DNA of 64,000 nt from Burkholderiales bacterium. GTDB lineage: Bacteria; Pseudomonadota; Gammaproteobacteria; Burkholderiales; Burkholderiaceae_C. This document shows positions 1 through 64,000 of this stretch, in pieces; position 1 is the first letter of the stretch; each line of letters opens with the position of its first letter. The stretch covers positions 1 to 64,000 of the forward strand of contig JAGWTU010000010.1 of the NCBI GenBank assembly GCA_028868825.1. Reading direction: 5' to 3'. The notes under the pieces are model-generated. The model had not been told where the DNA came from. It saw only the letters and a program-made list of their open reading frames with translations, and did not search any database. The translations under genes were made by a program, and so were the position numbers.

Positions 1-167
1 GCGAATCAGGCCCGGATGCCGACCCAGGACCAGCCCAGCATCAGCAGGCCGAGCGCGGCGAGCCAGCTGCCCGGGTGGCGCACCGTCAAGCCGCGACCGT
101 GCCTTGGGCCCATCGCCGACAATCGCCCGGCGGCACTTGGCGCGCGCCGCGCGAGGAGGCCATGGCG

Positions 168-968
168 ATGGAAGCGACGACGACGCTGGACGGCATCGAA
201 GTCTTCACCGGCGGCGAGGGCGACGATGCGATCGTGATGATCCATGGCTGGCCCGACACCCATCGCCTGTGGGACGGCACCGTCGCGGCGCTGCAGGACC
301 GCTTCCGCTGCGTGCGCTTCACGCTGCCCGGCTTCGACATCGACCGCCCGTCGCGGCCGACCTCGGTCGCGGCGATGGTCGAGTTGATACGCAAGATCGT
401 CGAGGAGGGCGGCGGCGGCCGCCCCGTGACGCTGCTGCTGCACGACTGGGGCTGCGTCTTCGGCTACCAGTTCGCGATGTCGCATCCGGCACTGGTGTCG
501 CGGCTGATCGGCATCGACGTCGGCGATGCCGGTTCACGCGAATTCAAGCGCGGCCTGACGGCCAAGGCCAAGGCGATGATCGCCGGCTATCAACTCTGGC
601 TCGCGCTGGCGTGGCGCCTGGGCGGCACGCTGGGCGACCGCATGACGCGAGCGATGGCGCGCTGGCTGCGCTGTCCGGCCGACCCGGCGCATGTCGGCGC
701 GCAGATGAACTACCCGTACGCGATGCAATGGCTGGGCACGGCGGGTGGCATGCGCGGCCTGGCGCCGCTGGAGCCCCGATGCCCGATGCTGTTCTTCTAC
801 GGCACGCGCAAGCCCTTCTTGTTCCACACGTCCGCCTGGGCGCTGGTGCTGGCGGCGCGGCCGGGTTGCCGGGTGCAGCCGATGAGGACGGGCCACTGGG
901 TGATGCTCGACGACCCGGAGGGATTCAATCGGGCGCTGCGGGATTGGCTCCTGCCGGGAACCCGCTGA
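168..968 (+). CDS. alpha/beta hydrolase, epoxide hydrolase/haloalkane dehalogenase-like
   Basis: A 266-residue alpha/beta hydrolase, probably cytoplasmic (no signal peptide). An oxyanion-type HGWPD motif lies at residues 26-30. The nucleophile elbow reads LHDWGCVFG, which puts an aspartate (D93) where esterases carry serine; this is the arrangement of epoxide hydrolases and haloalkane dehalogenases. A late TGHWVMLDDP segment supplies the likely catalytic histidine. I chose the ATG at 168 because GAGGAGG (153-159) sits 8 nt upstream; the ATG at 162 is too close to it. The gene converges on the PEP-CTERM gene that follows. The fold is confident; the substrate (epoxide, halide or ester) is not determined by what is visible. 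Confidence 0.8.
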   Translation: MEATTTLDGIEVFTGGEGDDAIVMIHGWPDTHRLWDGTVAALQDRFRCVRFTLPGFDIDRPSRPTSVAAMVELIRKIVEEGGGGRPVTLLLHDWGCVFGYQFAMSHPALVSRLIGIDVGDAGSREFKRGLTAKAKAMIAGYQLWLALAWRLGGTLGDRMTRAMARWLRCPADPAHVGAQMNYPYAMQWLGTAGGMRGLAPLEPRCPMLFFYGTRKPFLFHTSAWALVLAARPGCRVQPMRTGHWVMLDDPEGFNRALRDWLLPGTR

Positions 969-980
969 CGGCGCCTCGAC

Positions 981-996
981 CCGCGGTCGGCCGCGG
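981..996. terminator. hairpin between convergent genes, possible bidirectional terminator
   Basis: A perfect 6-bp GC stem (CCGCGG / CCGCGG) with a TCGG loop lies in the 66-bp gap between two convergent stop codons. There is no T-tract on either side, so termination is inferred from position only. Confidence 0.3.
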
Positions 997-1034
997 ACGC
1001 GGGCAGGACGCCGCTCGACGGCTCGCAGGCAGGC

Positions 1035-2000
1035 TCAGCGGCGCATGCGCCCGCGCGCGCACGCCGCCAGCGTCAAGGCCAGCAGGGTCAGGCCGACACC
1101 GCCGGGCTCGGGTACCGCGTTCGCCTGGGGCTGCCCCTGGAATCCGAGCGTCAGTCCCTGGGCATTGGTGTAGAAGCCGACGATCTGGCCGAGGTCGTTG
1201 ATGCCATTGATCGTCGTCGCGGTCGACGCAGCCGGATCCAGCGTCGTGAAGACGCCCCCGATGTCGAGGAATCCATGCATGGCGCCGCCGGCGTCGGTGT
1301 AGTCGCCGACGATCTGGCCGAGACCATTGATGCCCAGGGCCTGCGTCGAAAGGGCTCCCGGCACATCGATGGTGGTCACGACGCCCGCGACGTCTTCGAA
1401 GCCTTCGAATGCGCCCGTGACGTCCTCGAAGAATCCGACCGCCGCGCCCGCGTCGTTGATTCCCGTGGCCTGGCTGTTGATGTTCGCCGGCAGCAGCGTG
1501 TCGATATACGTGTAGGCCGACAGCACCGTGTTGAAGACGAAGGCCCGCTGCAGCGTCGCGCCCGCGGCGTCGGTGGACGAGTAACCGACGGCCAGGCCAT
1601 TCGATTTGCCTATGCCCAGGAGCTGATCGAAGGCCGTGCCCGGCGCATCGACCGTCGAGTAAGTCCCGCCGACGTCGACGAAACCGTGATTGGCGCCGGT
1701 CACATCGACCCAGAATCCCACGGTCGTGCCCAGCCCACTGATGCCGACGACCTGGGTCGCGCTGCTCCCAGGGAAATTCTCACGCGTGAATTGGGCGCCG
1801 CCATAGGGCGCGACGGCCGAGAATCCATTGAAGGCACTCGCGTTACCGTAACCGACGATGGTGCCCGCATTGTTGATTCCCAGCACCTGCGTGAATCCCG
1901 GATTGGCGGGATCGACGACATCCTGAAACAGGTAACCTGCTTGTGCAGCACCGGCGCAAAGGGCGAGAGCGATCGTTGCGGTCAGGCGATGGCGGATCAT
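1035..2000 (-). CDS. HAF-repeat PEP-CTERM sorting-domain protein
   Basis: A 321-residue exported protein. A signal peptide occupies about residues 1-21 (MIRHRLTATIALALCAGAAQ). The mature part is a tandem array of roughly 38-residue repeats built on GINxxGxIVGxYxD, the pattern of the HAF extracellular-repeat family. The C-terminus is a textbook PEP-CTERM signal: VPEP, a short hydrophobic helix, then a basic RGRMRR tail, implying processing by an exosortase encoded elsewhere. ATG at 2000 is preceded by GGGGAG at about 8 nt, and the signal peptide starts exactly there, so longer in-frame starts are rejected. Role unknown; probably surface or exopolysaccharide associated by analogy with the family. 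Confidence 0.85.
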   Translation of the reverse strand: MIRHRLTATIALALCAGAAQAGYLFQDVVDPANPGFTQVLGINNAGTIVGYGNASAFNGFSAVAPYGGAQFTRENFPGSSATQVVGISGLGTTVGFWVDVTGANHGFVDVGGTYSTVDAPGTAFDQLLGIGKSNGLAVGYSSTDAAGATLQRAFVFNTVLSAYTYIDTLLPANINSQATGINDAGAAVGFFEDVTGAFEGFEDVAGVVTTIDVPGALSTQALGINGLGQIVGDYTDAGGAMHGFLDIGGVFTTLDPAASTATTINGINDLGQIVGFYTNAQGLTLGFQGQPQANAVPEPGGVGLTLLALTLAACARGRMRR

Positions 2001-2306
2001 CTTGATACTCCCCGGCGCCCGAAGACGCCACCCATAGGATCGAGCGCTTGTAATCATCGAATCAGCGTAACAGCGGCGCAGGCGAAGGTCGATCCCGAAA
2101 GGGCTCATACCCCCTCGGATGAGGTGTCGTTGCGAGGACATCCGGCGCGGAATGCGCCTGCGCGGCGCCCACCGCTAGGGAAATTCCCGCCGTGTCGCCA
2201 ATTGCCAAGGCGATGTCGGCTCGGGGCAATCGCCGCGTATCGATTCACCCGATCCTCGACGCGGGCGTCAGCGCATGCCCCGCGGACCATCCGAGGAGCG
2301 ATCACG
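2001..2306. other. intergenic region with divergent promoters
   Basis: A 306-bp gap between the divergent PEP-CTERM and WS/DGAT genes. It contains one copy of the recurrent TGTC-N17-TGTC element (listed separately). No small ORF with a credible ribosome-binding site is visible. Confidence 0.5.
2184..2229 (+). promoter_or_regulatory. TGTC-N17-TGTC element, copy F (upstream of WS/DGAT)
   Basis: Half-sites TGTC at 2193-2196 and 2214-2217 are exactly 21 bp apart. The core GTGTCGCCAATTGCCAA is identical over 17 bases to the copy at 39051-39067. A GGGCAA at 2224-2229 occupies the place of the CGTCAA seen in the other copies, making this the most diverged of the six. It ends 77 nt before the WS/DGAT start codon and points at it. 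The site is inferred to be an AraC-family activator site. Confidence 0.6.
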
Positions 2307-3845
2307 ATGAAGCAACTATCCGGGGCGGACAACCTGTTCCTGGCGCTCGAACAAGGCAACCAGACGGCGCATGTCGCCGGCCTGGGCCTGTACGACCCGT
2401 CGACGGCACCGGGCGGTGCCGTCCGCTTCAAGGGCATCCTGGGCTATTTCGAGAGCCGGCTCGGCACCTCGAAGGCCTTCCGCCGCCGCCTCGTGCGCGC
2501 GCCGCTGAATCTGGACCGGCCGTATTGGGTCGACGAAGCGACGGTGGACATGGAATTCCATGTCCGCCACATCGCGCTGCCGCAGCCGGGCGACTGGCGT
2601 CAGCTGTGCATCCAGGTCGCGAGGCTGCACGCGCGTCCGCTCGATCTCTCGCGGCCGGCCTGGGAGGCCTACGTGATCGAGGGCCTCGACCATATCGAGG
2701 GCCTGGCGCCGGGCAGTTTCGCGCTCTACATCAAGTTCCACCACGCCGCGGTCGACGGCGAGGCCGGCGCCGCGGTGATCGGCGCGCTGCACTCGCTCAG
2801 CCCGCTGCCCGAGGTGGCGGCGGCGCCGGCCGCGGCGACGATCGCCGACCGCGAGCCGACCACCGTCGAACTGCTGGCGCGCAGCGTCGGCAATCGCTAC
2901 GCGCGGATCAGGCAGGCATCGCGGCTGGCGATCGATCTCGGGCCCGTCGTCTGGCAGTTCGGCCTGCAACAGATCAGGCCGCGCGCGGCCGACGATGCCG
3001 ACGCGGCGGCGCGCGACCCCGATCTTTCGGTCAAGCAGGCGCCGCCGACGCGCTTCAATACCGCGCTCTCGCCGCACCGCGTGATGGACGCGGTGCCGCT
3101 GCCGCTGGACGCGGTCAAGCGCGTGCGCGCCGCCCACCCCGGCGCCACGCTCAACGACATCTTCATGACGGTGAGCGCGGGCGCCCTGCGGCGCTACCTC
3201 GAGAAGAAGAAGGAACTGCCCGAGGCGACGCTCAACGCGATGATCCCGATAAGCCTGCGCGGCGAGATCAAGGACGCCGACGCCGGCAACCAGGTCGGCC
3301 TCTCGGCGATGCCGCTGTTCACGAACATCGCCGGCGAGGGCAAGCGCCTGCAGATGATCCATCGCGGCTCGGCCAAGGGCAAGAGCGACGCGGCCGTGCT
3401 CGGCAAGGACCTGCCGGGCCAGGTGCTGCAGGTGCTGCCGACGTCGGTCGCCGAATTCGCGATGCGGCGTCTGCTGCTGCCCAAGATCAACCTGACGATC
3501 TCGAACGTGCGCGGGCCGAGCGTGCCGCTGTACATGGCCGGCGCGCGGCTGACGGCGTTCATCCCGATCAACATGCTGCTCGACGGCATGGGGCTGAGCC
3601 TCACCGGCTTCAGCTACAACGGCGCGCTGTGGGTCGGCGTGATCGCCTGCCGGCAGATGATGCCCGACCCGGCGCTGTTCGCCCAGGGCCTGCGCGAGAG
3701 CTTCGCAGCGCTGCTGGACGACGCCGATGCCCTACTGGCCAAGGAAGCCCAGGCGGCCAAACCGGCGGCCAGACCCGCAGCCGGGCGCAGCCGTGCCGCG
3801 AAGCCGCCGGCGCGAAAAACCGCCAAGGCCGTCACGGCCGGCTGA
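2307..3845 (+). CDS. wax ester synthase/diacylglycerol acyltransferase (WS/DGAT)
   Basis: A 512-residue acyltransferase of the WS/DGAT family, which transfers an acyl group from acyl-CoA to a long-chain alcohol or diacylglycerol. The HHxxxDG active-site motif is present as FHHAAVDGEAG near residues 147-156. The C-terminal domain contains the family-type segments TLNDIFMTVSAGALR and ISNVRGPS. GAGGAG at 2293-2298 supports the ATG at 2307. The last 35 residues are an Ala/Lys/Arg-rich tail (many AKPAAR/KTAK units), beyond the usual core and probably disordered. A copy of the recurrent TGTC element lies upstream, linking the gene to the lipid-type catabolic operons further along. The acyl acceptor cannot be told from sequence. 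Confidence 0.9.
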   Translation: MKQLSGADNLFLALEQGNQTAHVAGLGLYDPSTAPGGAVRFKGILGYFESRLGTSKAFRRRLVRAPLNLDRPYWVDEATVDMEFHVRHIALPQPGDWRQLCIQVARLHARPLDLSRPAWEAYVIEGLDHIEGLAPGSFALYIKFHHAAVDGEAGAAVIGALHSLSPLPEVAAAPAAATIADREPTTVELLARSVGNRYARIRQASRLAIDLGPVVWQFGLQQIRPRAADDADAAARDPDLSVKQAPPTRFNTALSPHRVMDAVPLPLDAVKRVRAAHPGATLNDIFMTVSAGALRRYLEKKKELPEATLNAMIPISLRGEIKDADAGNQVGLSAMPLFTNIAGEGKRLQMIHRGSAKGKSDAAVLGKDLPGQVLQVLPTSVAEFAMRRLLLPKINLTISNVRGPSVPLYMAGARLTAFIPINMLLDGMGLSLTGFSYNGALWVGVIACRQMMPDPALFAQGLRESFAALLDDADALLAKEAQAAKPAARPAAGRSRAAKPPARKTAKAVTAG

Positions 3846-3917
3846 CAGCCGCCGCCGGACGACAATGGCGCCGGGTCGCATGCCTTCGGCGCGGCCACGT
3901 GCTGGAGACCGACACCC

Positions 3918-6338
3918 TTGAAACGCGACAAGCGCGATCGGCGCAAGCCGACCGCCGCCGCTGCGGCGGCGCCGCCGGCGGCGGCCGCACCTTCGGCATG
4001 GCGCCGACGCTGGCTGCCGGCCGTGCTCGCCCTGGTGCTGATCGCCGCGCTGGCCGGCCTGGCCTGGCGCCATCGCCACGCGGCGGATGCGTCCGCCGCG
4101 CCAGCCGCCGCCATCGCCGCAAACGCAGCGGCAAGTGCAGCGCAGAGCGCAGCAGCAAGCTACGTCGACAACCGGCAATGCCTCGCCTGCCATGCCGCCG
4201 AAGCCGCGTCATGGCAGGCGTCGCATCACGCCCAGGCGATGGCGGTGCCGACGGCGGCCAGCGTGCGCGGCAATTTCGCCGACGCAACATTCGTGCGGCG
4301 CGGCGTCGTCTCGCGCTTCTTCCGCCGCGGTGACAAATACCTCGTGCATACCGAGGGTGCCGACGGCCGGCCGGCCGATTTCGAGATCGCCTACACCTTC
4401 GGCGTCGCGCCGCTGCAGCAATACCTCATCGCCCAGCCCGGCGGCCGATTGCAGGCGCTGCAGATCGCCTGGGACAGCGAGCGCAAGCGCTGGTTCGACC
4501 TGCGGCCGCAGGAGCGCACGCCGCCCGGCGATGTCCTGCACTGGACCGGCCGCTACGAGACCGCGAACACGATGTGCATCACCTGCCACACGACGGCGTA
4601 CGAGAAGCGCTACGACGCCGCCGCCGACCGCTACGACTCGCGCTGGCAGGACTTGGGCGTGGGCTGCCAGGCCTGCCATGGCCCGGGGTCCGCGCATCTG
4701 CAATGGGCGCAGCAAGCCGCGCAGGGGCGCGGCGCGCCCGATGCCGCGGGCGCGCGCCATGGCTGGGCGATGGACCCGAAGACGCTGGGTTCGCGCTCGG
4801 TCGTCGACCTCTGCGCGCCCTGCCATTCGCGGCGCAGCGAACTCACCGCCACCGCGGCGCCCGGCGCGCCGCGACTCGACCAGTCCCTGCCCAGCCTGCT
4901 GACCGCCGGGCTGTACCACGCCGACGGTCAGCAACTCGACGAGGTCTTCGTCGACGGCTCGTTCCGCCAGAGCCGCATGTTCGCGCGCGGCGTCGGCTGC
5001 AGCCACTGCCACGACCCGCACAGCGGCCGCATCAGGCGGCAGGGCAACGCGCTGTGCCTGCAATGCCACCGGACGCCGGCGAACGCGGCCTTCCCCGGCG
5101 CCGCCGGCGTCTTCGATGCGAGCAGCCACCACCATCACGCGCCGGGCAGCGCGGGCGCGCAATGCGTCAACTGCCACATGCCGGCCAAGGTCTACATGCA
5201 GATCCAGTCGCGGCCCGACCACAGCCTGCGCATACCGCGGCCCGATCTGACGCTGAAGATCGGCACGCCGAACGCCTGCAACGGCTGCCATGCCGACAAG
5301 ACCGCGCAATGGGCCGCCGACCGCGTCCAGGCCTGGTACGGCGCCCGACGGCGCCAGGAGACGCACTACGGCGAGGCCCTGGCGGTGGCGCGTGCCGGCC
5401 GGCCCGACGCCGGCGCGGCGCTCGACCGCCTCGTCGCCAACCCGCAGGTTCCGGCCATCGTGCGCGCCACCGCGCTGGCGATGCCGCGCGGCGACGCCGA
5501 TGCCGCGGCGCGCATCGCGGCCACGCGCGACGCCGACGCCGAAGTGCGCGCCGCGGCCGCCGACAGCCTCGACGCCCTGCCCGCCGAGCAGCGCCTGACG
5601 GCGCTGGCGCCGCTGCTCACCGACCCGCTGCGCGCCGTGCGCATCGCCGCGGCACGCGGCCTCTCGTCGCTGCCGGCCGCGCGCATCGACGCCGCCACGC
5701 GGCCCGCCTTCGAAGCGGCGCTGGCCGAATTCATCGCGGTGCAGAAGCTTTCGCTCGACATGCCGGGCGCGCGCCTGAACCTCGCCGTCGTCGAACAGAA
5801 CCTCGGCCACGACGAGGCGGCCGCATCGAACTACCTCGCCGCGCTCGCCATCGACCCCGATTTCACGCCCGCGCGCGCCGACCTCGCGCTGCTCTACAAC
5901 GCGATGTCGCGCAACGCCGATGCGCTGCGCGTGCTGCGCGAGGGGCTGGCGCGCCACCCCGAGATCGGCGAGCTGCAGTATTCGCTCGGCCTGCTGCTGG
6001 CCGAGGAGCATCGGCTGGACGAGGCGGCCGCCGCGCTGGGCCGGGCGGCGCAGCTGATGCCGACGCATGCGCGCGTGCACTACAACCTCGGCCTGGCGCT
6101 GCAGCAGCTCGGCCGCCACGGGCCCGCCCGCGCGGCGCTGCTGCAGGCGCAGCGCCTCGAGCCGCGCGACCCCGAGCCGGCGCAGGCGCTGGCGATGCTG
6201 GCGCTGCAGGACGGCCAGCTGGCGCAGGCCGGCGACTGGGCGCGGCGCTGGTCGGCGCTGGCCCCGGACGACCCGCGGCCGCGGCAGTTGCTGGAGCGGC
6301 TGGGCAGCGCCGCCGCGCCGACCGCGGCAAGCCGCTAG
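3918..6338 (+). CDS. octahaem c-type cytochrome fused to HEAT-like and TPR repeats
   Basis: An 806-residue protein anchored by an N-terminal helix (about residues 32-50) after a basic head, followed by an Ala-rich linker. Eight CXXCH haem motifs lie near residues 88, 220, 250, 299, 361, 380, 416 and 454, in a cytochrome c554/doubled-CXXCH-like layout. A stretch rich in alanine and arginine (about 500-600) resembles HEAT-type repeats, and the C-terminal 220 residues form several TPRs (NYLAALAIDPDFTPARADLA-like units). The start is TTG at 3918; no good alternative precedes the membrane helix. It is presumably a periplasmic electron carrier with a protein-binding tail. No oxidoreductase partner is adjacent, so its redox role is unknown. 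Confidence 0.85.
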   Translation: MKRDKRDRRKPTAAAAAAPPAAAAPSAWRRRWLPAVLALVLIAALAGLAWRHRHAADASAAPAAAIAANAAASAAQSAAASYVDNRQCLACHAAEAASWQASHHAQAMAVPTAASVRGNFADATFVRRGVVSRFFRRGDKYLVHTEGADGRPADFEIAYTFGVAPLQQYLIAQPGGRLQALQIAWDSERKRWFDLRPQERTPPGDVLHWTGRYETANTMCITCHTTAYEKRYDAAADRYDSRWQDLGVGCQACHGPGSAHLQWAQQAAQGRGAPDAAGARHGWAMDPKTLGSRSVVDLCAPCHSRRSELTATAAPGAPRLDQSLPSLLTAGLYHADGQQLDEVFVDGSFRQSRMFARGVGCSHCHDPHSGRIRRQGNALCLQCHRTPANAAFPGAAGVFDASSHHHHAPGSAGAQCVNCHMPAKVYMQIQSRPDHSLRIPRPDLTLKIGTPNACNGCHADKTAQWAADRVQAWYGARRRQETHYGEALAVARAGRPDAGAALDRLVANPQVPAIVRATALAMPRGDADAAARIAATRDADAEVRAAAADSLDALPAEQRLTALAPLLTDPLRAVRIAAARGLSSLPAARIDAATRPAFEAALAEFIAVQKLSLDMPGARLNLAVVEQNLGHDEAAASNYLAALAIDPDFTPARADLALLYNAMSRNADALRVLREGLARHPEIGELQYSLGLLLAEEHRLDEAAAALGRAAQLMPTHARVHYNLGLALQQLGRHGPARAALLQAQRLEPRDPEPAQALAMLALQDGQLAQAGDWARRWSALAPDDPRPRQLLERLGSAAAPTAASR

Positions 6339-6381
6339 GAGCCTCGGCACCGCAACGGCACGGAAAAAAAATTTGCCTCCC

Positions 6382-6411
6382 CCACTTGTTGACAAGCTTG
6401 TGGACAAGTGG
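6382..6411. repeat. 30-bp near-perfect inverted repeat made of two tandem 12-bp palindromes
   Basis: The arms CCACTTGT and ACAAGTGG pair perfectly. Inside them are two adjacent units, CTTGTTGACAAG and CTTGTGGACAAG, each nearly palindromic. Only one mismatch and one wobble break the 15-bp symmetry. The reverse complement of the second unit contains TTGTCCACA, one base from the DnaA-box consensus TTATCCACA. It sits between the multihaem cytochrome and the receiver gene. It could be an operator, a DnaA-type site or a cruciform; nothing follows it that looks like a T-tract terminator. Confidence 0.5.
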
Positions 6412-6537
6412 CGAGCAAGCGGTGGAGGCCCCCCATGAGGACCCGCAAAACCGGCTCCTGCCAGCCATTTGAGCAGGGCCCGGAACCAGCCTCCGGGAGC
6501 CTTGTGAAGGCCGGCCACAGACCTTAAGCTGGCCCGC

Positions 6538-7008
6538 ATGGGCATGCATCTCCAAGAGCCGGATACCGGCCATGTACTGGCCGTCGACGACTGCGCCACG
6601 ATGCGCGAGATCCTGCGCGCGGCGCTCGAATCGGCCGGCTGCAGCGTGCATCTGGTCGACAGCGGCTGGGCCGCTCTCGAGGCCGCGGGCCGGTCCCGCT
6701 ACGACGCCATCATCCTCGACGTCGAGATGCCGGGACTCGACGGCCTCGCCGTCGGCCGCGCGCTGCGCGAGGACCCGCGCACGGCGCAGGCGATGATCGC
6801 CATCCACACCAGCGTCGACGAGGATGCCGTGCGCCTGGGCTTCAGCCAGTACGACCTCTATCTGCCCAAGGCCTGCAGCCCGCGCGAACTCGGCGAGAGC
6901 GTGCGCCGCCTGATCCAGCGCCGGCGCCCCGCCGCCCAGGCGACCCTGCCGCCGCCGGCATCGGCCCTCGAAGCCATGCGCCTGGGCGGCATCGAGATCA
7001 ACGGCTAG
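6538..7008 (+). CDS. single-domain response regulator (CheY-like receiver)
   Basis: A 156-residue stand-alone receiver domain without an output domain. It has the acidic pair D17-D18, the phospho-acceptor D61 in LDVEMPG, a conserved T91 and K111 (LPKACSP). It therefore acts by phosphorylation-dependent binding to a partner rather than by binding DNA. After residue 123 there is a Pro/Ala-rich tail ending in a short amphipathic stretch. No kinase lies next to it; the partial hybrid kinase at the far end of the window is too distant to pair with it. The start is ATG 6538 or 6544; neither has a strong Shine-Dalgarno. Its TAG overlaps the stop of the convergent GMC gene by 4 nt. Confidence 0.85.
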   Translation: MGMHLQEPDTGHVLAVDDCATMREILRAALESAGCSVHLVDSGWAALEAAGRSRYDAIILDVEMPGLDGLAVGRALREDPRTAQAMIAIHTSVDEDAVRLGFSQYDLYLPKACSPRELGESVRRLIQRRRPAAQATLPPPASALEAMRLGGIEING

Positions 7009-8771
7009 GACGCTGCCGCGGACGCCGGCGCCCGCGACAGCGCGACGGCCTCGGCCAGCAGATCGCCCTCCCCGCCCAGGCGCGAGACCGAGCCCGGCAA
7101 CGGCGCCGAGAAGCGCACCGGCGGCGGCTTGGCGCCGGGGCCGGCGGGCATCTGCGACATCGCGTATTCGCTCAGCGCGAGGATCGTCAGCGACGGATTG
7201 ACGGCCAGGTTGCCGGGAATGATCGAGGCGTCGAGCACGCGCAGATTGCGGTAGCCGAACACCTCGCCGCGCTCGTCGACGACGCCGCTGCCGGCATCGC
7301 CGCCGATCGCGGCGCCGCCCATCACATGGCCGCTGACGGGGATGTCGGCGAGGATGTCGAGCAACACGTTGGCCGGCTCGCCGCCGGTCTGGCGCGCGAA
7401 CAACCGCGCCACGTTCTGGCCGATCGGGAAATAGGTCGTCAGCCGCGCGCTGCCGGGGTCCTGCACCATCGTCGGCCCGCGCCGGAACAGCTTCGTCCAG
7501 GCACGCTGCCAGCGCGCGTCGACCGAGGCGTCGGCGCTCTGCATGATCATCAGCAGCACGCTGTTGCTGGTCTTGCCGAAGGGGTTGAGCAGGCGCAGCG
7601 TCGCCAGCGGCCGGCGCATGCAGTTGAACAGCAGCGCCAGTGGCCGCGGCAGCGCGCCGCGGTCGGTCAGCGGCACCTGGTTGACGCTGAGATACATCGC
7701 GTCCGAGCCCTTGCTGAAGCGCACCGGCTCGATCATCGTGATGTCGTCGGGCTTGAACGCCGCGTTCACGCCCATGCCGACGGGGATCTCATCGGCGCGG
7801 TAGCGGTTCATGTCGAACGAGACGCTGTAGAACGTTTCCGAATTGCAGCGGATCTCGGCGCCCAGGCGGTCGGAGATCCGCGGCAGCGTGCGGTCGCGGT
7901 ATTTGGCGTTCATCAGCAGCTCGACCGTGCCCAGCACGCCCGCCGAGACGACGACGCCGCGCGAGCGCACGACGCTGCGGCGCCGGCGCCGCCCGGTCGA
8001 TTCGACGAGCGTCAGCGCATAGCCGGCGCCGCCGTCGCGCCGGCCCTGGGCGTCGGCCAGTGCCTCGATGCGCACGACCTCCGTTTCCGCGCGCACCTGC
8101 ACGCCGTTGCGTTCGGCGAAATGCAGGTAATTCTTGTCGAGCGTGTTCTTCGCGTTGTAGCGGCAGCCCGTCATGCAGCCGGCGCACATCGTGCACGGCT
8201 CGCGCGCCGGGCCGTCGCCGGCGAAATAGGGGTCGGCGTCGCTGGCCACCTCGCGCTGGTGCGCGTAGTAGGCCGCCGCCTGCGCCAGCTCGTAGGTCGC
8301 GCCGCGGCCCATCTCCTGCGCCACCCGCTGCAGCGCCCGGTCGGCGACGCCCTCGTAGGGGCTCACGGCCACGCCCATCATGCGCTGCGCCAGGCCGTAG
8401 AAAGGCAGCAGCCGCGCATGCCAGTCGGGCCGCGAACGCAGCCAGCCCGGCGCGGCAAAGATGGCCGCATCGGGGATCATGTGCGTGTTCGCGTAGAGCA
8501 GCGAGCCGCCGCCGTAACCGGCCGCGCGCAGGCCGATCATCTTGCGCGTCGGCGTGATCTGCCAGAAGCCCGTCAGCCCCAGGCGCGGCAGCCAGATGAA
8601 TTTCTTCAGTTCGAAATTCGTGCGCGGGAAATCCCCGTTCGCCCAGCGCTTGCCGCGCTCGACGACGAGCGTGCGCCAACCCTTTTCCGACAGTCGCAGC
8701 GCACTCACGGCGCCGCCGAAGCCCGAGCCGATGACGACCTGGTCGAAGTCGAAGGCGGCGTCCGTGGCCAT
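7005..8771 (-). CDS. GMC-family FAD oxidoreductase (cholesterol-oxidase-like)
   Basis: A 588-residue flavoprotein of the glucose-methanol-choline family, oxidising a hydroxyl group with FAD. The dinucleotide motif GSGFGG is at residues 15-20, the YGGGSLLYAN segment near 86-95, and the C-terminal HxMGGAAIG and NPSLTI signatures are present. A cysteine cluster, CTMCAGCMTGC (C193, C196, C199, C203), is the ferredoxin-like motif found in the sterol-oxidase-like branch. There is no signal peptide. It is the last gene of a ten-gene operon, 4 nt after the TPR-like gene. The family and context suggest a large hydrophobic alcohol as substrate; that is inference. Confidence 0.85.
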   Translation of the reverse strand: MATDAAFDFDQVVIGSGFGGAVSALRLSEKGWRTLVVERGKRWANGDFPRTNFELKKFIWLPRLGLTGFWQITPTRKMIGLRAAGYGGGSLLYANTHMIPDAAIFAAPGWLRSRPDWHARLLPFYGLAQRMMGVAVSPYEGVADRALQRVAQEMGRGATYELAQAAAYYAHQREVASDADPYFAGDGPAREPCTMCAGCMTGCRYNAKNTLDKNYLHFAERNGVQVRAETEVVRIEALADAQGRRDGGAGYALTLVESTGRRRRRSVVRSRGVVVSAGVLGTVELLMNAKYRDRTLPRISDRLGAEIRCNSETFYSVSFDMNRYRADEIPVGMGVNAAFKPDDITMIEPVRFSKGSDAMYLSVNQVPLTDRGALPRPLALLFNCMRRPLATLRLLNPFGKTSNSVLLMIMQSADASVDARWQRAWTKLFRRGPTMVQDPGSARLTTYFPIGQNVARLFARQTGGEPANVLLDILADIPVSGHVMGGAAIGGDAGSGVVDERGEVFGYRNLRVLDASIIPGNLAVNPSLTILALSEYAMSQMPAGPGAKPPPVRFSAPLPGSVSRLGGEGDLLAEAVALSRAPASAAAS

Positions 8772-8775
8772 CGCC

Positions 8776-9567
8776 TCAGCTCTTCAGCGCGGCGAGCTGC
8801 TGGCGCGCGGCCGCCTGGTCCATGCGCTGCATCGCGTCGAGCGCGGTGACCCGCATCGCCTGCTCGAGGTGGCTGATCATCGCCCCGCGCTCGGCGTCGC
8901 CGTACATGACCTCGAGGCCGCGCGCGTATTCGATATGCGGCACGACCGATTCGGGCGCCAGACGCAGCGCCTCGTCGTAATGCGCGTGCGCGCCGTCCTG
9001 CGTCGCGCCGTAGAGCATCCTGGCCATCAGCGACCCGGCCTGGTCGGTGATGCCGGCATGCCAGCCGCCGAAGGTCACATGGGCCTCGGCATGGCCGGGT
9101 TCGAGTTCCAGGCAGCGCTCGACCTGCTCCTTGATGCGGCCGCCGAAGCCCTGCGCCAACGCCTCGATCATCGAGATGAACTGGCTGTAGCGACCCATCG
9201 CCACCGCATGCATGTAATGCAGATTGGCCGTCGAGAGGCCACCGGCCTCGGCCTCCTTGCACAGCGCCATCGCCTGCTTGAATTCGGCGATCTTGCGCTT
9301 GTCGTCGCGCTCGATGTATTGGGCGTAGATGGTCGTCGCGAAAGCGGCCGGCACGGCGCCGGCCGGGCCCGCGGCCATGCCGAGTTCGACCGCGCGCGCG
9401 AATTCGCCGAGGTGGTAGGCGCGCCAGGCATCCTGCAGCCGCAGGTCCTGCGGAAAGGGCTCGCGGTTGCCGCGATGCAATTCGTCCCAGCGCTGGCGCA
9501 GCTGATCGCCGGCGAGATCCAGATCGCTCATGTCCACCGGGCAGCCGGTCCATTCATTCGTGCTCAT
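8776..9567 (-). CDS. TPR-like alpha-helical protein of unknown function
   Basis: A 263-residue cytoplasmic protein rich in Ala, Glu and Leu, with TPR-like helix pairs (CLELEPGHAEAHVTFGGWHA, EALRLAPESVVPHIEYARG). No catalytic motif and no signal peptide are visible. ATG at 9567 is preceded by GGAAGGAA at suitable distance; the start lies 14 nt inside the end of the lipoate-ligase-like gene, and the stop is 4 nt before the GMC gene, so it is translationally embedded in the operon. Its position between a ligase for a lipoyl domain and an oxidoreductase suggests a scaffold or chaperone role, but nothing in the sequence proves that. Confidence 0.65.
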   Translation of the reverse strand: MSTNEWTGCPVDMSDLDLAGDQLRQRWDELHRGNREPFPQDLRLQDAWRAYHLGEFARAVELGMAAGPAGAVPAAFATTIYAQYIERDDKRKIAEFKQAMALCKEAEAGGLSTANLHYMHAVAMGRYSQFISMIEALAQGFGGRIKEQVERCLELEPGHAEAHVTFGGWHAGITDQAGSLMARMLYGATQDGAHAHYDEALRLAPESVVPHIEYARGLEVMYGDAERGAMISHLEQAMRVTALDAMQRMDQAAARQQLAALKS

Positions 9568-10294
9568 AAGCCATTCCTTCCTTTTCCCATTCGCTTGCAT
9601 CCGGGCGCGCCGGGGCCCACGGGCCGACCAGCAGATGCGCGCGCCACTGCGCCGGGTGCCATGCCGCCATGCCGGTCATCCCGGCCGCGGCCAATTCATG
9701 CATCGCCGATCGCTCGCAGCGACGGCCGAGGTGGATGGTTTCGAGCATTTCCCACGGCGTGGCCGCGAGCAGCAGCCCGGCGCTGAGCAGGCAGCCCCAA
9801 CGGCCACGGCTTTGCGCCAGGCCCACGAGCTTGCGGCCATCGGCGTCGAGCAACTCGCCATGCGAGAGCCCGGCAAAGCAGATTCCCTCGACGCCGGCAT
9901 CGCGCGCCGCGGCCTTGTGCCGGGCGATATCCGCCGCCTGCGCGAGCCGGGTCGGCACGCCGACCGCGGCCAGCCGCTCGCGCAGATGGGCGCCCAGCGC
10001 GTTGAACGCGGCGATGGGACCACCCTGGCTCAGCGGATGCGCTGCCGGCAGCAGCAGGTCGAGGCCGAGCAGCCAGGGCCCGGCGAGCACGACGCCGCCA
10101 CCGCTGCGGCGCTGCACGACATCGCAGCCGGCGGCGCGCGCGCGCGCGGCGATCGCCCCGTCAGCGGGGCCGCGGCGGCCGTGGATCAGCGCCGGCGCGG
10201 CGTAGTGCACGAGCATCGCCTGCGGCGCATCGATGCCGGCCGCGATGCGCTCGTCGATCCAGGCCTGCTCGGCGCGCGCCGCATCGGGCTGCAT
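9554..10294 (-). CDS. lipoate-protein ligase A-like (BPL/LplA/LipB fold)
   Basis: A 246-residue member of the biotin/lipoate ligase fold. RRSGGGVVLAGPWLLGLDL matches the RR(S/T)GGGxV nucleotide/lipoyl-adenylate loop of LplA, and GRKLVGLAQSRGRWG corresponds to the conserved lysine-containing K(I/L)xGxAQ segment. The ATG at 10294 follows GAGG at 5 nt; a GTG at 10300 is also in frame. The gene immediately follows the orphan lipoyl domain, so the simplest inference is a dedicated ligase that loads that domain. It is distant enough from house-keeping LplA that the substrate (lipoate, octanoate or another cofactor) should be left open. Confidence 0.75.
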   Translation of the reverse strand: MQPDAARAEQAWIDERIAAGIDAPQAMLVHYAAPALIHGRRGPADGAIAARARAAGCDVVQRRSGGGVVLAGPWLLGLDLLLPAAHPLSQGGPIAAFNALGAHLRERLAAVGVPTRLAQAADIARHKAAARDAGVEGICFAGLSHGELLDADGRKLVGLAQSRGRWGCLLSAGLLLAATPWEMLETIHLGRRCERSAMHELAAAGMTGMAAWHPAQWRAHLLVGPWAPARPDASEWEKEGMAYEHE

Positions 10295-10307
10295 CGCCAC
10301 CTCGCAC

Positions 10308-10562
10308 TCAGGCGGGCAGGATCTCGGCCAGCACCTGGCCGCGGGCGAAATTGCCCTGCGGCTCGACGAGCAGCCGCATGACCGTGCCGTCGACCGGCGA
10401 CTCGAGCTCGATCGTCGACTTGACCATCGCCACGATGGCGATCGTCTGCCCCGCCTGGACGACCGTCCCCGGCCGCACCGACCATTCGTCGAGCAGCGCC
10501 TCGGTGCCCTCTTCGACGTCGGTCCAGGCCTCGTCGTCCAGTCGTATCTCGATCATCGTCAT
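10308..10562 (-). CDS. stand-alone lipoyl (biotinyl/lipoyl-attachment) domain protein
   Basis: An 84-residue protein that is nothing but a lipoyl domain: a beta-barrel with two halves (residues about 3-45 and 50-82) and the swinging-arm lysine K48 in IVAMVKSTIEL, followed by the hallmark SPVDGTV turn. Biotin carriers have MKM at this point, so VKS favours lipoate. It lies 7 nt after the E1 beta gene and 13 nt before the ligase. Normally this domain is the N-terminus of an E2 acyltransferase; no E2 core is encoded in this operon or anywhere in the window. It probably receives the acyl or redox group from the adjacent E1. Confidence 0.85.
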   Translation of the reverse strand: MTMIEIRLDDEAWTDVEEGTEALLDEWSVRPGTVVQAGQTIAIVAMVKSTIELESPVDGTVMRLLVEPQGNFARGQVLAEILPA

Positions 10563-10569
10563 CGCAGCC

Positions 10570-11613
10570 TCAAAGTGAAAAGCCCATCAATTCGTCGACC
10601 GCCGCGGCGATGTCGCCGGCCTGCGGAATCGCCACCGGTTCGAGCGCCTGGCTGTACGGGATCGGGATGTCGCGCACGGCCAGGCGGCGCACCGGCGCCC
10701 TGAGCCGGATGCGGTCGAGCCGTTCGGCGACCAGCGCCGCGATCTCGCCGGTGACGCCGTAGCTCAGGTAATCCTCGTCGACGACGAGCAGGCGGCCGGT
10801 CTTGGCGACCGACGCCAGGATGCCGTCGACATCCAGCGGCACGAGGGTGCGCGGGTCGACGATCTCGACGCTGACGCCCCGCGCCTCGAGCTCGGCCGCC
10901 GCGGCCAGCGCCTTGTGCACCATCTGCGCGAAGGCGACGATCGTCACGTCACGGCCCGCGCGCACGATGCGCGCCTGGCCGAACGGCACGGCGTAGCTCT
11001 CCTCGGGCACCTCGGTGGCGAATGCCGTGTCGATATAGCCCATCACCGGCAGCCCGAGCAGGCCGCGATGGAACAGGTAGACGACCGGGTTGTCGTCGCG
11101 GATCGCCGTCGTCATCAGGCCCTTGGCGTCGTACGGGTTCGAAGGCACGACGACCTTGACCCCCGGCGTGTGGGCGAAGAAGCCATGCAGGGTCTGCGAA
11201 TGCTGGGCCGCGTCGCAGATGCCCCCGCCCGTCGATGCGGTGATGACGAGCGGCAGTTTCACCTGGCCGCCCGACATGTAGCTCGTCTTCGAGATGTTGT
11301 TGAGGATCTGGTCGAAGGCCACGCCCATGAAGTCGACGAACATCAGCTCGGCGATCGGACGCATGCCCTGCGCGGCGGCGCCGAGTGCGAAGCCGAGGAT
11401 GGCGGTCTCGGATATCGGCGTGTCGCGCACGCGGGTGGGGCCGAATTCCTTGAACAGGCCGACGGTCGACTGGAACACGCCGCCCATCGCACCGACATCC
11501 TCGCCCATGCAGAACACCGTCGGGTCGCGCGTCATTTCCTGGCGGATGGCTTCGACCATCGCCTGGTAGAAAGCCAGCTGGCGGACTTCGGTCGGCATCA
11601 CGTCGGCGCTCAT
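10570..11613 (-). CDS. 2-oxo acid/acetoin dehydrogenase-type E1 component, beta subunit
   Basis: A 347-residue beta subunit of a heterotetrameric ThDP-dependent E1. It carries the transketolase-type pyrimidine-binding domain (GEDVGAMGGVF, RDTPISETAILGFALGAA, MFVDFMGVAFDQI) and the C-terminal domain (RTLVPLDVDGILASVAKTGR, VVDEDYLSYG). Length and motifs match AcoB/PdhB/BkdA2-type subunits. The ATG at 11613 overlaps the E1 alpha stop by one base (TGATG), which indicates translational coupling and fixed stoichiometry. Together with E1 alpha it would decarboxylate a 2-oxo acid or cleave an acyloin and pass the product to the lipoyl domain encoded next. Which substrate is used cannot be read from these motifs. 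Confidence 0.88.
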   Translation of the reverse strand: MSADVMPTEVRQLAFYQAMVEAIRQEMTRDPTVFCMGEDVGAMGGVFQSTVGLFKEFGPTRVRDTPISETAILGFALGAAAQGMRPIAELMFVDFMGVAFDQILNNISKTSYMSGGQVKLPLVITASTGGGICDAAQHSQTLHGFFAHTPGVKVVVPSNPYDAKGLMTTAIRDDNPVVYLFHRGLLGLPVMGYIDTAFATEVPEESYAVPFGQARIVRAGRDVTIVAFAQMVHKALAAAAELEARGVSVEIVDPRTLVPLDVDGILASVAKTGRLLVVDEDYLSYGVTGEIAALVAERLDRIRLRAPVRRLAVRDIPIPYSQALEPVAIPQAGDIAAAVDELMGFSL

Positions 11614-12638
11614 CACAGACCCCCTGCCGCGGCGGCAAACACCTGCTCGTAGGCCTCGGCGGCCTGCGGGTAGGCACTGGCGCGCGCAAAGGCGATGGCC
11701 GCGGCAACCTGCTGCTTCGCCGTCTCCCGCTCGGCCTTCGCACCGTCGGCATCGAGCAGACCCTGTTCGATCAGATGGCGCTCAAGCAGCCCGATCGGAT
11801 CCCTGGCCTTCAGGCCCCGCACCTCGCCCTTGGGTCGATAGCCTTCGGGGTCGCCTTGGAAATGGCCGTAATAGCGGTCGACCTTCATCTCGATCAGCGT
11901 CGGTCCTTCGCCGCGGCGCGCGCGCGCGATGGCCTCGCCCGCGGCGTCGTGCATCGCCAACGCGTCGTTCTCGGTCACCTTGACACCGGGGATGCCGTAG
12001 CCCGCGGCGCGGTCGGCATGGCTGGCGATCGCCGTCGAGGCCTTCTTCGACACCGAAATGCCGTAGTTGTTGTCCTGGCAGACGAAGACCACCGGCAGCC
12101 GCCACAGGCTGGCGAGGTTCAGCGATTCGTGGAACGCGCCTTCGTTGGCCGCGCCCTCGCCGAATTCGGCTACCGCGACGGCGCCGCTGCCCTTCATCTG
12201 CGCCGCCAGCGCGGCGCCGCAGGCATGCGGGATGCCGGCGCCGACGATGCCGTTGCAGGCGTAGTTGTGCGCGGCATCGTACAGATGCATATGCCCGCCC
12301 TTGCCGCGGCTGAGGCCGTCGACCTTGCCGAATATCTCGGCCGTCATGCGATCGAGCGGCACGTCCTTGGCGATCGCGAAATGGTGCGAACGGTGCGTGC
12401 CCCAGACCGAATCGGCCTGCGTCAGATGCACGCAGGTGCCGACCGCGGCCGCTTCCTGGCCTGCCGAGAGGTGCATCTCGCCGGGGATCGTGCCGGCGCC
12501 GATGTCGAAGGCCAGCCCTTTCTGGATCTTCGGCGGCAGCTTGCCTTCGAAATAGACCATCGCCAGCGTGTCCTCGTAATCGCGGATCAGCAGCATGCGC
12601 CGGTACATCCACAGCTTGTGTTCGGGGGTTGCCTGCAT
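11613..12638 (-). CDS. 2-oxo acid/acetoin dehydrogenase-type E1 component, alpha subunit
   Basis: A 341-residue ThDP-binding alpha subunit. The phosphorylation-loop-like segment GKGGHMHLYD is at 112-121. The ThDP/Mg motif is present as GEGAANEG at 160-167, ending with NNYGIS at 190-195. In most E1 enzymes the motif begins GDG; here the metal-ligating aspartate is replaced by glutamate (E161), a conservative but notable change. ATG at 12638 has GGAGAG 7 nt upstream; an upstream ATG at 12653 lacks one. The gene is mid-operon between an SDR and E1 beta. The acetoin-dehydrogenase type is closest by feel, but pyruvate or branched-chain types are not excluded. Confidence 0.87.
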   Translation of the reverse strand: MQATPEHKLWMYRRMLLIRDYEDTLAMVYFEGKLPPKIQKGLAFDIGAGTIPGEMHLSAGQEAAAVGTCVHLTQADSVWGTHRSHHFAIAKDVPLDRMTAEIFGKVDGLSRGKGGHMHLYDAAHNYACNGIVGAGIPHACGAALAAQMKGSGAVAVAEFGEGAANEGAFHESLNLASLWRLPVVFVCQDNNYGISVSKKASTAIASHADRAAGYGIPGVKVTENDALAMHDAAGEAIARARRGEGPTLIEMKVDRYYGHFQGDPEGYRPKGEVRGLKARDPIGLLERHLIEQGLLDADGAKAERETAKQQVAAAIAFARASAYPQAAEAYEQVFAAAAGGL

Positions 12639-12676
12639 AGTGAGTCTCTCCATGCCGTTCGCTGCGCCGGCGCCGC

Positions 12677-13483
12677 TCAGGTGCCCAGCGTCTTGCGCAC
12701 GATGTCGTCGGTGATCGAGCGCAGCAAGGCCGGGAACCAGCCCGCCAGACGCCGTGTCAGGCGCGCCCGGGCGCCGGGGATGACCATGAACTCGCGCCGC
12801 CGCAGCAGCGCGATGATTTCGCGCACCGCCGGCTCGAGTGCCAGCGTGCCGGCGAATTCCTTGAGCTTCATCGTCACGCGCGGCGCCTCGCGCTTCTCGG
12901 CGTCGACCATCGGCGTGTCGATCTCGGGCGGGCAGATGACGCTGACGTCGATGCCGCGCGTGCGGCCTTCGATGCGCAAGGCCCCGGCGAGCCCGACGAC
13001 GCCGAACTTCGACGAGTTGTACGCCGCATAGCCGAAATTCGCGACGATGCCGGCCAGCGAGGCCATCAGCGCGAGCTGCGAACCGCGCTGCAGATGCGGC
13101 CAGACGGCGGCGGCGAAATTGCGCGAGCCGAAGAGATTGATCTCGACGACACGCCGGTACAGCTCCTCGCTCATCTGGCCGAATTCGGCGACGTTCTGCA
13201 CGCCGGCGCTGTTGATCGCGATCTCGAAGCCGCCGAGCGCCGCCATCGCCTGGTCGGCGATCTCGACGATGCGCGCCGCATTGCGCATGTCACCCTCGAA
13301 GAGCCAGACGCGGCCGTCGAGCTTGCCGCCGGCCGCCTGCACGAGCCGCGCCATGGCGGCATCGCTGAACTTCAGGTCGATCAGCGCAACGCGCGCGCCC
13401 TCGCCCAGCAATTCCTCGGCCAGCCGCAGGCCGATGCCGCTGCCGCCGCCCGAGATCAGTGCCGTGGTCCATTTCTTGTTCAT
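12677..13483 (-). CDS. short-chain dehydrogenase/reductase
   Basis: A 268-residue NAD(P)-dependent SDR. It has the cofactor motif GGGSGIG (residues 12-18), the structural NSAG motif, a catalytic serine in LMASLAG and the YxxxK pair in YAAYNSSK. The C-terminal 40 residues are extended and basic with a hydrophobic stretch (LTRRLAGWFPALL), as in SDRs acting on lipid or 3-ketosphinganine-like substrates, possibly allowing membrane contact. GGAGAGAAC precedes the ATG at 13483. It sits 15 nt after the VOC gene in the ten-gene operon. The likely job is oxidation or reduction of a hydroxyl/keto group on the operon's substrate. Confidence 0.82.
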   Translation of the reverse strand: MNKKWTTALISGGGSGIGLRLAEELLGEGARVALIDLKFSDAAMARLVQAAGGKLDGRVWLFEGDMRNAARIVEIADQAMAALGGFEIAINSAGVQNVAEFGQMSEELYRRVVEINLFGSRNFAAAVWPHLQRGSQLALMASLAGIVANFGYAAYNSSKFGVVGLAGALRIEGRTRGIDVSVICPPEIDTPMVDAEKREAPRVTMKLKEFAGTLALEPAVREIIALLRRREFMVIPGARARLTRRLAGWFPALLRSITDDIVRKTLGT

Positions 13484-13498
13484 GTTCTCTCCACGGGC

Positions 13499-14461
13499 CT
13501 AGGCCAGCGCCATCATGACCTTCGTCAGCACGCGGTCGAAAACGGTCGACTGCCGGAACCCCATCACGCCGTCGAGCCAGGGCCGCACCATCAGGATCTC
13601 GACGCAGAAGCGCTGCGGATCGTTGAGATAGGTGAGCACGACCTGATTGGCCGAACTGACGAGCTGGGTATTGGGTTTGAAGCCGCCGTCGACCATGCGC
13701 CGATACAGCGCCCGGATCTCGTCGCCGTCGCGCGAACCGAACGCGACGTTCTGCTGGCCGAAGTCGCAGATGCGGTAGCCCTCGGGCCAGGGCGCGGGCC
13801 GCGGCTCGCTGTACTCGTTGATCTCGAGCCAGGCCGTGCCGCCGTCGAGCAACACGCTGCGCTTGCTCGCTGCCGGCTCGTCCCACAACACACCCTTGTC
13901 GGGCGGCGAGGCATCGAGCACCGGGCAGCCGATGACGCGATGGAAGGAAATCATCGCCAGGTCGAATTGCGGTACCGACAGAGCCGCGCCGGCGAAGCGC
14001 GCGCCACGTCCCGCCGGCAAGGCGCGCGCAGCCGCACCGACCTCGATCAGCACCTGGTCGGGGTCGCGCAGCGTGAAATACGGCTTGCCAGCGACGACGC
14101 GGATCGGCGTCAGCCCAGCGACTGCGCGCTGCTTGCAGCGGGCGTGGAAGGCCGCGACATCCGCGACTTCGATGGCGAGCCGGCTGTAGCCGATGTCCCA
14201 GGGCCGGCGCCCTTTCGCGAACGGCTTGGGCACCGGGTGCTCGAACTGGAACATCTCGAACTGGAAGAACTCGCGGTCGTCCATCAGCCAGGCCACGTCC
14301 GAGGTCGCCCCCGCCATGCCCTGCACGCGCTCGGTGACCTTGCCGGTGAAGCGCGTGCCGCCGACGCAGGGCACCTCGAAGAGGTCGCGGTAGAAGGCGC
14401 GCGAGGCCGCCAGGTCGCTGACGCAGATCGCGATCTGGTTGATGCGCGGCGGGTGGCTCAC
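13499..14461 (-). CDS. VOC (glyoxalase/extradiol dioxygenase fold) protein
   Basis: A 320-residue protein with two VOC modules. The first starts at INQIAICVSDLAASRAFYRD with the classic beta-alpha-beta-beta-beta layout and ends at FTLRDPDQVLIEVG; the second runs from FDLAMISFHRVIG to the end, with a YLNDPQRFCVEI strand. The GTG start at 14461 overlaps the sulfatase stop (GTGA), so its translation is coupled to that gene. VOC proteins include extradiol dioxygenases, isomerases and lyases; metal ligands cannot be assigned securely here, so the reaction is unknown. The operon context suggests a ring- or carbon-bond-cleaving or isomerising step. Confidence 0.75.
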   Translation of the reverse strand: MSHPPRINQIAICVSDLAASRAFYRDLFEVPCVGGTRFTGKVTERVQGMAGATSDVAWLMDDREFFQFEMFQFEHPVPKPFAKGRRPWDIGYSRLAIEVADVAAFHARCKQRAVAGLTPIRVVAGKPYFTLRDPDQVLIEVGAAARALPAGRGARFAGAALSVPQFDLAMISFHRVIGCPVLDASPPDKGVLWDEPAASKRSVLLDGGTAWLEINEYSEPRPAPWPEGYRICDFGQQNVAFGSRDGDEIRALYRRMVDGGFKPNTQLVSSANQVVLTYLNDPQRFCVEILMVRPWLDGVMGFRQSTVFDRVLTKVMMALA

Positions 14462-16011
14462 GGCGCCGGCCTCGGGCGGTAGATCTGCTGCCGCAGCGCC
14501 TGCAGGAAATTGCCGACGTCGGAACTCAGGCTGGCCTGGCGAACCGGGAATTCGCGGAACGTCGCCAGATGCGCCTGCACGGCCTCGAAGATCGGCAGCA
14601 GGATCCAGGTCTTGTGTTCGGCGAGCTGGCGGTTCACGTCGCCGAGCTGCTGCTCGAACGGATCCATCAGCAAATTCGTGACCAGCGGGCGACCGTAATG
14701 CTCGAGCGGATCGTCCCAATTGCCGTTCATCTTCGCCGAGAAAGTCACCTTCCATTGCCGGTAGCGCACGGCGGTGAGCGCCGTGTCGTCGTAATAGAAG
14801 ACGAATTCGCGCGACGACTTCTCGCTCGCACCCGAGAACAGCGGCGTCTGGTCGTAGCCGTCGAGGTGCACCTTGTAGTTGCGCTCGCCGTAGCTGGCGC
14901 CCTTGAGCAGCTTGGCCACCACGTCCTTCTCGCCCGCCGCCGCGGCCAGCGTCGGCAGCAGATCCTCCATCGAGACGATCTCGGCGCTCACGCGGCCGCC
15001 CGGCGCGCCGGGCCAGCGTATGAGACAGGGGACGCGAACGCCGCCCTCCCAGGTCGTGCCCTTGTCGCCGCGGAACGGCGTCGTGCCGCCCTGCGGCCAC
15101 ATGTAGCGGTAGGCGCCGTTGTCGGTCGTGTAGATGACGATCGTGTTCTTGGCCAGACCCAGCTCGTCGAGCTTGTCGAGCAGCTGGCCGACATGGCCGT
15201 CGTGCTCGGCCAGCGCGTCGCCGTAGATGTCCTGTTCGCCGGCCCGCGACTTGCCCTGCGAGGCCTTCTTCAGATGCAGGAAGACATGCAGCCGCGTCGC
15301 CGCATGCCACAGGAAGAAGGGCTTGCCGTCCTTGGCGCGGCGCTGCAGGAAATCGATCGACTTGGCCACCAGTTCGTCGTCGAAGGTCTCCATGCGCTTG
15401 ACGGTCAGCGGCCCCTCGTCCTTCGTCGGCCCGCCGGCCGTGCCCGAGACGACGCCGCGCGGGTCGTAGCGTTTGCGGTAGGCGGGATCGTCGGGGCGGT
15501 CGGTGTCCTCGAGGTCCTCGTTCGCGTTCAGGTGATAGAGATTGCCGAAGAATTCGTCGAAACCATGGCGGTGCGGCAGGTTCTCCTCGCGGTCGCCGAG
15601 GTGGTTCTTGCCGAATTGCGCCGTCGCGTAGCCGCGCGACTTGAGGATCTCGGCCAGCGTCACGTCCTCGGCGCGCAGGCCGATCGGCGAGCCGGCCGGG
15701 CTCACCGTCGTCAATCCGGTGCGCACCGGCAGCTGCCCGGTGATGAAGGCCGCGCGGCCTGCCGTGCAGCTCGGCTGGGCGTAGAACGAGGTCAGGCGCA
15801 GGCCTTCCTTGGCCAGGCGGTCGATGTTCGGCGTCTTCGCGCCGAGGATGTCGCCGCCGTAGGACGAGAGGTTCATCCAGCCGACGTCGTCGCCGAAGAT
15901 GACGACGATATTCGGGCGCGTCTCGACCTTCGCGGCGCCCGCGGCCAGCGCCGGCCCCATCGCGAGTGCGCCGACGATGGCGACGAACGCACCGAGCATC
16001 TTTCGAATCAT
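14458..16011 (-). CDS. exported type I sulfatase (arylsulfatase family)
   Basis: A 517-residue sulfatase with a signal peptide (MIRKMLGAFVAIVGALAMG, cleavage near AAG). The metal-binding DD is at 41-42 (FGDDVGW). The formylglycine site is CTAGR at 82-86, fitting C-x-(P/A)-x-R, so C82 is predicted to be converted to formylglycine by an FGE that is not in this window. GKNHLGD and the later TTDNGAYR and GGVRVPCLIRWPG segments complete the active site. ATG at 16011 has GGAAGG 9 nt upstream; an ATG at 16038 overlaps the epimerase stop but has no such site and lengthens the signal peptide oddly. It would remove sulfate from a sulfate ester in the periplasm. Confidence 0.88.
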   Translation of the reverse strand: MIRKMLGAFVAIVGALAMGPALAAGAAKVETRPNIVVIFGDDVGWMNLSSYGGDILGAKTPNIDRLAKEGLRLTSFYAQPSCTAGRAAFITGQLPVRTGLTTVSPAGSPIGLRAEDVTLAEILKSRGYATAQFGKNHLGDREENLPHRHGFDEFFGNLYHLNANEDLEDTDRPDDPAYRKRYDPRGVVSGTAGGPTKDEGPLTVKRMETFDDELVAKSIDFLQRRAKDGKPFFLWHAATRLHVFLHLKKASQGKSRAGEQDIYGDALAEHDGHVGQLLDKLDELGLAKNTIVIYTTDNGAYRYMWPQGGTTPFRGDKGTTWEGGVRVPCLIRWPGAPGGRVSAEIVSMEDLLPTLAAAAGEKDVVAKLLKGASYGERNYKVHLDGYDQTPLFSGASEKSSREFVFYYDDTALTAVRYRQWKVTFSAKMNGNWDDPLEHYGRPLVTNLLMDPFEQQLGDVNRQLAEHKTWILLPIFEAVQAHLATFREFPVRQASLSSDVGNFLQALRQQIYRPRPAP

Positions 16012-16034
16012 GGTGGCTGACCTTCCGGTGGGTT

Positions 16035-17057
16035 TCATTTCAATTCGCCGATCTCGCGCAGCCAGGCTTCGGAAAGCGCCATGCCCTGGGCGTAATCGAT
16101 CTTCGGCTCGTAGCCGAGCAGGCGCCGCGCCTTGGCGATCGAATAGCCGCCGCGCCGCGCCAGCAGGTACATCGAATCGGGGCAGGCCTCGTCGCGACGG
16201 CCGAGCCAGCGGTTGACGCGTTGTGCGAGCGCGGTCATGCGCACCGCCGTCGTCGTCGAGACGCAGCGCAGCTTGCCGCGACGCCCCGACCAGCGCCAGT
16301 GGTGGCCGAAATACTCGCGGCAGGAGGTCTCGAAGCCGCCCGCGATATGGAAGATCTGGCCGCGGCCGGCGTCGACGCCGGCCGCGAGCATCGTGCCGTC
16401 GAGCAGGTCGTCGATATAGACGGGGCTGAAGACGCCCTCGCCATGCGCCGGCAGCGTCATCGTGCCGTTGCGGCACAGCCGCAGCGGCTCGACCAGCCAG
16501 GCGCGCGAACCGGGGCCGTAGACATCGCCGGGGCGCACCACCGTGCAGTCGATCTCGCCGGCGGCATGGGCCTGCAGCACCGCATGTTCGCTCGCGCCCT
16601 TGGCCACGCCGTAGCGGAAATCGGGGCCGACGACGACCGGGTGGCCTTCGTCGGCGCCGGGCTCGAATTGCCAGCCCAAGGCGGCCACCGACGAGTAATG
16701 CAGGAAGCGTTTCGCGCCCGCCGCCACCGCCGCGTCGAGCGCATGGCGCGCCCCCCGCACCGAGACGTTGCGGTAATCGTCCCAATCGGCGGCCATCGAG
16801 ACGACGGCCGCGGTATTGACGAAGAGATCGCAGCCGCGCGCATGGTCGGCCCAGCCGCGCGGTTCGGTGAGATTGCCGGCGACGACGCCGGCCTGCGCAT
16901 CGGCGCGCAGGTCCATGCCGCGCACTTCGCAACCCAGCGCGCGGTAGCGCTGCGCGAGCGCGCGTCCGATGAAGCCGCTGGCCCCGGTGATGAAGACCGA
17001 ACGCGGGATTGCGGGCTGCTGCCCGTCGCGTCCGATCGGTGGTTGGCTGGCCTGCAC
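16035..17057 (-). CDS. NAD-dependent epimerase/dehydratase, 3beta-hydroxysteroid dehydrogenase-like
   Basis: A 340-residue extended SDR. The cofactor motif TGASGFIG follows a 23-residue leader, and the active site has the serine pair HYSSVAALG and tyrosine/lysine in YGVAKGASE; VVRPGDVYGPGS and DDLLDGTMLAA are typical of the epimerase and 3beta-HSD groups. I chose GTG at 17057 (AGGAG 6 nt upstream), which matches the shortest sensible N-terminus; there is no nearby in-frame ATG. It is the first gene of the ten-gene operon, 52 nt downstream of a copy of the TGTC element. A role in oxidising a sterol- or terpenoid-type ring alcohol is plausible with the GMC oxidase at the other end of the operon, but is not proven. 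Confidence 0.82.
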   Translation of the reverse strand: MQASQPPIGRDGQQPAIPRSVFITGASGFIGRALAQRYRALGCEVRGMDLRADAQAGVVAGNLTEPRGWADHARGCDLFVNTAAVVSMAADWDDYRNVSVRGARHALDAAVAAGAKRFLHYSSVAALGWQFEPGADEGHPVVVGPDFRYGVAKGASEHAVLQAHAAGEIDCTVVRPGDVYGPGSRAWLVEPLRLCRNGTMTLPAHGEGVFSPVYIDDLLDGTMLAAGVDAGRGQIFHIAGGFETSCREYFGHHWRWSGRRGKLRCVSTTTAVRMTALAQRVNRWLGRRDEACPDSMYLLARRGGYSIAKARRLLGYEPKIDYAQGMALSEAWLREIGELK

Positions 17058-17108
17058 GCATTCTCCTGGCTGGGGAACCGCAGTGTCAGGGGCGCCTTCC
17101 CGCCGAGC

Positions 17109-17158
17109 TTGACGCCGTCGGACATTCATTTGCCATTTGCAGACACTCGGACAAACCC
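17109..17158 (-). promoter_or_regulatory. TGTC-N17-TGTC element, copy A (upstream of ten-gene operon)
   Basis: On the minus strand the half-sites TGTC are 21 bp apart (plus-strand GACA at 17121 and 17142), followed by CGTCAA at 17114-17109. GACATTCATTTGCCATTTGC is shared in register with the other copies. It ends 52 nt before the GTG of the epimerase gene and lies about 150 nt from the divergent cupin gene, so it could serve both. Confidence 0.65.
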
Positions 17159-17306
17159 GGGTCCGGCGGCCGGACGACGATCGGGAGTCTCCAATGCTGG
17201 CGGCAGATGCCAAGAAACTGGCGCCAAAGGGCAAGCCAGCGGCGACCCGCCTGCCCCACACTGCGCGGCCCGTTCGAAGCTCGAACATCGACCCCAGGAG
17301 ACTGCC

Positions 17307-17825
17307 ATGGCCCTGCCGACCGCGATCACGCATCAGGACAAACTGCTGACCATCAATACGAACCGCGAAACCTGGATCAAGAACGTGCTCGTGCCCGGGG
17401 TCGATGCCTGCCCGGTGTTTCTCGATGCGCAGAACGGCATCTGGGGACTGCGCGTGAAATTCGCGCCCGGTGTCGTGCTGCCGACGCATTTCCACACCGG
17501 GACGGTGCACCTGTACACGCTGTCGGGCTGCTGGTGCTATGTCGAATTCCCCGACCAGCCGCAGACCGCCGGCTGCTATCTCTACGAGCCGGGCGGCTCG
17601 GTGCACCAGTTCATGACGCCGGCGACGAACACCGAACCCACCGACACCTTCATGATCGTCTTCGGCGCCAACATCAATTTCGACCAGGACGGCAATTTCA
17701 TCAACATCATGGACGCCGGCTGGATCGAGCAGATGGTGCATCTGGGCGCCCAGGCCCAGGGCATCACGGTGCCGAACTACATCCGCAACCTGGGCGGCGC
17801 CTACGCCGTGCGTGGGGCCGCCTGA
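17307..17825 (+). CDS. cupin-domain protein, 2,4'-dihydroxyacetophenone dioxygenase-like
   Basis: A 172-residue single-domain cupin. The two metal-binding motifs are visible: PTHFHTGTVHLYTLSG (His-x-His plus later His) and PGGSVHQF. The arrangement and length fit the 2,4'-dihydroxyacetophenone dioxygenase-like cupins, which cleave a C-C bond next to a carbonyl with O2 and Fe(II). AGGAG lies 7 nt before the ATG at 17307. The gene is divergent from the ten-gene operon across a shared promoter region and 61 nt before an esterase gene on the same strand. The dioxygenase activity is a family-level guess; some relatives have only regulatory or isomerase functions. Confidence 0.75.
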   Translation: MALPTAITHQDKLLTINTNRETWIKNVLVPGVDACPVFLDAQNGIWGLRVKFAPGVVLPTHFHTGTVHLYTLSGCWCYVEFPDQPQTAGCYLYEPGGSVHQFMTPATNTEPTDTFMIVFGANINFDQDGNFINIMDAGWIEQMVHLGAQAQGITVPNYIRNLGGAYAVRGAA

Positions 17826-17886
17826 CGGCCGTGGTGACGCGAACCGTCGCCGCGCGGCCCGCGCCATGCCCGGCACGGGGAGCGCC

Positions 17887-18810
17887 ATGAACGGGCTGCA
17901 ACGCCTGCTGAGCCGGCTCGCGCTGAAGCCGTCACTGCGCATCGTGCGCCGCCGGCTCGCGGCGCGGCCCGATGCCGCCGAGCTGCGTCTTTGGAGCGCG
18001 CGCTTCGACCGCGCCGCGCGCGAGCCGGCGCACACGCGCACGACCGCGGTGACGATCGGCGACGTGCCGGCGCTGTGGATCGATGCCGAAGGCGCGCGCG
18101 CCGGCCGCGTCATCCTCTATCTGCACGGCGGCGCCTTCATCGCCGAGACACCCGGCCTGCACAAGGCGCTGGTCGCGCGCATCGGCGCGCAGGCGCGCGC
18201 CCGGGCGCTGATGCCGAGCTATCGACTCGCACCCGAGCATCCATATCCGGCGGCGCTCGACGACTGCCTGCGCTGCTATCGCTTTCTGCTCGAACAGGGC
18301 TGGGCCGCCGGCCGCATCGTGCTCGCCGGCGATTCGGCCGGCGGCAACCTCGTGCTGGCGCTGCTGCTGCGCCTGCGCGACGCGGGGCTGCCGCTGCCGG
18401 CCGGCGCGGTCGCGCTGTCGCCGGTCACCGACGCGACCTTCGGCGGCGATTCGATCCGCCGCAACGAAGGCCACGACGCGATGTTCACGCCGGCCTTGTT
18501 CCGCGCGCTGCTGCCGCTGTACCTGCCCGACGCGTCGCTGTGCACGCATCCGCATGTCTCGCCGCTGTTCGGCGATCTGCACGGCCTGCCGCCGGTCCTG
18601 CTGCTGGTCGGCAGCACCGAATTGCTGCTCGACGATGCCGTGCGCTACGCCATGAAATGCCCGAGCGCGACGCTCGAGGTCTGGCATGGCATGCCGCATG
18701 TGTTCCCGGCCTTCGAATTCCTCGCCGAGGCGATCGACGCGACACAACGCATCGGCCGCCACGCCCGCCACTGCTTCGTGGCGGCGCGCCGCGCCGGCTC
18801 AACGCGTTAG
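17887..18810 (+). CDS. alpha/beta hydrolase fold-3 esterase (HSL family)
   Basis: A 307-residue carboxylesterase of the hormone-sensitive-lipase group. It has the HGGAF oxyanion motif at residues 80-84, the nucleophile motif GDSAGG with S150, and the late LLLVGSTELLLDDA and GMPHVFPAFEF segments that give the acid and His276-region histidine. There is no signal peptide, so it acts in the cytoplasm. GGGGAG lies 5 nt before the ATG at 17887. It follows the cupin gene at 61 nt, probably in the same transcript, and overlaps the convergent aldehyde dehydrogenase by 12 nt. Likely to hydrolyse a short or medium ester or lactone made by neighbouring enzymes. Confidence 0.85.
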   Translation: MNGLQRLLSRLALKPSLRIVRRRLAARPDAAELRLWSARFDRAAREPAHTRTTAVTIGDVPALWIDAEGARAGRVILYLHGGAFIAETPGLHKALVARIGAQARARALMPSYRLAPEHPYPAALDDCLRCYRFLLEQGWAAGRIVLAGDSAGGNLVLALLLRLRDAGLPLPAGAVALSPVTDATFGGDSIRRNEGHDAMFTPALFRALLPLYLPDASLCTHPHVSPLFGDLHGLPPVLLLVGSTELLLDDAVRYAMKCPSATLEVWHGMPHVFPAFEFLAEAIDATQRIGRHARHCFVAARRAGSTR

Positions 18811-20241
18811 GAAAGCCAGCACGCGGTCGGCGAACTTGCCGTAGGGCGGCGCGAGGAATTTCAGGCTCGAGAACGTCGCCTGGTAGAACACCGGGCGCAT
18901 CTTCGAGAACGTCTCGAAGCCCTCGTGGCCGTGATAGTGGCCCATGCCCGATTCGCCGACGCCCCCGAACGGCAGGTCATGCTGGCCAACGTGGAACAAA
19001 GCGTCGTTGACCGAGACGCCGCCCGAGATCACGCGGTCGAGCAGGTCCTGCACGCGGCGCCTGTCGTTGCTGAAGGGATAGATCGCCAGCGGCCTCGGCC
19101 CGGCGTTGATGCGCGCGACCACCGTATCGAGCGAGGTGTAGCCGCGCAACGGCAGGATGGGCCCGAAGATCTCGCGCTGCATCAGCAGGCTGTCGTCGGG
19201 GGCGTCGACGACGATGTGCGGCGCGATCTTGCGCGTGGCGGCGTCGAATGCCGGCCCGTCGACGAGCGGCAGCACGCGGGCGCCGCGTGCGCGCGCATCC
19301 TCGAGTGTCGCGAGCAGGCGCTCGAAAGCGCGCTGGTCGATGATCGAGGTGTAATCCGGTGTATCCAATGCCGGGTAGCGCGCCGGCACGATCTCGCGCG
19401 CAAGGGCGATGAATTCGTCGATCTTCGCCGCCGGCAGCCAGGCATGGTCGACCGTCGTGCAGATCTGGCCGGCATTCAGATACTTGACGAAGAGGATGCG
19501 CTCGGCCGCCTTGCGCAACGGGAAATCGTCGCAGACGATGGCCGGTGCCTTGCCGCCGAGTTCGAGCGTCACCGGGCACAGGTTGCGCGCCGCCGCCGTC
19601 ATCACCGCGCGCCCGGTCTGGCCGGAGCCGGTGAACAGCAGGTGGTTGAACGGCAGCTTCGAGAATTCGATGCCGACGCCGCCGCTCTCGTCGAAGAAGC
19701 GCAGCTTCTCGGCCGGGAAATAGGCCGGCATCTTCTCGATCAGCAGCGCCGCCAGATGGCGCGAGTTCTCGCTCATCTTGACCATCGCACGGTTGCCGGC
19801 GGCGAAGATGTAGGTCAGCGGCACCAGCGTCAGGTTGACCGGGAAGTTCCAAGGCACGATGACGCCGACGACGCCCAGCGGCTGCGGGATGACGCGGTTG
19901 CTGGCGCCGAAGAAATTGCGCCAGTCGACGCCGCGGCGTTGCGGCCGCATCCAGCCGCGCAGGTGCTTGAGCACATGGTCGATGCCGTCGATGACGGGGA
20001 AGATCTCGGCCAGCAGCGTCTCGTGGCGCGAGCGGTGACCGTAGTCGGCGCTGATCGCGTCGCACAGCGCCTGCTTGTGCTCGCGCACGAAGCGCTGCAG
20101 CGTCAACAGGTCGGCGCGGCGCTCGGCATAGCTCGGCACCGGGTGGGCAAAATAGGCGCGCCGCTGCAGATCGAGCGCCGTCGCGAGCGATTCGGACAGC
20201 GCTTCGGCATGCGCGGCATTCGGTGTCGGTTCCGGATTCAT
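18799..20241 (-). CDS. aldehyde dehydrogenase (coniferyl aldehyde dehydrogenase type)
   Basis: A 480-residue NAD(P)-dependent aldehyde dehydrogenase. PWNFPVNLTLVPL, the catalytic glutamate in LELGGKAP and the catalytic cysteine in NAGQICTTVDH are all present; the IC(T)T sequence and length near 480 are typical of the coniferyl/fatty-aldehyde (calB-like, class 3) branch, which often act on hydrophobic aldehydes. There is no membrane tail. It is the last gene of the acyl-CoA operon, 23 nt after the SDR, and would feed the corresponding acid to the CoA ligase at the operon's head. Confidence 0.85.
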   Translation of the reverse strand: MNPEPTPNAAHAEALSESLATALDLQRRAYFAHPVPSYAERRADLLTLQRFVREHKQALCDAISADYGHRSRHETLLAEIFPVIDGIDHVLKHLRGWMRPQRRGVDWRNFFGASNRVIPQPLGVVGVIVPWNFPVNLTLVPLTYIFAAGNRAMVKMSENSRHLAALLIEKMPAYFPAEKLRFFDESGGVGIEFSKLPFNHLLFTGSGQTGRAVMTAAARNLCPVTLELGGKAPAIVCDDFPLRKAAERILFVKYLNAGQICTTVDHAWLPAAKIDEFIALAREIVPARYPALDTPDYTSIIDQRAFERLLATLEDARARGARVLPLVDGPAFDAATRKIAPHIVVDAPDDSLLMQREIFGPILPLRGYTSLDTVVARINAGPRPLAIYPFSNDRRRVQDLLDRVISGGVSVNDALFHVGQHDLPFGGVGESGMGHYHGHEGFETFSKMRPVFYQATFSSLKFLAPPYGKFADRVLAFLTR

Positions 20242-20264
20242 GGTGTCCTCGTTGATCGATGGTT

Positions 20265-21131
20265 TCAGCGCAATGCGGCCGGCGGCTCGTAGATCGCAAA
20301 GCCGTCGAAAGGCGTCGACCGCTCATGCGCCGGCAGCGGCCAGGCCGCCCGCGCATTGGGCGCGCCGCCGTCGACGCGCAGGCAGGATCCGGTGATGAAG
20401 GCCGCCGCGTCGCACAGCAGGAAGACGATGGCCGCCGCGACCTCGGCCTCGTTGCCGAAGCGCTGCAGCGGTATCGTGCCCTTCAAGCGCCTGAAATGCG
20501 CGACGAATTCGGGTGCGTAGCGGTCGATCCCCGAACTGGCGATGAAGCCCGGCGCCACCGCATTGACGCGCACGCCGGCCACCGCCCATTCGCAGGCCGC
20601 CGTCTCGGTGAAATTGAGCATGCCGGCGCGCGCGGCGCCCGAATGGCCCATGCCCGGCATGCCCTGCCACATGTCGGCGATGATGTTGACGATGGCGCCG
20701 CCGCGTTCCCGCATGGTTTGCTTGTAGCACTCCCGCGCCACCAGGAAGCCGCCGGTGAGATTGTTGTCGACGACGGCCTTCCAGCCCTTGGCCGAGATCG
20801 CCTCCAGCGGCATCGGGTACTGGCCGCCGGCGTTGTTGACGAGGCCGTCGATGCGACCATGGGCGGCGACGATGGCGGCCACCGTGGCCTGCACCGCCGG
20901 CTCGTCGCGGATGTCGCAGACATGGGTGGTCGCGGCCTCGGGCCCGAGCTCGGCGCGCACGGCCTCGAGCTTCTCGACCTTGCGGCCGACGAGCGCGACG
21001 CGCGCGCCCAGGGCCACCAGTTCATGCGCCGTGCAGCGCCCGATGCCGCTGCCGCCGCCGGTGACGACGACGCTGCGGCCGGCGAACTGGCCGGCGCGGA
21101 ATGCCGATCGATAGCCCTTCGTGTTCGTCAT
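20265..21131 (-). CDS. SDR of the peroxisomal trans-2-enoyl-CoA reductase-like group
   Basis: A 288-residue SDR with the cofactor motif TGGGSGIG and a VNNAGGQYP motif. The usual YxxxK active site is missing; the corresponding place reads HSGAARAGM, as in the PECR/2,4-dienoyl-CoA reductase-like SDRs. The C-terminus is about 20 residues longer than classical FabG. It lies 4 nt after the acyl-CoA dehydrogenase gene. The expected reaction is NADPH-dependent reduction of an enoyl- or dienoyl-CoA double bond, fitting removal of an unsaturation from the branched chain handled by this operon; a ketoreductase role is less likely given the active-site change. Confidence 0.78.
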   Translation of the reverse strand: MTNTKGYRSAFRAGQFAGRSVVVTGGGSGIGRCTAHELVALGARVALVGRKVEKLEAVRAELGPEAATTHVCDIRDEPAVQATVAAIVAAHGRIDGLVNNAGGQYPMPLEAISAKGWKAVVDNNLTGGFLVARECYKQTMRERGGAIVNIIADMWQGMPGMGHSGAARAGMLNFTETAACEWAVAGVRVNAVAPGFIASSGIDRYAPEFVAHFRRLKGTIPLQRFGNEAEVAAAIVFLLCDAAAFITGSCLRVDGGAPNARAAWPLPAHERSTPFDGFAIYEPPAALR

Positions 21132-21135
21132 CGCT

Positions 21136-22323
21136 TCAGGCTCCTGTCCGGCGCAGCAGTTCCTGCGCGATGATGGTCTTGCGCACCTCGGCGGTGCCGC
21201 CGCCTATCGTCGTCAGCTTGGCATTGCGGTAATGGCGATTGATCTCGCTGTCCCACATGAAGCCGCTGCCGCCGAAGATCTGCACCGCCTTGTCGGCCAC
21301 CATGACGTTGACCTCGCCGACCTTGAACAGCGCCGCCGCCGTCTGCAGGTGGATGTCGCCGCGGCCACCGCCGCCGCGCTCGAGGTCGTTGCAGGCCCAC
21401 AGCACCTTGTAGCAGAGCTGGCGCGCGGACTCGATCTCGGTGTACATCTCGGCCAGGTGCGACTGCACCATCTGGAACTGGCCGATGGCCTGCCCGAATT
21501 GCCGGCGCTGCGCCGCATGGGCCAGCGCCAGATCGAGGCAGCGCTGGCATTCGCCGACCGTGCCCAGCGCGAGAAAGGCGCGCTCGAGGTTCAGCCCGCT
21601 CATCACGATCCCGACGCCGGCATTCTCCTCGCCGAGCCGGTTCGCCGCCGGCACGCGGCAGTCGTCGAAGAACAGCTCGCCGGTGGGCGCGCCGCGCCAG
21701 CCCATCTTGCGGAATTTCGGCCCCACCGAGAAACCCGGCAGGCCCTTCTCGACGATGAAGGCCGAGATGCCCTTGGGCCCGCGTTCGGGCGCCGTCTTCG
21801 CATAGACGAGCAGCACGTCGGCCACCGGACCGTTGGAGATGAAGGTCTTGCCGCCGTTCAGCACGTAATGCCCGCCGTCGCTGCTGCGCACCGCGGTCGT
21901 GCGCATGCCGCCCAGCGCATCCGATCCGGCGCCGGGTTCGGTGAGGCCGAGCGCGCCGACCCACTCGCCGCTGATCATCTTCGGTGCGTAGCGCCGCTTC
22001 TGCGCTTCGCTGCCGTTGCGCAGGATGTTGTTCAGGCACAGGTTCTCGTGCGGACCCCAGATCGCCACCGCATTCGTGTTCCAGTAGCCGAAGGCCTCGC
22101 AGACCATGCCGGCGGTGAACAGATCGGCGCCGGCGCCGCCGTATCCGGGGTCGGCGGTGATGCCGAGATAGCCGTTGGCGCCGAGTTCGCGCATCAGATC
22201 GGGCGGATACCAGTCGTCGTTGTCCATCCGCTCGAGCAGCGGATAGAGGCGTTCCCGGCCGTAGCGGAAGGCCTGGTCGTAGACGGCGCGGTGGGCGCTC
22301 GGCACTTCGAAGGGATTGTCCAT
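21136..22323 (-). CDS. acyl-CoA dehydrogenase (isovaleryl/citronellyl-CoA dehydrogenase-like)
   Basis: A 395-residue FAD-dependent acyl-CoA dehydrogenase. The FAD/substrate segment GLTEPGAGSDALGG and the C-terminal QIFGGSGFM and signature TIGGGTAEV are present. The medium-chain-type glutamate near the C-terminus is absent (GGGTAEV), while GLNLERAF carries a glutamate at the position used as base by isovaleryl-CoA dehydrogenases. That favours a beta-methyl-branched acyl-CoA. ATG at 22323 is 10 nt after the BKACE stop. In the operon it would generate the alpha,beta-unsaturated substrate of the biotin-dependent carboxylase encoded upstream. Confidence 0.88.
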   Translation of the reverse strand: MDNPFEVPSAHRAVYDQAFRYGRERLYPLLERMDNDDWYPPDLMRELGANGYLGITADPGYGGAGADLFTAGMVCEAFGYWNTNAVAIWGPHENLCLNNILRNGSEAQKRRYAPKMISGEWVGALGLTEPGAGSDALGGMRTTAVRSSDGGHYVLNGGKTFISNGPVADVLLVYAKTAPERGPKGISAFIVEKGLPGFSVGPKFRKMGWRGAPTGELFFDDCRVPAANRLGEENAGVGIVMSGLNLERAFLALGTVGECQRCLDLALAHAAQRRQFGQAIGQFQMVQSHLAEMYTEIESARQLCYKVLWACNDLERGGGGRGDIHLQTAAALFKVGEVNVMVADKAVQIFGGSGFMWDSEINRHYRNAKLTTIGGGTAEVRKTIIAQELLRRTGA

Positions 22324-22333
22324 GGCGGGTGAC

Positions 22334-23197
22334 TCAATGCAATTGCAATAGCGCGCGCGCCTCGGCGGCGTCGGCGATCTCGCGGCCGCATTCGCGCGCA
22401 TAGGTCGCGAGCTGGTGGATCAGCGCGCCGTTGGACTCGGCCTTGCGGCCGTCGGGCAGGTAGAAGGTGTCCTCGAGCCCGCTGCGCAGATGGCCGCCGA
22501 GCTCGGCCGCGCGCCGGTGCAGCGGCCAGATCTCCTGGCGGCCGATGGCGGTGACCTGCCAGGCCGAGCCCGGCACGATCAGCCGCAGCAGCACCGGCAG
22601 CAGTTCGGCATCGGCGGGCATGCCCGAGGCCACGCCCATGACGAAGTTGTAGTCGAGCGGGCCGCCGTAGATGCCCACGCGGCGGTACATCTCGACGCAG
22701 CGCACGATGCCGAGATCGAAGCATTCGAATTCGGGCCGGCAATTCACGGCGGCCATCGCATCGACGAAATCCGCCACCTTCTCGGGCGGGTTGTCGAACA
22801 GCATCGGCTTCCAGGCCCAGCGGCCGTCGGCGCGCACCTTGAGGTAGTTCAGCGAGCCGGCATTGCAGGCAGCGATCTCGGGTTTCGTCTGACGCAGGCA
22901 ATCGAGCGCGCCCTGGTAATCGGTGCCGACGACGCCGGTCGTGTGGTTGATGATGACGCCCGGGCAGGCCTCGCGTATCGCCTGCTGGATCTCGGCCGAG
23001 ACCACCGGATCCCAGGAGGGCAGATGGCCCCGGCCGCCGGCCTGATCGCGGATGTGGACGTGCATCACCGTCGCGCCCTCGTCCCAGGCGGCGCGCGCCT
23101 CGCGCGCCATCTGCTCGGGCGTCACCGGCACGGGATGCTGCGCCGGGTCGGTGAGGACGCCGGTGAGGGCGCAGGTGATGACGGCTTTCGAACTCAT
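22334..23197 (-). CDS. BKACE-family beta-keto acid cleavage enzyme
   Basis: A 287-residue TIM-barrel enzyme of the beta-keto acid cleavage enzyme family (formerly DUF849), which condenses a beta-keto acid with acetyl-CoA to give acetoacetyl-CoA and a new acyl-CoA, using Zn(II). The metal ligands HVH are in VMHVHIRD, with VIINHTTG, FECFDLG and the late LEDTFYLPDG segment all in family order. GGAG lies 7 nt before the ATG at 23197, which overlaps the carboxylase alpha stop by 4 nt (ATGA). Its presence in place of an HMG-CoA-lyase-type gene is unusual for a carboxylase-based branched-chain pathway. Confidence 0.85.
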   Translation of the reverse strand: MSSKAVITCALTGVLTDPAQHPVPVTPEQMAREARAAWDEGATVMHVHIRDQAGGRGHLPSWDPVVSAEIQQAIREACPGVIINHTTGVVGTDYQGALDCLRQTKPEIAACNAGSLNYLKVRADGRWAWKPMLFDNPPEKVADFVDAMAAVNCRPEFECFDLGIVRCVEMYRRVGIYGGPLDYNFVMGVASGMPADAELLPVLLRLIVPGSAWQVTAIGRQEIWPLHRRAAELGGHLRSGLEDTFYLPDGRKAESNGALIHQLATYARECGREIADAAEARALLQLH

Positions 23198-25158
23198 ATC
23201 GGCTCCACCTCGACGACGACGCGCTGCGCCGCGACCTGGTCGCCGACGCGCACGTGCAGGGCCTTGACGCGGCCGGCCACTGGCGCGGCATGCACATGTT
23301 CCATCTTCATCGCCTCCAGGGTCAGCAGCGGCTGTCCCCGCTCGACGGCATCGCCGACCGCGACTGCGATGGCGACGACGCGGCCATTCATCGATGCGCG
23401 CAGACGGCCGTCGCCGCCGGCGCTCGCGCTGCGCTGCGGCGCCTGCAGCGTCGCGTCGTCGATGCGCCAGGCGCGGCCCAGCGCGTGCAGATGCAGCTCC
23501 CGGCCCTCGCGGCGGTAGACGGCGCGGCGCCCGATGCCGTCGCAGCGATAGCGCAGGTCCTGCGCGTCGACATCGAGCAATTGCAATTCGAAGGTCCGCT
23601 CGCCGACGAGCACGCCGCAGACGCCCCCCTCGCCGTGCGTCAGGGTCACGGCGCGAACCGTGCCGCCCAGCGCCAGACGCAGCGGCACGGCGTAGGGATG
23701 CGGCAACGCGGTGTCGCCGGCGCGATGCAGCAGCGCGGCGGCCAGCGCCAGCACCGCATCGGCGCGCGCCGGATCGATGGCGACCAGCGCATCGCCATGA
23801 CGTTCGACGAAGGCCGTTGTCGCGGCGCCGGCGGCAAACGTCGGGTGATCGAGGCAGCTGGCGAGATACGCCTGGTTCGTCGCCACGCCCAGCGCCACCG
23901 TCTCGGCCAGGCCCTGCGCGAGCCGGCGCCGCGCCTCGTCGCGATCGCGGCCATGGGCGACGATCTTGGCGATCATCGAGTCGTAATGCGGTGCGATGGT
24001 CGATCGCGCATCCAGCGCATGGTCGACGCGCAGCGCCGGCGGTGCGCGCCACAGCAGCATCTCGCCGCTGCAGGGCAGGAACTGCGCCGCAGGATCCTCG
24101 GCGCAGAGCCGGACCTCGATGGCGTGGCCGCGCAGCGCCACCTCGGCCTGCGTCAGCGGCAGCGCTTCGCCGGCCGCGAGCCGCAATTGCAGCGCCACCA
24201 GATCGAGCACGGTGACGGCTTCGGTCACCGCATGCTCGACCTGCAGCCGGGTATTCATCTCGATGAAATGGAAGTGCCCGGCACCGTCGAGCAGGAATTC
24301 CAGCGTGCCGGCGCCCTCGTAGGCGATCGCCTGCGCCGCCCGCACCGCGACCGCGCCCATGCGCTCGCGCAGCGCGGCGCCGACGGCCGGTGATGGCGAT
24401 TCCTCGATCAGCTTCTGGTGGCGGCGCTGCACCGAGCAGTCGCGCTCGCCGAGGTGGATGACGCCGCCATGGCGGTCGGCGAGGATCTGGATCTCGATGT
24501 GGCGCGCGTCGACGAGTGCACGCTCGAGCAGCATGCGGTCGTCGCCGAAGGCGCCCCGCGCTTCCGAGCGCGCCAGCCGCAATTGGCCGGCGAATGCCTC
24601 GGCGCACTGCACCAGGCGCATGCCGCGGCCGCCGCCGCCGGCGCTGGCCTTGATCATCACCGGCCAGCCGATGCGCTGCGCCTCGGCGGCCATCCGCTCG
24701 TCGCCCTGATCGTCGCCCGCATAACCCGGGACGCAGGGCACGCCGGCGCCCTCCATGATGCGCTTGGCGCTGGCCTTGTCGGCCATCGAGCGCATCGCCC
24801 GCGGCGAAGGGCCGACGAAGACGATGCCAGCGTCGGCGCAGGCCTGGGCGAAATCCGCGCTCTCGGCCAGGAAGCCGTAGCCGGGATGGATGGCATCGGC
24901 GCCGCTGCGCCGCGCCGCTTCGACGATGCGCTCGATGCACAGATACGACTGCGCCGGCAGCGCGCCGCCGATGGCCACCGCCGCGTCGGCCGCGCGCACA
25001 TGCGGCGCGACGGCGTCGACGCTGGAATGCACCGCGACGGTCGCGTAGCCCAGTGCGCGGGCGCTGCGCATCACGCGCAAGGCGACCTCGCCGCGGTTGG
25101 CGACGAGCAGGCGGCTGAAGGGTGTCGCGCGGGGCATCGCGTCCGCCGTCGCGCTCAC
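23194..25158 (-). CDS. acyl-CoA carboxylase alpha subunit (biotin carboxylase + biotin carrier; MCC/geranyl-CoA type)
   Basis: A 654-residue biotin-containing subunit. The N-terminal biotin carboxylase domain begins FSRLLVANRGE, with the ATP-grasp KASAGGGGRGM loop, EFIEMNTRLQVEH-type active site (FIEMNTRLQVEH) and the GHAIEVRLCAEDP segment. A middle linker is followed by the carrier domain with the biotinylation motif EAMKMEH, K618. The length matches methylcrotonyl-CoA and geranyl-CoA carboxylase alpha subunits. GTG at 25158 overlaps the carboxyltransferase stop (GTGA), so translation is coupled; an ATG at 25137 is the alternative. It carboxylates biotin for the beta subunit encoded immediately upstream. 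Confidence 0.88.
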   Translation of the reverse strand: MSATADAMPRATPFSRLLVANRGEVALRVMRSARALGYATVAVHSSVDAVAPHVRAADAAVAIGGALPAQSYLCIERIVEAARRSGADAIHPGYGFLAESADFAQACADAGIVFVGPSPRAMRSMADKASAKRIMEGAGVPCVPGYAGDDQGDERMAAEAQRIGWPVMIKASAGGGGRGMRLVQCAEAFAGQLRLARSEARGAFGDDRMLLERALVDARHIEIQILADRHGGVIHLGERDCSVQRRHQKLIEESPSPAVGAALRERMGAVAVRAAQAIAYEGAGTLEFLLDGAGHFHFIEMNTRLQVEHAVTEAVTVLDLVALQLRLAAGEALPLTQAEVALRGHAIEVRLCAEDPAAQFLPCSGEMLLWRAPPALRVDHALDARSTIAPHYDSMIAKIVAHGRDRDEARRRLAQGLAETVALGVATNQAYLASCLDHPTFAAGAATTAFVERHGDALVAIDPARADAVLALAAALLHRAGDTALPHPYAVPLRLALGGTVRAVTLTHGEGGVCGVLVGERTFELQLLDVDAQDLRYRCDGIGRRAVYRREGRELHLHALGRAWRIDDATLQAPQRSASAGGDGRLRASMNGRVVAIAVAVGDAVERGQPLLTLEAMKMEHVHAAPVAGRVKALHVRVGDQVAAQRVVVEVEPI

Positions 25159-26777
25159 CGTCGCGGCGCCGCGAATGGCGTCGCCTGCGGCCGGCGCCGC
25201 TCGGCGTCGCGGCAGATCGCGAGCACCTCGGCGAGCACGGCGCGCGTGCGGCGCGGGTCGATCACGCCGTCGTCGAGCAGCAGCGCGCTGGTCGCGAAGG
25301 CGTCCGTCTGGCGTTCGAAGTTCGCGACGATGGCCGCCTGCATCGCGGCGATGCGCCCGGGGTCGGCTGGCAGCCCCTTGCGCTCGGCGGTGGCCGCCAT
25401 CACGATCGCCATCGTCCGCGCCGCCTGTTCGCCGCCCATCACCGCGGTCCTGGCGTTCGGCCAGGCGAAACAGAAGCGCGGATTGAATCCACGCCCGCAC
25501 ATGCCGTAATTGCCGGCGCCGTACGAGGCGCCGCAATACAGCGTGATCTGCGGCACCGTGGCGCAGGTCACGGCCCGGATCATGCGGCTGCCGAGCTTGA
25601 TCATTCCGGCCTCCTCGGTCGCACGGCCGACCATGAAGCCGGTCGTGTTGTTGAGATAGAGGATGGGCGTGCGCGACTGGCAGCAGTCCAGGATGAAATG
25701 CGTGGCCTTGTCGGCGCCGGCCGGATCGATCGGCCCGTTGTTCGTGACGATGCCGACCGGATGGCCTTCGAGCTGGGCATGGCCACAGACCATGGCGCTG
25801 CCGTAGCGGGCGCCGAATTCGAGGAATGCGGAGGCGTCGACGAGGCGGGCGATGACCTCGCGCATGTCCACCGGACGCTTCGGGTCCGCAGGCATCAGCC
25901 CCAGCAGCTCCTCGGAGTCGTAGCGCGGCGGCTCGAAGCGCCGCGCCGCAGCGGGCGCATGGCCGCGGTCCCAGTCGATATGCGCGAGCACCTCGCGCGC
26001 GATGCGCAACGCATCGCGATCGTCCTCGGCCAGATAGTCGCCGAGGCCGGAAATGCCGGTGTGCATCTCGGCGCCGCCGAGTTCCTCCTCGGTCGCGATC
26101 TCGCCGGTGGCCGCGGCCAGCAGCGGCGGACCGGCGAGGAAGGCGCGCGAGCGGCCGCGCACCAGGATGACGTAATCCGACAGCCCGGTCTGGTACGCAC
26201 CGCCGGCGGTCGAACTGCCGTGGGTGACGGTGACCACCGGCAGCCCGGCGGCCGACAGCCGCGCGAGGTTGCGGAACAGGCTGCCGCCGCGCACGAAATC
26301 CTCGACGCGGTAATTCATCAGGTTCGCGCCCGCGCTCTCGACCAGCTGCACATAGGGCAGCTTGTTGTCGAGCGCGATTTCCTGCATGCGCAGATGCTTG
26401 TCCAGCCCCATCGGCTGCAGCGCACCGGCGTCGATGCCGGCATCGGAGGCGCAGATCATGCAGCGCAGGCCCGAGACGACGCCGATGCCGGCGATGAGTC
26501 CGCCGCCGGGAATGCTGCGCTCGGCATCGGCGCGGTCCATGCCGTAGCCGGCCAGCGTGGCCAGTTCGAGGAACGGCGTGCCGGGGTCGAGCAGCAGCGC
26601 CACGCGCTCGCGCGGCAGCAGCTGGCCGCGCTTGGCGAAGCGCTCGCGCGAGGCGTTCGAGGCCGCATGCGCCCGGCTCTCGATCTCGCGCAGGCGCGTC
26701 ACGGCCGCGCCCATCGCCTCGCGATTGCGGACGAATTCCTCGCTGCCGGTGGCGAGGGCGGATTCGATGATGGCCAC
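25155..26777 (-). CDS. acyl-CoA carboxylase beta subunit (carboxyltransferase; MCC/geranyl-CoA type)
   Basis: A 540-residue carboxyltransferase that moves CO2 from carboxybiotin to the gamma position of a beta-methyl enoyl-CoA in the MccB/AtuC branch. Two crotonase-like halves are visible, the first with the ESAGANL and THGSSTAGGAYQ oxyanion elements and the second with YLNNTTGFMVG, CGASYGAGNYGMCGR and FAWPNARTAVMGG. The length and GMCGR segment fit the MCC and geranyl-CoA carboxylase groups better than the propionyl type. It begins 12 nt after the ligase gene. Distinguishing methylcrotonyl from geranyl-type specificity needs structural comparison of the acyl pocket. Confidence 0.87.
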   Translation of the reverse strand: MAIIESALATGSEEFVRNREAMGAAVTRLREIESRAHAASNASRERFAKRGQLLPRERVALLLDPGTPFLELATLAGYGMDRADAERSIPGGGLIAGIGVVSGLRCMICASDAGIDAGALQPMGLDKHLRMQEIALDNKLPYVQLVESAGANLMNYRVEDFVRGGSLFRNLARLSAAGLPVVTVTHGSSTAGGAYQTGLSDYVILVRGRSRAFLAGPPLLAAATGEIATEEELGGAEMHTGISGLGDYLAEDDRDALRIAREVLAHIDWDRGHAPAAARRFEPPRYDSEELLGLMPADPKRPVDMREVIARLVDASAFLEFGARYGSAMVCGHAQLEGHPVGIVTNNGPIDPAGADKATHFILDCCQSRTPILYLNNTTGFMVGRATEEAGMIKLGSRMIRAVTCATVPQITLYCGASYGAGNYGMCGRGFNPRFCFAWPNARTAVMGGEQAARTMAIVMAATAERKGLPADPGRIAAMQAAIVANFERQTDAFATSALLLDDGVIDPRRTRAVLAEVLAICRDAERRRPQATPFAAPRR

Positions 26778-26789
26778 GACGAACGGCGT

Positions 26790-28340
26790 CTAGGCGCGCA
26801 GGTCGCGCTTGATGATCTTGCCGGTGGCCGTCGTCGGCATGCCGGCGACGATCTCGACGACGCGCGGGTACTTGTAGCCCGCCATGCGCTCGCGGCACCA
26901 TTCGACGATGGCCTCGGGCGTCGTCGCTGCGCCGGCCTCGAGCACCAGCACCGCCTTGACCTCCTCGCCATGCGTCGCGTGCGGCACGCCCACCACGGCG
27001 GCCTGGGCAACGGCGGGGTGCGTCATCAGCACCTCCTCGAGTTCGCGCGGGTAGACGTTGAAGCCGCCGCGGATGATCATGTCGGTGACGCGGTCGACGA
27101 TGAACAGCGAGCCGCTGTCGTCGATGCGGCCGACGTCGCCGGTGTGGAGCCAGCCGTCGACGATGGCCTGGGCCGTCGCCTCGGGGCGATTGAAATAGCC
27201 TTTCGTGACGTTGTGGCCGCGGATCGCGATCTCGCCCGTCTCGCCGATCGCCACCGTGCGGCCCGCGCGGTCGACGAGCTTGATCTCGACGCCGTACAGC
27301 GGCTTGCCGACGCTGGCGGGCAGGCGCTCGGAATCGAGGAAATTGAACGAGGCCACCGGGCTCGTCTCCGCGAGGCCATAGCCTTCGAGGACGGGGGCCC
27401 CGAAGCGCTCCTCGAAGGCGCTCAGCACGGCCACCGGCATCGCCGAGCCGCCCGACAGCGTCAAACGCAGCCGCGCGGCGATCTTCCCGAGGTCATGCGC
27501 CTGCGCGGCACCGGCGAGGTTGAGCAGCGCGATGTACATCGTCGGCACGCCGGCGAAGATCGTCACGCCATGCCGCTCCATCAGCGCGAGCGCGCCGTCG
27601 GCATCGAAGCGCGGCATCAGCACCATCGTCGCGCCGACGAGGATCGCCGCGTTCATCTGCGTCGTCTGGCCGAAGGCGAGGAACAGCGGCAGCGCGATCA
27701 GGTGCGTGTCGGCGGCATCCATCTTGCACATCAGCGCCGCATACGCGATGTTGAGCGCGAGATTCGAATGCGTGAGCTCGGCTCCCTTGGACCGTCCCGT
27801 CGTGCCCGAGGTGTAGAGGATCACCGCGGTATCGGTCTCCTGCATCGGCGCGTAGTCGCCGGCGGGCGATTCGGCGCGCATCAGCTCGCCCAGCGTGCGC
27901 GCGCCGGCGATCGCCGAGGGCTCGTGCGGGTCGGCGGTGATCATGACGAACGCTGCACCGGTGGCGGCCTCGACGTGCCCCTTCCAGCCCTCGCGGTGCA
28001 GCGGGCCTTCGGCACTGCCTTCGAAGCAGAAGAAGGCGCGGGCCTGGCTTTCGCGCAGGTGTTCGGCGATCTCGGGTGCCTTGAGCAGCGCGTTGATCGG
28101 CACGACGATGGCACCGGCCTTGAGGATGCCGTAATAGACGATCGGAAATTCGGGCAGGTTCGGACAGGCCAGCACGACGCGGTCGCCGCGCCCCACGCCC
28201 AGGCGGCGCAGCGCGTTGGCGACCTGGTTGGCCGCGCCGTCGAGCTGCCCGTAGCTCAGCGTGCGATCGCCGCAGTGGATGGCCACCTTGCAGGGCGTCA
28301 GCGCGGCGCTGCGCTGCAGGTGGGCAGCGATGTTCAGCAT
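26790..28340 (-). CDS. AMP-forming acyl-CoA synthetase
   Basis: A 516-residue adenylate-forming ligase. The P-loop-like YTSGTTGRSKG is at 176-186; EGYGLAETSP, WLHTGDVG, the hinge IIRGGFNVYP and the C-terminal catalytic lysine in PTTATGKIIKRDL are all intact. It activates a carboxylic acid to its CoA thioester with ATP. It heads the seven-gene operon and its ATG (28340) lies 54 nt downstream of copy B of the TGTC element. Given the downstream acyl-CoA dehydrogenase and biotin carboxylase, a branched isoprenoid-like acid is the most reasonable substrate, by analogy with the citronellol/leucine pathways. Confidence 0.88.
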   Translation of the reverse strand: MLNIAAHLQRSAALTPCKVAIHCGDRTLSYGQLDGAANQVANALRRLGVGRGDRVVLACPNLPEFPIVYYGILKAGAIVVPINALLKAPEIAEHLRESQARAFFCFEGSAEGPLHREGWKGHVEAATGAAFVMITADPHEPSAIAGARTLGELMRAESPAGDYAPMQETDTAVILYTSGTTGRSKGAELTHSNLALNIAYAALMCKMDAADTHLIALPLFLAFGQTTQMNAAILVGATMVLMPRFDADGALALMERHGVTIFAGVPTMYIALLNLAGAAQAHDLGKIAARLRLTLSGGSAMPVAVLSAFEERFGAPVLEGYGLAETSPVASFNFLDSERLPASVGKPLYGVEIKLVDRAGRTVAIGETGEIAIRGHNVTKGYFNRPEATAQAIVDGWLHTGDVGRIDDSGSLFIVDRVTDMIIRGGFNVYPRELEEVLMTHPAVAQAAVVGVPHATHGEEVKAVLVLEAGAATTPEAIVEWCRERMAGYKYPRVVEIVAGMPTTATGKIIKRDLRA

Positions 28341-28394
28341 TCTTCGTTCTCCCCGGAATCGCCTTGCATCGTGTTTCCCTCGGGTCGCACCGTC

Positions 28395-28440
28395 TTGACG
28401 GGCGCTGACATTCGTTTAACACTTTGCGACACCCGGGCAA
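28395..28440 (-). promoter_or_regulatory. TGTC-N17-TGTC element, copy B (acyl-CoA operon / AraC gene)
   Basis: Plus-strand GACA at 28407 and 28428, exactly 21 bp apart, gives the TGTC repeats on the minus strand; TTGACG at 28395-28400 and the CCCGGGCAA end at 28432-28440 complete it. It is almost identical to copy C. It lies 54 nt from the ligase ATG on the minus strand and 38 nt from the AraC ATG on the plus strand, so both activation and autoregulation are possible. Confidence 0.7.
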
Positions 28441-28477
28441 GCCCCCAAGACACGATCCCGATCCCGGTACCGACTGC

Positions 28478-29533
28478 ATGACCATCCTCGTACGCGCTGC
28501 CAGCCTGCACGGCTACGAAGGGCTCGCCCGCTCGATCGGCGTCGACGCCCAGCGCGAGCTCGAGCGTGCCGGACTCAGCGCCCAAAGCCTGGCCGATCCC
28601 GACGCGCTGATCCCGTACGTGGCGCAGTTCCATCTGCTCGAGCACACGGCGACGGTCGGCAACTGCCCCGATTTCGGTCTGCGGCTGTCCGAATGCCAGG
28701 GGCCCGAGATCCTCGGCCCGCTGGCGGTGCTGTTGCGCCATGCCGCGACGCTGGGCGATGCGCTGGACCTCGCGTCGCGCCACCTCTTCGTGCACAGCCC
28801 GGCGATCCGCTTCGCGGCGCTGCCGGTGGCCGGGCGGCCGAGCGAGGTCGATCTGGCGTTCTCCTTCGAATTGCCGCATCTGCCGCCCTGCGGCCAGTCG
28901 CGCGAACTGGCGCTGGGCGTGATGGCCAGCGTCGTGCGCCAGATCACGCAGGCGCGCACGCGGCCGATGCTGGCGCTGATCCCGCATGCGCGCATCGGCC
29001 CGTCGCGCAGCTATGCGCGCGTGCTCGATTGCGAATGCCGCTTCGAGGCGCCGGTGCTGGCGCTGCGCATCGCCGTGGCGCAGCTCTCGCGCCCGCTGCC
29101 CGAACACAATCCGATGCTGCGCCAGCTCGCGCAGAGTTATGTCGACCAGCATTTCGGCTCACCCGACCAGGTGTTCGCCGACCGCGTGCGGTCGATGGTG
29201 CGGCGCTTCCTCGGCAGCGGCCAGTCGACCCAGGCCAGCATCGCCGGCATGCTCTCGATCCACCCGCGCACGATGCAGCGGCGGCTGCTCGACGAGGGCC
29301 ATCGCTTCGAGGACATCGTCGACTCGATCCGCCGGGAGATGCTCGTCGAGCTGCTGAGCCGGCAGGCCGCGCTGAGTCTGTCGCAGATCGCGCTGATGCT
29401 CGGTTATTCCGAGCAGGCGGCGCTGACGCGCAGTTGCCGGCGCTGGTTCGATTGCACGCCGACCGAATTGCGCGCTTCGCGCCAGGCGGCGCAGCTGAGC
29501 GGCGCGGTGACGACGACGTCGGACCGACCCTAG
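28478..29533 (+). CDS. AraC-family transcriptional regulator, paralogue 1
   Basis: A 351-residue regulator with an N-terminal ligand-binding domain of the Arabinose_bd (OruR/ArgR-like) type (from HGYEGLARSIGVDAQRE) and a C-terminal AraC HTH domain: SIAGMLSIHPRTMQRRLLDEG as first helix-turn-helix and LSLSQIALMLGYSEQAALTR as second, ending CRRWFDCTPTELR. ATG at 28478 is preferred; no strong ribosome-binding site. It is very like the second regulator at 31077 (most residues identical by eye), pointing to gene duplication. It probably binds the TGTC repeats 5' of its own gene, since AraC dimers recognise direct repeats about 21 bp apart. Confidence 0.9.
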   Translation: MTILVRAASLHGYEGLARSIGVDAQRELERAGLSAQSLADPDALIPYVAQFHLLEHTATVGNCPDFGLRLSECQGPEILGPLAVLLRHAATLGDALDLASRHLFVHSPAIRFAALPVAGRPSEVDLAFSFELPHLPPCGQSRELALGVMASVVRQITQARTRPMLALIPHARIGPSRSYARVLDCECRFEAPVLALRIAVAQLSRPLPEHNPMLRQLAQSYVDQHFGSPDQVFADRVRSMVRRFLGSGQSTQASIAGMLSIHPRTMQRRLLDEGHRFEDIVDSIRREMLVELLSRQAALSLSQIALMLGYSEQAALTRSCRRWFDCTPTELRASRQAAQLSGAVTTTSDRP

Positions 29534-30942
29534 CGCTTTTCCAGCAGGCAGGGCACCGCGATCTCGAATGCCGAGGTGCTGATATAGCGGCCCTGCGGGT
29601 AATACTCGCCCATGTCGCGCGCGATCGTCTCCGGTCCGGCGACGCTTTGCACGGCATGCTTGAATGCGCCGGCACCGAGCATGTTGCGCAGCTGCAGCAC
29701 GGTGACGTCGGCATCGCCCGCGCCGTCGCCATCGTCGGCCATCGGCAGCCAGGCGATGCCGCACTGCGCGATGGCATTGCGCGGTCGGTCGGCGGCGCGG
29801 CTGAGCACCAGCGTGTAATAGCCGTCGGGTCCCACCGGGATGTTCTCGTCGTGCACGCAATCGTTGACGCGCGTGTTCGCGAAACCCTGGTTCGAGCACC
29901 AGGACCAGTAGCGCAGATCGCCGCCGCCCATGCGCGCGTCGCCGTGCACCGTGTGCGGCGTCGTCGGTGCCTTGGCGCGCACGACGAAGACCTTGCCCAG
30001 GCGGCGATTGACGATGGTGCGGATGTACTGGTTGTCGAGGTTCGGATAGAAGCCGCCCTCGCTCTTGCGCGCATTCGGATTCGGCGGCGTGCCGAGGTAG
30101 ATGCCGTAGAGCGCGTCGCGGTCGAGCTGCTGGTACCAGGTCGGCGGCACCGTCGCCGGGAAGGTCGGCGACTTCTTCGCCGCCGCTTCGAGCAGCTCGT
30201 GGTACTTGCCCATCGGCACCGCCATCGCCGCCGGGTCGAGCTGCAGCGGCTGGCGCACGCGCAGTGCGGTACAGCTCTGCGCGCCGCGCAGAACCTGGCC
30301 GTCGGCCAGCGTCAGCACCGGCTCGGGCAGGCCCGCATTGCCGGTCTCGTCGCTGCCGTTGTCGCGCGCGTAGATGCGGTACAGCACCGCCTGCTGCCCC
30401 GGCGCCTGGCCGTATTTCGGCGCATGCAAGGCGGCGCGAGACTGACCGACGATGTTCATGCCCACGGGCTGGTTCGGATCGGGCGGGGCGTCGACGACCT
30501 CGAGCCGGTAGTCGCGCTGCGCGCTGTGGCGATCGGCGCCCGGCAGGAAGGGGTTGACCGAACCCGGCACCGGCTGGATCAGGTAATCGGCGACCGATTC
30601 GATCGGCACGCCGGCGCCGTCGTAGCTGATCAGCGACATGTAGCGCGAATGCGGAAACCGGCCCTCGATCGTCAGCCGCGCGCCGGCCGGCACCGTGAAG
30701 GTCGCCGCCCAGTAGAAGGTGGCCGCATCCGGGTAGGCGACGTTCAGATAGGGATCGCCGCTGGCCGGCCCGCGCGACCAGAAGCAGCTGCGCGGCCCCG
30801 GTATCGGGTCATGGCCGGCGGCGACGGCGGCCATCGCGTCGGCCGCCAGTTTGGCAGGCGCGACGATCTCGGCCGATGCGGCGCCCAGCACCAGGATGAG
30901 TGCGGCGGCGACGGCGCCCGGCAGCGCGAATTTCGATTTCAT
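29530..30942 (-). CDS. uncharacterised exported protein
   Basis: A 470-residue protein with a signal peptide (hydrophobic segment LPGAVAAALILVLGAASA, cleavage near residue 26). I do not recognise the family. Visible features: a beta-rich central region (YYWAATF-like strands, TIEGRFPHSRYMSLISYDG), a conserved-looking block PNLDNQYIRTIVNRRLGKVF, several cysteines that could pair (CFW, SCTALR, WCSNQ, DCVHDE, QCGIAW, PCLLEK), and a C-terminal region ending VPCLLEKR. The gene lies between the two AraC paralogues with copy C of the TGTC element 62 nt upstream, and overlaps the stop of the first by 4 nt. It is therefore probably an induced periplasmic or outer-surface factor of the regulon, for example substrate binding; no function should be assigned. 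Confidence 0.7.
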   Translation of the reverse strand: MKSKFALPGAVAAALILVLGAASAEIVAPAKLAADAMAAVAAGHDPIPGPRSCFWSRGPASGDPYLNVAYPDAATFYWAATFTVPAGARLTIEGRFPHSRYMSLISYDGAGVPIESVADYLIQPVPGSVNPFLPGADRHSAQRDYRLEVVDAPPDPNQPVGMNIVGQSRAALHAPKYGQAPGQQAVLYRIYARDNGSDETGNAGLPEPVLTLADGQVLRGAQSCTALRVRQPLQLDPAAMAVPMGKYHELLEAAAKKSPTFPATVPPTWYQQLDRDALYGIYLGTPPNPNARKSEGGFYPNLDNQYIRTIVNRRLGKVFVVRAKAPTTPHTVHGDARMGGGDLRYWSWCSNQGFANTRVNDCVHDENIPVGPDGYYTLVLSRAADRPRNAIAQCGIAWLPMADDGDGAGDADVTVLQLRNMLGAGAFKHAVQSVAGPETIARDMGEYYPQGRYISTSAFEIAVPCLLEKR

Positions 30943-31004
30943 GGCGGGGTACCTCGGTTCAAGCGGCAGGCGCCGCATCCTGCGGGCCTCAGGGTCCGCC
31001 CGTC

Positions 31005-31050
31005 TTGACGGGTGTCGACATTCGCTTGACACTTTGCGACACCCGGGCAC
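31005..31050 (-). promoter_or_regulatory. TGTC-N17-TGTC element, copy C (secreted protein / AraC gene)
   Basis: Plus-strand GACA at 31017 and 31038 (21 bp apart), TTGACG at 31005-31010 and CCCGGGCA at the other end. Nearly identical to copy B. It lies 62 nt from the secreted-protein ATG and 26 nt from the second AraC ATG. Confidence 0.7.
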
Positions 31051-31076
31051 TCCCCTATCGCGAATTCAAGCCGCTC

Positions 31077-32123
31077 ATGACCGCATTGGTTCGCGCCGCC
31101 TGCCTGCAGGGCTACGAGGCTCTGGCCCGCTCGATCGGCGTCGACGTCGAACGCGAACTGGCACGCGTCGGCCTGTCGACCGACAGCCTGGCGGACCCCG
31201 ACGCGCTGATACCCTATGTGTCGCGCTTCCATCTGCTCGAGCACACCGCCGTCTCGGGCCATTGCCCGGATTTCGGCCTGCGCCTGTCGGAAAGCCAGGG
31301 TGCCGATGTCCTCGGACCGCTGTCGGTGCTGCTGCGACACGCAGCCACGCTGGCCGACGCGATGGACCTGGCCTCGCGCCACCTCTTCGTGCACAGCCCG
31401 GCGGTCCGCTTCAACGTGCTGCCGGTGGCCTCGCGGCCGAGCGAGGTCGACCTGGCGCTGTCGTTCGAGCTGCCGCATCTGCCGCCCTGCGGCCAGTCGC
31501 TCGAGCTCGTGCTGGGCCTGCTCGCCTGCGTGATGCGCGAGATCACGCAGGCTCGCGTGCGGCCGCTGCTCGCCTTGATCCCGCACGCGCGCATCGGGCC
31601 GGCGCGCAGCTACACCCGCGTGCTCGATTGCGAATGCCGCTTCGAGGCGCCGTCGCTGGCGCTGCGGATTCCCGCGGCGCAGCTGGCGCGCCCGCTGCCC
31701 GGGCACAACCCGATGCTGCGGCAGCTGGCGCAGAACTATGTCGACCAGCATCTCGGCTCGCGCGACCGCATCTTTGCCGACCTCGTGCGCTCGATGGTGC
31801 GGCGCCTCATCGGCTCGGGCCAGGCGACGCAGGCCGACATCGCCGGCCGGCTGTCGATCCACACGCGCACGATGCAGCGTCGCCTGCTCGACGAAGGTCA
31901 GCGCTACGAGGACATCGTCGACGCCGTGCGCAAGGAGATGCTGGTCGACCTGCTGGGCCGCTCGCCCGCGTTGAGCCTGTCGCAGATCGCGCTGATGCTC
32001 GGCTATTCGGAGCAGGCAGCGCTGACGCGCGCCTGCCGCCGGCTGTTCGGCTGCACGCCGACCGAATTGCGCGAGACGCGAGCGGCGGCGCTGCGCCCCG
32101 GCGCCGTCACCGCCGCGCCGTAA
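31077..32123 (+). CDS. AraC-family transcriptional regulator, paralogue 2
   Basis: A 348-residue regulator with the same architecture as its neighbour at 28478: a ligand-binding domain (HGYEALARSIGVDVERE-like start, here QGYEALARSIG) and a double HTH domain (IAGRLSIHTRTMQRRLLDEG; LSLSQIALMLGYSEQAALTR) ending CRRLFGCTPTELR. The recognition helices are almost the same in the two paralogues, so they should read the same operator, while scattered substitutions in the sensing half could give different ligands. Its ATG (31077) is 26 nt from copy C. It converges on the RND transporter gene at a 18-nt gap. Confidence 0.9.
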   Translation: MTALVRAACLQGYEALARSIGVDVERELARVGLSTDSLADPDALIPYVSRFHLLEHTAVSGHCPDFGLRLSESQGADVLGPLSVLLRHAATLADAMDLASRHLFVHSPAVRFNVLPVASRPSEVDLALSFELPHLPPCGQSLELVLGLLACVMREITQARVRPLLALIPHARIGPARSYTRVLDCECRFEAPSLALRIPAAQLARPLPGHNPMLRQLAQNYVDQHLGSRDRIFADLVRSMVRRLIGSGQATQADIAGRLSIHTRTMQRRLLDEGQRYEDIVDAVRKEMLVDLLGRSPALSLSQIALMLGYSEQAALTRACRRLFGCTPTELRETRAAALRPGAVTAAP

Positions 32124-32141
32124 TCCCGCGCGTCGCGGACC

Positions 32142-34559
32142 TCAATGCGCGTGGCTGGTGATGGCCGCGCGCGACTTCTTCGTCACCAGGAAGGCCGCCA
32201 GCGCCGGCAGCAGCAGGATGGCGCCGAGCATGTTCACGAGGAACATGAAGGCCAGCAGGATGCCCATGTCGGCCTGGAACTTCAGCGCCGAGAGCGACCA
32301 CGTCGCCACCGAGATCGTCATCGTCACGGCCGTGAACACCGACGCCGTGCCGCGCTGCTTGAGCGCGTCGACGAAGGCCATGCGCAGCGTCATCTGCGGC
32401 TCGGTCTTCAGCGCATGCGTGATGCTCTCGAAGAGATAGATGCCGTAGTCCACGCCCACGCCCACGCCCAGCGCCACCACCGGCAGCGTGTTGACCTTCA
32501 CCCCGATGCCCAGCAGCGTCATCACCGCGTTGCACAGCAGCGTCACCAGCGCCAGCGGCGCGATGATGCACAGCGTCACGCGCAGGCTGCGGAACATCAC
32601 CAGGCACAGCAGCGACACCGATGCGAACAGCGCCAGGTTGACCCAGCCATCGGCCGCCTCGACGACCTCGTTGGTCGCCGCCATCACGCCGACGTTGCCG
32701 CTGGCCAGGCGGAAGTTCACGCGATCGATGTCGCCGCCTGCGGCCTTGAAGGCCTTGATGCGCTCGACGATGTGGCCGATCGTGCCGGCCTGGTGGTTGT
32801 TCGTGAACACCGACAGCGCCATCGCCTTGCAGCCCGAGCTCATGAACTCGTTGCCCATGCGCGTGGCCGCGCTCACACCCTGCCCCAGCTGCGCCTTGTC
32901 CTCGGGCAGCATGCGCCACTTGATGAAGTTCTCGGCATAGCTCTGGTTGACCTGCTTGATCAGGCTCGCCAGGCTGCGCACGTCGGCCACGCCCTCGGTC
33001 TGGCGCATCTGCAGGTCGAACTCCTCGATGCGGTCCATCACCGCCGGCTCCAGGCAGGGCGCGTCGCTGTCCTTGTTGCCCTCGGCGATGACCTGCAGCA
33101 TGTCCACGCCGATGGCGTAGTCCTTGGTGATGGCCTGCACGTCGCGGTTGTAGCGCGCGTCGGGGCGCAGCTCGGGCACGCCCACGCCGAGGTCGCCGAC
33201 CTGCAGCTTGCGCGCGATGCTGTAGCCCACGCCGGCGATCACCGCGGCGATGACCACCGCGACGATGGCTGCGCGCGGCTCGGCCAGCGCCCCCAGCTTC
33301 GTCCACAGGCCGTGGCCCAGCGTCTCGCGGCCGCGGCATTTGCGCGCCTGCTCCGGCGTCAGGCAGCGGTACGACAGCAGGATCGGCAGCAGCATCTTGT
33401 TGGTGATGATCATCACCGTCACGCCCAGCGTGGCGGTGATGGTGAGCTCGCGCACCATCTCGATCTTGACGAAGGCGATGACCATGAACCCGAGCGCATT
33501 GGCCAGCAGCGCCACGGCGCCGGGGATGAAGAGTTTCTCGAAGCACAGGCGCGAGGCGGACACGCCGTCGTGGCCGGCCAGGGTCTCGAGTTTCCAGCCA
33601 TTGGTCATCTGCACGGCGTGCGACACGGCGATCGAGAAGATCAGGAACGGCACCAGGATCGACATCGGGTCCAGCGCCAGCCCCAGCAGCGGCAGCAGCC
33701 CGAGCAGCCAGATCACCGGCACCACCGCGCAGACGATGGCGTAGAAGGTCAGCATCAGCGAGCCCGAGTACCAGTACAGCAGCAGCGTCGTGATGACGAA
33801 GGCGATGGCGAAGTACACGAGCACGCCGGCCGCACCGTCGGCGATGTCGCCGATCGACTTGGCGAAGCCGATCTCCTGCACCTGGTAGTTGCCCTTCTCG
33901 TACTTCGCGCGGATGGCCTCGAGCTGGTGGCCGATGGCGCGCAGATCGAGCCGCGCGCCGGTCTCGGGGTCCTTGTCCTGCAGCGTGGCCACGACCATCG
34001 CCGCCGTGTGATCGCTGGCGACGATGCGGCCGACCCAGTCGGACTTGAGCGTGGCCGCGCGCACGCCGGCCAGCGCCTGCGCGCTGCCGTCGAAGTTCGA
34101 GGGCACGAGCACGTCGCCCTTGAAGCCGTCCTCGACGACTTCGGTGTAGCGCACGTTGGGCGTGACCAGCGAGGTCACCGAGCCGCGCTCCACGCCCTTG
34201 ATGTAGAAGACCTCCTCGGTCAGCGCGCGCAGCGTGTCGATGAATTCCTTGGTGTAGATGTCGCCCTGCTTGGTCTTGAGCGAGACGATGATCTTGTTGG
34301 CGCCGCCGAAGGTGTTGGCGTACTGCTGGAAGGTCTGCATGTACTCGTGCTGCAGCGGGATCATCTTGGAGAACCCGGCCGAGACCTGCAGCCGGCTCGC
34401 CGAGGCGCCCAGCACCAGCGTGATGGCCACGAACAGCCACAGCAGCGGCTTGCGGTAATGGAAGATGAAGTACGAGGCCTTGCCGATCCAGCCCGGCGAG
34501 AATTTGCCGCGCGTGAGTTCGGGGTCGTCGTCGAGCAGGTGCGAAGTGGAAGTCGTCAT
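32142..34559 (-). CDS. RND-superfamily transporter (MMPL/hopanoid-type)
   Basis: An 805-residue inner-membrane protein with two repeats of one helix, a large periplasmic loop (about residues 55-225 and 450-610) and five-to-six-helix bundles, in the MMPL/HpnN-like layout. Motifs include SRRLQVSAGFSKM-type loop entry, PFLIFSIAVSHAVQM and the second-repeat equivalent VVALGVGVGVDYGIYLFE. Single-subunit RND proteins of this kind move lipophilic compounds. ATG at 34559 overlaps the YCF48-like stop (ATGA). It is the last gene of the porin operon. DUF1302, DUF1329, YCF48 and RND genes recur together in bacteria growing on steroids and other hydrophobic substrates, which supports uptake or export of such a compound. 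Confidence 0.87.
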   Translation of the reverse strand: MTTSTSHLLDDDPELTRGKFSPGWIGKASYFIFHYRKPLLWLFVAITLVLGASASRLQVSAGFSKMIPLQHEYMQTFQQYANTFGGANKIIVSLKTKQGDIYTKEFIDTLRALTEEVFYIKGVERGSVTSLVTPNVRYTEVVEDGFKGDVLVPSNFDGSAQALAGVRAATLKSDWVGRIVASDHTAAMVVATLQDKDPETGARLDLRAIGHQLEAIRAKYEKGNYQVQEIGFAKSIGDIADGAAGVLVYFAIAFVITTLLLYWYSGSLMLTFYAIVCAVVPVIWLLGLLPLLGLALDPMSILVPFLIFSIAVSHAVQMTNGWKLETLAGHDGVSASRLCFEKLFIPGAVALLANALGFMVIAFVKIEMVRELTITATLGVTVMIITNKMLLPILLSYRCLTPEQARKCRGRETLGHGLWTKLGALAEPRAAIVAVVIAAVIAGVGYSIARKLQVGDLGVGVPELRPDARYNRDVQAITKDYAIGVDMLQVIAEGNKDSDAPCLEPAVMDRIEEFDLQMRQTEGVADVRSLASLIKQVNQSYAENFIKWRMLPEDKAQLGQGVSAATRMGNEFMSSGCKAMALSVFTNNHQAGTIGHIVERIKAFKAAGGDIDRVNFRLASGNVGVMAATNEVVEAADGWVNLALFASVSLLCLVMFRSLRVTLCIIAPLALVTLLCNAVMTLLGIGVKVNTLPVVALGVGVGVDYGIYLFESITHALKTEPQMTLRMAFVDALKQRGTASVFTAVTMTISVATWSLSALKFQADMGILLAFMFLVNMLGAILLLPALAAFLVTKKSRAAITSHAH

Positions 34560-35536
34560 GGCGTCACCGTCCTGGCTCCGCGGTCACCCACGGTCAACAA
34601 TCGGCCGTCGGCCAGCGCCTGCACCTGGGCGATGCCGGCGCGCAGCGGGCCCTTCAGGCGCTGGTAGCTGCGGCCGTCGTCACGGCTGACGTCGAGCAGT
34701 CCGGCGTAGCCGACGAGGACGATGCGGCCGTCGGCGAGTTGCTGCGCGTTCATCACCGAGCGTTCGTCGGCGATGTCGATGACGGTCCAGCTCGCGCCGC
34801 CGTCCTCCGAGCGGCAGACATGGCCGCGCATGCCGTAGATGACGATCGCGCCGCTCTTGGTCGCCAGGCCGCCGAACCAGGACCCCTTGTAGGGCGATTC
34901 GATGCGCTTCCAGTTCACGGCATCGTCGGAGACGGCCAGCGTGGCCGATTCGCCGACGAGGACGTACCGATGGGCGCCGGCGGCGAAGACGCGCGAGATG
35001 TGGCGGTCGAAGTCGGGCTCGAGGATCTTGTGGCGTGTCCACGTCTGGCCGCCGTCTCGCGTCTCGATATAGAGGCCGAAGCCGCCGTAGGCGACGTAGC
35101 GCTGCTCGCCGAGCCAGGTCACGCCCAGCAGCGAGTCGCTGCCGGCGTCGGGCACGACGACCCGCGTCCAGTGGCTGCCGGCATCGCTCGTGCGCAGCAC
35201 GGTCGCGTCGTGGCCGACGGCGATGCCGTTGTTCGCATCGGCGAAGGCCGCCATCGTCAGCGTGCGCGTCACCGCCGTGCGCTGCGCCTGCCAGGTCTTG
35301 CCTTCGTCGCCCGAGAGGAAGACGACCCCGCGCTCGCCCACCGCCACGAGCCGCTGGCCGGCACGTTCGACGTCGAGCAGGATCATGCGGTCGGCGTGGG
35401 TCGGGACGAAGCTGGGGGCGTAGGCAGCGGCAGAGGCCGCGGCCGCCGCCGGCGACGCCGCGTCGTCGGCGAACGCGATCAACGGCGCCACGGCGAGCGC
35501 GAGCAGCGCCGTCGCGCACAGCGGGAATTTGAGCAT
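34556..35536 (-). CDS. YCF48-related beta-propeller protein, exported
   Basis: A 326-residue protein with a signal peptide (LCATALLALAVAPLIAFA) and repeated BNR/WD-type blades of the YCF48/photosystem-assembly-like family (GDEGKTWQAQ, SDAGSHWTRV, RDGGQTWTRH, SEDGGASWTVI, DDGRSYQRL). The Asp-box-like D(G)G-(K/S)-xW signature occurs five times, consistent with a beta-propeller. The second of two starts, ATG at 35536, matches the signal peptide best. It is predicted to sit in the periplasm and partner the RND protein, as its homologues do; no enzymatic activity is implied. Confidence 0.82.
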   Translation of the reverse strand: MLKFPLCATALLALAVAPLIAFADDAASPAAAAASAAAYAPSFVPTHADRMILLDVERAGQRLVAVGERGVVFLSGDEGKTWQAQRTAVTRTLTMAAFADANNGIAVGHDATVLRTSDAGSHWTRVVVPDAGSDSLLGVTWLGEQRYVAYGGFGLYIETRDGGQTWTRHKILEPDFDRHISRVFAAGAHRYVLVGESATLAVSDDAVNWKRIESPYKGSWFGGLATKSGAIVIYGMRGHVCRSEDGGASWTVIDIADERSVMNAQQLADGRIVLVGYAGLLDVSRDDGRSYQRLKGPLRAGIAQVQALADGRLLTVGDRGARTVTP

Positions 35537-35584
35537 CGCAGGGATTCCATTGAGCACGCGCCGGGTTCGGCGCGTGCCGGTAAT

Positions 35585-36931
35585 TCAGCGCGTGCCGGCG
35601 CGGCGCAAGGCGTCGGGCTCGAAGTCGGCGAGCTTGCCCTTGACGTTGAACTTCCACTGCGGTTCCTGCGAACCGAGCGAGGCGATGAAGTAACCGCCGT
35701 TCGACAGGTCGTGCCAGATATTGGCCGAATACCACATCACGTCGGCGTCGTAGAACTGCATCACCGGGTGCACCCCGACGCGCCACAGATTGCCGCGGCT
35801 GTCGTACGCGTCCTCCCACAGCACGCTCCAGCTGTCCTCGTCGACGTAGAACGTGCGGCGCGCGAAGGCATGCTTCTGGCCGGGCTTGAGCGTCGCGTCG
35901 ACGACCCAGACGCGGTGCGTCTCGTAGCGGATCAGGTCCGGGTTGGGCGTGCCGGGCTTGGTGACGTCGGCGTATTTCGTCGACTTCTCCATCAGCTTGT
36001 AATCGTTGTACGGGACGATCATCTCCTTCTTGCCGACGAGCTTGAAGTCGAAGCGGTCGGGGGCGCCGTTGTAGCCGTCGTACTGGTCGGTGTAGCGCAT
36101 CCCCTCGGTGCCGTCGGTGATCGAGTCGTAGGCCAGATCGGGGGCGCGGCGCACGCGGCGCTGGCCGGCGTTGTAGACCCAGGCCGAACGCGCCTCCTTG
36201 ACCTGGTCCAGCGGCTCGTGCACGAGAACCACGCTGCCCACGAGCGCCGCCGGCGCCAGCAGCGTGTTCATGTAGTACAGCAGCCGGTTCGGCTCCGACT
36301 TGTCCATGTTCTGCGCGAAGACGCGCACTTCCTGGGCGCGGATGTCGAAGGTGTCGCCGTTGGCGCGCACCGGGAACGAGTCGTAGATGCGGTCGATGCC
36401 GCCGCCGAGGTAGCGGATATTGTGGTTCCACATCACCTCGAGGCCGTTCTTGGGGAACGGGAACGGGGTCGTCGTGCCGCCGACGTTGGCCAGGCCGAAG
36501 CCCTGCAGTTCGACCTTGGCGGCCTGCTCCTTGACCTTGTCGGTGATCGCCTTGGGCAACGCGGCGGTGCGATGCGTCGGGTAGACGTTCATCTTGAACG
36601 TGCCGATCTTCTCGAGCAGCGCCTGCGCGCCGGCCGGCAGCTGGGCCTTGTACTGCGCCGCGTTCGCCTTCGTGATCGTGAACTTGGGCTTCTCGGCCGC
36701 GAACGGGTCGATATAGCCCTTGCCGGCGACATAGCCCGCGGGCGGGCTGGCCAGGCCACCGGTCCAGGCCGGGATCACGCCATCGGCGCTGCCGGCCTTC
36801 TCGGCTCCGGTGGGCGTCAGCTCGTTGCCGAGCTTGGCGATGTCGGCGGCACTGGCGCCGGCGTACGCGGCGCCGCTGGACATCAAGGCGGCAAGGCCGG
36901 CCGCGGCGAGGAAATGGCGGTTGAGATTCAT
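35585..36931 (-). CDS. DUF1329 outer-membrane lipoprotein-sorting-like protein
   Basis: A 448-residue exported protein with a signal peptide (LNRHFLAAAGLAALMSSGAAYA, cleavage near residue 23). The DUF1329 pattern is clear: KLGNELTPTGAEKAGSADGVIPAW at the start, conserved VYPTHRTAALP, NGLEVMWNHNIRY, EARSAWVYNAGQRRVRRAPD and RRTFYVDEDSWSVLWEDAYDSRG blocks. The family folds like LolA/LppX-type beta half-barrels and binds hydrophobic ligands. GGAGA lies 5 nt before the ATG at 36931. It lies 28 nt after the DUF1302 gene and probably carries the substrate from outer membrane to the RND pump. Confidence 0.88.
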   Translation of the reverse strand: MNLNRHFLAAAGLAALMSSGAAYAGASAADIAKLGNELTPTGAEKAGSADGVIPAWTGGLASPPAGYVAGKGYIDPFAAEKPKFTITKANAAQYKAQLPAGAQALLEKIGTFKMNVYPTHRTAALPKAITDKVKEQAAKVELQGFGLANVGGTTTPFPFPKNGLEVMWNHNIRYLGGGIDRIYDSFPVRANGDTFDIRAQEVRVFAQNMDKSEPNRLLYYMNTLLAPAALVGSVVLVHEPLDQVKEARSAWVYNAGQRRVRRAPDLAYDSITDGTEGMRYTDQYDGYNGAPDRFDFKLVGKKEMIVPYNDYKLMEKSTKYADVTKPGTPNPDLIRYETHRVWVVDATLKPGQKHAFARRTFYVDEDSWSVLWEDAYDSRGNLWRVGVHPVMQFYDADVMWYSANIWHDLSNGGYFIASLGSQEPQWKFNVKGKLADFEPDALRRAGTR

Positions 36932-36959
36932 GGTGTCTCCAGGTGGTGCGGGCGCGCGA

Positions 36960-38864
36960 TCAGAATTTGCCGGTCCAGGCGACCGAGACGAAGCCCTTGT
37001 CGCGATTCGCGTCGTACTTCGCCGAGTTGTTGTAGGTGATGTACGAAAGGTCGAAAGCCCACTTCTTGGCATAGTCGAACTTGGCCGCCAGAGCGTAGGT
37101 CGTGCGGTCCTTGATGAACTGCGAATCGATCGAATAGCCGCTGAGGTCGCGCTTGACGAAGAGGCTGGGCGTGAAGGCGAACGACGAGCCGAAGATGCCG
37201 TTGTAGGTCATCGACGCCAGCACGTTGATGCCGCTGGCGTTCTTCGTCACGTAGCCGTCGTTGCGGCAGCCGTCGGGTTGCACGTTCGTGGTCAGGCAGC
37301 CGTTGGGCTGCGCCGCCGCGGGCAAGGCCGCATTCGCGCCCTGGCCGAAGATGAAGGCGCGACCGTAGCGCAGACCGCCGGCCGTGTGACTGGGCACGTT
37401 GTTCTGCTGCATCGCGACCTCGGCGGCGATGGTCAGGCTGTCGGCGCCGAGCACGCCGCTGAACAGCTTGACCGCGTTGGCCTGCAGTTGCGTCACGTTG
37501 AACAGGTCGTAAGCGTGGTACACGCCGCCCACGGTGCCGATCACGGCGGTGTAGCGCGGGTCCTGGGTCACGAGGCCGGCGTGACCGATGAAAGCGCCGA
37601 CGAGGTCGCTGCCGTTGATTTGCGCCGGCACATCCTTCTGGTAACTCAATTCGGCGCCGGTCGACCAGCCCAGCAGCGTCGTCGACGCGCTGATGCCGAA
37701 GATCTTGGTCTTGCCCGGGTATTCCCAGAACGCCGAGCCCGGCGTCAGCCCCAGCGGGGCCAGCGCCTGCACGGCCATGAACAGGCCCTGCGATTTGAGG
37801 ATGGCGACCTGCTTGGCCGTGCCGTTCAACTGGTCGGTGCCGACGGTGGCGCTGATGATGGGCGTGCGCGGTACGAGTTCCTCGGCATAGAAGCCGAATT
37901 CGGTGTCGATGGCCTCGACCGGGACGCGCAGCGCCAATCCGAACTGGCCGCCGTTGGCGGGCTTGGGACCATTGGCCAGCGGCATGTACAGCCCGCCGGC
38001 CGACGCGCTGACGTTGCTGCCGGCCACGGCGGTCGCGATATTGCAATTGCCGGTCTGGTTGGAGAGGTCATTCTCGGCCGGGCCGAAATAGGTGCCGCAA
38101 CCCGGGATCACCGTCGAGACCGATTTGAACTGGTAGAAGCCCTCGAGCGAGACGCCGCCGCCCAGGCCCAGGTTCGCCGAGAGCATCGGGATCGGCAGCA
38201 GGAATTCCTTGACCTCGGTGCCGGCCCCGCGTGTGGCGGCGATGAGGTCGACCGGCATCGTCTTGTTGATGCCCTGGGTGAACAGGCTCTCGCCCCAGTT
38301 GATGACCTGGTTGCCCAAGCGCACCTGCAGCGGATGGCTCGCGAGGTCGAACTGCGTGTACGCGTAGGCGTCCATCAGCTGCAGGCCCTGGAAGCGCGAG
38401 GCCAGCGGCACGCCGGTGTCGCTCAAGGGCTGGGTGTTGGTGTAGCGCACCGGGCGCTGCGCCTGGTTGCCGAAGCGCGGCAGGCTGTTGACGAGCACAT
38501 CGTCGTACCAGCCGCGCACACGCAACAGGCCGCCGCTGCCGTTCTTGGCCAGCGAGACGTCGCTCGTGAACTTGAGCAGGCGCGAGATCGTGTCGCCCTT
38601 GTTGTAGTTCAGGTTGCTCGAGTCGGTGTTGGACCCACCCATGCCGCCGACCTTGCCGACGATGGCGCCGTCGGCCTTCGAGAACAGCAGCGGATTCTGG
38701 TTGCCGGCACGCCAGGCATTGCTGACGCTGATCGACGTGTTCCACACGCCCTGCCAGCCGTCGCCGACTTCGAAATCGAGTGCCGATGCGGGGCCGGCAG
38801 CCACCGCGACGAGGCAGGCCGCAGCCACACGGTGGCGGGTCGACGGCATGGTGTTCTTGTGCAT
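36960..38864 (-). CDS. DUF1302 porin-like outer-membrane protein
   Basis: A 634-residue protein with a signal peptide (TRHRVAAACLVAVAAGPASA) followed by the DUF1302 start LDFEVGDGWQGVWNTSISVSNAWR. Many alternating amphipathic strands ending in aromatic residues and a C-terminal FVSVAWTGKF (terminal phenylalanine) indicate an outer-membrane beta-barrel. GAGGAG lies 11 nt before the ATG at 38864. It heads the transport operon (DUF1302, DUF1329, YCF48, RND), 75 nt downstream of copy D of the TGTC element. Its homologues often accompany degradation of steroids and other poorly soluble compounds, and a role as a diffusion channel for the operon's substrate is inferred. Confidence 0.85.
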   Translation of the reverse strand: MHKNTMPSTRHRVAAACLVAVAAGPASALDFEVGDGWQGVWNTSISVSNAWRAGNQNPLLFSKADGAIVGKVGGMGGSNTDSSNLNYNKGDTISRLLKFTSDVSLAKNGSGGLLRVRGWYDDVLVNSLPRFGNQAQRPVRYTNTQPLSDTGVPLASRFQGLQLMDAYAYTQFDLASHPLQVRLGNQVINWGESLFTQGINKTMPVDLIAATRGAGTEVKEFLLPIPMLSANLGLGGGVSLEGFYQFKSVSTVIPGCGTYFGPAENDLSNQTGNCNIATAVAGSNVSASAGGLYMPLANGPKPANGGQFGLALRVPVEAIDTEFGFYAEELVPRTPIISATVGTDQLNGTAKQVAILKSQGLFMAVQALAPLGLTPGSAFWEYPGKTKIFGISASTTLLGWSTGAELSYQKDVPAQINGSDLVGAFIGHAGLVTQDPRYTAVIGTVGGVYHAYDLFNVTQLQANAVKLFSGVLGADSLTIAAEVAMQQNNVPSHTAGGLRYGRAFIFGQGANAALPAAAQPNGCLTTNVQPDGCRNDGYVTKNASGINVLASMTYNGIFGSSFAFTPSLFVKRDLSGYSIDSQFIKDRTTYALAAKFDYAKKWAFDLSYITYNNSAKYDANRDKGFVSVAWTGKF

Positions 38865-38939
38865 TCCGGTTGTCTCCTCGGTGGTCGGAACGTGGGCTGT
38901 GTCAGGGTCCGAATGGTCGAGGCCGCGCGGCGCGGCGGC

Positions 38940-38985
38940 TTGACGCGGTTAGACATTCACTTAACTCTGAGCGACACCTGGGATA
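38940..38985 (-). promoter_or_regulatory. TGTC-N17-TGTC element, copy D (porin/RND operon)
   Basis: Plus-strand GACA at 38952 and 38973 (21 bp apart) and TTGACG at 38940-38945. The CTTAACTCTGAGCGACACCT core is slightly more diverged than B and C. It ends 75 nt before the DUF1302 ATG and is oriented toward it. Confidence 0.65.
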
Positions 38986-39042
38986 GTCCCAACGATGCAA
39001 CCACCGCCCGAGCGCGTTGTCGGCGCCCGGCGGACTCGGTAA

Positions 39043-39088
39043 TTGCCCGGGTGTCGCCAATTGCCAAATGAATGTCTGCACTCGTCAA
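39043..39088 (+). promoter_or_regulatory. TGTC-N17-TGTC element, copy E (DUF3604/sulfatase operon)
   Basis: TGTC at 39052 and 39073 (21 bp apart), TTGCCCGG at the left and CGTCAA at 39083-39088 at the right. The core GTGTCGCCAATTGCCAA is identical to copy F near 2192. It points at the DUF3604 gene, 127 nt upstream of its ATG, and opposes copy D in the same gap. Confidence 0.65.
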
Positions 39089-39215
39089 GCCGCCGCCAAC
39101 GCCAGCGACGAGCATGGCCGCCGCGTCGCGTCGCCACCCGCTTCGACGCGCCGACACCGGGGTCGATTCCGGTCCGCTTCCAGTGGTCCGCGGTGGACCT
39201 CAGAAAGGCAACTTC

Positions 39216-41144
39216 ATGCACAGCCTCCATCGCCATCTGCTCGCCAGCGCGGCCGCACTCGCCCTCATCGGCCCCGGCATCGCACAGGCCCAGGCGGCGG
39301 CTGCGGCCAGCGCGCCGGCGCCGGCCTATTCGCCCCACCTGGGCCGCATCTGGCCGAACCGCGTCTATTGGGGCGACGAGCATGTGCACACCTCCTGGTC
39401 GGGCGACGCCGGTGCCGCCGGCTCGCGGGTCGGACCCGAGGACGCGCTGCGCTTCGCCCGCGGCGAGGAAGTGACGTCGACGACGGGCCAGAAGGTGCGC
39501 CTGTCGCGGCCGCTGGACTGGATGGCGGTGACCGACCACTCCGACGGCCTGGGCGTGATCCAGGATCTCATCGCCGGCACGCCCGAGATGCTGGCCGATC
39601 CGGTGATCCGGCGCTGGCACGAGATGATCCATGCCGACATGGCGACGCGTCGCGTGGCCGCCAAGGAAATGGCGATCGCGCAATCGAACGGGCAATTGCC
39701 GGCCATCGTCAACGACCCGGCGCGCGAACTCGGCACCTGGCAGCGCGAGACGGCGATCATCGAGAAGTTCAACGACCCCGGCCGTTTCACCGCCTTCATC
39801 GCCTACGAGTGGACCTCGAACTCGGGCGGCGGCAACAACCTGCACCGCAACGTCATCTACCGCGACGGCAAGGCCCTGGCCGACCAGGTGCGGCCGATGA
39901 CGACCTTCGACAGCGAGAACCCCGAGGACCTGTGGAAGTGGATGGCGGCCTGGGAGGCGAAGACCGGCGGGCGGCTGCTGGCGATCCCGCACAACGGCAA
40001 CCTCAGCAACGGGCTGATGTTCGCGCTGACGGCCTTCGACGGCACGCCGCTGACGCGCGAGGGCGCCGTGCTGCGCGCGCGCTTCGAGCCGCTGGTCGAG
40101 GCGATGCAGATCAAGGGCCAGAGCGAATCGCATCCCTCGCTGTCGCCGACCGACGAATTCACGCGCGGCTGGGAGATCTGGGACAAGGGCAACCTCAACC
40201 TGCTGCCCAAGAAGCCCGGCATGATCCCGCATGAATATGCCCGCGAGGCGCTGAAGAACGGCCTCGCGATCGAGCAGCAGCTGGGCGTGAACCCGTTCAA
40301 GTTCGGCCTCGTCGCCGGCACCGACGCGCACACCGGGCTGAGCGCGATCGAGGCCGACAACTACTTCGGCAAGTTCCCGCAGAACGAGCCCTCGCCCAAG
40401 CGCATGCGCATTCCGGTGATGGACGGCGCGACGCCGCCCGAGGGCTCGGTCGAACCGCATCTGGTCAACCAGGGCTGGGAAGGCAGCGCCCAGGGCTGGA
40501 CCGGCGTCTGGGCGAGCGCGAACACGCGCGAGGCGCTGTGGGACGCGATGCAGCGCCGCGAGACCTACGCCACCACCGGCACGCGCATGACGGTGCGCTT
40601 CTTCGGCGGCTTCGATTACGTTGCCGCCGATGCGCAGGCGCCCGACCTCGCCCGCGTCGGCTACACCAGGGGCGTGCCGATGGGCGGCGACCTGCGCGCC
40701 GCGCCCGCGGGCAAGCCGCTGCGCTTCCTGATCGCCGCGCTCAAGGACCCGCAGGGCGCAAATCTGGATCGCGTCCAGGTCGTCAAGGGCTGGGTCGATG
40801 CGGCCGGCAAGACGCACGAGAAGATCTTCAATGTCGCCTGGGGCGACGCCGCGCGGCGCCGCATCGACCGCCGCGGGCAGATCCCGCCGGTGGGCAACAC
40901 GGTCGACCTGAAGACCGCGACCTGGGTCAATTCGATCGGCGACACGCAATTGACCACCGTCTGGACCGACCCCGAATTCGATCCGAAGCAGCGCGCGATG
41001 TACTACCTGCGCGTGCTCGAGATCCCGACGCCGCGCTGGACGCTCTACGACGTCGTGCGCTTCCATGTCCAGCCGCCCAAGGAGGCGCCGCTGATCACGC
41101 AGCAGCGCGTCTTCACCTCGCCGATCTGGTACACGCCGGCCTGA
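39216..41144 (+). CDS. DUF3604 protein, exported (PHP-like metal-dependent hydrolase), paralogue 1
   Basis: A 642-residue protein with a signal peptide (LASAAALALIGPGIAQA, cleavage near residue 25). DUF3604 proteins have a PHP-like metal-binding barrel; here GDEHVHTSWS, VTDHSDG, PHNGNLSNGLMF and GTDAHTGLSA carry the expected His/Asp ligands. The C-terminal half includes the family's VPMGGDL and YYLRVLEIPTPRWT blocks and ends PIWYTPA. The ATG at 39216 is preceded by AAAGG. It heads a five-gene operon with an arylsulfatase. The chemistry of this family is not settled, so a phosphoester- or amide-hydrolase-like function is only inferred. It lacks the C-terminal extension of paralogue 2. Confidence 0.88.
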   Translation: MHSLHRHLLASAAALALIGPGIAQAQAAAAASAPAPAYSPHLGRIWPNRVYWGDEHVHTSWSGDAGAAGSRVGPEDALRFARGEEVTSTTGQKVRLSRPLDWMAVTDHSDGLGVIQDLIAGTPEMLADPVIRRWHEMIHADMATRRVAAKEMAIAQSNGQLPAIVNDPARELGTWQRETAIIEKFNDPGRFTAFIAYEWTSNSGGGNNLHRNVIYRDGKALADQVRPMTTFDSENPEDLWKWMAAWEAKTGGRLLAIPHNGNLSNGLMFALTAFDGTPLTREGAVLRARFEPLVEAMQIKGQSESHPSLSPTDEFTRGWEIWDKGNLNLLPKKPGMIPHEYAREALKNGLAIEQQLGVNPFKFGLVAGTDAHTGLSAIEADNYFGKFPQNEPSPKRMRIPVMDGATPPEGSVEPHLVNQGWEGSAQGWTGVWASANTREALWDAMQRRETYATTGTRMTVRFFGGFDYVAADAQAPDLARVGYTRGVPMGGDLRAAPAGKPLRFLIAALKDPQGANLDRVQVVKGWVDAAGKTHEKIFNVAWGDAARRRIDRRGQIPPVGNTVDLKTATWVNSIGDTQLTTVWTDPEFDPKQRAMYYLRVLEIPTPRWTLYDVVRFHVQPPKEAPLITQQRVFTSPIWYTPA

Positions 41145-41200
41145 TCCGGGTCGCCCGCGCGCGCACGGTGCGCTGCTTTCAACGACGGCCTCCTTCTTCG

Positions 41201-43624
41201 ATGCATCGATTCATGACACACACCGCGCAATCCGCGATCGCCACCGTGCTGGCCGCGCTGGCGCTGGCCAGCGGCGCCGCGGCCGCCGAGCCCGATCGCC
41301 GCGTGCTGCCGCTGGCGCCGCCGGCGCAGCCGCCCATCGTCGAGATCGACGCGCACAAGGTCCGGCCGCCACCGCTGTTCCAGGTGCGCGCACCGGCGAA
41401 GGCGCCGAACGTGTTGATCATCTTGATCGACGACATGGGCTTCGGCCAGTCGAGCGCCTTCGGCGGGCCCATCCACATGCCCACCGTCGACGCGCTGGCG
41501 CGCGGCGGACTGCGCTTCAACGAGTTCCACACGACGGGCCTGTGCGCGCCTTCGCGCGTGGCGCTGCTGACCGGGCGCAACCACCATCTGAACAATATGG
41601 CGGTGATCCCCGAGATCGCGACGAGCTTTCCCGGCGCCACCAGCATCCGCCCCGCCAGCATCGCGCCGCTGGCCGAGATCCTGCGCCTGAACGGCTACAG
41701 CACGAGCTTCTTCGGCAAGTCGCACGAGGTGCCGTCGTGGGAGGTCAGCGGCTCGGGGCCGACCGACCGCTGGCCCACGCGCTCGGGCTTCGACAAGTTC
41801 TACGGCTTCATCGGCGGCGAGGCGAATCAATGGGCGCCGCACCTCTACGAGGACATGACCGAGGTCAAGCTGAATCCGGATCCGAACTACCACCTGATGA
41901 CGGATCTGACGAATCATGCGATCGACTGGGTGCACGCGGAAAAGTCGCTCACGCCCGACCGGCCGTTCTTCCTCTATTTCGCGCCCGGCGCGGTGCACGC
42001 GCCGCATCATGTGCCGCGCGCATGGATCGACAAATACAAGGGCCGCTTCGACGCCGGCTGGGACCGCCTGCGCGAACAGACGCTGGCGCGCCAGAAGGCG
42101 CTGGGCGTCGTGCCGGCCGACACCGAACTCGCGCGCAAGCCGCGCGCGATCGAGGACTGGGATCGGCTCTCGGCCGACCAGAAGAAGCTCTACACGCGCC
42201 AGATGGAGATCTTCGCCGCCTACGGCGAATACGCCGACACCGAGATCGGCCGGCTCGTCGGTGCGATCGCCGAGATGGGTCAGCTCGACAACACGCTGAT
42301 CTTCTACATCGTCGGCGACAACGGCGCCAGCGCCGAGGGCGGACTGAACGGCAAGTTCAACCAGCTCACCTTCAACAACGGCGTCGACGAGTCGGTGGCC
42401 GACCTCCTCAAGCATTACGACGAACTCGGCGGCCCGACGACCTTCAACCATTACGCCGCCGGCTGGGCGGTGGCCGGCGACACGCCATTCACCTGGACGA
42501 AACAGGTGGCGTCGAATTACGGCGGCACGCGCAATGGCATGGTCGTGCATTGGCCGGCGCATTTCAAGGGCCACGGCGAGGTACGAACGCAATGGCACCA
42601 TCTGATCGACATCGCGCCCACCGTGCTCGAGGCCGCCGGCCTGCCCGAGCCGACCATCGTCAACGGCGCGGAGCAGATCCCGATGCAGGGCACGAGCCTG
42701 CTGTACGCCATCGACGACGCCCGGGCGGCGGATCGCCACCGGCTGCAGTATTTCGAGCTCGGCGGCAATCGCGCCATCTATGCCGACGGCTGGCTCGCCG
42801 GCGTGGTCCATCGGGTGCCCTGGGAAAGGGAGCCCCGTACCACGCTCGACAATGACCGCTGGGAGCTCTACGACACGCGCCACGACTTCAGCCTGCGCCA
42901 GGATCTGGCGGCCGCGCAGCCGGCGAAGTTGAAGGCCATGCAGGCGCTGTTCGACGAGCAGGCGAAGGCCAACCACGTCTACCCGATCGACGACCGCGGT
43001 CGCGAGCGCTTCAATGCCGCGCTCGCCGGGCGTCCGGACCTCATGGCCGGCCGCCGCTCGCTCACCGTCTACCCGCACATGACGGGCATGAACGAGAACG
43101 TGTTCATCAATACCAAGAACCGCTCCTACACGATGGTCGCCGAGGTCGAGCTGGGCGCGCGCGCACACGGCGCGATCCTGGCCCAGGGCGGCCGCTTCGG
43201 CGGCTACAGCCTGTACCTGCAGGACGGCCGGCCTTGCTTCACCTACAACTGGCTGGCGATCGAGAGCACGACGATCGCCTCGCAGGAGGCGCTGCCGGCC
43301 GGCAAGGCGCAGATCGAATACCGCTTCGACTACGACGGCGGCGGGCTCGGCAAGGGCGGCACCGGCATCCTCAGCGTCGACGGCCGCGAGGTCGCGCGCG
43401 GCCGCATCCCGCGCACGATGCCGCTGCTGTATTCGATGGACGAGGGCGCCGATGTCGGTGCCGACGAGGACACGCCGGTGAGTGCGAGCTACGCCTCGCC
43501 CTTCGAATTCAGCGGCCGCATCGCCCGCGTCACGATCACCGTCGCGCCGGCGCCGGCACCGCGCGCCGCGGCCGAGGCCGCGGCGGTGCAGCAGATGCGG
43601 ATCGAGAAGGCGGCGGCCGATTGA
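41201..43624 (+). CDS. exported arylsulfatase with C-terminal jelly-roll-like domain
   Basis: An 807-residue type I sulfatase. A signal peptide (residues about 12-29) precedes the sulfatase domain: LIDDMGFGQ with DD 77-78 and the formylglycine motif CAPSR at 115-119, C115 being predicted to be converted to formylglycine by an FGE not seen here. The 803-807-residue length and the C-terminal beta-rich domain from about residue 620 (GARAHGAILAQGGRFGGYSL) match the long AtsA-type arylsulfatases. The start may be ATG 41201 or 41213; neither has a clear Shine-Dalgarno. It lies 56 nt after DUF3604-1 and would remove sulfate from an aryl or alkyl ester in the periplasm. Confidence 0.88.
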   Translation: MHRFMTHTAQSAIATVLAALALASGAAAAEPDRRVLPLAPPAQPPIVEIDAHKVRPPPLFQVRAPAKAPNVLIILIDDMGFGQSSAFGGPIHMPTVDALARGGLRFNEFHTTGLCAPSRVALLTGRNHHLNNMAVIPEIATSFPGATSIRPASIAPLAEILRLNGYSTSFFGKSHEVPSWEVSGSGPTDRWPTRSGFDKFYGFIGGEANQWAPHLYEDMTEVKLNPDPNYHLMTDLTNHAIDWVHAEKSLTPDRPFFLYFAPGAVHAPHHVPRAWIDKYKGRFDAGWDRLREQTLARQKALGVVPADTELARKPRAIEDWDRLSADQKKLYTRQMEIFAAYGEYADTEIGRLVGAIAEMGQLDNTLIFYIVGDNGASAEGGLNGKFNQLTFNNGVDESVADLLKHYDELGGPTTFNHYAAGWAVAGDTPFTWTKQVASNYGGTRNGMVVHWPAHFKGHGEVRTQWHHLIDIAPTVLEAAGLPEPTIVNGAEQIPMQGTSLLYAIDDARAADRHRLQYFELGGNRAIYADGWLAGVVHRVPWEREPRTTLDNDRWELYDTRHDFSLRQDLAAAQPAKLKAMQALFDEQAKANHVYPIDDRGRERFNAALAGRPDLMAGRRSLTVYPHMTGMNENVFINTKNRSYTMVAEVELGARAHGAILAQGGRFGGYSLYLQDGRPCFTYNWLAIESTTIASQEALPAGKAQIEYRFDYDGGGLGKGGTGILSVDGREVARGRIPRTMPLLYSMDEGADVGADEDTPVSASYASPFEFSGRIARVTITVAPAPAPRAAAEAAAVQQMRIEKAAAD

Positions 43625-43681
43625 GGGCGCGGCGGTGGGCACCCGAGGCGAACGAACGAGGCATCGAATGATGGGATCGAA

Positions 43682-44569
43682 ATGAATGCGCGCCGTCTCT
43701 TCGGCGAGCCCCTGCTGCATTTCCTGCTGCTGGGCGCCCTGCTCTTCGCCGGCTACCGCATCGTGCATGGCGCGGCTCCGGCGCCGGCGGGCCGCATCGA
43801 GATCACGGCCGCCGACCTCGCGCGGCTGCGGCTGGCCTGGCAATCGCAATGGGGCCGCGCGCCCGATGCGGCCGAATTGAAGGATCTGGTGGCCAAGGAA
43901 GTCCACGACGAGATCCTCTACCGCGAGGCGCTGGCGATGGGTCTGGACCGCGACGACGTCATCGTCAAGCGTCGCCTGGCGCAGAAGGTGGCGTACCTGA
44001 CCGACGACGGCGGCCAGCCGCCAACGCCGCAGCAATTGCAATCCTGGTATCGCGATCACGCCGAGGATTACAAGGACGCACCGCGGATCTCGATCCGCCA
44101 GCTGTATTTCTCGACCGACCTGCGTGGCGCGCGTGCCGAGGCCGCGGCCGCGCAGGCGCTGCGCCAGTTGCAGGGTGCTGGCGGCGACGCCGATGCGGGC
44201 GTCGGCGACCCCTTCGCGGGCGCGACCCGCTACGTCGAAAAAAGCCGGCACGAGATCGATCAGGCCTTCGGCCGCGATTTCGCCGCCGCCGTGTTCCGGC
44301 TCGAACCGCAGGGCTGGCGCGGCCCCATCCGCTCGGGACTCGGCTGGCACCTGGTCTGGGTCGACGAGCGCACGACGCCCAGCCTGCGCCCCTACGCCGA
44401 GGTCGAAGCCCAGGTGCGCGACGACTGGCTGCGCGCCGAGCACGAATCGCTGCAACGCCAGTATTACGCCCGCGTCAGCCGGCATTACGAGGTGGTGGTC
44501 GACACAGCCGCCGCGCTGCCGGGCAGCCCGGCGCCGGCCGCCGTCACGGTCGGGAGCGCGACGCCGTGA
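43682..44569 (+). CDS. PpiC-type (parvulin) peptidyl-prolyl cis-trans isomerase, membrane-anchored
   Basis: A 295-residue protein with a single N-terminal membrane helix (LLHFLLLGALLFAGYRIV) and a periplasmic parvulin-like part: an N-terminal chaperone region (ADLARLRLAWQSQWGRAPDAAELKDLV) and a PPIase domain (PRISIRQLYFST, FGRDFAAAVFRLEPQGWRGPIRSGLGWHLVWVDE). It is likely to assist folding of exported proteins encoded beside it, such as the two DUF3604 proteins and the sulfatase. It lies 57 nt after the sulfatase gene, and its stop overlaps the next gene's GTG. Confidence 0.83.
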   Translation: MNARRLFGEPLLHFLLLGALLFAGYRIVHGAAPAPAGRIEITAADLARLRLAWQSQWGRAPDAAELKDLVAKEVHDEILYREALAMGLDRDDVIVKRRLAQKVAYLTDDGGQPPTPQQLQSWYRDHAEDYKDAPRISIRQLYFSTDLRGARAEAAAAQALRQLQGAGGDADAGVGDPFAGATRYVEKSRHEIDQAFGRDFAAAVFRLEPQGWRGPIRSGLGWHLVWVDERTTPSLRPYAEVEAQVRDDWLRAEHESLQRQYYARVSRHYEVVVDTAAALPGSPAPAAVTVGSATP

Positions 44570-45567
44570 GGCTCGGCGCCTTCCTCGCCGCTTTGGTGCT
44601 GCTGGTCTGCGGCGCGGGGCCGCGGTCGGCCCTCGCCCATGAATCACGTCCGGCCTATCTGCAGCTCGACGAGGTCGCCGCCGGCCGTTACGAACTGCTG
44701 TGGAAGACGCCGGTGAACCTCGGCCACCGCCTGCCGGTGGAGCCGCAGCTGCCGGCGAATTGCCGCACGCTCGACGGCCCGCATGCGCAGCAGCTGCCCG
44801 GCACCCGCATCGAACGCTCGAGCGTCGATTGCGGCGAGCGCGGACTCGACGGCCGGCGCATCGAATTCCCCGGTCTGCAGGTGACGATCACCGACGTGCT
44901 CGCCAGGTTGGCCCGGCGCGACGGCACGACCGAGACGCTGATGGCCGGGTCGTCGCGACCCTGGATCGATGTCGCGCACCGCCAGGGCCTGGGCGCCGTC
45001 GTCGGCGTCTATCTCGAGCATGGCGTCAAGCATATCCTCGGCGGCTTCGACCATCTGATGTTCGTCTTCGGGCTCATGCTGATCGTGCGCCGCGCGTCGA
45101 TGCTGCTGAAGACGATCACCGCGTTCACGCTCGCGCATTCGGTGACGCTGGCGCTGGCGACGCTGGGTTACGTGCAGGTGCCGGGGCCGCCGGTCGAGGC
45201 CGGCATCGCGCTCAGCATCCTGCTGCTGGCCGTCGAGATCGAACGCCTGCAGCGCGGCGTGCCCAGCGTCACGGCCCGCCATCCCTGGCTGATCGCGATC
45301 TCCTTCGGCCTGCTGCACGGCTTCGGCTTCGCCGGCGCGCTGTCCGAGGTCGGGCTGCCGCCATCCGACATCCCGCTGGCGCTGTTCTCGTTCAACCTGG
45401 GCGTCGAGGCGGGGCAGCTGATGTTCATCGCCGCGCTCTACCTGGCGCTGGCCGCGCTGCGCCTCGTCGGCCATCGCCTGCCGCGCTGGGCGCCGCTCGT
45501 GCCGCCCTACGCGCTCGGCGCGCTCGCCACCTTCCTGATCCTGGACCGCGTCAGCGCTTTCGCCTGA
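44566..45567 (+). CDS. HupE/UreJ-like membrane protein
   Basis: A 333-residue protein with a signal peptide (LGAFLAALVLLVCGAGPRSALA), a roughly 130-residue periplasmic beta domain, then about six helices containing the family's His-rich signature: YLEHGVKHILGGFDHLMFVFGLML, HSVTLALATLG and GLLHGFGFAGALSEVGLP. HupE/UreJ proteins are metal (nickel/cobalt-like) permeases, but this two-domain type is found in other contexts where its metal role is unproven. GTG at 44566 overlaps the PpiC stop (GTGA). It may supply a metal to the DUF3604 or sulfatase metalloenzymes of the operon; this is a guess from context. Confidence 0.75.
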   Translation: MRLGAFLAALVLLVCGAGPRSALAHESRPAYLQLDEVAAGRYELLWKTPVNLGHRLPVEPQLPANCRTLDGPHAQQLPGTRIERSSVDCGERGLDGRRIEFPGLQVTITDVLARLARRDGTTETLMAGSSRPWIDVAHRQGLGAVVGVYLEHGVKHILGGFDHLMFVFGLMLIVRRASMLLKTITAFTLAHSVTLALATLGYVQVPGPPVEAGIALSILLLAVEIERLQRGVPSVTARHPWLIAISFGLLHGFGFAGALSEVGLPPSDIPLALFSFNLGVEAGQLMFIAALYLALAALRLVGHRLPRWAPLVPPYALGALATFLILDRVSAFA

Positions 45568-45608
45568 CGACGGCAACGCCACCCCGCACCCCCTCCGAGG
45601 TCCCACCG

Positions 45609-47852
45609 ATGAAGACGACCCCCTTGCGCCGCGCCTGCCTGCTGACCCTCGTCGGTGCCACGGCCGGCCTGCAACCGAACGCCCGGGCCGACGGCCCGCC
45701 GCCGCGCAATGCCTATTTCGGCGAAACGCATCTGCACACCGCCTGGTCGTTCGACGCCTTCATCTTCGGCACCCGCGCGTCGCCCGACGAGGCCTATCGC
45801 TACGAGCGCGGCGAGGCCATCAAGGCCCCGGGTGGCTACCAGGTGCAGCTCAGGCAGCCGCTGGATTTCGCGATGGTCACCGATCATGCCGAATACATGG
45901 GCATGGTCGCGATGTCGCAGGACCCGACGACCGAGATCGGCAAGCTGCCGATCGCCAAGGAACTGGTCGTGCGCAACAAGGACGACATGTTGCGCGTCTA
46001 CACGACGGTCGTGCGCTCGGCGCTGCGCGGCAAGCCGATCCCGGGCTTCGACGACCCGGCGCTGGTGCAGAACATCTGGAAGCAGGTCGCCGCCACGGCC
46101 GACAAGTATTACCAGCCGGGCCGCTTCACGACCTTCGCCGCCTACGAATGGACCTCGGCGCCGGACAACGCGAACCTGCACCGCAACATCATCTTCAAGG
46201 ATACGAAACAGATACCGCTGGCACCGTTCACGTCGCTCGATTCGACCGATCCGCAGGACCTCTGGAACTGGCTCGACGGGCAGCGCAAGGCCGGCCACGA
46301 GGTGCTGGCCATCTCGCACAACGGCAACATCTCGGACGGGCTGATGTTCCCGGTCGAGGTCGATCTGAAGGGTCGGCCGATCGACGCCGCCTATGCCGAG
46401 CAGCGCATGCGCAACGAGCCGCTGAGCGAAGTGGCGCAGGTGAAGGGCAATTCGGAGACCCACCCCTCGCTGTCGCCCGACGATGAATTCGCCGATTTCG
46501 AGATCCTCGGCCAATTGCTCGGCGGCGCCACCCGCGTGCCCAAGGTCCACGGCAGCTATATCCGCGAGGCTTACCGCAACGGCATCGCGATGCAGGCAAA
46601 AGGCGGCTTCAATCCCTACAAGTTCGGCCTCGTCGGCGCTTCCGATTCGCACGACGCGGCGCCGGCCTATGCGGAGGACAACTATTTCGGCTCGCATGGC
46701 CAGGCGGATTCGACGCCGGCGCTGCGCATGAGCCCCGAGAAGCAGGGCGGCTTCGACCTGCGCCAGATGAGCAGCGCGGGCCTGGGCGGTGTCTGGGCCG
46801 AGGCGAACACGCGCGAGGCGATCTTCGCCGCCTTCCAGCGCAAGGAGACCTGGGGCACGACCGGCCCGCGCATCCAGGTGCGGCTGTTCGGCGGCTGGAA
46901 CTACGCGCCGGCGCTGCTCGACGGCGCGGCCTGGGTGCAGGCCGCCTATGCCGGCGGCGTGCCGATGGGCGGCGACCTGCCGCCGATGAAGAACGGCGCG
47001 CCGCGCTTCGTCGTCTGGGCACAGAAGGACCCGAACAGCGCCAACCTCGACCGCATCCAGATCGTCAAGGGCTGGGTCAAGGATGGCGCCAGCCATGAGC
47101 ATGTCTACGACGTCAGCTGGGCCGGCGCGCGCCGCATCGACGCGAAGACGGGCAAGCTGCCGGCGATCGAGAACACGGTCGACATCGCCAAGGCCAGCTA
47201 CACCAACAGCGTCGGTGCGACGAACCTGCAGACGGTCTGGACCGATCCCGATTTCGATGCCGGTGCGCATGCCTTCTATTACGCCCGCGTGCTCGAGATC
47301 CCGACGCCGCGCTGGACGACCTACGACGCGAAGGCGCTCGGCGCGGCGCCGCCCGCCAACGTGCCGGCGACGATCCAGGAGCGCGCCTACACCTCGCCGA
47401 TCTGGTACACGCCCGTCCTTGCGAAAGTCGCGGCGAAGAAAGTGGCGAAGCCGATCGCGGCGACGGTCGGCGGTGTCACGGCGGCCGAGTTGTCGCGTCG
47501 CGGCGCGACGCGCCTGGACGACGCCGCGATACGCCATCTGATCCAGGGCAAGTCGCTGGCGCTGGCGAACACGGCCAACGGCCTGAAGTCGGAGATCGTC
47601 TACGGCGTCGACGGCCGCTCGGTGACGCTGACGCTCGACGGCCAGCGCACCGGCATCGAGGAGATCGGCGACGTGACGAATGCCGGCGCGCCCGCCGCGC
47701 CGAGCCGCTACGAGATCCGCGACCGGCGCATCGTCGGATCGGTCGCCGGCCGGCCCGCCGAACTCGCGGTCTACCGGCTCGGCGGCCGCATCTATCTCGT
47801 GCACGAACAGGAGTCGGGCGGCCCCAACTGGCGCGTCGTTTCGATCGAATGA
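45609..47852 (+). CDS. DUF3604 protein, exported, with extra C-terminal domain, paralogue 2
   Basis: A 747-residue DUF3604 protein with a signal peptide (residues 1-28). The metal-binding motifs GETHLHTAWS, VTDHAEYMG, SHNGNISDGLMF and GASDSHDAAP correspond to those of paralogue 1. Conserved blocks continue through YYARVLEIPTPRW and PIWYTPV (about residue 605). It then runs on for about 140 residues: AAKKVAKPIAATV linker, TAAELSRRGATRLDDAAIRHLIQGKSLA, and a beta-rich end (ALANTANG, DGRSVTLTLDG, YRLGGRIYLVHE). That tail is absent in paralogue 1. GAGG precedes the ATG at 45609, 41 nt after the HupE-like gene. Confidence 0.87.
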   Translation: MKTTPLRRACLLTLVGATAGLQPNARADGPPPRNAYFGETHLHTAWSFDAFIFGTRASPDEAYRYERGEAIKAPGGYQVQLRQPLDFAMVTDHAEYMGMVAMSQDPTTEIGKLPIAKELVVRNKDDMLRVYTTVVRSALRGKPIPGFDDPALVQNIWKQVAATADKYYQPGRFTTFAAYEWTSAPDNANLHRNIIFKDTKQIPLAPFTSLDSTDPQDLWNWLDGQRKAGHEVLAISHNGNISDGLMFPVEVDLKGRPIDAAYAEQRMRNEPLSEVAQVKGNSETHPSLSPDDEFADFEILGQLLGGATRVPKVHGSYIREAYRNGIAMQAKGGFNPYKFGLVGASDSHDAAPAYAEDNYFGSHGQADSTPALRMSPEKQGGFDLRQMSSAGLGGVWAEANTREAIFAAFQRKETWGTTGPRIQVRLFGGWNYAPALLDGAAWVQAAYAGGVPMGGDLPPMKNGAPRFVVWAQKDPNSANLDRIQIVKGWVKDGASHEHVYDVSWAGARRIDAKTGKLPAIENTVDIAKASYTNSVGATNLQTVWTDPDFDAGAHAFYYARVLEIPTPRWTTYDAKALGAAPPANVPATIQERAYTSPIWYTPVLAKVAAKKVAKPIAATVGGVTAAELSRRGATRLDDAAIRHLIQGKSLALANTANGLKSEIVYGVDGRSVTLTLDGQRTGIEEIGDVTNAGAPAAPSRYEIRDRRIVGSVAGRPAELAVYRLGGRIYLVHEQESGGPNWRVVSIE

Positions 47853-48014
47853 GCCATCGAACGACGATCGAGGACCGGGCGCCGCAGGCTCGCTTGCCGT
47901 GATCCCGCGGCTCGCATCGATTCATTGCCGAAAGTCAATGCGAAGGCAGCGTCTTCCGAATCCGGATTGATTTTCCGCTTCAAACTTCTTGCATCCACGA
48001 CCTCCAGGACTCAC

Positions 48015-48036
48015 GAAGCCGCGATAGCGCGGCTTC
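48015..48036. repeat. 8-bp inverted repeat in the leader of the PEP-CTERM gene
   Basis: GAAGCCGC and GCGGCTTC pair perfectly around a 6-base loop (GATAGC), about 40 nt before the ATG at 48077. It could be a leader hairpin, a protein site or a terminator for the upstream DUF3604 operon. No T-tract follows. Confidence 0.35.
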
Positions 48037-48076
48037 CGGTCTCCCGGGGCGGGATTTCAATCAGAGGGAGTCGGCG

Positions 48077-48757
48077 ATGAAATCGGTTTGCAAACGGACC
48101 CTGGCTGCGATGGCGGTGGCTGGATCGTTTCTCGGCACCGCCGCGCAGGCGGGTGTGGTGTTCTCGGATCTCGGGCCGGCCCCCGGCGCTTACAACGCGA
48201 AGGTGGGATGGGCCGTGACGGGCTCGGGGAGCTTTGGCGGGACTTCGTTCTACTCCGCTCACGAATTCGAGGCCGGCGGCGTCGGCAACCTCTCGATCAG
48301 TCGGATCGACCTCGGCATCAGCGTCATTGCCCCGGGTGACGGGTTCGACGTCGGCCTGTGGACCGACAACGCCGGCATGGTGGGCTCCGAGCTGGCGTCC
48401 TGGAAGGCGCTGACCACGTTGCAGGACTTCGGCAAATGCTGCGAGTTGCTGACGATCGACGGCATCAGCGGTCTGACGCTCACCGGGGGGCAGTCGTATT
48501 TCCTGGTGCTGGCACCGCATACCGATGCCGGCGCCAGCGATTACGTGATCGCCCTCAACAACCAGGGTGTGAAGGGCGGGCAGCTCTATTCGAGCGATGG
48601 CGGGACGACCTGGCGCAGCAACGGTTCCCAGACGATCGGTGCCTTCGATATCGTCTCGAGGGACGGCACGAGCGTCCCCGAGCCCGCCACCTTGCCGCTG
48701 CTGGGCGTGGCACTCATAGGCCTGTGGCGCGCCAGCCAGGGCCGATCCAGGCGCTAG
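48077..48757 (+). CDS. PEP-CTERM sorting-domain exported protein (choice-of-anchor-like)
   Basis: A 226-residue protein with a signal peptide (KRTLAAMAVAGSFLGTAAQA) and a beta-rich body of the choice-of-anchor type (VFSDLGPAPGAYN, GISVIAPGDGFDVGLWTDNAG, GGQSYFLVLAPHTD). The C-terminus is a typical sorting signal: VPEPATLPLLGVALIGLW then basic residues GRSRR. A strong GAGGGAG precedes the ATG at 48077. Two cysteines (KCCELL) may be structural. It has no evident link to neighbouring operons. Its function is unknown; its presence requires an exosortase elsewhere in the genome. Confidence 0.85.
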   Translation: MKSVCKRTLAAMAVAGSFLGTAAQAGVVFSDLGPAPGAYNAKVGWAVTGSGSFGGTSFYSAHEFEAGGVGNLSISRIDLGISVIAPGDGFDVGLWTDNAGMVGSELASWKALTTLQDFGKCCELLTIDGISGLTLTGGQSYFLVLAPHTDAGASDYVIALNNQGVKGGQLYSSDGGTTWRSNGSQTIGAFDIVSRDGTSVPEPATLPLLGVALIGLWRASQGRSRR

Positions 48758-48767
48758 CTGGCAGAAC

Positions 48768-48787
48768 GACGCGGCCTGGTCCGCGTC
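48768..48787. terminator. hairpin between convergent genes, possible bidirectional terminator
   Basis: GACGCGG and CCGCGTC form a 7-bp stem with a 6-base loop in the 37-bp gap between the convergent stop codons at 48757 and 48795. No T-run, so only the position supports the call. Confidence 0.35.
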
Positions 48788-48794
48788 GACATCC

Positions 48795-50219
48795 CTAGCG
48801 GATGGGCGCGGGCGGATCGCGCCTGGCCAGCGCGGTGTGATGCCGGCCATAGCCGAAGTAGATCGCCAGCCCGATCAGCAGCCACACCACGAGCCGCAGC
48901 CAGGTGTCCAGCGGCAGGCCCGCCATCAGCGCCAGGCAGCAGACGATGCCCAGCAGCGGCACCCAGGGCAGCCCGGTGACGCGGAACGGCCGCGGCGCGT
49001 CGGGTTCGCTGCGGCGCAGGTGCAGCACGGCGCCGCAGACGAGGATGAACGCGAACAGCGTGCCGATGCTGACCATCTCGCCCAGGATGTGGATCGGCAG
49101 CGTCGTCGCCACCAGCGCGACGATGACGCCGATCAGCGTCTGGCTCCAGACGGGGGTGTGCCAGCGCGCGTGGATGCGCGCGAACACCGGCGGCATCAGC
49201 CCGTCGCGCGACATCGCGAGGAAGACGCGGGTCTGGCCGAAGAGCAGCACCAGGATCACCGTCGTCAGCCCGACCAGCGCGCCGAGCTTGACGGCGACCG
49301 AGAGCCAGCCGACGCCGATGGCGTCGATGCCCTTGGCGATCGGGTCGGGCACGTCGAGCTGCGTGTAGGGCACGAGCCCGGTGAGCACCGCGGCGACGGC
49401 CACGTACAGCAGCGTGCAGACGACGAGCGAGCCGAGGATGCCGATCGGCATGTCGCGCGACGGCCGCCGCGATTCCTGCGCCGCCGTCGAGACGGCGTCG
49501 AAGCCGATGAAGGCGAAAAACACGACCGCCGCGCCGCGCAGCACGCCCGACCAGCCGTAATGGCCGAATTCGCCGCTGTTGGCGGGCACCAGCGGCGTCC
49601 AGTTCTCGGGGTGTACATGGCCGGCGCCGATGGCGATGAAGGCGACGACGACGACGAGCTTGATCGCCACCATCAGGTTGTTGACGCGCGCCGATTCCTT
49701 CGTGCCGCGCACCAGCAGCGCCGTCAGGATGAGCACGATGGCGGCGGCCGGCAGGTTCAGCGGCGGCCGCGTCAGCCCGGGCGGCAGCACGAGGCCGAAA
49801 TTGGCGAGCAGGCTGACGACATAGCCCGACCAGCCGACGGCCACCGTCGCCGCGCCCATGGCGTATTCGAGTATCAGGTCCCAGCCGATGATCCAGGCGA
49901 AGATCTCGCCCAGCGTCGCGTAGGTGTAGGTGTAGCAGCTGCCCGAGACCGGGATCATCGACGCCAGCTCGGCATAGCACAGGCCGACGAAGGCGCAGGC
50001 GATGCCGGCGAAGACGAACGAGAGCATCACCCCCGGCCCGGCGTACTGCGCCGCCGCGGTGCCGGTGAGCACGAAGATGCCGGCGCCGATGATGGCCCCG
50101 ATGCCCATCGCGGTGATGCTCCAGGGCCCGAGGTTGCGCGCGAGCTTGTGCTCGCCGGCATCGCCTTCGGCGACGATGTCCCGAATGGTCTTGCGCGCAA
50201 GATACGCGGATGCCGCCAT
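48795..50219 (-). CDS. APC-family amino acid permease
   Basis: A 474-residue polytopic inner-membrane transporter with about 12 helices. The first helix carries the APC substrate motif GIGAIIGAGIFVLTG, and the CAT-type LGPWSITAMG and PVSGSCYTYTYATLGEIFAWIIGWDLILEYA segments match cationic/aromatic amino-acid and amine permeases. GAGGAG precedes the ATG at 50219. The gene lies 101 nt after the ketopantoate-reductase-like gene with a hairpin between, on the same strand as the homoprotocatechuate operon. It may bring in an aromatic amino acid or amine for that pathway (inference). Confidence 0.82.
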   Translation of the reverse strand: MAASAYLARKTIRDIVAEGDAGEHKLARNLGPWSITAMGIGAIIGAGIFVLTGTAAAQYAGPGVMLSFVFAGIACAFVGLCYAELASMIPVSGSCYTYTYATLGEIFAWIIGWDLILEYAMGAATVAVGWSGYVVSLLANFGLVLPPGLTRPPLNLPAAAIVLILTALLVRGTKESARVNNLMVAIKLVVVVAFIAIGAGHVHPENWTPLVPANSGEFGHYGWSGVLRGAAVVFFAFIGFDAVSTAAQESRRPSRDMPIGILGSLVVCTLLYVAVAAVLTGLVPYTQLDVPDPIAKGIDAIGVGWLSVAVKLGALVGLTTVILVLLFGQTRVFLAMSRDGLMPPVFARIHARWHTPVWSQTLIGVIVALVATTLPIHILGEMVSIGTLFAFILVCGAVLHLRRSEPDAPRPFRVTGLPWVPLLGIVCCLALMAGLPLDTWLRLVVWLLIGLAIYFGYGRHHTALARRDPPAPIR

Positions 50220-50289
50220 GGCCGTCTCCTCTGGTCGATGCGGATGGGGTTCCGATCGAGCGCGGCGGAAATGGTTCGACGGGGGTTTG

Positions 50290-50310
50290 CCATGCCCATC
50301 CCGGGCATGG
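50290..50310. terminator. 8-bp hairpin after the homoprotocatechuate operon
   Basis: CCATGCCC and GGGCATGG pair perfectly around a 5-base loop, 11 nt past the end of the ketopantoate-reductase-like gene. It may attenuate transcription between that gene and the permease. There is no T-tract, so the call is tentative. Confidence 0.35.
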
Positions 50311-50320
50311 GTCGAGGGCG

Positions 50321-51313
50321 TCAGGCGCGGGCGGCGTCGGGATAGAGGCCATGGGCGCGACCGAACAGCCGCGCGATGCCGAGCAGCGCATCGATGTTCG
50401 GCGTCGCGACGCCGACGCGCCGGCCGATCTCCTGCACGACGCCGACGATGGCGTCGAGCTCGATCGCCCGGCCCGCCTCGACATCCTGCAGCATCGAGCT
50501 CTTGAAGGCACCGAGCCTGGCCGTCACGGCATGGCGCTCCTCGGGCGTCTGCGTGACGCGGCAGCCGATGCGCGCGCCGACGGCGGCCGCCTCGGTCATC
50601 GCGGCGGAGCAGAAATCGCGCACCAGCGGGTCGGCGAGGATGCGGTCGACCGTCGTCCCGCAGACCGCCGAGAGCGGGTTCATCGTCATATTGCCCCACA
50701 GCTTGTACCAGATGTCGTAGCGCACATCGGCCGTGTGCGTGACGTCGAAGCCGGCCTGCGCGAGCATGTCGGCCACCGCCTGCACGCGCGCCGATAGGCC
50801 GCCCGGCGCCTCGCCGACGATCAGCCCCTGGCCCATCTTGTGCTGGACGAGCCCGGGTTCGGGCGTCGAGGTGCTGGCGTGGACGACGCAGCCGACGACG
50901 CGCTGCAGCGGGATCGCGGCGGCGACGGCGCCGCCCGGATCGACGCTTTGCAGCGGTTCGCTGGCGAAGCCGGCCAGGCCCTCGCAGAACCACCAGGGCA
51001 CGCCGTTCATCGCCGGCATGACCATCGTCTGGGGACCGAGCAGCGGCGCGATCTGCGCCGCGACGGCGCCCAGCGCCGGGGCCTTGACTGCGATGACGAC
51101 GAGGTCCTGCGCGCCGAGTTCGGCCGCTTGGTCGCTCGCGCGCGCCGGGGCCTGCAGCAGCGAGCCGCCCTTGATCATGCGCCAGCCCTCGCTGCGCAGC
51201 GCCGCCAGCGTCGCGCCACGCGCGAGTGCACTCACCTCCGCTTGGCCGGCCACCGCAAGCTGCGTACCGATGAAGCCGCCGATGGCGCCGGCGCCGACGA
51301 TGCAGACCCTCAT
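50321..51313 (-). CDS. 2-dehydropantoate 2-reductase-family (ApbA/PanE-like) dehydrogenase
   Basis: A 330-residue NADP-binding enzyme with GAGAIGGFIGT at residues 7-17, the VIAVKAPAL nucleotide-binding strand, NGVPWW, and the C-terminal domain segment KLWGNMTMNPLSAVCG with the family's catalytic lysine and asparagine. Many PanE relatives do not make pantoate but act on other 2-oxo acids. The ATG at 51313 overlaps the FAA hydrolase stop (ATGA), so it belongs to the hpa operon. A role in reducing a 2-keto acid side product of this pathway is possible; a pantoate role in this location is unlikely. Confidence 0.75.
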   Translation of the reverse strand: MRVCIVGAGAIGGFIGTQLAVAGQAEVSALARGATLAALRSEGWRMIKGGSLLQAPARASDQAAELGAQDLVVIAVKAPALGAVAAQIAPLLGPQTMVMPAMNGVPWWFCEGLAGFASEPLQSVDPGGAVAAAIPLQRVVGCVVHASTSTPEPGLVQHKMGQGLIVGEAPGGLSARVQAVADMLAQAGFDVTHTADVRYDIWYKLWGNMTMNPLSAVCGTTVDRILADPLVRDFCSAAMTEAAAVGARIGCRVTQTPEERHAVTARLGAFKSSMLQDVEAGRAIELDAIVGVVQEIGRRVGVATPNIDALLGIARLFGRAHGLYPDAARA

Positions 51314-52266
51314 GCCTGGTCCTTCAATGCCGCCGCGCGACGGTAGTTATCCTTGAAGCGCTCGGGCACCCGCTCGTCGAAGCCGAGCGCGACGCGGCGC
51401 ACCTCGGCGCTGTCGGTCGGCGCATGGCCCACACCGAGCGCGGCGGCGCGCGGCGCGTCGATTGCGGTGACGCGCCCGGCGAGCCGGCCCAGACCGGTGA
51501 TCTCGCATTCGACGAGGTCGCCCGGGTCGACCGAGCGCGAATGGCAGGGCGTGCCCATCAGGATCACGTCGCCGGCGACCAGCGTGATGTGGCGCGCGAG
51601 GTCGGCGATGACGTAATGCGGGCCCCAGATCGTCTCGTCGCCGATATGCGCTTCCTGCACGACGAGGCCGTTGCGGTAGGTGCGCAGCGTCTGCGCGAAG
51701 AGGTCGACGCCGCGCACGATGCCGGGGCCGATCGGCAGCAGCGTGTCGGCGCCCTTGACGCGCAGCATCGATCCCTGGTCGGTGTCGCGGAAGTCCTGCA
51801 GGCCCATGTCCAGCGCCGGGCAGAAACCCTCGATGTAGTCCCAGGCCTCGTCGGGCAGCACATTGCGGCAGGTCTTGGAGATGACGACGGCGTATTCGCC
51901 CTCGTAATTCAGGTACTTGACGTCGGCAGGCTTGAGGATCTGGCCGCCATGGCCATTCAGCGCCGTCGGCGGCTTGGTGAAATAGGTCGGCGTCTCGGTT
52001 GGCTTGGGCTTGTTGCGCGTCTCGAAGCTGCGCGAGCTGTACGAGATGTGGATGGCGATGATCTTGCTCGGATTCACCGGCGGCAGGTGCGCGTGCAGGT
52101 GGGGGTCGACGACGCGGCCATCGTCCAGCCGCAGCTGTCCGGCATCGGCGCCGTTCTCGATGATCGTGCCCCAGAAGGCGCTGCCGCCGATCAGCAGGCG
52201 ACGGCGCTCGACGCGCGGGCCGCGCATCACCGCGGGCAGTTCCTCGAGCGGGAAATCGAAATTCAT
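51310..52266 (-). CDS. hpaG: fumarylacetoacetate hydrolase-family protein, HpaG-type decarboxylase/isomerase
   Basis: A 318-residue FAA-hydrolase-fold enzyme, by context 5-oxopent-3-ene-1,2,5-tricarboxylate decarboxylase. The N-terminal part (KIIAIHISYSSR) is followed by the metal-binding domain: YEGEYAVVISKTCRNV provides the glutamates, with GFCPALDMGLQDFRD, GADTLLPIGPGIV and DVILMGTPCHSRSV. In E. coli HpaG is a two-domain protein; this single-domain version could do only one of its activities (decarboxylation or isomerisation). ATG at 52266 overlaps the HpaD stop (ATGA). Confidence 0.75.
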   Translation of the reverse strand: MNFDFPLEELPAVMRGPRVERRRLLIGGSAFWGTIIENGADAGQLRLDDGRVVDPHLHAHLPPVNPSKIIAIHISYSSRSFETRNKPKPTETPTYFTKPPTALNGHGGQILKPADVKYLNYEGEYAVVISKTCRNVLPDEAWDYIEGFCPALDMGLQDFRDTDQGSMLRVKGADTLLPIGPGIVRGVDLFAQTLRTYRNGLVVQEAHIGDETIWGPHYVIADLARHITLVAGDVILMGTPCHSRSVDPGDLVECEITGLGRLAGRVTAIDAPRAAALGVGHAPTDSAEVRRVALGFDERVPERFKDNYRRAAALKDQA

Positions 52267-53123
52267 GGCTGGAACCAGATGTGGAGGTTGCCGGTGCCGC
52301 GCGCGTTCTCGTAGGCCGAGAGCGGCTCACCGCGGGATTTGCAGTCGCTGCCGCCCATGGCCGCGATCATCTGCAGGTAATGGGCGCCGAAGGCCTCCCA
52401 GGGCAAGGCGCGGTAGTCGCGATCCCAGTGTTCGATGATGAGGTCGTGGCGGCCCTGCTTCATCAGCTCGATCGCGCCCTTGTCGGCCTCGATGTTCGCC
52501 GGTCGCGAGACATTGCTCTCGTGGAAGATGCGCGGGTGGTTCGGCGTCCAGTCGATGCCGTTGAAGCGGTGGCTCAGCGCGCCCGAGGCGAGCGCGACGA
52601 CGCACAGGTCGCTGCGGCGTATCGCCTCGCCGATCACCGATCCCGATTCGAGGAAATGCTTGGGTTCGCAGTTCTGGCAGGAGCTGACGGTGACGATGGG
52701 CAGGTGCTCGAGCCGCATCTGCTTGAGCAGGTTGATCGTCGCGTACTGGCGCCCGAGTTCGGGGTTGCAGATGGCGCGCGAACGCACGCCGCGCTCCTTG
52801 GCCACGGCCTCGATCGCCAGCGCGAGTTCGGGGTGGCCCTGGTAATCGTAGGGCACGCCGTGCAGATACCAGGGCATCTCGTCGGAGATGTACGTGCCCT
52901 TGTAATGCGCACCGCCGTCGATCAGGTGGTAGCCGGTCGTGAACCAATGGCTGTCGAAGATCATCACGACATCGGGCTTTGCGGCGACGATGCGCTCACG
53001 CACGCGGCCATAGCCCGGTATCAGGTCCGAATCGGATCCCGCGCCCATGAGGACACGGAATTCCTCGCATTGCATCAATCCGGGGTGGTGCGACACCAGG
53101 GCCGCGCCGACGATCTGTCCCAT
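52263..53123 (-). CDS. hpaD: 3,4-dihydroxyphenylacetate 2,3-dioxygenase (LigB-type extradiol)
   Basis: A 286-residue class III extradiol dioxygenase, the ring-opening enzyme of the homoprotocatechuate pathway. The metal site is suggested by ALVSHHPGLM (first histidine), MIFDSHWF and the late ALASGALSH region, in the LigB-type order. The 286-residue length fits HpaD-type LigB homologues, not the VOC-type enzymes. ATG at 53123 lies 8 nt after the aldehyde dehydrogenase gene. It would cleave homoprotocatechuate to the semialdehyde that HpaE oxidises. Confidence 0.8.
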   Translation of the reverse strand: MGQIVGAALVSHHPGLMQCEEFRVLMGAGSDSDLIPGYGRVRERIVAAKPDVVMIFDSHWFTTGYHLIDGGAHYKGTYISDEMPWYLHGVPYDYQGHPELALAIEAVAKERGVRSRAICNPELGRQYATINLLKQMRLEHLPIVTVSSCQNCEPKHFLESGSVIGEAIRRSDLCVVALASGALSHRFNGIDWTPNHPRIFHESNVSRPANIEADKGAIELMKQGRHDLIIEHWDRDYRALPWEAFGAHYLQMIAAMGGSDCKSRGEPLSAYENARGTGNLHIWFQP

Positions 53124-53131
53124 GACTGCTC

Positions 53132-54601
53132 CTAACGATGGCTGAAACTGGCGCGGAAGGGCTTCTTCGGCACGACGACGTCCTTGATGTCGCAGAAGAA
53201 CTCGAAGCTCCAGTCGCCGCCCTCGCGGCCGATGCCGCTGCGCTTGATGCCGCCGAAGGGCGCCGCGAGGTCGCGGATGCCGAAGCTGTTGACCCAGATG
53301 AAGCCCGTGCGCACGCGCTGCGCGAGCGCGGTGGCATGGACCGTCTCGCCGTAGCAGACGCCGCCGAGGCCGTAGTCGGTGCCGTTGGCCAGCGCGACAG
53401 CCTCGTCGTCGGAAGCGAAGGTCTGCAGCGTCAGCACCGGGCCGAAGACCTCGTTCTGCACGATCTCGTCGTCCTGCTTCAGGTTCGTCAGCATCGTCGG
53501 CTGAAAATACTGCGCGCCGAACGGATGCCGCGCGCCGCCCCAGAGCAGCTTCGCGCCGCCGGCGACGGCTCGCTCGACGAAGGCCTGCACGCGCTCGACC
53601 TGGCGCGGATGGATGATGGGACCGACCTCGGTCGCTTCCTCGCGCGGGTCGCCGATGTGGAGCTTCTCGACATAGCCGCGCATCGCGGCGATGAAGTCGT
53701 CGGCGACGCGCGCGTGGACGAGGAAACGCGTGCCGGCGAGGCAGACCTGGCCGGCGTTGCGGTACATCAGCGCACCGGTCGAAGCCGCGGCGTCGAGGTC
53801 GGCATCGTCGAGCACGATGAACGGCGACTTGCCGCCGAGCTCCAAGCTGCAGGGCACGAGGTTGGCGCCGGCGGCCTGGGCGATCCGTTTCGCCGTCGGG
53901 ACCGATCCGGTGAACGAGACGCGCGCGATGCGCGGGTCGGCGACGAGCTTGGCCCCGGCCTGCGCACCGCTGCCCTGGACGACGTTGAAGACGCCCGGCG
54001 GCAGACCCGCGGCATGCGCCGCGTCGGCGAGCAGCGAGCAGGTCAGCGGCGCCCACTCGGGCGGCTTGAGGATGCAGGTGTTGCCCGCGGCCAGCGCCGG
54101 GCCGAGCTTCCAGGTCGAGAGCATCAGCGGCGCGTTCCACGGCGTGATGATCACGCAGACCCCCGCCGGGTCGTGGCGCACGATGTGGTGCGCCTGCTCG
54201 GTGTCGATGGGATGGTCCTGCAGTTCGAGCGCGCGCGCCGCGAACCAGCTGATGTTGAGCATCGCCCGCGGCACCACGCCATGGCGCATGCGCGACAGCA
54301 GCACGCCGGCATCGTTGCTCTCCAGCTGGCAGAAGGCCTCGGCGCGTTTGCCGATCTCGGCCGCGAAACGGTCGAGATACGGCTTGCGCTCGGCCGCCGT
54401 CAGCGCCGACCAGGCCGGGTAGGCCGCGAGCGCGGCCTGCATCGCCGCCTCGACATGCTCGGGACTGGCCTCGGCGATGCGGCCCAGCGGCCGCTGGTCG
54501 ATGGGGCTGAAGAGTTCGAGCGTCTCGCTCGATTCGACGCGACGGCCGCCGATGTAATGCGCCGTCGAGACCTCGACGCCTGCGACTTGGATGGTGCTCA
54601 T
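53132..54601 (-). CDS. hpaE: 5-carboxymethyl-2-hydroxymuconic semialdehyde dehydrogenase
   Basis: A 489-residue NAD-dependent aldehyde dehydrogenase. PWNAPLMLSTWKLGPALAAGN, the catalytic glutamate in LELGGKSPF and the catalytic cysteine in NAGQVCLAGTR are present; the length and GVFNVVQGSGA region match the HpaE/5-carboxymethyl-2-hydroxymuconate semialdehyde group. AGGA lies 7 nt before the ATG at 54601. It follows the HpaI-type aldolase by 52 nt and precedes hpaD. It oxidises the ring-cleavage product for the subsequent decarboxylation and hydration. Confidence 0.82.
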   Translation of the reverse strand: MSTIQVAGVEVSTAHYIGGRRVESSETLELFSPIDQRPLGRIAEASPEHVEAAMQAALAAYPAWSALTAAERKPYLDRFAAEIGKRAEAFCQLESNDAGVLLSRMRHGVVPRAMLNISWFAARALELQDHPIDTEQAHHIVRHDPAGVCVIITPWNAPLMLSTWKLGPALAAGNTCILKPPEWAPLTCSLLADAAHAAGLPPGVFNVVQGSGAQAGAKLVADPRIARVSFTGSVPTAKRIAQAAGANLVPCSLELGGKSPFIVLDDADLDAAASTGALMYRNAGQVCLAGTRFLVHARVADDFIAAMRGYVEKLHIGDPREEATEVGPIIHPRQVERVQAFVERAVAGGAKLLWGGARHPFGAQYFQPTMLTNLKQDDEIVQNEVFGPVLTLQTFASDDEAVALANGTDYGLGGVCYGETVHATALAQRVRTGFIWVNSFGIRDLAAPFGGIKRSGIGREGGDWSFEFFCDIKDVVVPKKPFRASFSHR

Positions 54602-54653
54602 GGATTTTCCTGGGCTGCTTGGCGCCCCTCGTGATGCGGCGCCGCCTTGTCGA

Positions 54654-55475
54654 TCAATAGCCGCTTCGCGCTGGTGCTGCGCCCGGCGCCGGGCCGCTGG
54701 CCTGCCCGCCCTTGAAGCGCGCGGCGAGCGCTCGCGTGGCCTGCGCGAGCATCACCGCCTCGGTGCCGACGGCGACGAAACGGCAACCGATCTCGATATA
54801 GCGCTGCGCCAGCACCGGGTCGACGGCGAGGATGCCGGGCGCCTTGCCGGCGGCCAGGATGGCGGCGATGGCGGTCTCGATCGCCGCGCGCACCTCGGGG
54901 TGGCCGGGCTGGCCGATCAGTCCCATCGACGCCGAGAGGTCGGACGGGCCGATGAAGACGCCATCGACGCCGTCCACGGCGGCGATCGCCTCCACCTGCG
55001 CCAGCGCCGCCGCCGTCTCGACCTGCACGAGCAGGCAGACCTCGTCGTTGGCGCGCTGCAGATAGTCGCCGTACAGGCTCCAGCGCGACGAGCGCGCCAG
55101 CCCGCTGCCGACGCCGCGCACGCCCTGCGGCGGGTAGCGCATCGCGCGCACGATCTCGGCCGCCTGCGCGGCGGTCTCGACCATCGGCACGAGCAGCGTC
55201 GTCGCGCCGATCTCGAGCACCTGCTTGATCAGCACGGTGTCGCCCTGCGGCACGCGCACGACCGGGTGCGAGGGATGCGGCGCGATCGCCTGCAGGCAGG
55301 CCAGCATCGAGCGCAGATCGTTCGGTCCATGCTCGCCGTCGACGAGCAGCCAGTCGAAACCGGCGGTGGCGCAGAGCTCGGCCGCATAGGGGTCGGCCAG
55401 CGCGAGCCACAGCCCGATCTGCGCCCCGGGCTCGCGCAGCGTGCGCTTGAATTCGTTGCTCGGCAACCGACTCAT
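54654..55475 (-). CDS. hpaI: 2,4-dihydroxyhept-2-ene-1,7-dioate aldolase (HpaI family)
   Basis: A 273-residue class II pyruvate aldolase. The start [25 protein letters not shown] and the motifs [32 protein letters not shown] and [12 protein letters not shown] match HpaI/GarL-type metal-dependent aldolases; the acidic metal ligands lie in the VQVETAA and GPSDLS regions. It splits the hydrated dioate to pyruvate and succinic semialdehyde. The final 20 residues are Ala/Pro/Gly-rich and may be disordered. It starts 7 nt after hpaH, as in other hpa clusters. Confidence 0.83.
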
Positions 55476-55482
55476 GCGGCGC

Positions 55483-56286
55483 TCAGACGAATTTCACCGA
55501 GATCGACCCGAGCGGGCCGTAATCGGCATGGAAGGTGTCGCCGGCGGCGCAGGGCACGGGTCGCGTGAACGAGCCGCCGAGGACGATCTCGCCGGCGTCG
55601 AGCCCTTCGCCATGGGGTGCCAGCTTGTTGGCGAGCCAGGCGACGCCGTTGCCCGGATGGTTGAGCACGGCGGCGCCGAGTCCCGATTCCTCGATGACGC
55701 CGTTCTTGTAGAGCAGCGCGCCGGCCCAGCGCAGGTCGACCGCGTCGGGCCGCACCGGGCGGCCGCCGAGGACGATGCCGGCGTTGGCGGCGTTGTCGGC
55801 GATCGTGTCGAGCACCTTGCGCGGCGCCTTCGTGACGCGGTCGAATTGCTCGATGCGGGCGTCGATCAACTCGAGCGCCGGCACGACGTAATCGGTCGCG
55901 TTCAGGACGTCGAACAGCGTCACACCCGGGCCCTTCAGCGGACGCGCGAGGATGAAGGCGAGCTCGACCTCGAAGCGCGGCACGATGAAACGCGCCGCCT
56001 CGACCTCGCTGCCGTCGCGCAGCAGCATGTCGTCGAGCAGCGTGCCGTAGTCGGGCTCGGTGATCTGCGACGAGAGCTGCATCGCGCGCGAGGTGAGGCC
56101 GATCTTGTGACCGATCTTGCGCCGCCCGCTCGCCAGCTTGAGCGCCGTCCAGGCGCGCTGGATGGCGTAGCTGTCCTCGATCGTGAGGGTCGGGTGGCGC
56201 TTCGAGAACTGCTCGATCTGCACGCGCGTGCGTTCGGATTCGTGCAGTTCGCGCGCCAGCGCGGCATGGACTTCGGGGTCGAGCAT
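55483..56286 (-). CDS. hpaH: 2-oxo-hept-3-ene-1,7-dioate hydratase
   Basis: A 267-residue FAA-hydrolase-fold hydratase that adds water to 2-oxohept-3-ene-1,7-dioate. The ATG at 56286 gives the canonical HpaH length; GAAGGTGAACCGG gives a reasonable ribosome-binding site. [27 protein letters not shown], the metal-binding [10 protein letters not shown] and FEVELAFIL segments, and [22 protein letters not shown] are in family order. It heads the hpa operon. A run of AT-richer bases at about 56370-56400 before it may hold the promoter; no regulator gene is adjacent. Confidence 0.84.
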
Positions 56287-56818
56287 CCGGTTCACCTTCA
56301 GCGGTTCGCGGCACGCCCTGCGGGCATGCGGCATCGGGGTGGAGTGTCGGCGTTGCGGCGCCGCGCGACTAGCCATCGATATTCTGCAATCCACAAGCGC
56401 GGCTTGATGATCGCAGCGAAGGCCCCGGCAGGCTACACGATGCGCCGAAGGCCGCGGGCGCGCGGCGGGCGCAGGCGCACGCAGGGAGTCGCGCCGTTCA
56501 GTCGATCTGCGTCACCGGCGCGGGGCGCGGCGACGGCGGCATCCGGCTCACGCGGCCCGGCGGGCCGCCACCCTCGTCGGCGACTCGACGCCGCGCCACG
56601 ACGGTGACCCCCCAAGCTTGCCGGACCACGCCCCTCCCTGTATCGGGCGACCTTCCATGATGACTGCGGGGAAAGTATGCCCGCGCAGCGATCGGCCAAA
56701 CCATGCCGATAAGGGGAATCTCCATGCCGATCCCACCGTGGCAGCGCCCGCCGGCCGACGACGTGGGCCTGCGCGATCCAGGTCGCCCAGCTCGAGGGCC
56801 CGTTGCCGCCCCGGGGGC
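56287..56818. other. 532-bp gene-poor gap; probable hpaH promoter region
   Basis: No ORF with a recognisable domain and credible ribosome-binding site is visible on either strand; the two short minus-strand ORFs here have unremarkable composition. The only locally AT-rich segment, near 56370-56400 (contains GATTGCAGAATATCG on the minus strand), is a reasonable promoter or operator for hpaH. The remainder shows no repeats. Confidence 0.5.
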
Positions 56819-58087
56819 TCAGGAATGCGGCGGCAGGATGCGCGCGCTGCAGGCGCCGAAACCGATGCGCCGCGCTCCCGCGCGTTCGCAATGGCCGCGC
56901 AGCGTCACTTCGTCGCCGTCGGCGAGGAAGGTGCGGCGCTCGCCGCTGGCGAGGTTGATCGGCACCTTGCCGCCCTGGCTGAGTTCGAGCAGCGAGCCGG
57001 CCTGTTCGGGGCGCGGCCCCGAGAGCGTGCCGGTGCCCAGCAGGTCGCCCGCATGGAGGGCGCAGCCGTTGACGCTGTGGTGGGTGACGAGCTGTGCCGG
57101 CGTCCAGTAGGCGGCATCGGCGAAGTTCGACTGTGCGATGCGCTGCGCGGGCATCCCGTGGCGGCGCATTTCGGCGGTCTGCAGCCAGATCTCGAGCCCG
57201 ACGTCGATCGCGCCCTGCGCGCGGTTGGCTTCGGTATCGAGATACGGCAACGGCCGCGGATCGCCGGCCGGCCGCTCGAAGGCGCGGCGGAACGGCGCCA
57301 GCGCCTCCATCGTGACGATCCACGGCGAGACCGTGCTGGCAAAGTTCTTCGACAGGAACGGACCCAGCGGCTGGTATTCCCAGGCCTGGAAGTCGCGCGC
57401 GCTCCAGTCGTTGAACAGCGTCATGCCGAAGAGATGATCCTCGGCCTCGGCGATCGGGATCGGCCGCCCCTGGGCATTGCCGCGGCCGACGACGAGCCCG
57501 AGTTCGAGCTCGTAGTCCAGCCGCTGCGTCGGCGCCAGGCGCGGCTCGGCATCGTCGGCGCCCTTGATCTGGCCCAGCGGGCGGTGAAAGGCATGGCCGC
57601 TGGCGTTGATCGTCGAGGCGCGGCCGTGGTAGCCGATCGGCACCCATTTGTAATTCGGCAGCAGCGGGTTGTCGGGGCGGAACAGCTTGCCGACCGCGGT
57701 CGCATGGTGGATGCCGACATAGAAATCGGTGTAGTCGCCGATCTCGCAGGGCAGCCCGAGTTCGACCGCCGAGCACGCATGCAGCCCGCCCGCCCAGTCG
57801 GCGCGCCGCGCGCTGCCTTGGCGCAGGCCTTCGGACAGCGCCAGGCGCAGCGCGCGCCGCGCCGCAGGGTCCAGCCCCAGCAGCGCGCGCATGTCGTCGC
57901 CGGCGGCGAGTCCCGTGTGGCCGAGATCGAGCACGGCGTCGCCGATCGCCACGCCGATGCGCCAGGGCGCGCCATGGGCGACGCGGTAACGGCCGAACGG
58001 CAGGTTCTGGATCGGGAAATCACAGCCCTCGGCATTCGCCGTGTCGACCCAGCTCTGCAAGGCCGGGTCATGCGTCGCGTCGATCAT
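56819..58087 (-). CDS. fahA: fumarylacetoacetase
   Basis: A 422-residue enzyme that cleaves fumarylacetoacetate to fumarate and acetoacetate, the last step of homogentisate-type tyrosine degradation. The characteristic N-terminal domain (SWVDTANAEGCDFPIQNLPFGRYR) is followed by the metal-binding catalytic domain: YTDFYVGIHHATAVGKLFRP, YKWVPIGYHGRASTI, LDYELELGLVVG, FNDWSARDFQAWEYQPLGPFL. The full length matches the family. It begins 16 nt after hpd in the same operon. Homogentisate dioxygenase and maleylacetoacetate isomerase are not in the window and must be elsewhere. Confidence 0.93.
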   Translation of the reverse strand: MIDATHDPALQSWVDTANAEGCDFPIQNLPFGRYRVAHGAPWRIGVAIGDAVLDLGHTGLAAGDDMRALLGLDPAARRALRLALSEGLRQGSARRADWAGGLHACSAVELGLPCEIGDYTDFYVGIHHATAVGKLFRPDNPLLPNYKWVPIGYHGRASTINASGHAFHRPLGQIKGADDAEPRLAPTQRLDYELELGLVVGRGNAQGRPIPIAEAEDHLFGMTLFNDWSARDFQAWEYQPLGPFLSKNFASTVSPWIVTMEALAPFRRAFERPAGDPRPLPYLDTEANRAQGAIDVGLEIWLQTAEMRRHGMPAQRIAQSNFADAAYWTPAQLVTHHSVNGCALHAGDLLGTGTLSGPRPEQAGSLLELSQGGKVPINLASGERRTFLADGDEVTLRGHCERAGARRIGFGACSARILPPHS

Positions 58088-58103
58088 CGGGTCACCTCTC
58101 GAT

Positions 58104-59207
58104 TCAGGCCTGGGATGCGGATGCGGGCTTGAGCACGCCGCGGCGCAGCTGGTCGCGCTCGAGCGACTCGAACAGCGCGCGGAAATTGCCCTCGCCGAAA
58201 CCCTCGTCGGCGCGGCGCTCGATGAACTCGAAGAACACCGGGCCGAGCAGCGTCTCGCTGAAGATCTGCAGCAGCAGCTTCTTCTGCCCGCCGGCCGTGC
58301 TGCCGTCGAGCAGGATGCCGCGCGCGCTCAATTCGTTCTTGTCGACGCCATGGCCGGGCAGCCGCTCGTCGAGCATCTGGTAGTAGATGTCGTTGGGCGC
58401 CGTCATCAGCGGCACGCCGGCCATCTGCAGGGAATCAACCGTGGCCAGGAGGTCGTCGGTGAGCAGCGCCACATGCTGGATGCCCTCGCCGTTGAACTGC
58501 ATCAGGAATTCCTCGATCTGCCCCGTGCCGCGGCTCGCCTCCTCGTTGAGCGGGATCCGGATCAGCCCGTCGGGCGCCGTCATCGCGCGCGAGGTCAGGC
58601 CCGTGTATTCGCCCTGGATGTCGAAATAGCGGATCTCGCGGAAGCCGAAGATGCGCTCGTAGAACGAACCCCAATACGCCATGCGGCCGCGATAGACGTT
58701 GTGCGTCAGATGGTCGATCAGGCGCAGGCCATGGCCCTTCGGGTGGCGCTGGGCCGGGTCGGCGAATTCGGGCAGGAATTCGAAATCGATGTCGTAGATG
58801 CTCTTGCCGTCCTCGTAACGGTCGATCAGGTACAGCGGCGCGCCGCCGATGCCCTTGACCGCCGGCAGGCGCAACTCCATCGGCCCGGTCGGGATCTCGA
58901 TCGGCTGCGCGCCGCGCTCGAGCGCCAGCGCATAGGCCTTGTGCGCATCGCGCACGCGGAACGCCAGGCCGCAGGCGCTGGGCCCATGCTCGGCGGCGAA
59001 AAAGGCCGGCAGGCCGGTCTTCTCGCGGTTCACGATGAAGTTGGCCTCGCCCTGGCGGTACAGCAGCACGTCCTTGCTGCGGTGGCGGGCGACGAGCGAG
59101 AAGCCCATCTTCTCGAACAGCGGTTCGAGGACATCGGGCGTGGGCGAGGCGAATTCGACGAACTCGAACCCCATCAGGCCGAGCGGATTGGCGAACAGAT
59201 CGGTCAT
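58104..59207 (-). CDS. hpd: 4-hydroxyphenylpyruvate dioxygenase
   Basis: A 367-residue Fe(II) dioxygenase of the VOC fold converting 4-hydroxyphenylpyruvate to homogentisate. The bacterial HPPD pattern is clear: [11 protein letters not shown], the [26 protein letters not shown] region, [39 protein letters not shown] with the metal-binding histidine region ([12 protein letters not shown]) and a late [27 protein letters not shown]. It is 16 nt upstream of fahA and transcribed first. Together they cover the first and last steps of the homogentisate route. Confidence 0.93.
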
Positions 59208-59385
59208 GGCAGACCTCCAGCAGTTGAAAGAAGCGAGAACGCGGTATTACCGGATCGTCGATTCAACCGGGGGTGAGCAAGGTACGCCTCGCACGCTGCG
59301 CGCGAGGTGGTCACCGAAGAAGAGCGCGCAGCCGCGCTTGCCGATCATGGTTCGAGCATAACCCCAAGCGCCGCGCCGCGGTGCG

Positions 59386-60654
59386 TCAACCCTTGGCCGG
59401 CGCGGCAGCGGGCTTGACGTAGGCGGCGTGGATCGCCCACAGCCGCGCCAGGTCGGCGGCGCCGTCGGTGCCGCCGACGGCCTTGAAGGTCTCGATCGCC
59501 TTGGCCTTGTTGCCGGCCGCGTAATAGGCCTCGCCCAGATGCAGGCGCGCCCATTGCGGCTGCTTGAGTCCGCCCTGCGCGATCGCCTGCTCCATCGCCG
59601 CGATGCCGGCGTCGAACTTGCCGGCCATCACCATCTCGTGCCCGGTGTCGAACTGCGACTGCGCCTTGCGGCCGGCGACGCTGCCGGTGGCGATGGCCTT
59701 CTCGTCCTCGGCGGCGGCACGCGTGATGCTGTCGCGCAGCTTCTTCTGGTTCGGCGCGCCGGCACCGGTGCCGAGCTTGCCCGACGCATAGCCGGCCTCG
59801 ATGAAGCTGCGCGCCTCGATCGGCAGGCCCCCGGCCAGCGACATCTGCGCCGCCTGGACGAAGTCGTCGGTGTCGGTCATCGTCCCGGTGGCCGTCTTCA
59901 GCCGGTAGACGTCGAGCATCAGCGCTTCGGCGAAGCCGCTCTGGTTGGCCAGCCGCGCCAGGCGGTCGAGCCAGTAGTCGGCCGTCGGGTAATGCGCCAG
60001 CAGCAGCTCCAGCGCGTGGGCATAGCCGGCGTCGTCGCCGAGCTTGTTGTAGCTGCTGGCCAGCACGCGCAGCATGCTCTCCTCGGTCGGCCGGCCGGCG
60101 GCCTCGGCGGCGTCGAAATCGGGCCGCGCGTAGCGCACGACGGCGGCGTAGTCGTTGGCCAGGTAATACGCCTTGATGCGGATCTCGGGCATCTGCGCGT
60201 CCTTGCCGCCGAGCTCGATCTCGCGGTTGGCCGCATCGGCCGAGCGCTTGTAGTCCTTGGCGCGGAACGCCGAACGGGCGACGGCGTCGACGAGCTGCAC
60301 CTCCTCGTCGGGCTTGAGCAGGCCGCTGGCGATTGCGGCGTCGAAGGACTTGACCGCCGTCGCATCGTCACCGACGCCCGAAGCTGCGACACCGTGCATG
60401 CGGTCGGTCACCATCTTCTCGTAAGGCGTCAGGTTGGGCACCGCCTCGGCTTCCTTGATCTTGACCAGCGCCTCGGCGTACTTCTTGTCCTTGAACAGCG
60501 CCTGCACTTCCTGCAGCGGCTTGCCGACCTCGGGGCGCACCGTCATCGGCGGCGCCGAGGCCGCGGGCGCGGGCTGCGCGTGGGCGGCGGACCCGACCAG
60601 CAGGGCCACGGCGAGGGCGCAGGCGGCCTGCAGACTGGTTTTCGATGGCTTCAC
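59386..60654 (-). CDS. exported TPR-repeat protein
   Basis: A 422-residue protein with a signal peptide (LQAACALAVALLVGSAAHA, cleavage near residue 27) and alpha-helical repeats typical of TPR/Sel1-like solenoids throughout (VQALFKDKKYAEALVKIKEAEA, LLAHYPTADYWLDRLARLANQSG, RLHLGEAYYAAGNKAKAIETFK). The GTG start at 60654 has AAGGAG about 9 nt upstream and overlaps the permease stop by 4 nt (GTGA), so expression is coupled. It sits downstream of a cytochrome c' and a DMT permease. There is no catalytic signature; a periplasmic scaffold or assembly role is inferred. Confidence 0.8.
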   Translation of the reverse strand: MKPSKTSLQAACALAVALLVGSAAHAQPAPAASAPPMTVRPEVGKPLQEVQALFKDKKYAEALVKIKEAEAVPNLTPYEKMVTDRMHGVAASGVGDDATAVKSFDAAIASGLLKPDEEVQLVDAVARSAFRAKDYKRSADAANREIELGGKDAQMPEIRIKAYYLANDYAAVVRYARPDFDAAEAAGRPTEESMLRVLASSYNKLGDDAGYAHALELLLAHYPTADYWLDRLARLANQSGFAEALMLDVYRLKTATGTMTDTDDFVQAAQMSLAGGLPIEARSFIEAGYASGKLGTGAGAPNQKKLRDSITRAAAEDEKAIATGSVAGRKAQSQFDTGHEMVMAGKFDAGIAAMEQAIAQGGLKQPQWARLHLGEAYYAAGNKAKAIETFKAVGGTDGAADLARLWAIHAAYVKPAAAPAKG

Positions 60655-61640
60655 CGGCGGGTCTCCTTCTGGGTTGGCGGCGCCCGAACGAGGTCGGGCG
60701 GCGGGGATGATAGCGAAGGTGCCATGCCCGACTTTCGATCGCCCGCCGGCCGGCGACCGGCGAGCTGGATGCTCGGCAGGATCAGCAGCGCCCCGACGCC
60801 GTGGTACCAGCGCGGCGGCTCGCCGAGCAGCCACCAGGCCAGCAGCGCCGCGTAGACGGGGGCCAGGTACATCACCAGCGCCGCACGTCCGGCCCCGAGC
60901 TCCTGCTGCAGGAAGCCGTAGGCCAGGTACGAGGCCAGCCCCGGCAGCAGCCCCGCGAGCACGATGAGTCCCCAGCCCGCGGCGGCGATGGCCACCGGCT
61001 GGCGCAGCCATTCGGCGACGACGAAGGGCAGCATCACCAGCAGGCCGCCCCCGGCCATGCCGCACAGCCGCTCGGTGGCCGTGAGCCGCGTCGGCCAGAT
61101 CTTCAGCAGCAGCGAATAGGCGACCCAGGACACCGTGGCGCCGACGATCCAGAGGTCGCCGGCGCTGAAGCGCACGGCCAGCAGCCGCGCCGGTTCGCCG
61201 CGGGCGACGACGAAGACGACGCCGACGAGCGCCAGCGCCAGCGCCGCGCGCTGCCAGCCGCCCAGATGCTCGCCGAGCAGCCGCTGGCCGCCGAGCGCGA
61301 TGCCCACCGGCGCCGCGGCGTAGATGAGGCCGATGTTGGTGGCACTCGTCGAGTGGCCGCCGATGTAGACCCAGGCGCCGCAGATCCACATGCCGAGCGC
61401 GCCCAGCACGAGCAGGCGCGGCGCCTCGGCGCGCAGGCGGCCGGGGTCGGCGGCCAGGGAGCGCCGGCACCAGACGAGCAGGACGACGAAGACGATGCCC
61501 CAGCGCCCGAAGGCCAGCGTGTTCGGCGGCACGCGGGTCGCCGCGACTCGCGCGATCAGGTAGTTCGACGACCAGACCAGCGGCAGCAACCACAGCAGCG
61601 CCTGCGCGAGGCGGCGGCGCTGCGCCGCGGTGCCGAAGCG
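60651..61640 (-). CDS. EamA/DMT-family permease (start codon uncertain)
   Basis: A 10-helix drug/metabolite transporter with the EamA pattern: WSSNYLIARVAATRVPPNTLAFGRW at the first helix and the second repeat (WIVGATVSWVAYSLLLKIW, YLAYGFLQQELGAGRAALVMYLAPVYAALLAWWLLGE). The coding frame opens inside the end of the cytochrome c' gene, and no ATG, GTG or TTG occurs at a sensible place before the first helix; the next in-frame TTG (61589) would cut that helix. A start overlapping the cytochrome gene, a non-standard codon or a nearby sequence error could explain it. The end near 61640 is therefore approximate. Exported substrate unknown. Confidence 0.7.
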   Translation of the reverse strand, partial: RFGTAAQRRRLAQALLWLLPLVWSSNYLIARVAATRVPPNTLAFGRWGIVFVVLLVWCRRSLAADPGRLRAEAPRLLVLGALGMWICGAWVYIGGHSTSATNIGLIYAAAPVGIALGGQRLLGEHLGGWQRAALALALVGVVFVVARGEPARLLAVRFSAGDLWIVGATVSWVAYSLLLKIWPTRLTATERLCGMAGGGLLVMLPFVVAEWLRQPVAIAAAGWGLIVLAGLLPGLASYLAYGFLQQELGAGRAALVMYLAPVYAALLAWWLLGEPPRWYHGVGALLILPSIQLAGRRPAGDRKSGMAPSLSSPPPDLVRAPPTQKETRR

Positions 61641-61641
61641 C

Positions 61642-62103
61642 TCAGGGCTGCTTGCGATAGTCGTCGTGGCAGCTCTTGCAGGCCTTGCCGGTCTCGCCGA
61701 CGGCAGCCTTGAAATTGTCGAAGTTGCCGGTCTTGGCGGCCTCGTCGACCTTGACCATGGCCTCCTGCATCGTCTTCGCCTTGGCCTCGAACTTGTCCTT
61801 CTCGGCCCAGATCTTGGGCAGCGCATTCGTGCTGCCCTTGTCGCTGCCCGGTATGAAGTGGCTGTACGGCAGCCGCGAGAGCTGGACCGCGAGGTTGGCG
61901 TTGTCGGTCGCGACCTTGGCGTCGAACGGCACCTTGCCCTGCGCCATCGCGGCCAGGGCGCCGAAATGCGCGCCCATCAGCGTGAACGCGGCCTGGCGGT
62001 ACTTGATCGCCATCTCCTCGGCCTTGGACGGCGATTGCGCGAACGCGGGCAGCGCGAGCGCCAGTGCGGCAGCGCAGAGCAAAGACTTGCGGGCTTGCTT
62101 CAC
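61642..62103 (-). CDS. cytochrome c' (class II c-type cytochrome)
   Basis: A 153-residue periplasmic cytochrome with a signal peptide (SLLCAAALALALPAFAQ, cleavage near residue 22). The haem site CKSCH is near the C-terminus (CKSCHDDYRK), as in the four-helix-bundle cytochromes c'. Such proteins bind NO/CO or carry electrons. It is the first gene of a three-gene operon with the DMT permease and TPR protein. The ATG at 62103 is followed by a typical signal peptide; GGAGACC lies upstream at a suitable distance. Confidence 0.9.
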   Translation of the reverse strand: MKQARKSLLCAAALALALPAFAQSPSKAEEMAIKYRQAAFTLMGAHFGALAAMAQGKVPFDAKVATDNANLAVQLSRLPYSHFIPGSDKGSTNALPKIWAEKDKFEAKAKTMQEAMVKVDEAAKTGNFDNFKAAVGETGKACKSCHDDYRKQP

Positions 62104-62222
62104 GGTTTGGGGTCTCCTGGTGATGCGGGTTGCGTCGCGCCATCGGTCCGGTCGGTCGGATCGGGCCCGCGCGCCGCCGCATGTTAGCCAAGAAGCCCGC
62201 CGCCGGCCGGCGGGGTGAGAAA

Positions 62223-63044
62223 ATGACCGCCCCCGTCCACCCGACCTCCACGGAGCCCTGCCCCAAGATGAGTGCCTACAGCACCGAGCGCGTGCTCAGC
62301 GTCCACCACTGGAACGACACCCTGTTCACGTTCCGCTGCACGCGCGACCCGGCGCTGCGTTTCCAGAGCGGCCAGTTCGTGATGATCGGCCTCGTCGTCG
62401 ACGGCAAGCCGCTCGTGCGCGCCTACAGCGTCGCCAGCGCGCATTACGAGGAGCAGCTCGAGTTCTTCAGCATCAAGGTCGCCAACGGCCCGCTGACGTC
62501 GCGGCTGCAGCACCTGCAGGTCGGCGACGAGGTGCTCGTCGGGCGCAAACCGCATGGCACACTGATCCTGTCGGACCTGCTGCCGGCGCGCCATGTCTAC
62601 CTCTTCGGCACCGGCACCGGGCTGGCGCCGTTCCTCAGCCTGATCAAGGACCCCGAGATCTACGAACGCTTCGAGAAGGTCGTGCTCGTGCACGGCGTGC
62701 GCTACACGAACGAGCTCGCCTACCGCGAGATGATCGAGGAGGAGCTGCCGTCCAACGACTTCTTCGGCGAGGACGTGCGCGCCAAGCTGATCTACTACCC
62801 GACCGTGACGCGCGAGCCGTTCCGCAACTCGGGGCGGCTCACCGACCTCGTCGACAGCGGCAAGCTGCAGGCCGACATCGGGCTGCCGCGCATCAGCGCC
62901 GAACACGACCGGGCGATGATCTGCGGCAGCCCGAGCATGCTCAAGGACACCTGCGCGATGCTCGACGCCCATGGACTGAAGGTCTCGCCGCGCCTGGGCG
63001 AGCCCGGGCATTACGTCTTCGAGCGCGCCTTCGTCGAGCGTTGA
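62223..63044 (+). CDS. fpr: ferredoxin-NADP+ reductase
   Basis: A 273-residue flavoenzyme transferring electrons between NADPH and ferredoxin or flavodoxin. FAD binding is shown by RAYSVASAHYEEQLEFFSIKV and the NADP site by LFGTGTGLAPFLSLIKDP, with the ICGSPSML near the end; the AFVER terminus is typical of proteobacterial Fpr. GGTGAG lies 4 nt before ATG 62223; the conserved homologous start is the later ATG at 62268 (SAYSTERVLSVHHWND), so the N-terminal 15 residues could be untranslated. It is divergent from the cytochrome c' operon and converges 10 bp from the truncated kinase. Confidence 0.92.
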   Translation: MTAPVHPTSTEPCPKMSAYSTERVLSVHHWNDTLFTFRCTRDPALRFQSGQFVMIGLVVDGKPLVRAYSVASAHYEEQLEFFSIKVANGPLTSRLQHLQVGDEVLVGRKPHGTLILSDLLPARHVYLFGTGTGLAPFLSLIKDPEIYERFEKVVLVHGVRYTNELAYREMIEEELPSNDFFGEDVRAKLIYYPTVTREPFRNSGRLTDLVDSGKLQADIGLPRISAEHDRAMICGSPSMLKDTCAMLDAHGLKVSPRLGEPGHYVFERAFVER

Positions 63045-63054
63045 CGCGCGCCGC

Positions 63055-64000
63055 TCAGGCGCGCTCGCCGTCGCCCTGGCCGATACCGTCGAGCGCGCGC
63101 AGGATCTTCTCGTACAGCAGCCGCGGCTCGAAGGGCTTGACGAGGAAGTCGTTCATGCCGGCGGCGAAGCAGCGCTCGCGGTCCTCGGCGTAGGCGTTGG
63201 CCGTCATCGCGATCACCGGCGTCGCCGCCAGCCCCGGCAGCGCGCGCAGGCGGCGCGTCGCCTCCGGGCCGTCCAGGCACGGCATCTGCATGTCCATGAC
63301 GATCAGCGCATAGCCGCCGCCGGCCGCGCGCTCGACCGCGGCTTGGCCGTCCTCGGCGATGTCGACGACGAGGCCGACGGCGGCGAGCACCTCGCGCGCG
63401 ACCTCGCGGTTGACCGGCTCGTCGTCGGCCAGCAGCACGCGCGCGCCGGCGTGGCGCAGCCGGATCAGCGCCGCGGCGTCGGCATCGACCGCCGCCGGGG
63501 CCGCGGCCTCGCCGGCGCGCCGCGCCAGGCGCGCCGTGAACCAGAAGCGGCTGCCCTGCCCCGGGTGGCTCTCGACGCCGACCTCGCCGCCCATCAGCTG
63601 CGCCAGCCGGCGCGTGATCGCCAGCCCGAGCCCGGTACCGCCGTAGCGGCGCGTCGTCGAGGTGTCGGCCTGCTCGAAGGCGCCGAACAGGCGCGGCAGC
63701 GCGCTCGCGTCGATGCCGATGCCGGTGTCGTCGACCTCGAAGCGCAGCGTCGCCTCGGCGGCCGTCGCCGCCAGCGCGACGGCGCGGATCGTCACCGTAC
63801 CGCGCTCGGTGAACTTGATCGCATTGGTGGCGTAGTTCAGCAGCGCCTGTTGCAGGCGCATCTCGTCGCCGACGAGGTCGCCGGGCAGGCACTGGGCCTC
63901 GACCCGCAGCACGAGCCCCTTGGCCTGCGCGCCGGCCAGCACGATCGAGCGCACGTTGCCGAGCACGCCCTCGACCGACAGCGGCCCCTCGGCGATGGCG
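63055..64000 (-). CDS. hybrid sensor histidine kinase, C-terminal part (truncated at window edge)
   Basis: The C-terminal 315 residues of a hybrid kinase; the gene continues beyond the window. The HATPase domain is complete from about [13 protein letters not shown] (N-box) through [11 protein letters not shown] (G1), [28 protein letters not shown] (F and G2 boxes) and [15 protein letters not shown] receiver domain follows, with the acidic DDEP pair, phospho-acceptor aspartate in [11 protein letters not shown] and the conserved KPFEP lysine. The histidine dimerisation domain and any sensor are outside the window, so the signal it detects cannot be told. Confidence 0.9.

What the first reader, a model, noticed from the sequence alone, without database searches (positions are those of the whole stretch)
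2184..39088. Six copies of a TGTC-N17-TGTC element mark a candidate AraC regulon across 37 kb
Seen directly: six copies (near 2193, 17109, 28395, 31005, 38940, 39043) share two TGTC (GACA) half-sites exactly 21 bp apart, a conserved TTGACG/CGTCAA end and CCCGGG-type other end. Each copy, read in the TGTC direction, is placed 52-127 nt upstream of the first gene of a different unit: WS/DGAT, ten-gene E1/sulfatase operon, acyl-CoA operon, secreted protein, porin-RND operon, DUF3604-sulfatase operon. Known: AraC-family dimers often bind direct repeats two helical turns apart. Inferred: the two AraC paralogues bind these sites and the units form one catabolic/uptake system.
Basis: partly seen in the sequence, partly recalled or inferred. 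Interest (0 to 1): 0.85.

Follow-up and report, generated by a model that had tools for sequence, protein, structure and literature searches.

The report
Six AraC operators, one catabolic island
Six copies of one DNA switch sit in front of six gene groups on a single bacterial island and are probably where the island's own two regulator proteins bind; the same kind of switch stands next to related regulators in distant bacteria.

Summary
Six 37-bp elements at the stated places score far above everything else in the window, and two whole-genome scans report only these six (part of the candidates scored). The element has four boxes, not two: a 21-bp tandem repeat TGTC-N6-TGNYAA-N5-TGTC-N6-CGTCAA. 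A -10-like hexamer follows at one fixed distance in five of six copies. This is the layout of an activator at about -70 to -34, as for XylS and CphR. The AraC link has independent support: a matrix from the window sites alone finds the element upstream of AraC relatives, beating all controls in 64 of 80 loci; 79 of 80 best hits read away from AraC. Best explanation: operators of the island's two VirS-like AraC paralogues, a local six-operon regulon for a hydrophobic, possibly sulfated or isoprenoid, compound. The operator type is known (ArgR ARG box; repeats predicted for SlfR); this regulon and the breadth of the code were not found in my open-access paper searches. Binding, effector and substrate are untested.

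The parts
2193..2229 (+). operator copy 1, upstream of WS/DGAT; weak last box (GGGCAA); -10-like hexamer at 2251-2256
17109..17145 (-). operator copy 2, upstream of the epimerase/sulfatase/E1/GMC unit; -10-like hexamer at 17082-17087
28395..28431 (-). operator copy 3, upstream of the acyl-CoA ligase/carboxylase unit and divergent from AraC1; -10-like hexamer at 28368-28373
31005..31041 (-). operator copy 4, upstream of the secreted protein and divergent from AraC2; -10-like hexamer shifted by one base (30977-30982)
38940..38976 (-). operator copy 5, upstream of the DUF1302/DUF1329/YCF48-like/RND unit; -10-like hexamer at 38913-38918
39052..39088 (+). operator copy 6, upstream of the DUF3604/sulfatase unit; -10-like hexamer at 39110-39115
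28478..29533 (+). AraC1: PF12625 + HTH_18 regulator, 78% identical to AraC2
31077..32123 (+). AraC2: PF12625 + HTH_18 regulator; the profile of its family finds VirS as nearest solved structure (8rcx, E 1e-86)
2307..3845 (+). unit 1: wax ester synthase/diacylglycerol acyltransferase
7005..17057 (-). unit 2 (extent inferred from gene order, first start codon GTG chosen by me): NAD-epimerase-like, type-I sulfatase, VOC protein, SDR, E1 alpha, E1 beta, lipoyl domain, lipoate-ligase-like, unknown, GMC oxidoreductase
18799..28340 (-). unit 3 (extent inferred): acyl-CoA ligase, carboxyltransferase, biotin carboxylase, BKACE, acyl-CoA dehydrogenase, SDR, aldehyde dehydrogenase
29530..30942 (-). unit 4: secreted-looking protein of 470 aa, no Pfam or NCBIfam family at E 0.001
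32142..38864 (-). unit 5: DUF1302, DUF1329, YCF48-like, RND (MMPL) transporter; same four parts as AmeABCD
   Evidence: paper PMC6394551
39216..47852 (+). unit 6 (extent inferred): DUF3604, type-I sulfatase, PPIase, second DUF3604

Best explanation
Each element is the operator of the island's own AraC-family regulators (AraC1 and/or AraC2). A dimer lies on two 16-bp half-sites, TGTC-N6-NGNYAA, spaced 21 bp (two helical turns); the two helix-turn-helix motifs of each monomer would read the two boxes of a half-site. With the -10-like hexamer at +59 to +64, the transcription start falls near +71, so the operator spans about -70 to -34 and its last two bases overlap the -35 region. That is the position of an effector-dependent class II activator. 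On sensing an effector, the regulators would switch on six units together: outer-membrane/RND transport, a secreted protein, sulfatases and DUF3604 proteins, CoA activation and oxidation, and wax ester/triacylglycerol storage. Copies 3 and 4 also lie in the regulators' own upstream regions, so autoregulation is likely. Shown by computation: the sites, their exclusivity within the scans' limits, spacing and -10-like position, and the conserved AraC association. Inferred: binding, activation rather than repression, autoregulation, effector and pathway.
For: Six copies and no seventh reported in 5.84 Mb (pattern scan). The two AraC genes are the only regulators found among the ORFs that I put through Pfam between 2 and 48 kb, and each is divergent from a site-bearing promoter. 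Of 14 same-family AraC homologues (39-54% identical), 14 of 14 have their best hit on the strand reading away from AraC and 12 of 14 have p<=0.01 against shuffles. Of 80 relatives, 64 beat all 60 control windows of their own locus and 79 of 80 read away from AraC; with the first listed locus of each genus or MAG group, 22 of 30 beat all 100 controls and 29 of 30 read away. As a blind test, model R1 in 59 other same-genus genomes gave two hits, and both were the divergent promoter of another AraC about 30% identical. The -10-like hexamer peaks at one offset: mean score 2.01 against 0.67, p 0.00002, not corrected for choosing the offset. The HTH regions of the two paralogues are nearly identical (helix placement recalled). 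The operator position equals that of CphR, -69 to -35 (PMC6205950), and the overlap with -35 that of XylS (PMC4225500). In 18 of 80 relatives a homologue of a window-unit gene begins within 1 kb on the divergent side, 10 of them the second sulfatase; 13 of the 18 also beat all controls (counted).
Against: No binding or expression data. 16 of 80 relatives did not beat all controls, and rank depends on the draw: L091 beat all 60 controls but not all 100. Two same-family relatives (L043, L045) show only one good half-site, and R2 finds nothing in those two genomes, G584 and G036 (2 of 14 without a hit). The motif type is shared by AraC proteins only about 30% identical, so the motif alone does not prove which regulator binds. 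Copy 2193 has a weak second half. The -10-like hexamer has 3 of 6 TATAAT letters in each copy, and copy 31005 is off by one base. In 32 named-genome relatives its peak is weaker and spread over +59/+60. Homologues of window units also lie on the other side of AraC: 8 of 80 loci on its own strand and 4 more convergent, starting or ending 1-2 kb after its start. The nearest solved relative, VirS, is reported to lose operator binding on ligand while its operon is induced (PMC13234193), which looks like repression. Many of the 80 loci are related mycobacteria, so they are not independent.
Confidence: 0.85

Rival explanations
1. Same operators and same regulators, but the AraC pair represses and the effector releases it, as the reported behaviour of VirS suggests.
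For: Family profile A3 finds VirS as the closest solved structure. In PMC13234193 a compound that binds VirS lowers its operator binding in a reporter system and induces the operon (passages). The element abuts the promoter, so a bound protein could block polymerase.
Against: The element lies upstream of and only touches -35, the class II activator position of XylS and CphR. The inferred -35 hexamers (+36 to +41) match TTGACA in 0-3 of 6 letters, as expected if an activator is needed (read).
Confidence: 0.12
2. The elements are bound by a different AraC or another regulator encoded elsewhere in the genome; the two island AraC genes are bystanders.
For: The motif type stands next to AraC proteins only about 30% identical.
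Against: No further site is reported anywhere else in the genome, within the scans' limits. The element tracks the closest AraC relatives, 14 of 14 same-family homologues by orientation. No AraC at E<=1e-40 was found in 59 other same-genus genomes, and R1 hits in those genomes were two weak ones only.
Confidence: 0.05
3. The copies are remnants of duplicated or mobile DNA, alike by descent rather than by function.
For: Copies 3 and 4 lie beside duplicated AraC genes (78% identical) and share flanking letters.
Against: Conservation is confined to boxes at fixed phase while most N6 and N5 letters vary, and the same boxes recur in other phyla at the same relative place. All six read toward a start codon 88-164 nt from the first TGTC.
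Confidence: 0.02

Closest known systems
ArgR ARG box of Pseudomonas (AraC/XylS family)
   Same: 16-bp half-site starting TGTCGC and ending AA, in tandem with 5 bp between (21-bp period), second repeat less conserved (PMC10963909, passages)
   Different: Consensus G at position 13 is present in only 1 of 6 first half-sites here (G is at 12). ArgR belongs to arginine control and, as recalled, lacks the PF12625 domain.
SlfR of Psychrobacter plasmid pP62BP1
   Same: PF12625 AraC protein divergent from a sulfatase/GMC/aldehyde dehydrogenase/CoA ligase operon; its predicted repeats TTGA-N6-AGGACA are, on the other strand, TGTCCT-N6-TCAA, a 16-bp half-site of the same plan (PMC3346939, passages and section 19)
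   Different: One operon rather than six; metallo-beta-lactamase-type sulfatase rather than type I; repeats predicted, not tested.
XylS/Pm and CphR
   Same: Two direct repeats about two turns apart, operator at about -69 to -35 (CphR), second repeat overlapping -35 by two bases (XylS) (passages)
   Different: Half-site letters differ: TGCA-N6-GGNTA.
VirS/mymA of mycobacteria
   Same: Same AraC branch (nearest solved structure), target operon under the virS-mymA intergenic region (passages)
   Different: Reported behaviour looks like ligand-released repression. I found no operator letters in the passages seen.
AmeABCD monoterpene transport cassette
   Same: Unit 5 has the same four parts: DUF1302, DUF1329, YCF48-like, RND (PMC6394551, passages and section 11)
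   Different: Substrate here unknown; the word AraC does not occur in that paper's main text.

Membership tests
AraC/XylS regulators with PF12625 (VirS/QhpR-like branch) | PF12625 N-terminal domain plus two-HTH C-terminal domain | tested here: met
   both AraC1 and AraC2 above the PF12625 and HTH_18 cut-offs; for AraC2 the QhpR model gives 168 bits, below its 250-bit cut-off; VirS 8rcx E 1e-86 for the family profile
AraC/XylS regulators with PF12625 (VirS/QhpR-like branch) | binds the tandem repeat and controls transcription | not testable with these tools
   only comparative association
XylS-type class II direct-repeat operator | two direct repeats about two helical turns apart, second overlapping -35 | tested here: inconclusive
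   21-bp period in all six; the overlap with -35 rests on a predicted -10-like hexamer at +59 to +64 in five of six copies, +60 to +65 in one; no mapped transcription start
XylS-type class II direct-repeat operator | letters TGCA-N6-GGNTA | tested here: not met
   letters are TGTC-N6-TGNYAA / TGTC-N6-CGTCAA
ArgR ARG box | TGTCGC-N6-G-N-AA in tandem with 5 bp between | tested here: not met
   TGTCGC in 5 of 6 first halves, AA in 6 of 6 and the 5-bp gap are met, but G at position 13 is in 1 of 6
ArgR ARG box | bound by an ArgR orthologue under arginine control | not tested
   no search for an ArgR orthologue was made
SlfR-type operator | TGTCCT-N6-TCAA direct repeats | tested here: not met
   TGTC (both halves, 6 of 6) and TCAA (5 of 6 second halves, 1 of 6 first halves) fall at the right spacing, but positions 5-6 are not CT in any window half-site; CT does occur in some relatives
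AmeABCD-type cassette | DUF1302 + DUF1329 + YCF48-like + RND transporter in one unit | tested here: met
   Pfam DUF1302, DUF1329, PSII_BNR and MMPL above cut-off against the description
AmeABCD-type cassette | RND protein of the HAE3 family | tested here: inconclusive
   HAE3 model is the best NCBIfam match but at 127 bits, below its 352-bit cut-off
AmeABCD-type cassette | monoterpene transport | not testable with these tools
   no substrate data

The most novel reading that the evidence does not exclude
TGTC-N6-NGTCAA, repeated with a 21-bp period and followed by a -10 at a near-fixed distance, is a shared operator code of a whole AraC branch (VirS/QhpR-like) across Pseudomonadota, Actinomycetota and Myxococcota, so its regulons could be read from sequence. 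The window's island is a large case built by gathering under one code units that elsewhere stand singly beside such AraC genes (sulfatase, acyl-CoA ligase, E1, epimerase, WS/DGAT).
Probability: 0.6. Interest if true: 0.65.

Novelty: new member of a known kind. Interest (0 to 1): 0.52.

Why it matters
Most AraC-family regulators have no known operator (recalled). Here one element marks a six-unit regulon clearly in one genome, and its match to the promoters of distant relatives gives a testable operator code for a branch that includes VirS. It also ties genes of unknown role (DUF3604, DUF1302/DUF1329, the secreted protein) to one probably inducible programme, which narrows the search for their substrate.

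Tried and rejected
The plain pattern TGTC-N17-TGTC was not used alone as a definition, because two of its eight window matches are not elements. The two-mismatch genome pattern gave 11 places outside the island against 1 in all for its reversed control. Scored with the six-site matrix they reach at most 15.0, far below the real copies, so I treat them as composition effects; their gene context was not read.

I asked whether the island occurs elsewhere. The secreted protein has matches in 5 of 368 other class genomes, but model R2 finds no site in the 11 loci held for its matches outside the island, three of them in the window's own genome (loci have about 1.5 kb of flank). No second copy of the whole island was found; I searched genomes only with the AraC and the secreted protein.

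The first named-genome scan with the two AraC paralogues alone found nothing; the allowed second scan with the 16-sequence alignment gave 161 relatives, of which the best 80 were kept. Paper searches: QhpR, a TGTCAA direct repeat of AraC proteins, and AraC regulon comparisons listed nothing that I judged relevant; the search with Arabinose_bd led to the SlfR paper, the XylS search to the XylS and CphR papers, and VirS papers seen gave no operator letters (listing, 88 listing, 90, 91 passages). The claim that this operator breadth is undescribed rests only on these open-access searches. The plasmid collection holds 58 records with AraC relatives, each under 60% identical; their promoters were not read.

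Limits: the genome search scores only part of its first-look candidates (150 of 576, 150 of 320, 99 per genome, at most 5 per genome), so weak sites or homologues can be missed. Model R2 was trained on 12 relatives' sites, so its hits at those places are not independent. For three of these 12 (L044, L046, L047) I moved the register by 21 bp by hand so that their good half-site became the second one; carry that choice, searches do not. L043 and L045 were left out of R2 and of the statistics. The 32 named-genome loci were picked by me from the 64 that passed. At least two of the 14 same-family loci are the same records as two of the 80 (contig lengths 678475 and 60757), and others probably are too. 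The AraC beside L071 was recognised by eye from its translation, without a family search.

Full report
What is there. Six elements lie at 2193-2229(+), 17109-17145(-), 28395-28431(-), 31005-31041(-), 38940-38976(-) and 39052-39088(+). The plain pattern occurs 8 times against 1.03 expected, and two of the eight are not elements. The column table shows four boxes: TGTC at 1-4, TGNYAA at 11-16 (AGTTAA in copy 38940), TGTC at 22-25 and CGTCAA at 32-37 (GGGCAA in copy 2193). The second half is the first shifted by 21 bp, so this is a direct repeat of a 16-bp half-site with 5 bp between. Leave-one-out scores are 29.4-47.5; with the full matrix the best non-site in the window scores 13.7.

Exclusivity. 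Model R1, built from the six, reports exactly the six in the 5.84-Mb genome at E<=10. Model R2, built from 18 sites including 12 of relatives, reports the same six. Only 150 first-look candidates were scored in each. A pattern scan with up to two mismatches gave 17 places: five exact, all in the island; copy 2193; and 11 others, which score at most 15.0.

Promoter anatomy. A -10-like hexamer, 3 of 6 TATAAT letters in each copy, lies at +59 to +64 in five copies and one base later in the sixth. Its mean weighted match at that offset is 2.01 against a null of 0.67 (p 0.00002, offset chosen after looking), and no other common offset passes 1.38. In 12 same-family relatives the same offset stands out (2.62; L043 and L045 left out, three registers moved by hand). 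In 32 of the 64 named-genome relatives that passed, picked by me, the peak is weaker and spread over +59/+60 (1.39 and 1.67). With a start near +71 the operator spans about -70 to -34. A GGG-N5-CCC block just upstream is also conserved in the window (31 of 36 letters, maximum 22 in 20,000 draws, positions chosen after looking); 6 of 14 same-family relatives keep the CCC at that place. Its role is unknown.

Link to AraC. Two AraC genes, 78% identical, lie beside copies 3 and 4 and point away from them. No homologue at E<=1e-40 was found in 59 other same-genus genomes, and none at E<=1e-60 in 368 other class genomes (at most 5 candidates scored per genome). In 398 other family genomes 14 have one at E<=1e-50. 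In all 14 the best matrix hit within 220 bp upstream reads away from AraC, 12 of them with p<=0.01. In 80 relatives from a named-genome scan, 64 beat all 60 control windows and 79 read away from AraC. With the first listed locus per genus or MAG group, 22 of 30 beat all 100 controls and 29 of 30 read away. The control scan of same-genus genomes gave two weak hits among 59 (23.1 and 20.7 bits), and both turned out to be promoters divergent from another AraC about 30% identical. An R2 hit outside its training set in G590 again lies beside an AraC-like gene, recognised by eye. R2 found no site in 2 of the 14 family genomes, G036 and G584. These tests are computational; binding was not shown.

What the units are. 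Pfam and NCBIfam give WS/DGAT; an epimerase/sulfatase/E1/GMC unit, whose GMC protein is nearest to a cholesterol oxidase model but below its cut-off (487 against 850 bits); an acyl-CoA ligase/carboxylase/BKACE/acyl-CoA dehydrogenase unit; a secreted-looking protein without family; a transport unit with the same four parts as AmeABCD (PMC6394551, section 11); and a DUF3604/sulfatase unit. In P. putida, DUF1302 and DUF1329 proteins are reported essential for metabolism of Tween20 (PMC10866462, passages). In 18 of 80 relatives a homologue of a window-unit gene begins within 1 kb on the divergent side: the second sulfatase in 10, the epimerase in 5, the acyl-CoA ligase in 2 and E1 in 1; 13 of these 18 beat all controls. 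For comparison, 8 of 80 have one on AraC's own strand starting 1-2 kb after AraC's start, and 4 more have a convergent one ending there (counted). So the unit genes cluster with such AraC genes on both sides, more often on the divergent side. Many of these loci are related mycobacteria. The common theme is hydrophobic, esterified or sulfated compounds; the substrate here is not settled.

Comparison. The half-site resembles the ArgR ARG box (PMC10963909, passages) and has the plan of the repeats predicted for SlfR, read on the other strand (PMC3346939, section 19). The operator position equals that of CphR and XylS (PMC6205950 and PMC4225500, passages). The nearest solved relative is VirS. It is reported to lose operator binding on ligand while its operon is induced (PMC13234193, passages), so repression must stay open as a rival.

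Verdict. It is a new regulon with a known type of operator; the wider value is the apparent operator code for this AraC branch.

Noticed in passing
window 28428-28452: A further TGTC lies 21 bp upstream of copy 3, so three TGTC boxes stand in phase there; no third full half-site was seen.
   Followed up: partly
about 3 to 13 bp upstream of each copy's first TGTC: GGG-N5-CCC block conserved just before the element, at sites with and without an adjacent AraC gene; role unknown.
   Followed up: partly
own genome contig C39: 2203-3540, 3594-4886, 8879-10186: Three homologues (37-48% identical) of the familyless secreted protein of unit 4, without R2 sites in the loci held.
   Followed up: partly
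window 3918-6338: Large multihaem cytochrome with TPR repeats directly after WS/DGAT.
   Followed up: no
window 50321-59207: Cluster with HPPD, three FAA hydrolase family proteins, HpcH/HpaI aldolase, LigB domain and aldehyde dehydrogenase, which looks like aromatic compound breakdown next to the island.
   Followed up: no
window 39216-41144 and about 45600-47852: Two DUF3604 proteins in one unit with a sulfatase carrying CAPSR; the sulfatase of unit 2 shows no C/S-x-P-x-R in the stretch checked.
   Followed up: partly
window 63055-63966: Short protein with a histidine kinase ATPase domain followed by a receiver domain, near the window's end.
   Followed up: no
window 18799-20241 and L084, L089, L090, L091: The aldehyde dehydrogenase of unit 3 is 76-80% identical to genes next to AraC relatives in Roseateles/Paucibacter records, far above the AraC identity, which suggests gene exchange.
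   Followed up: partly
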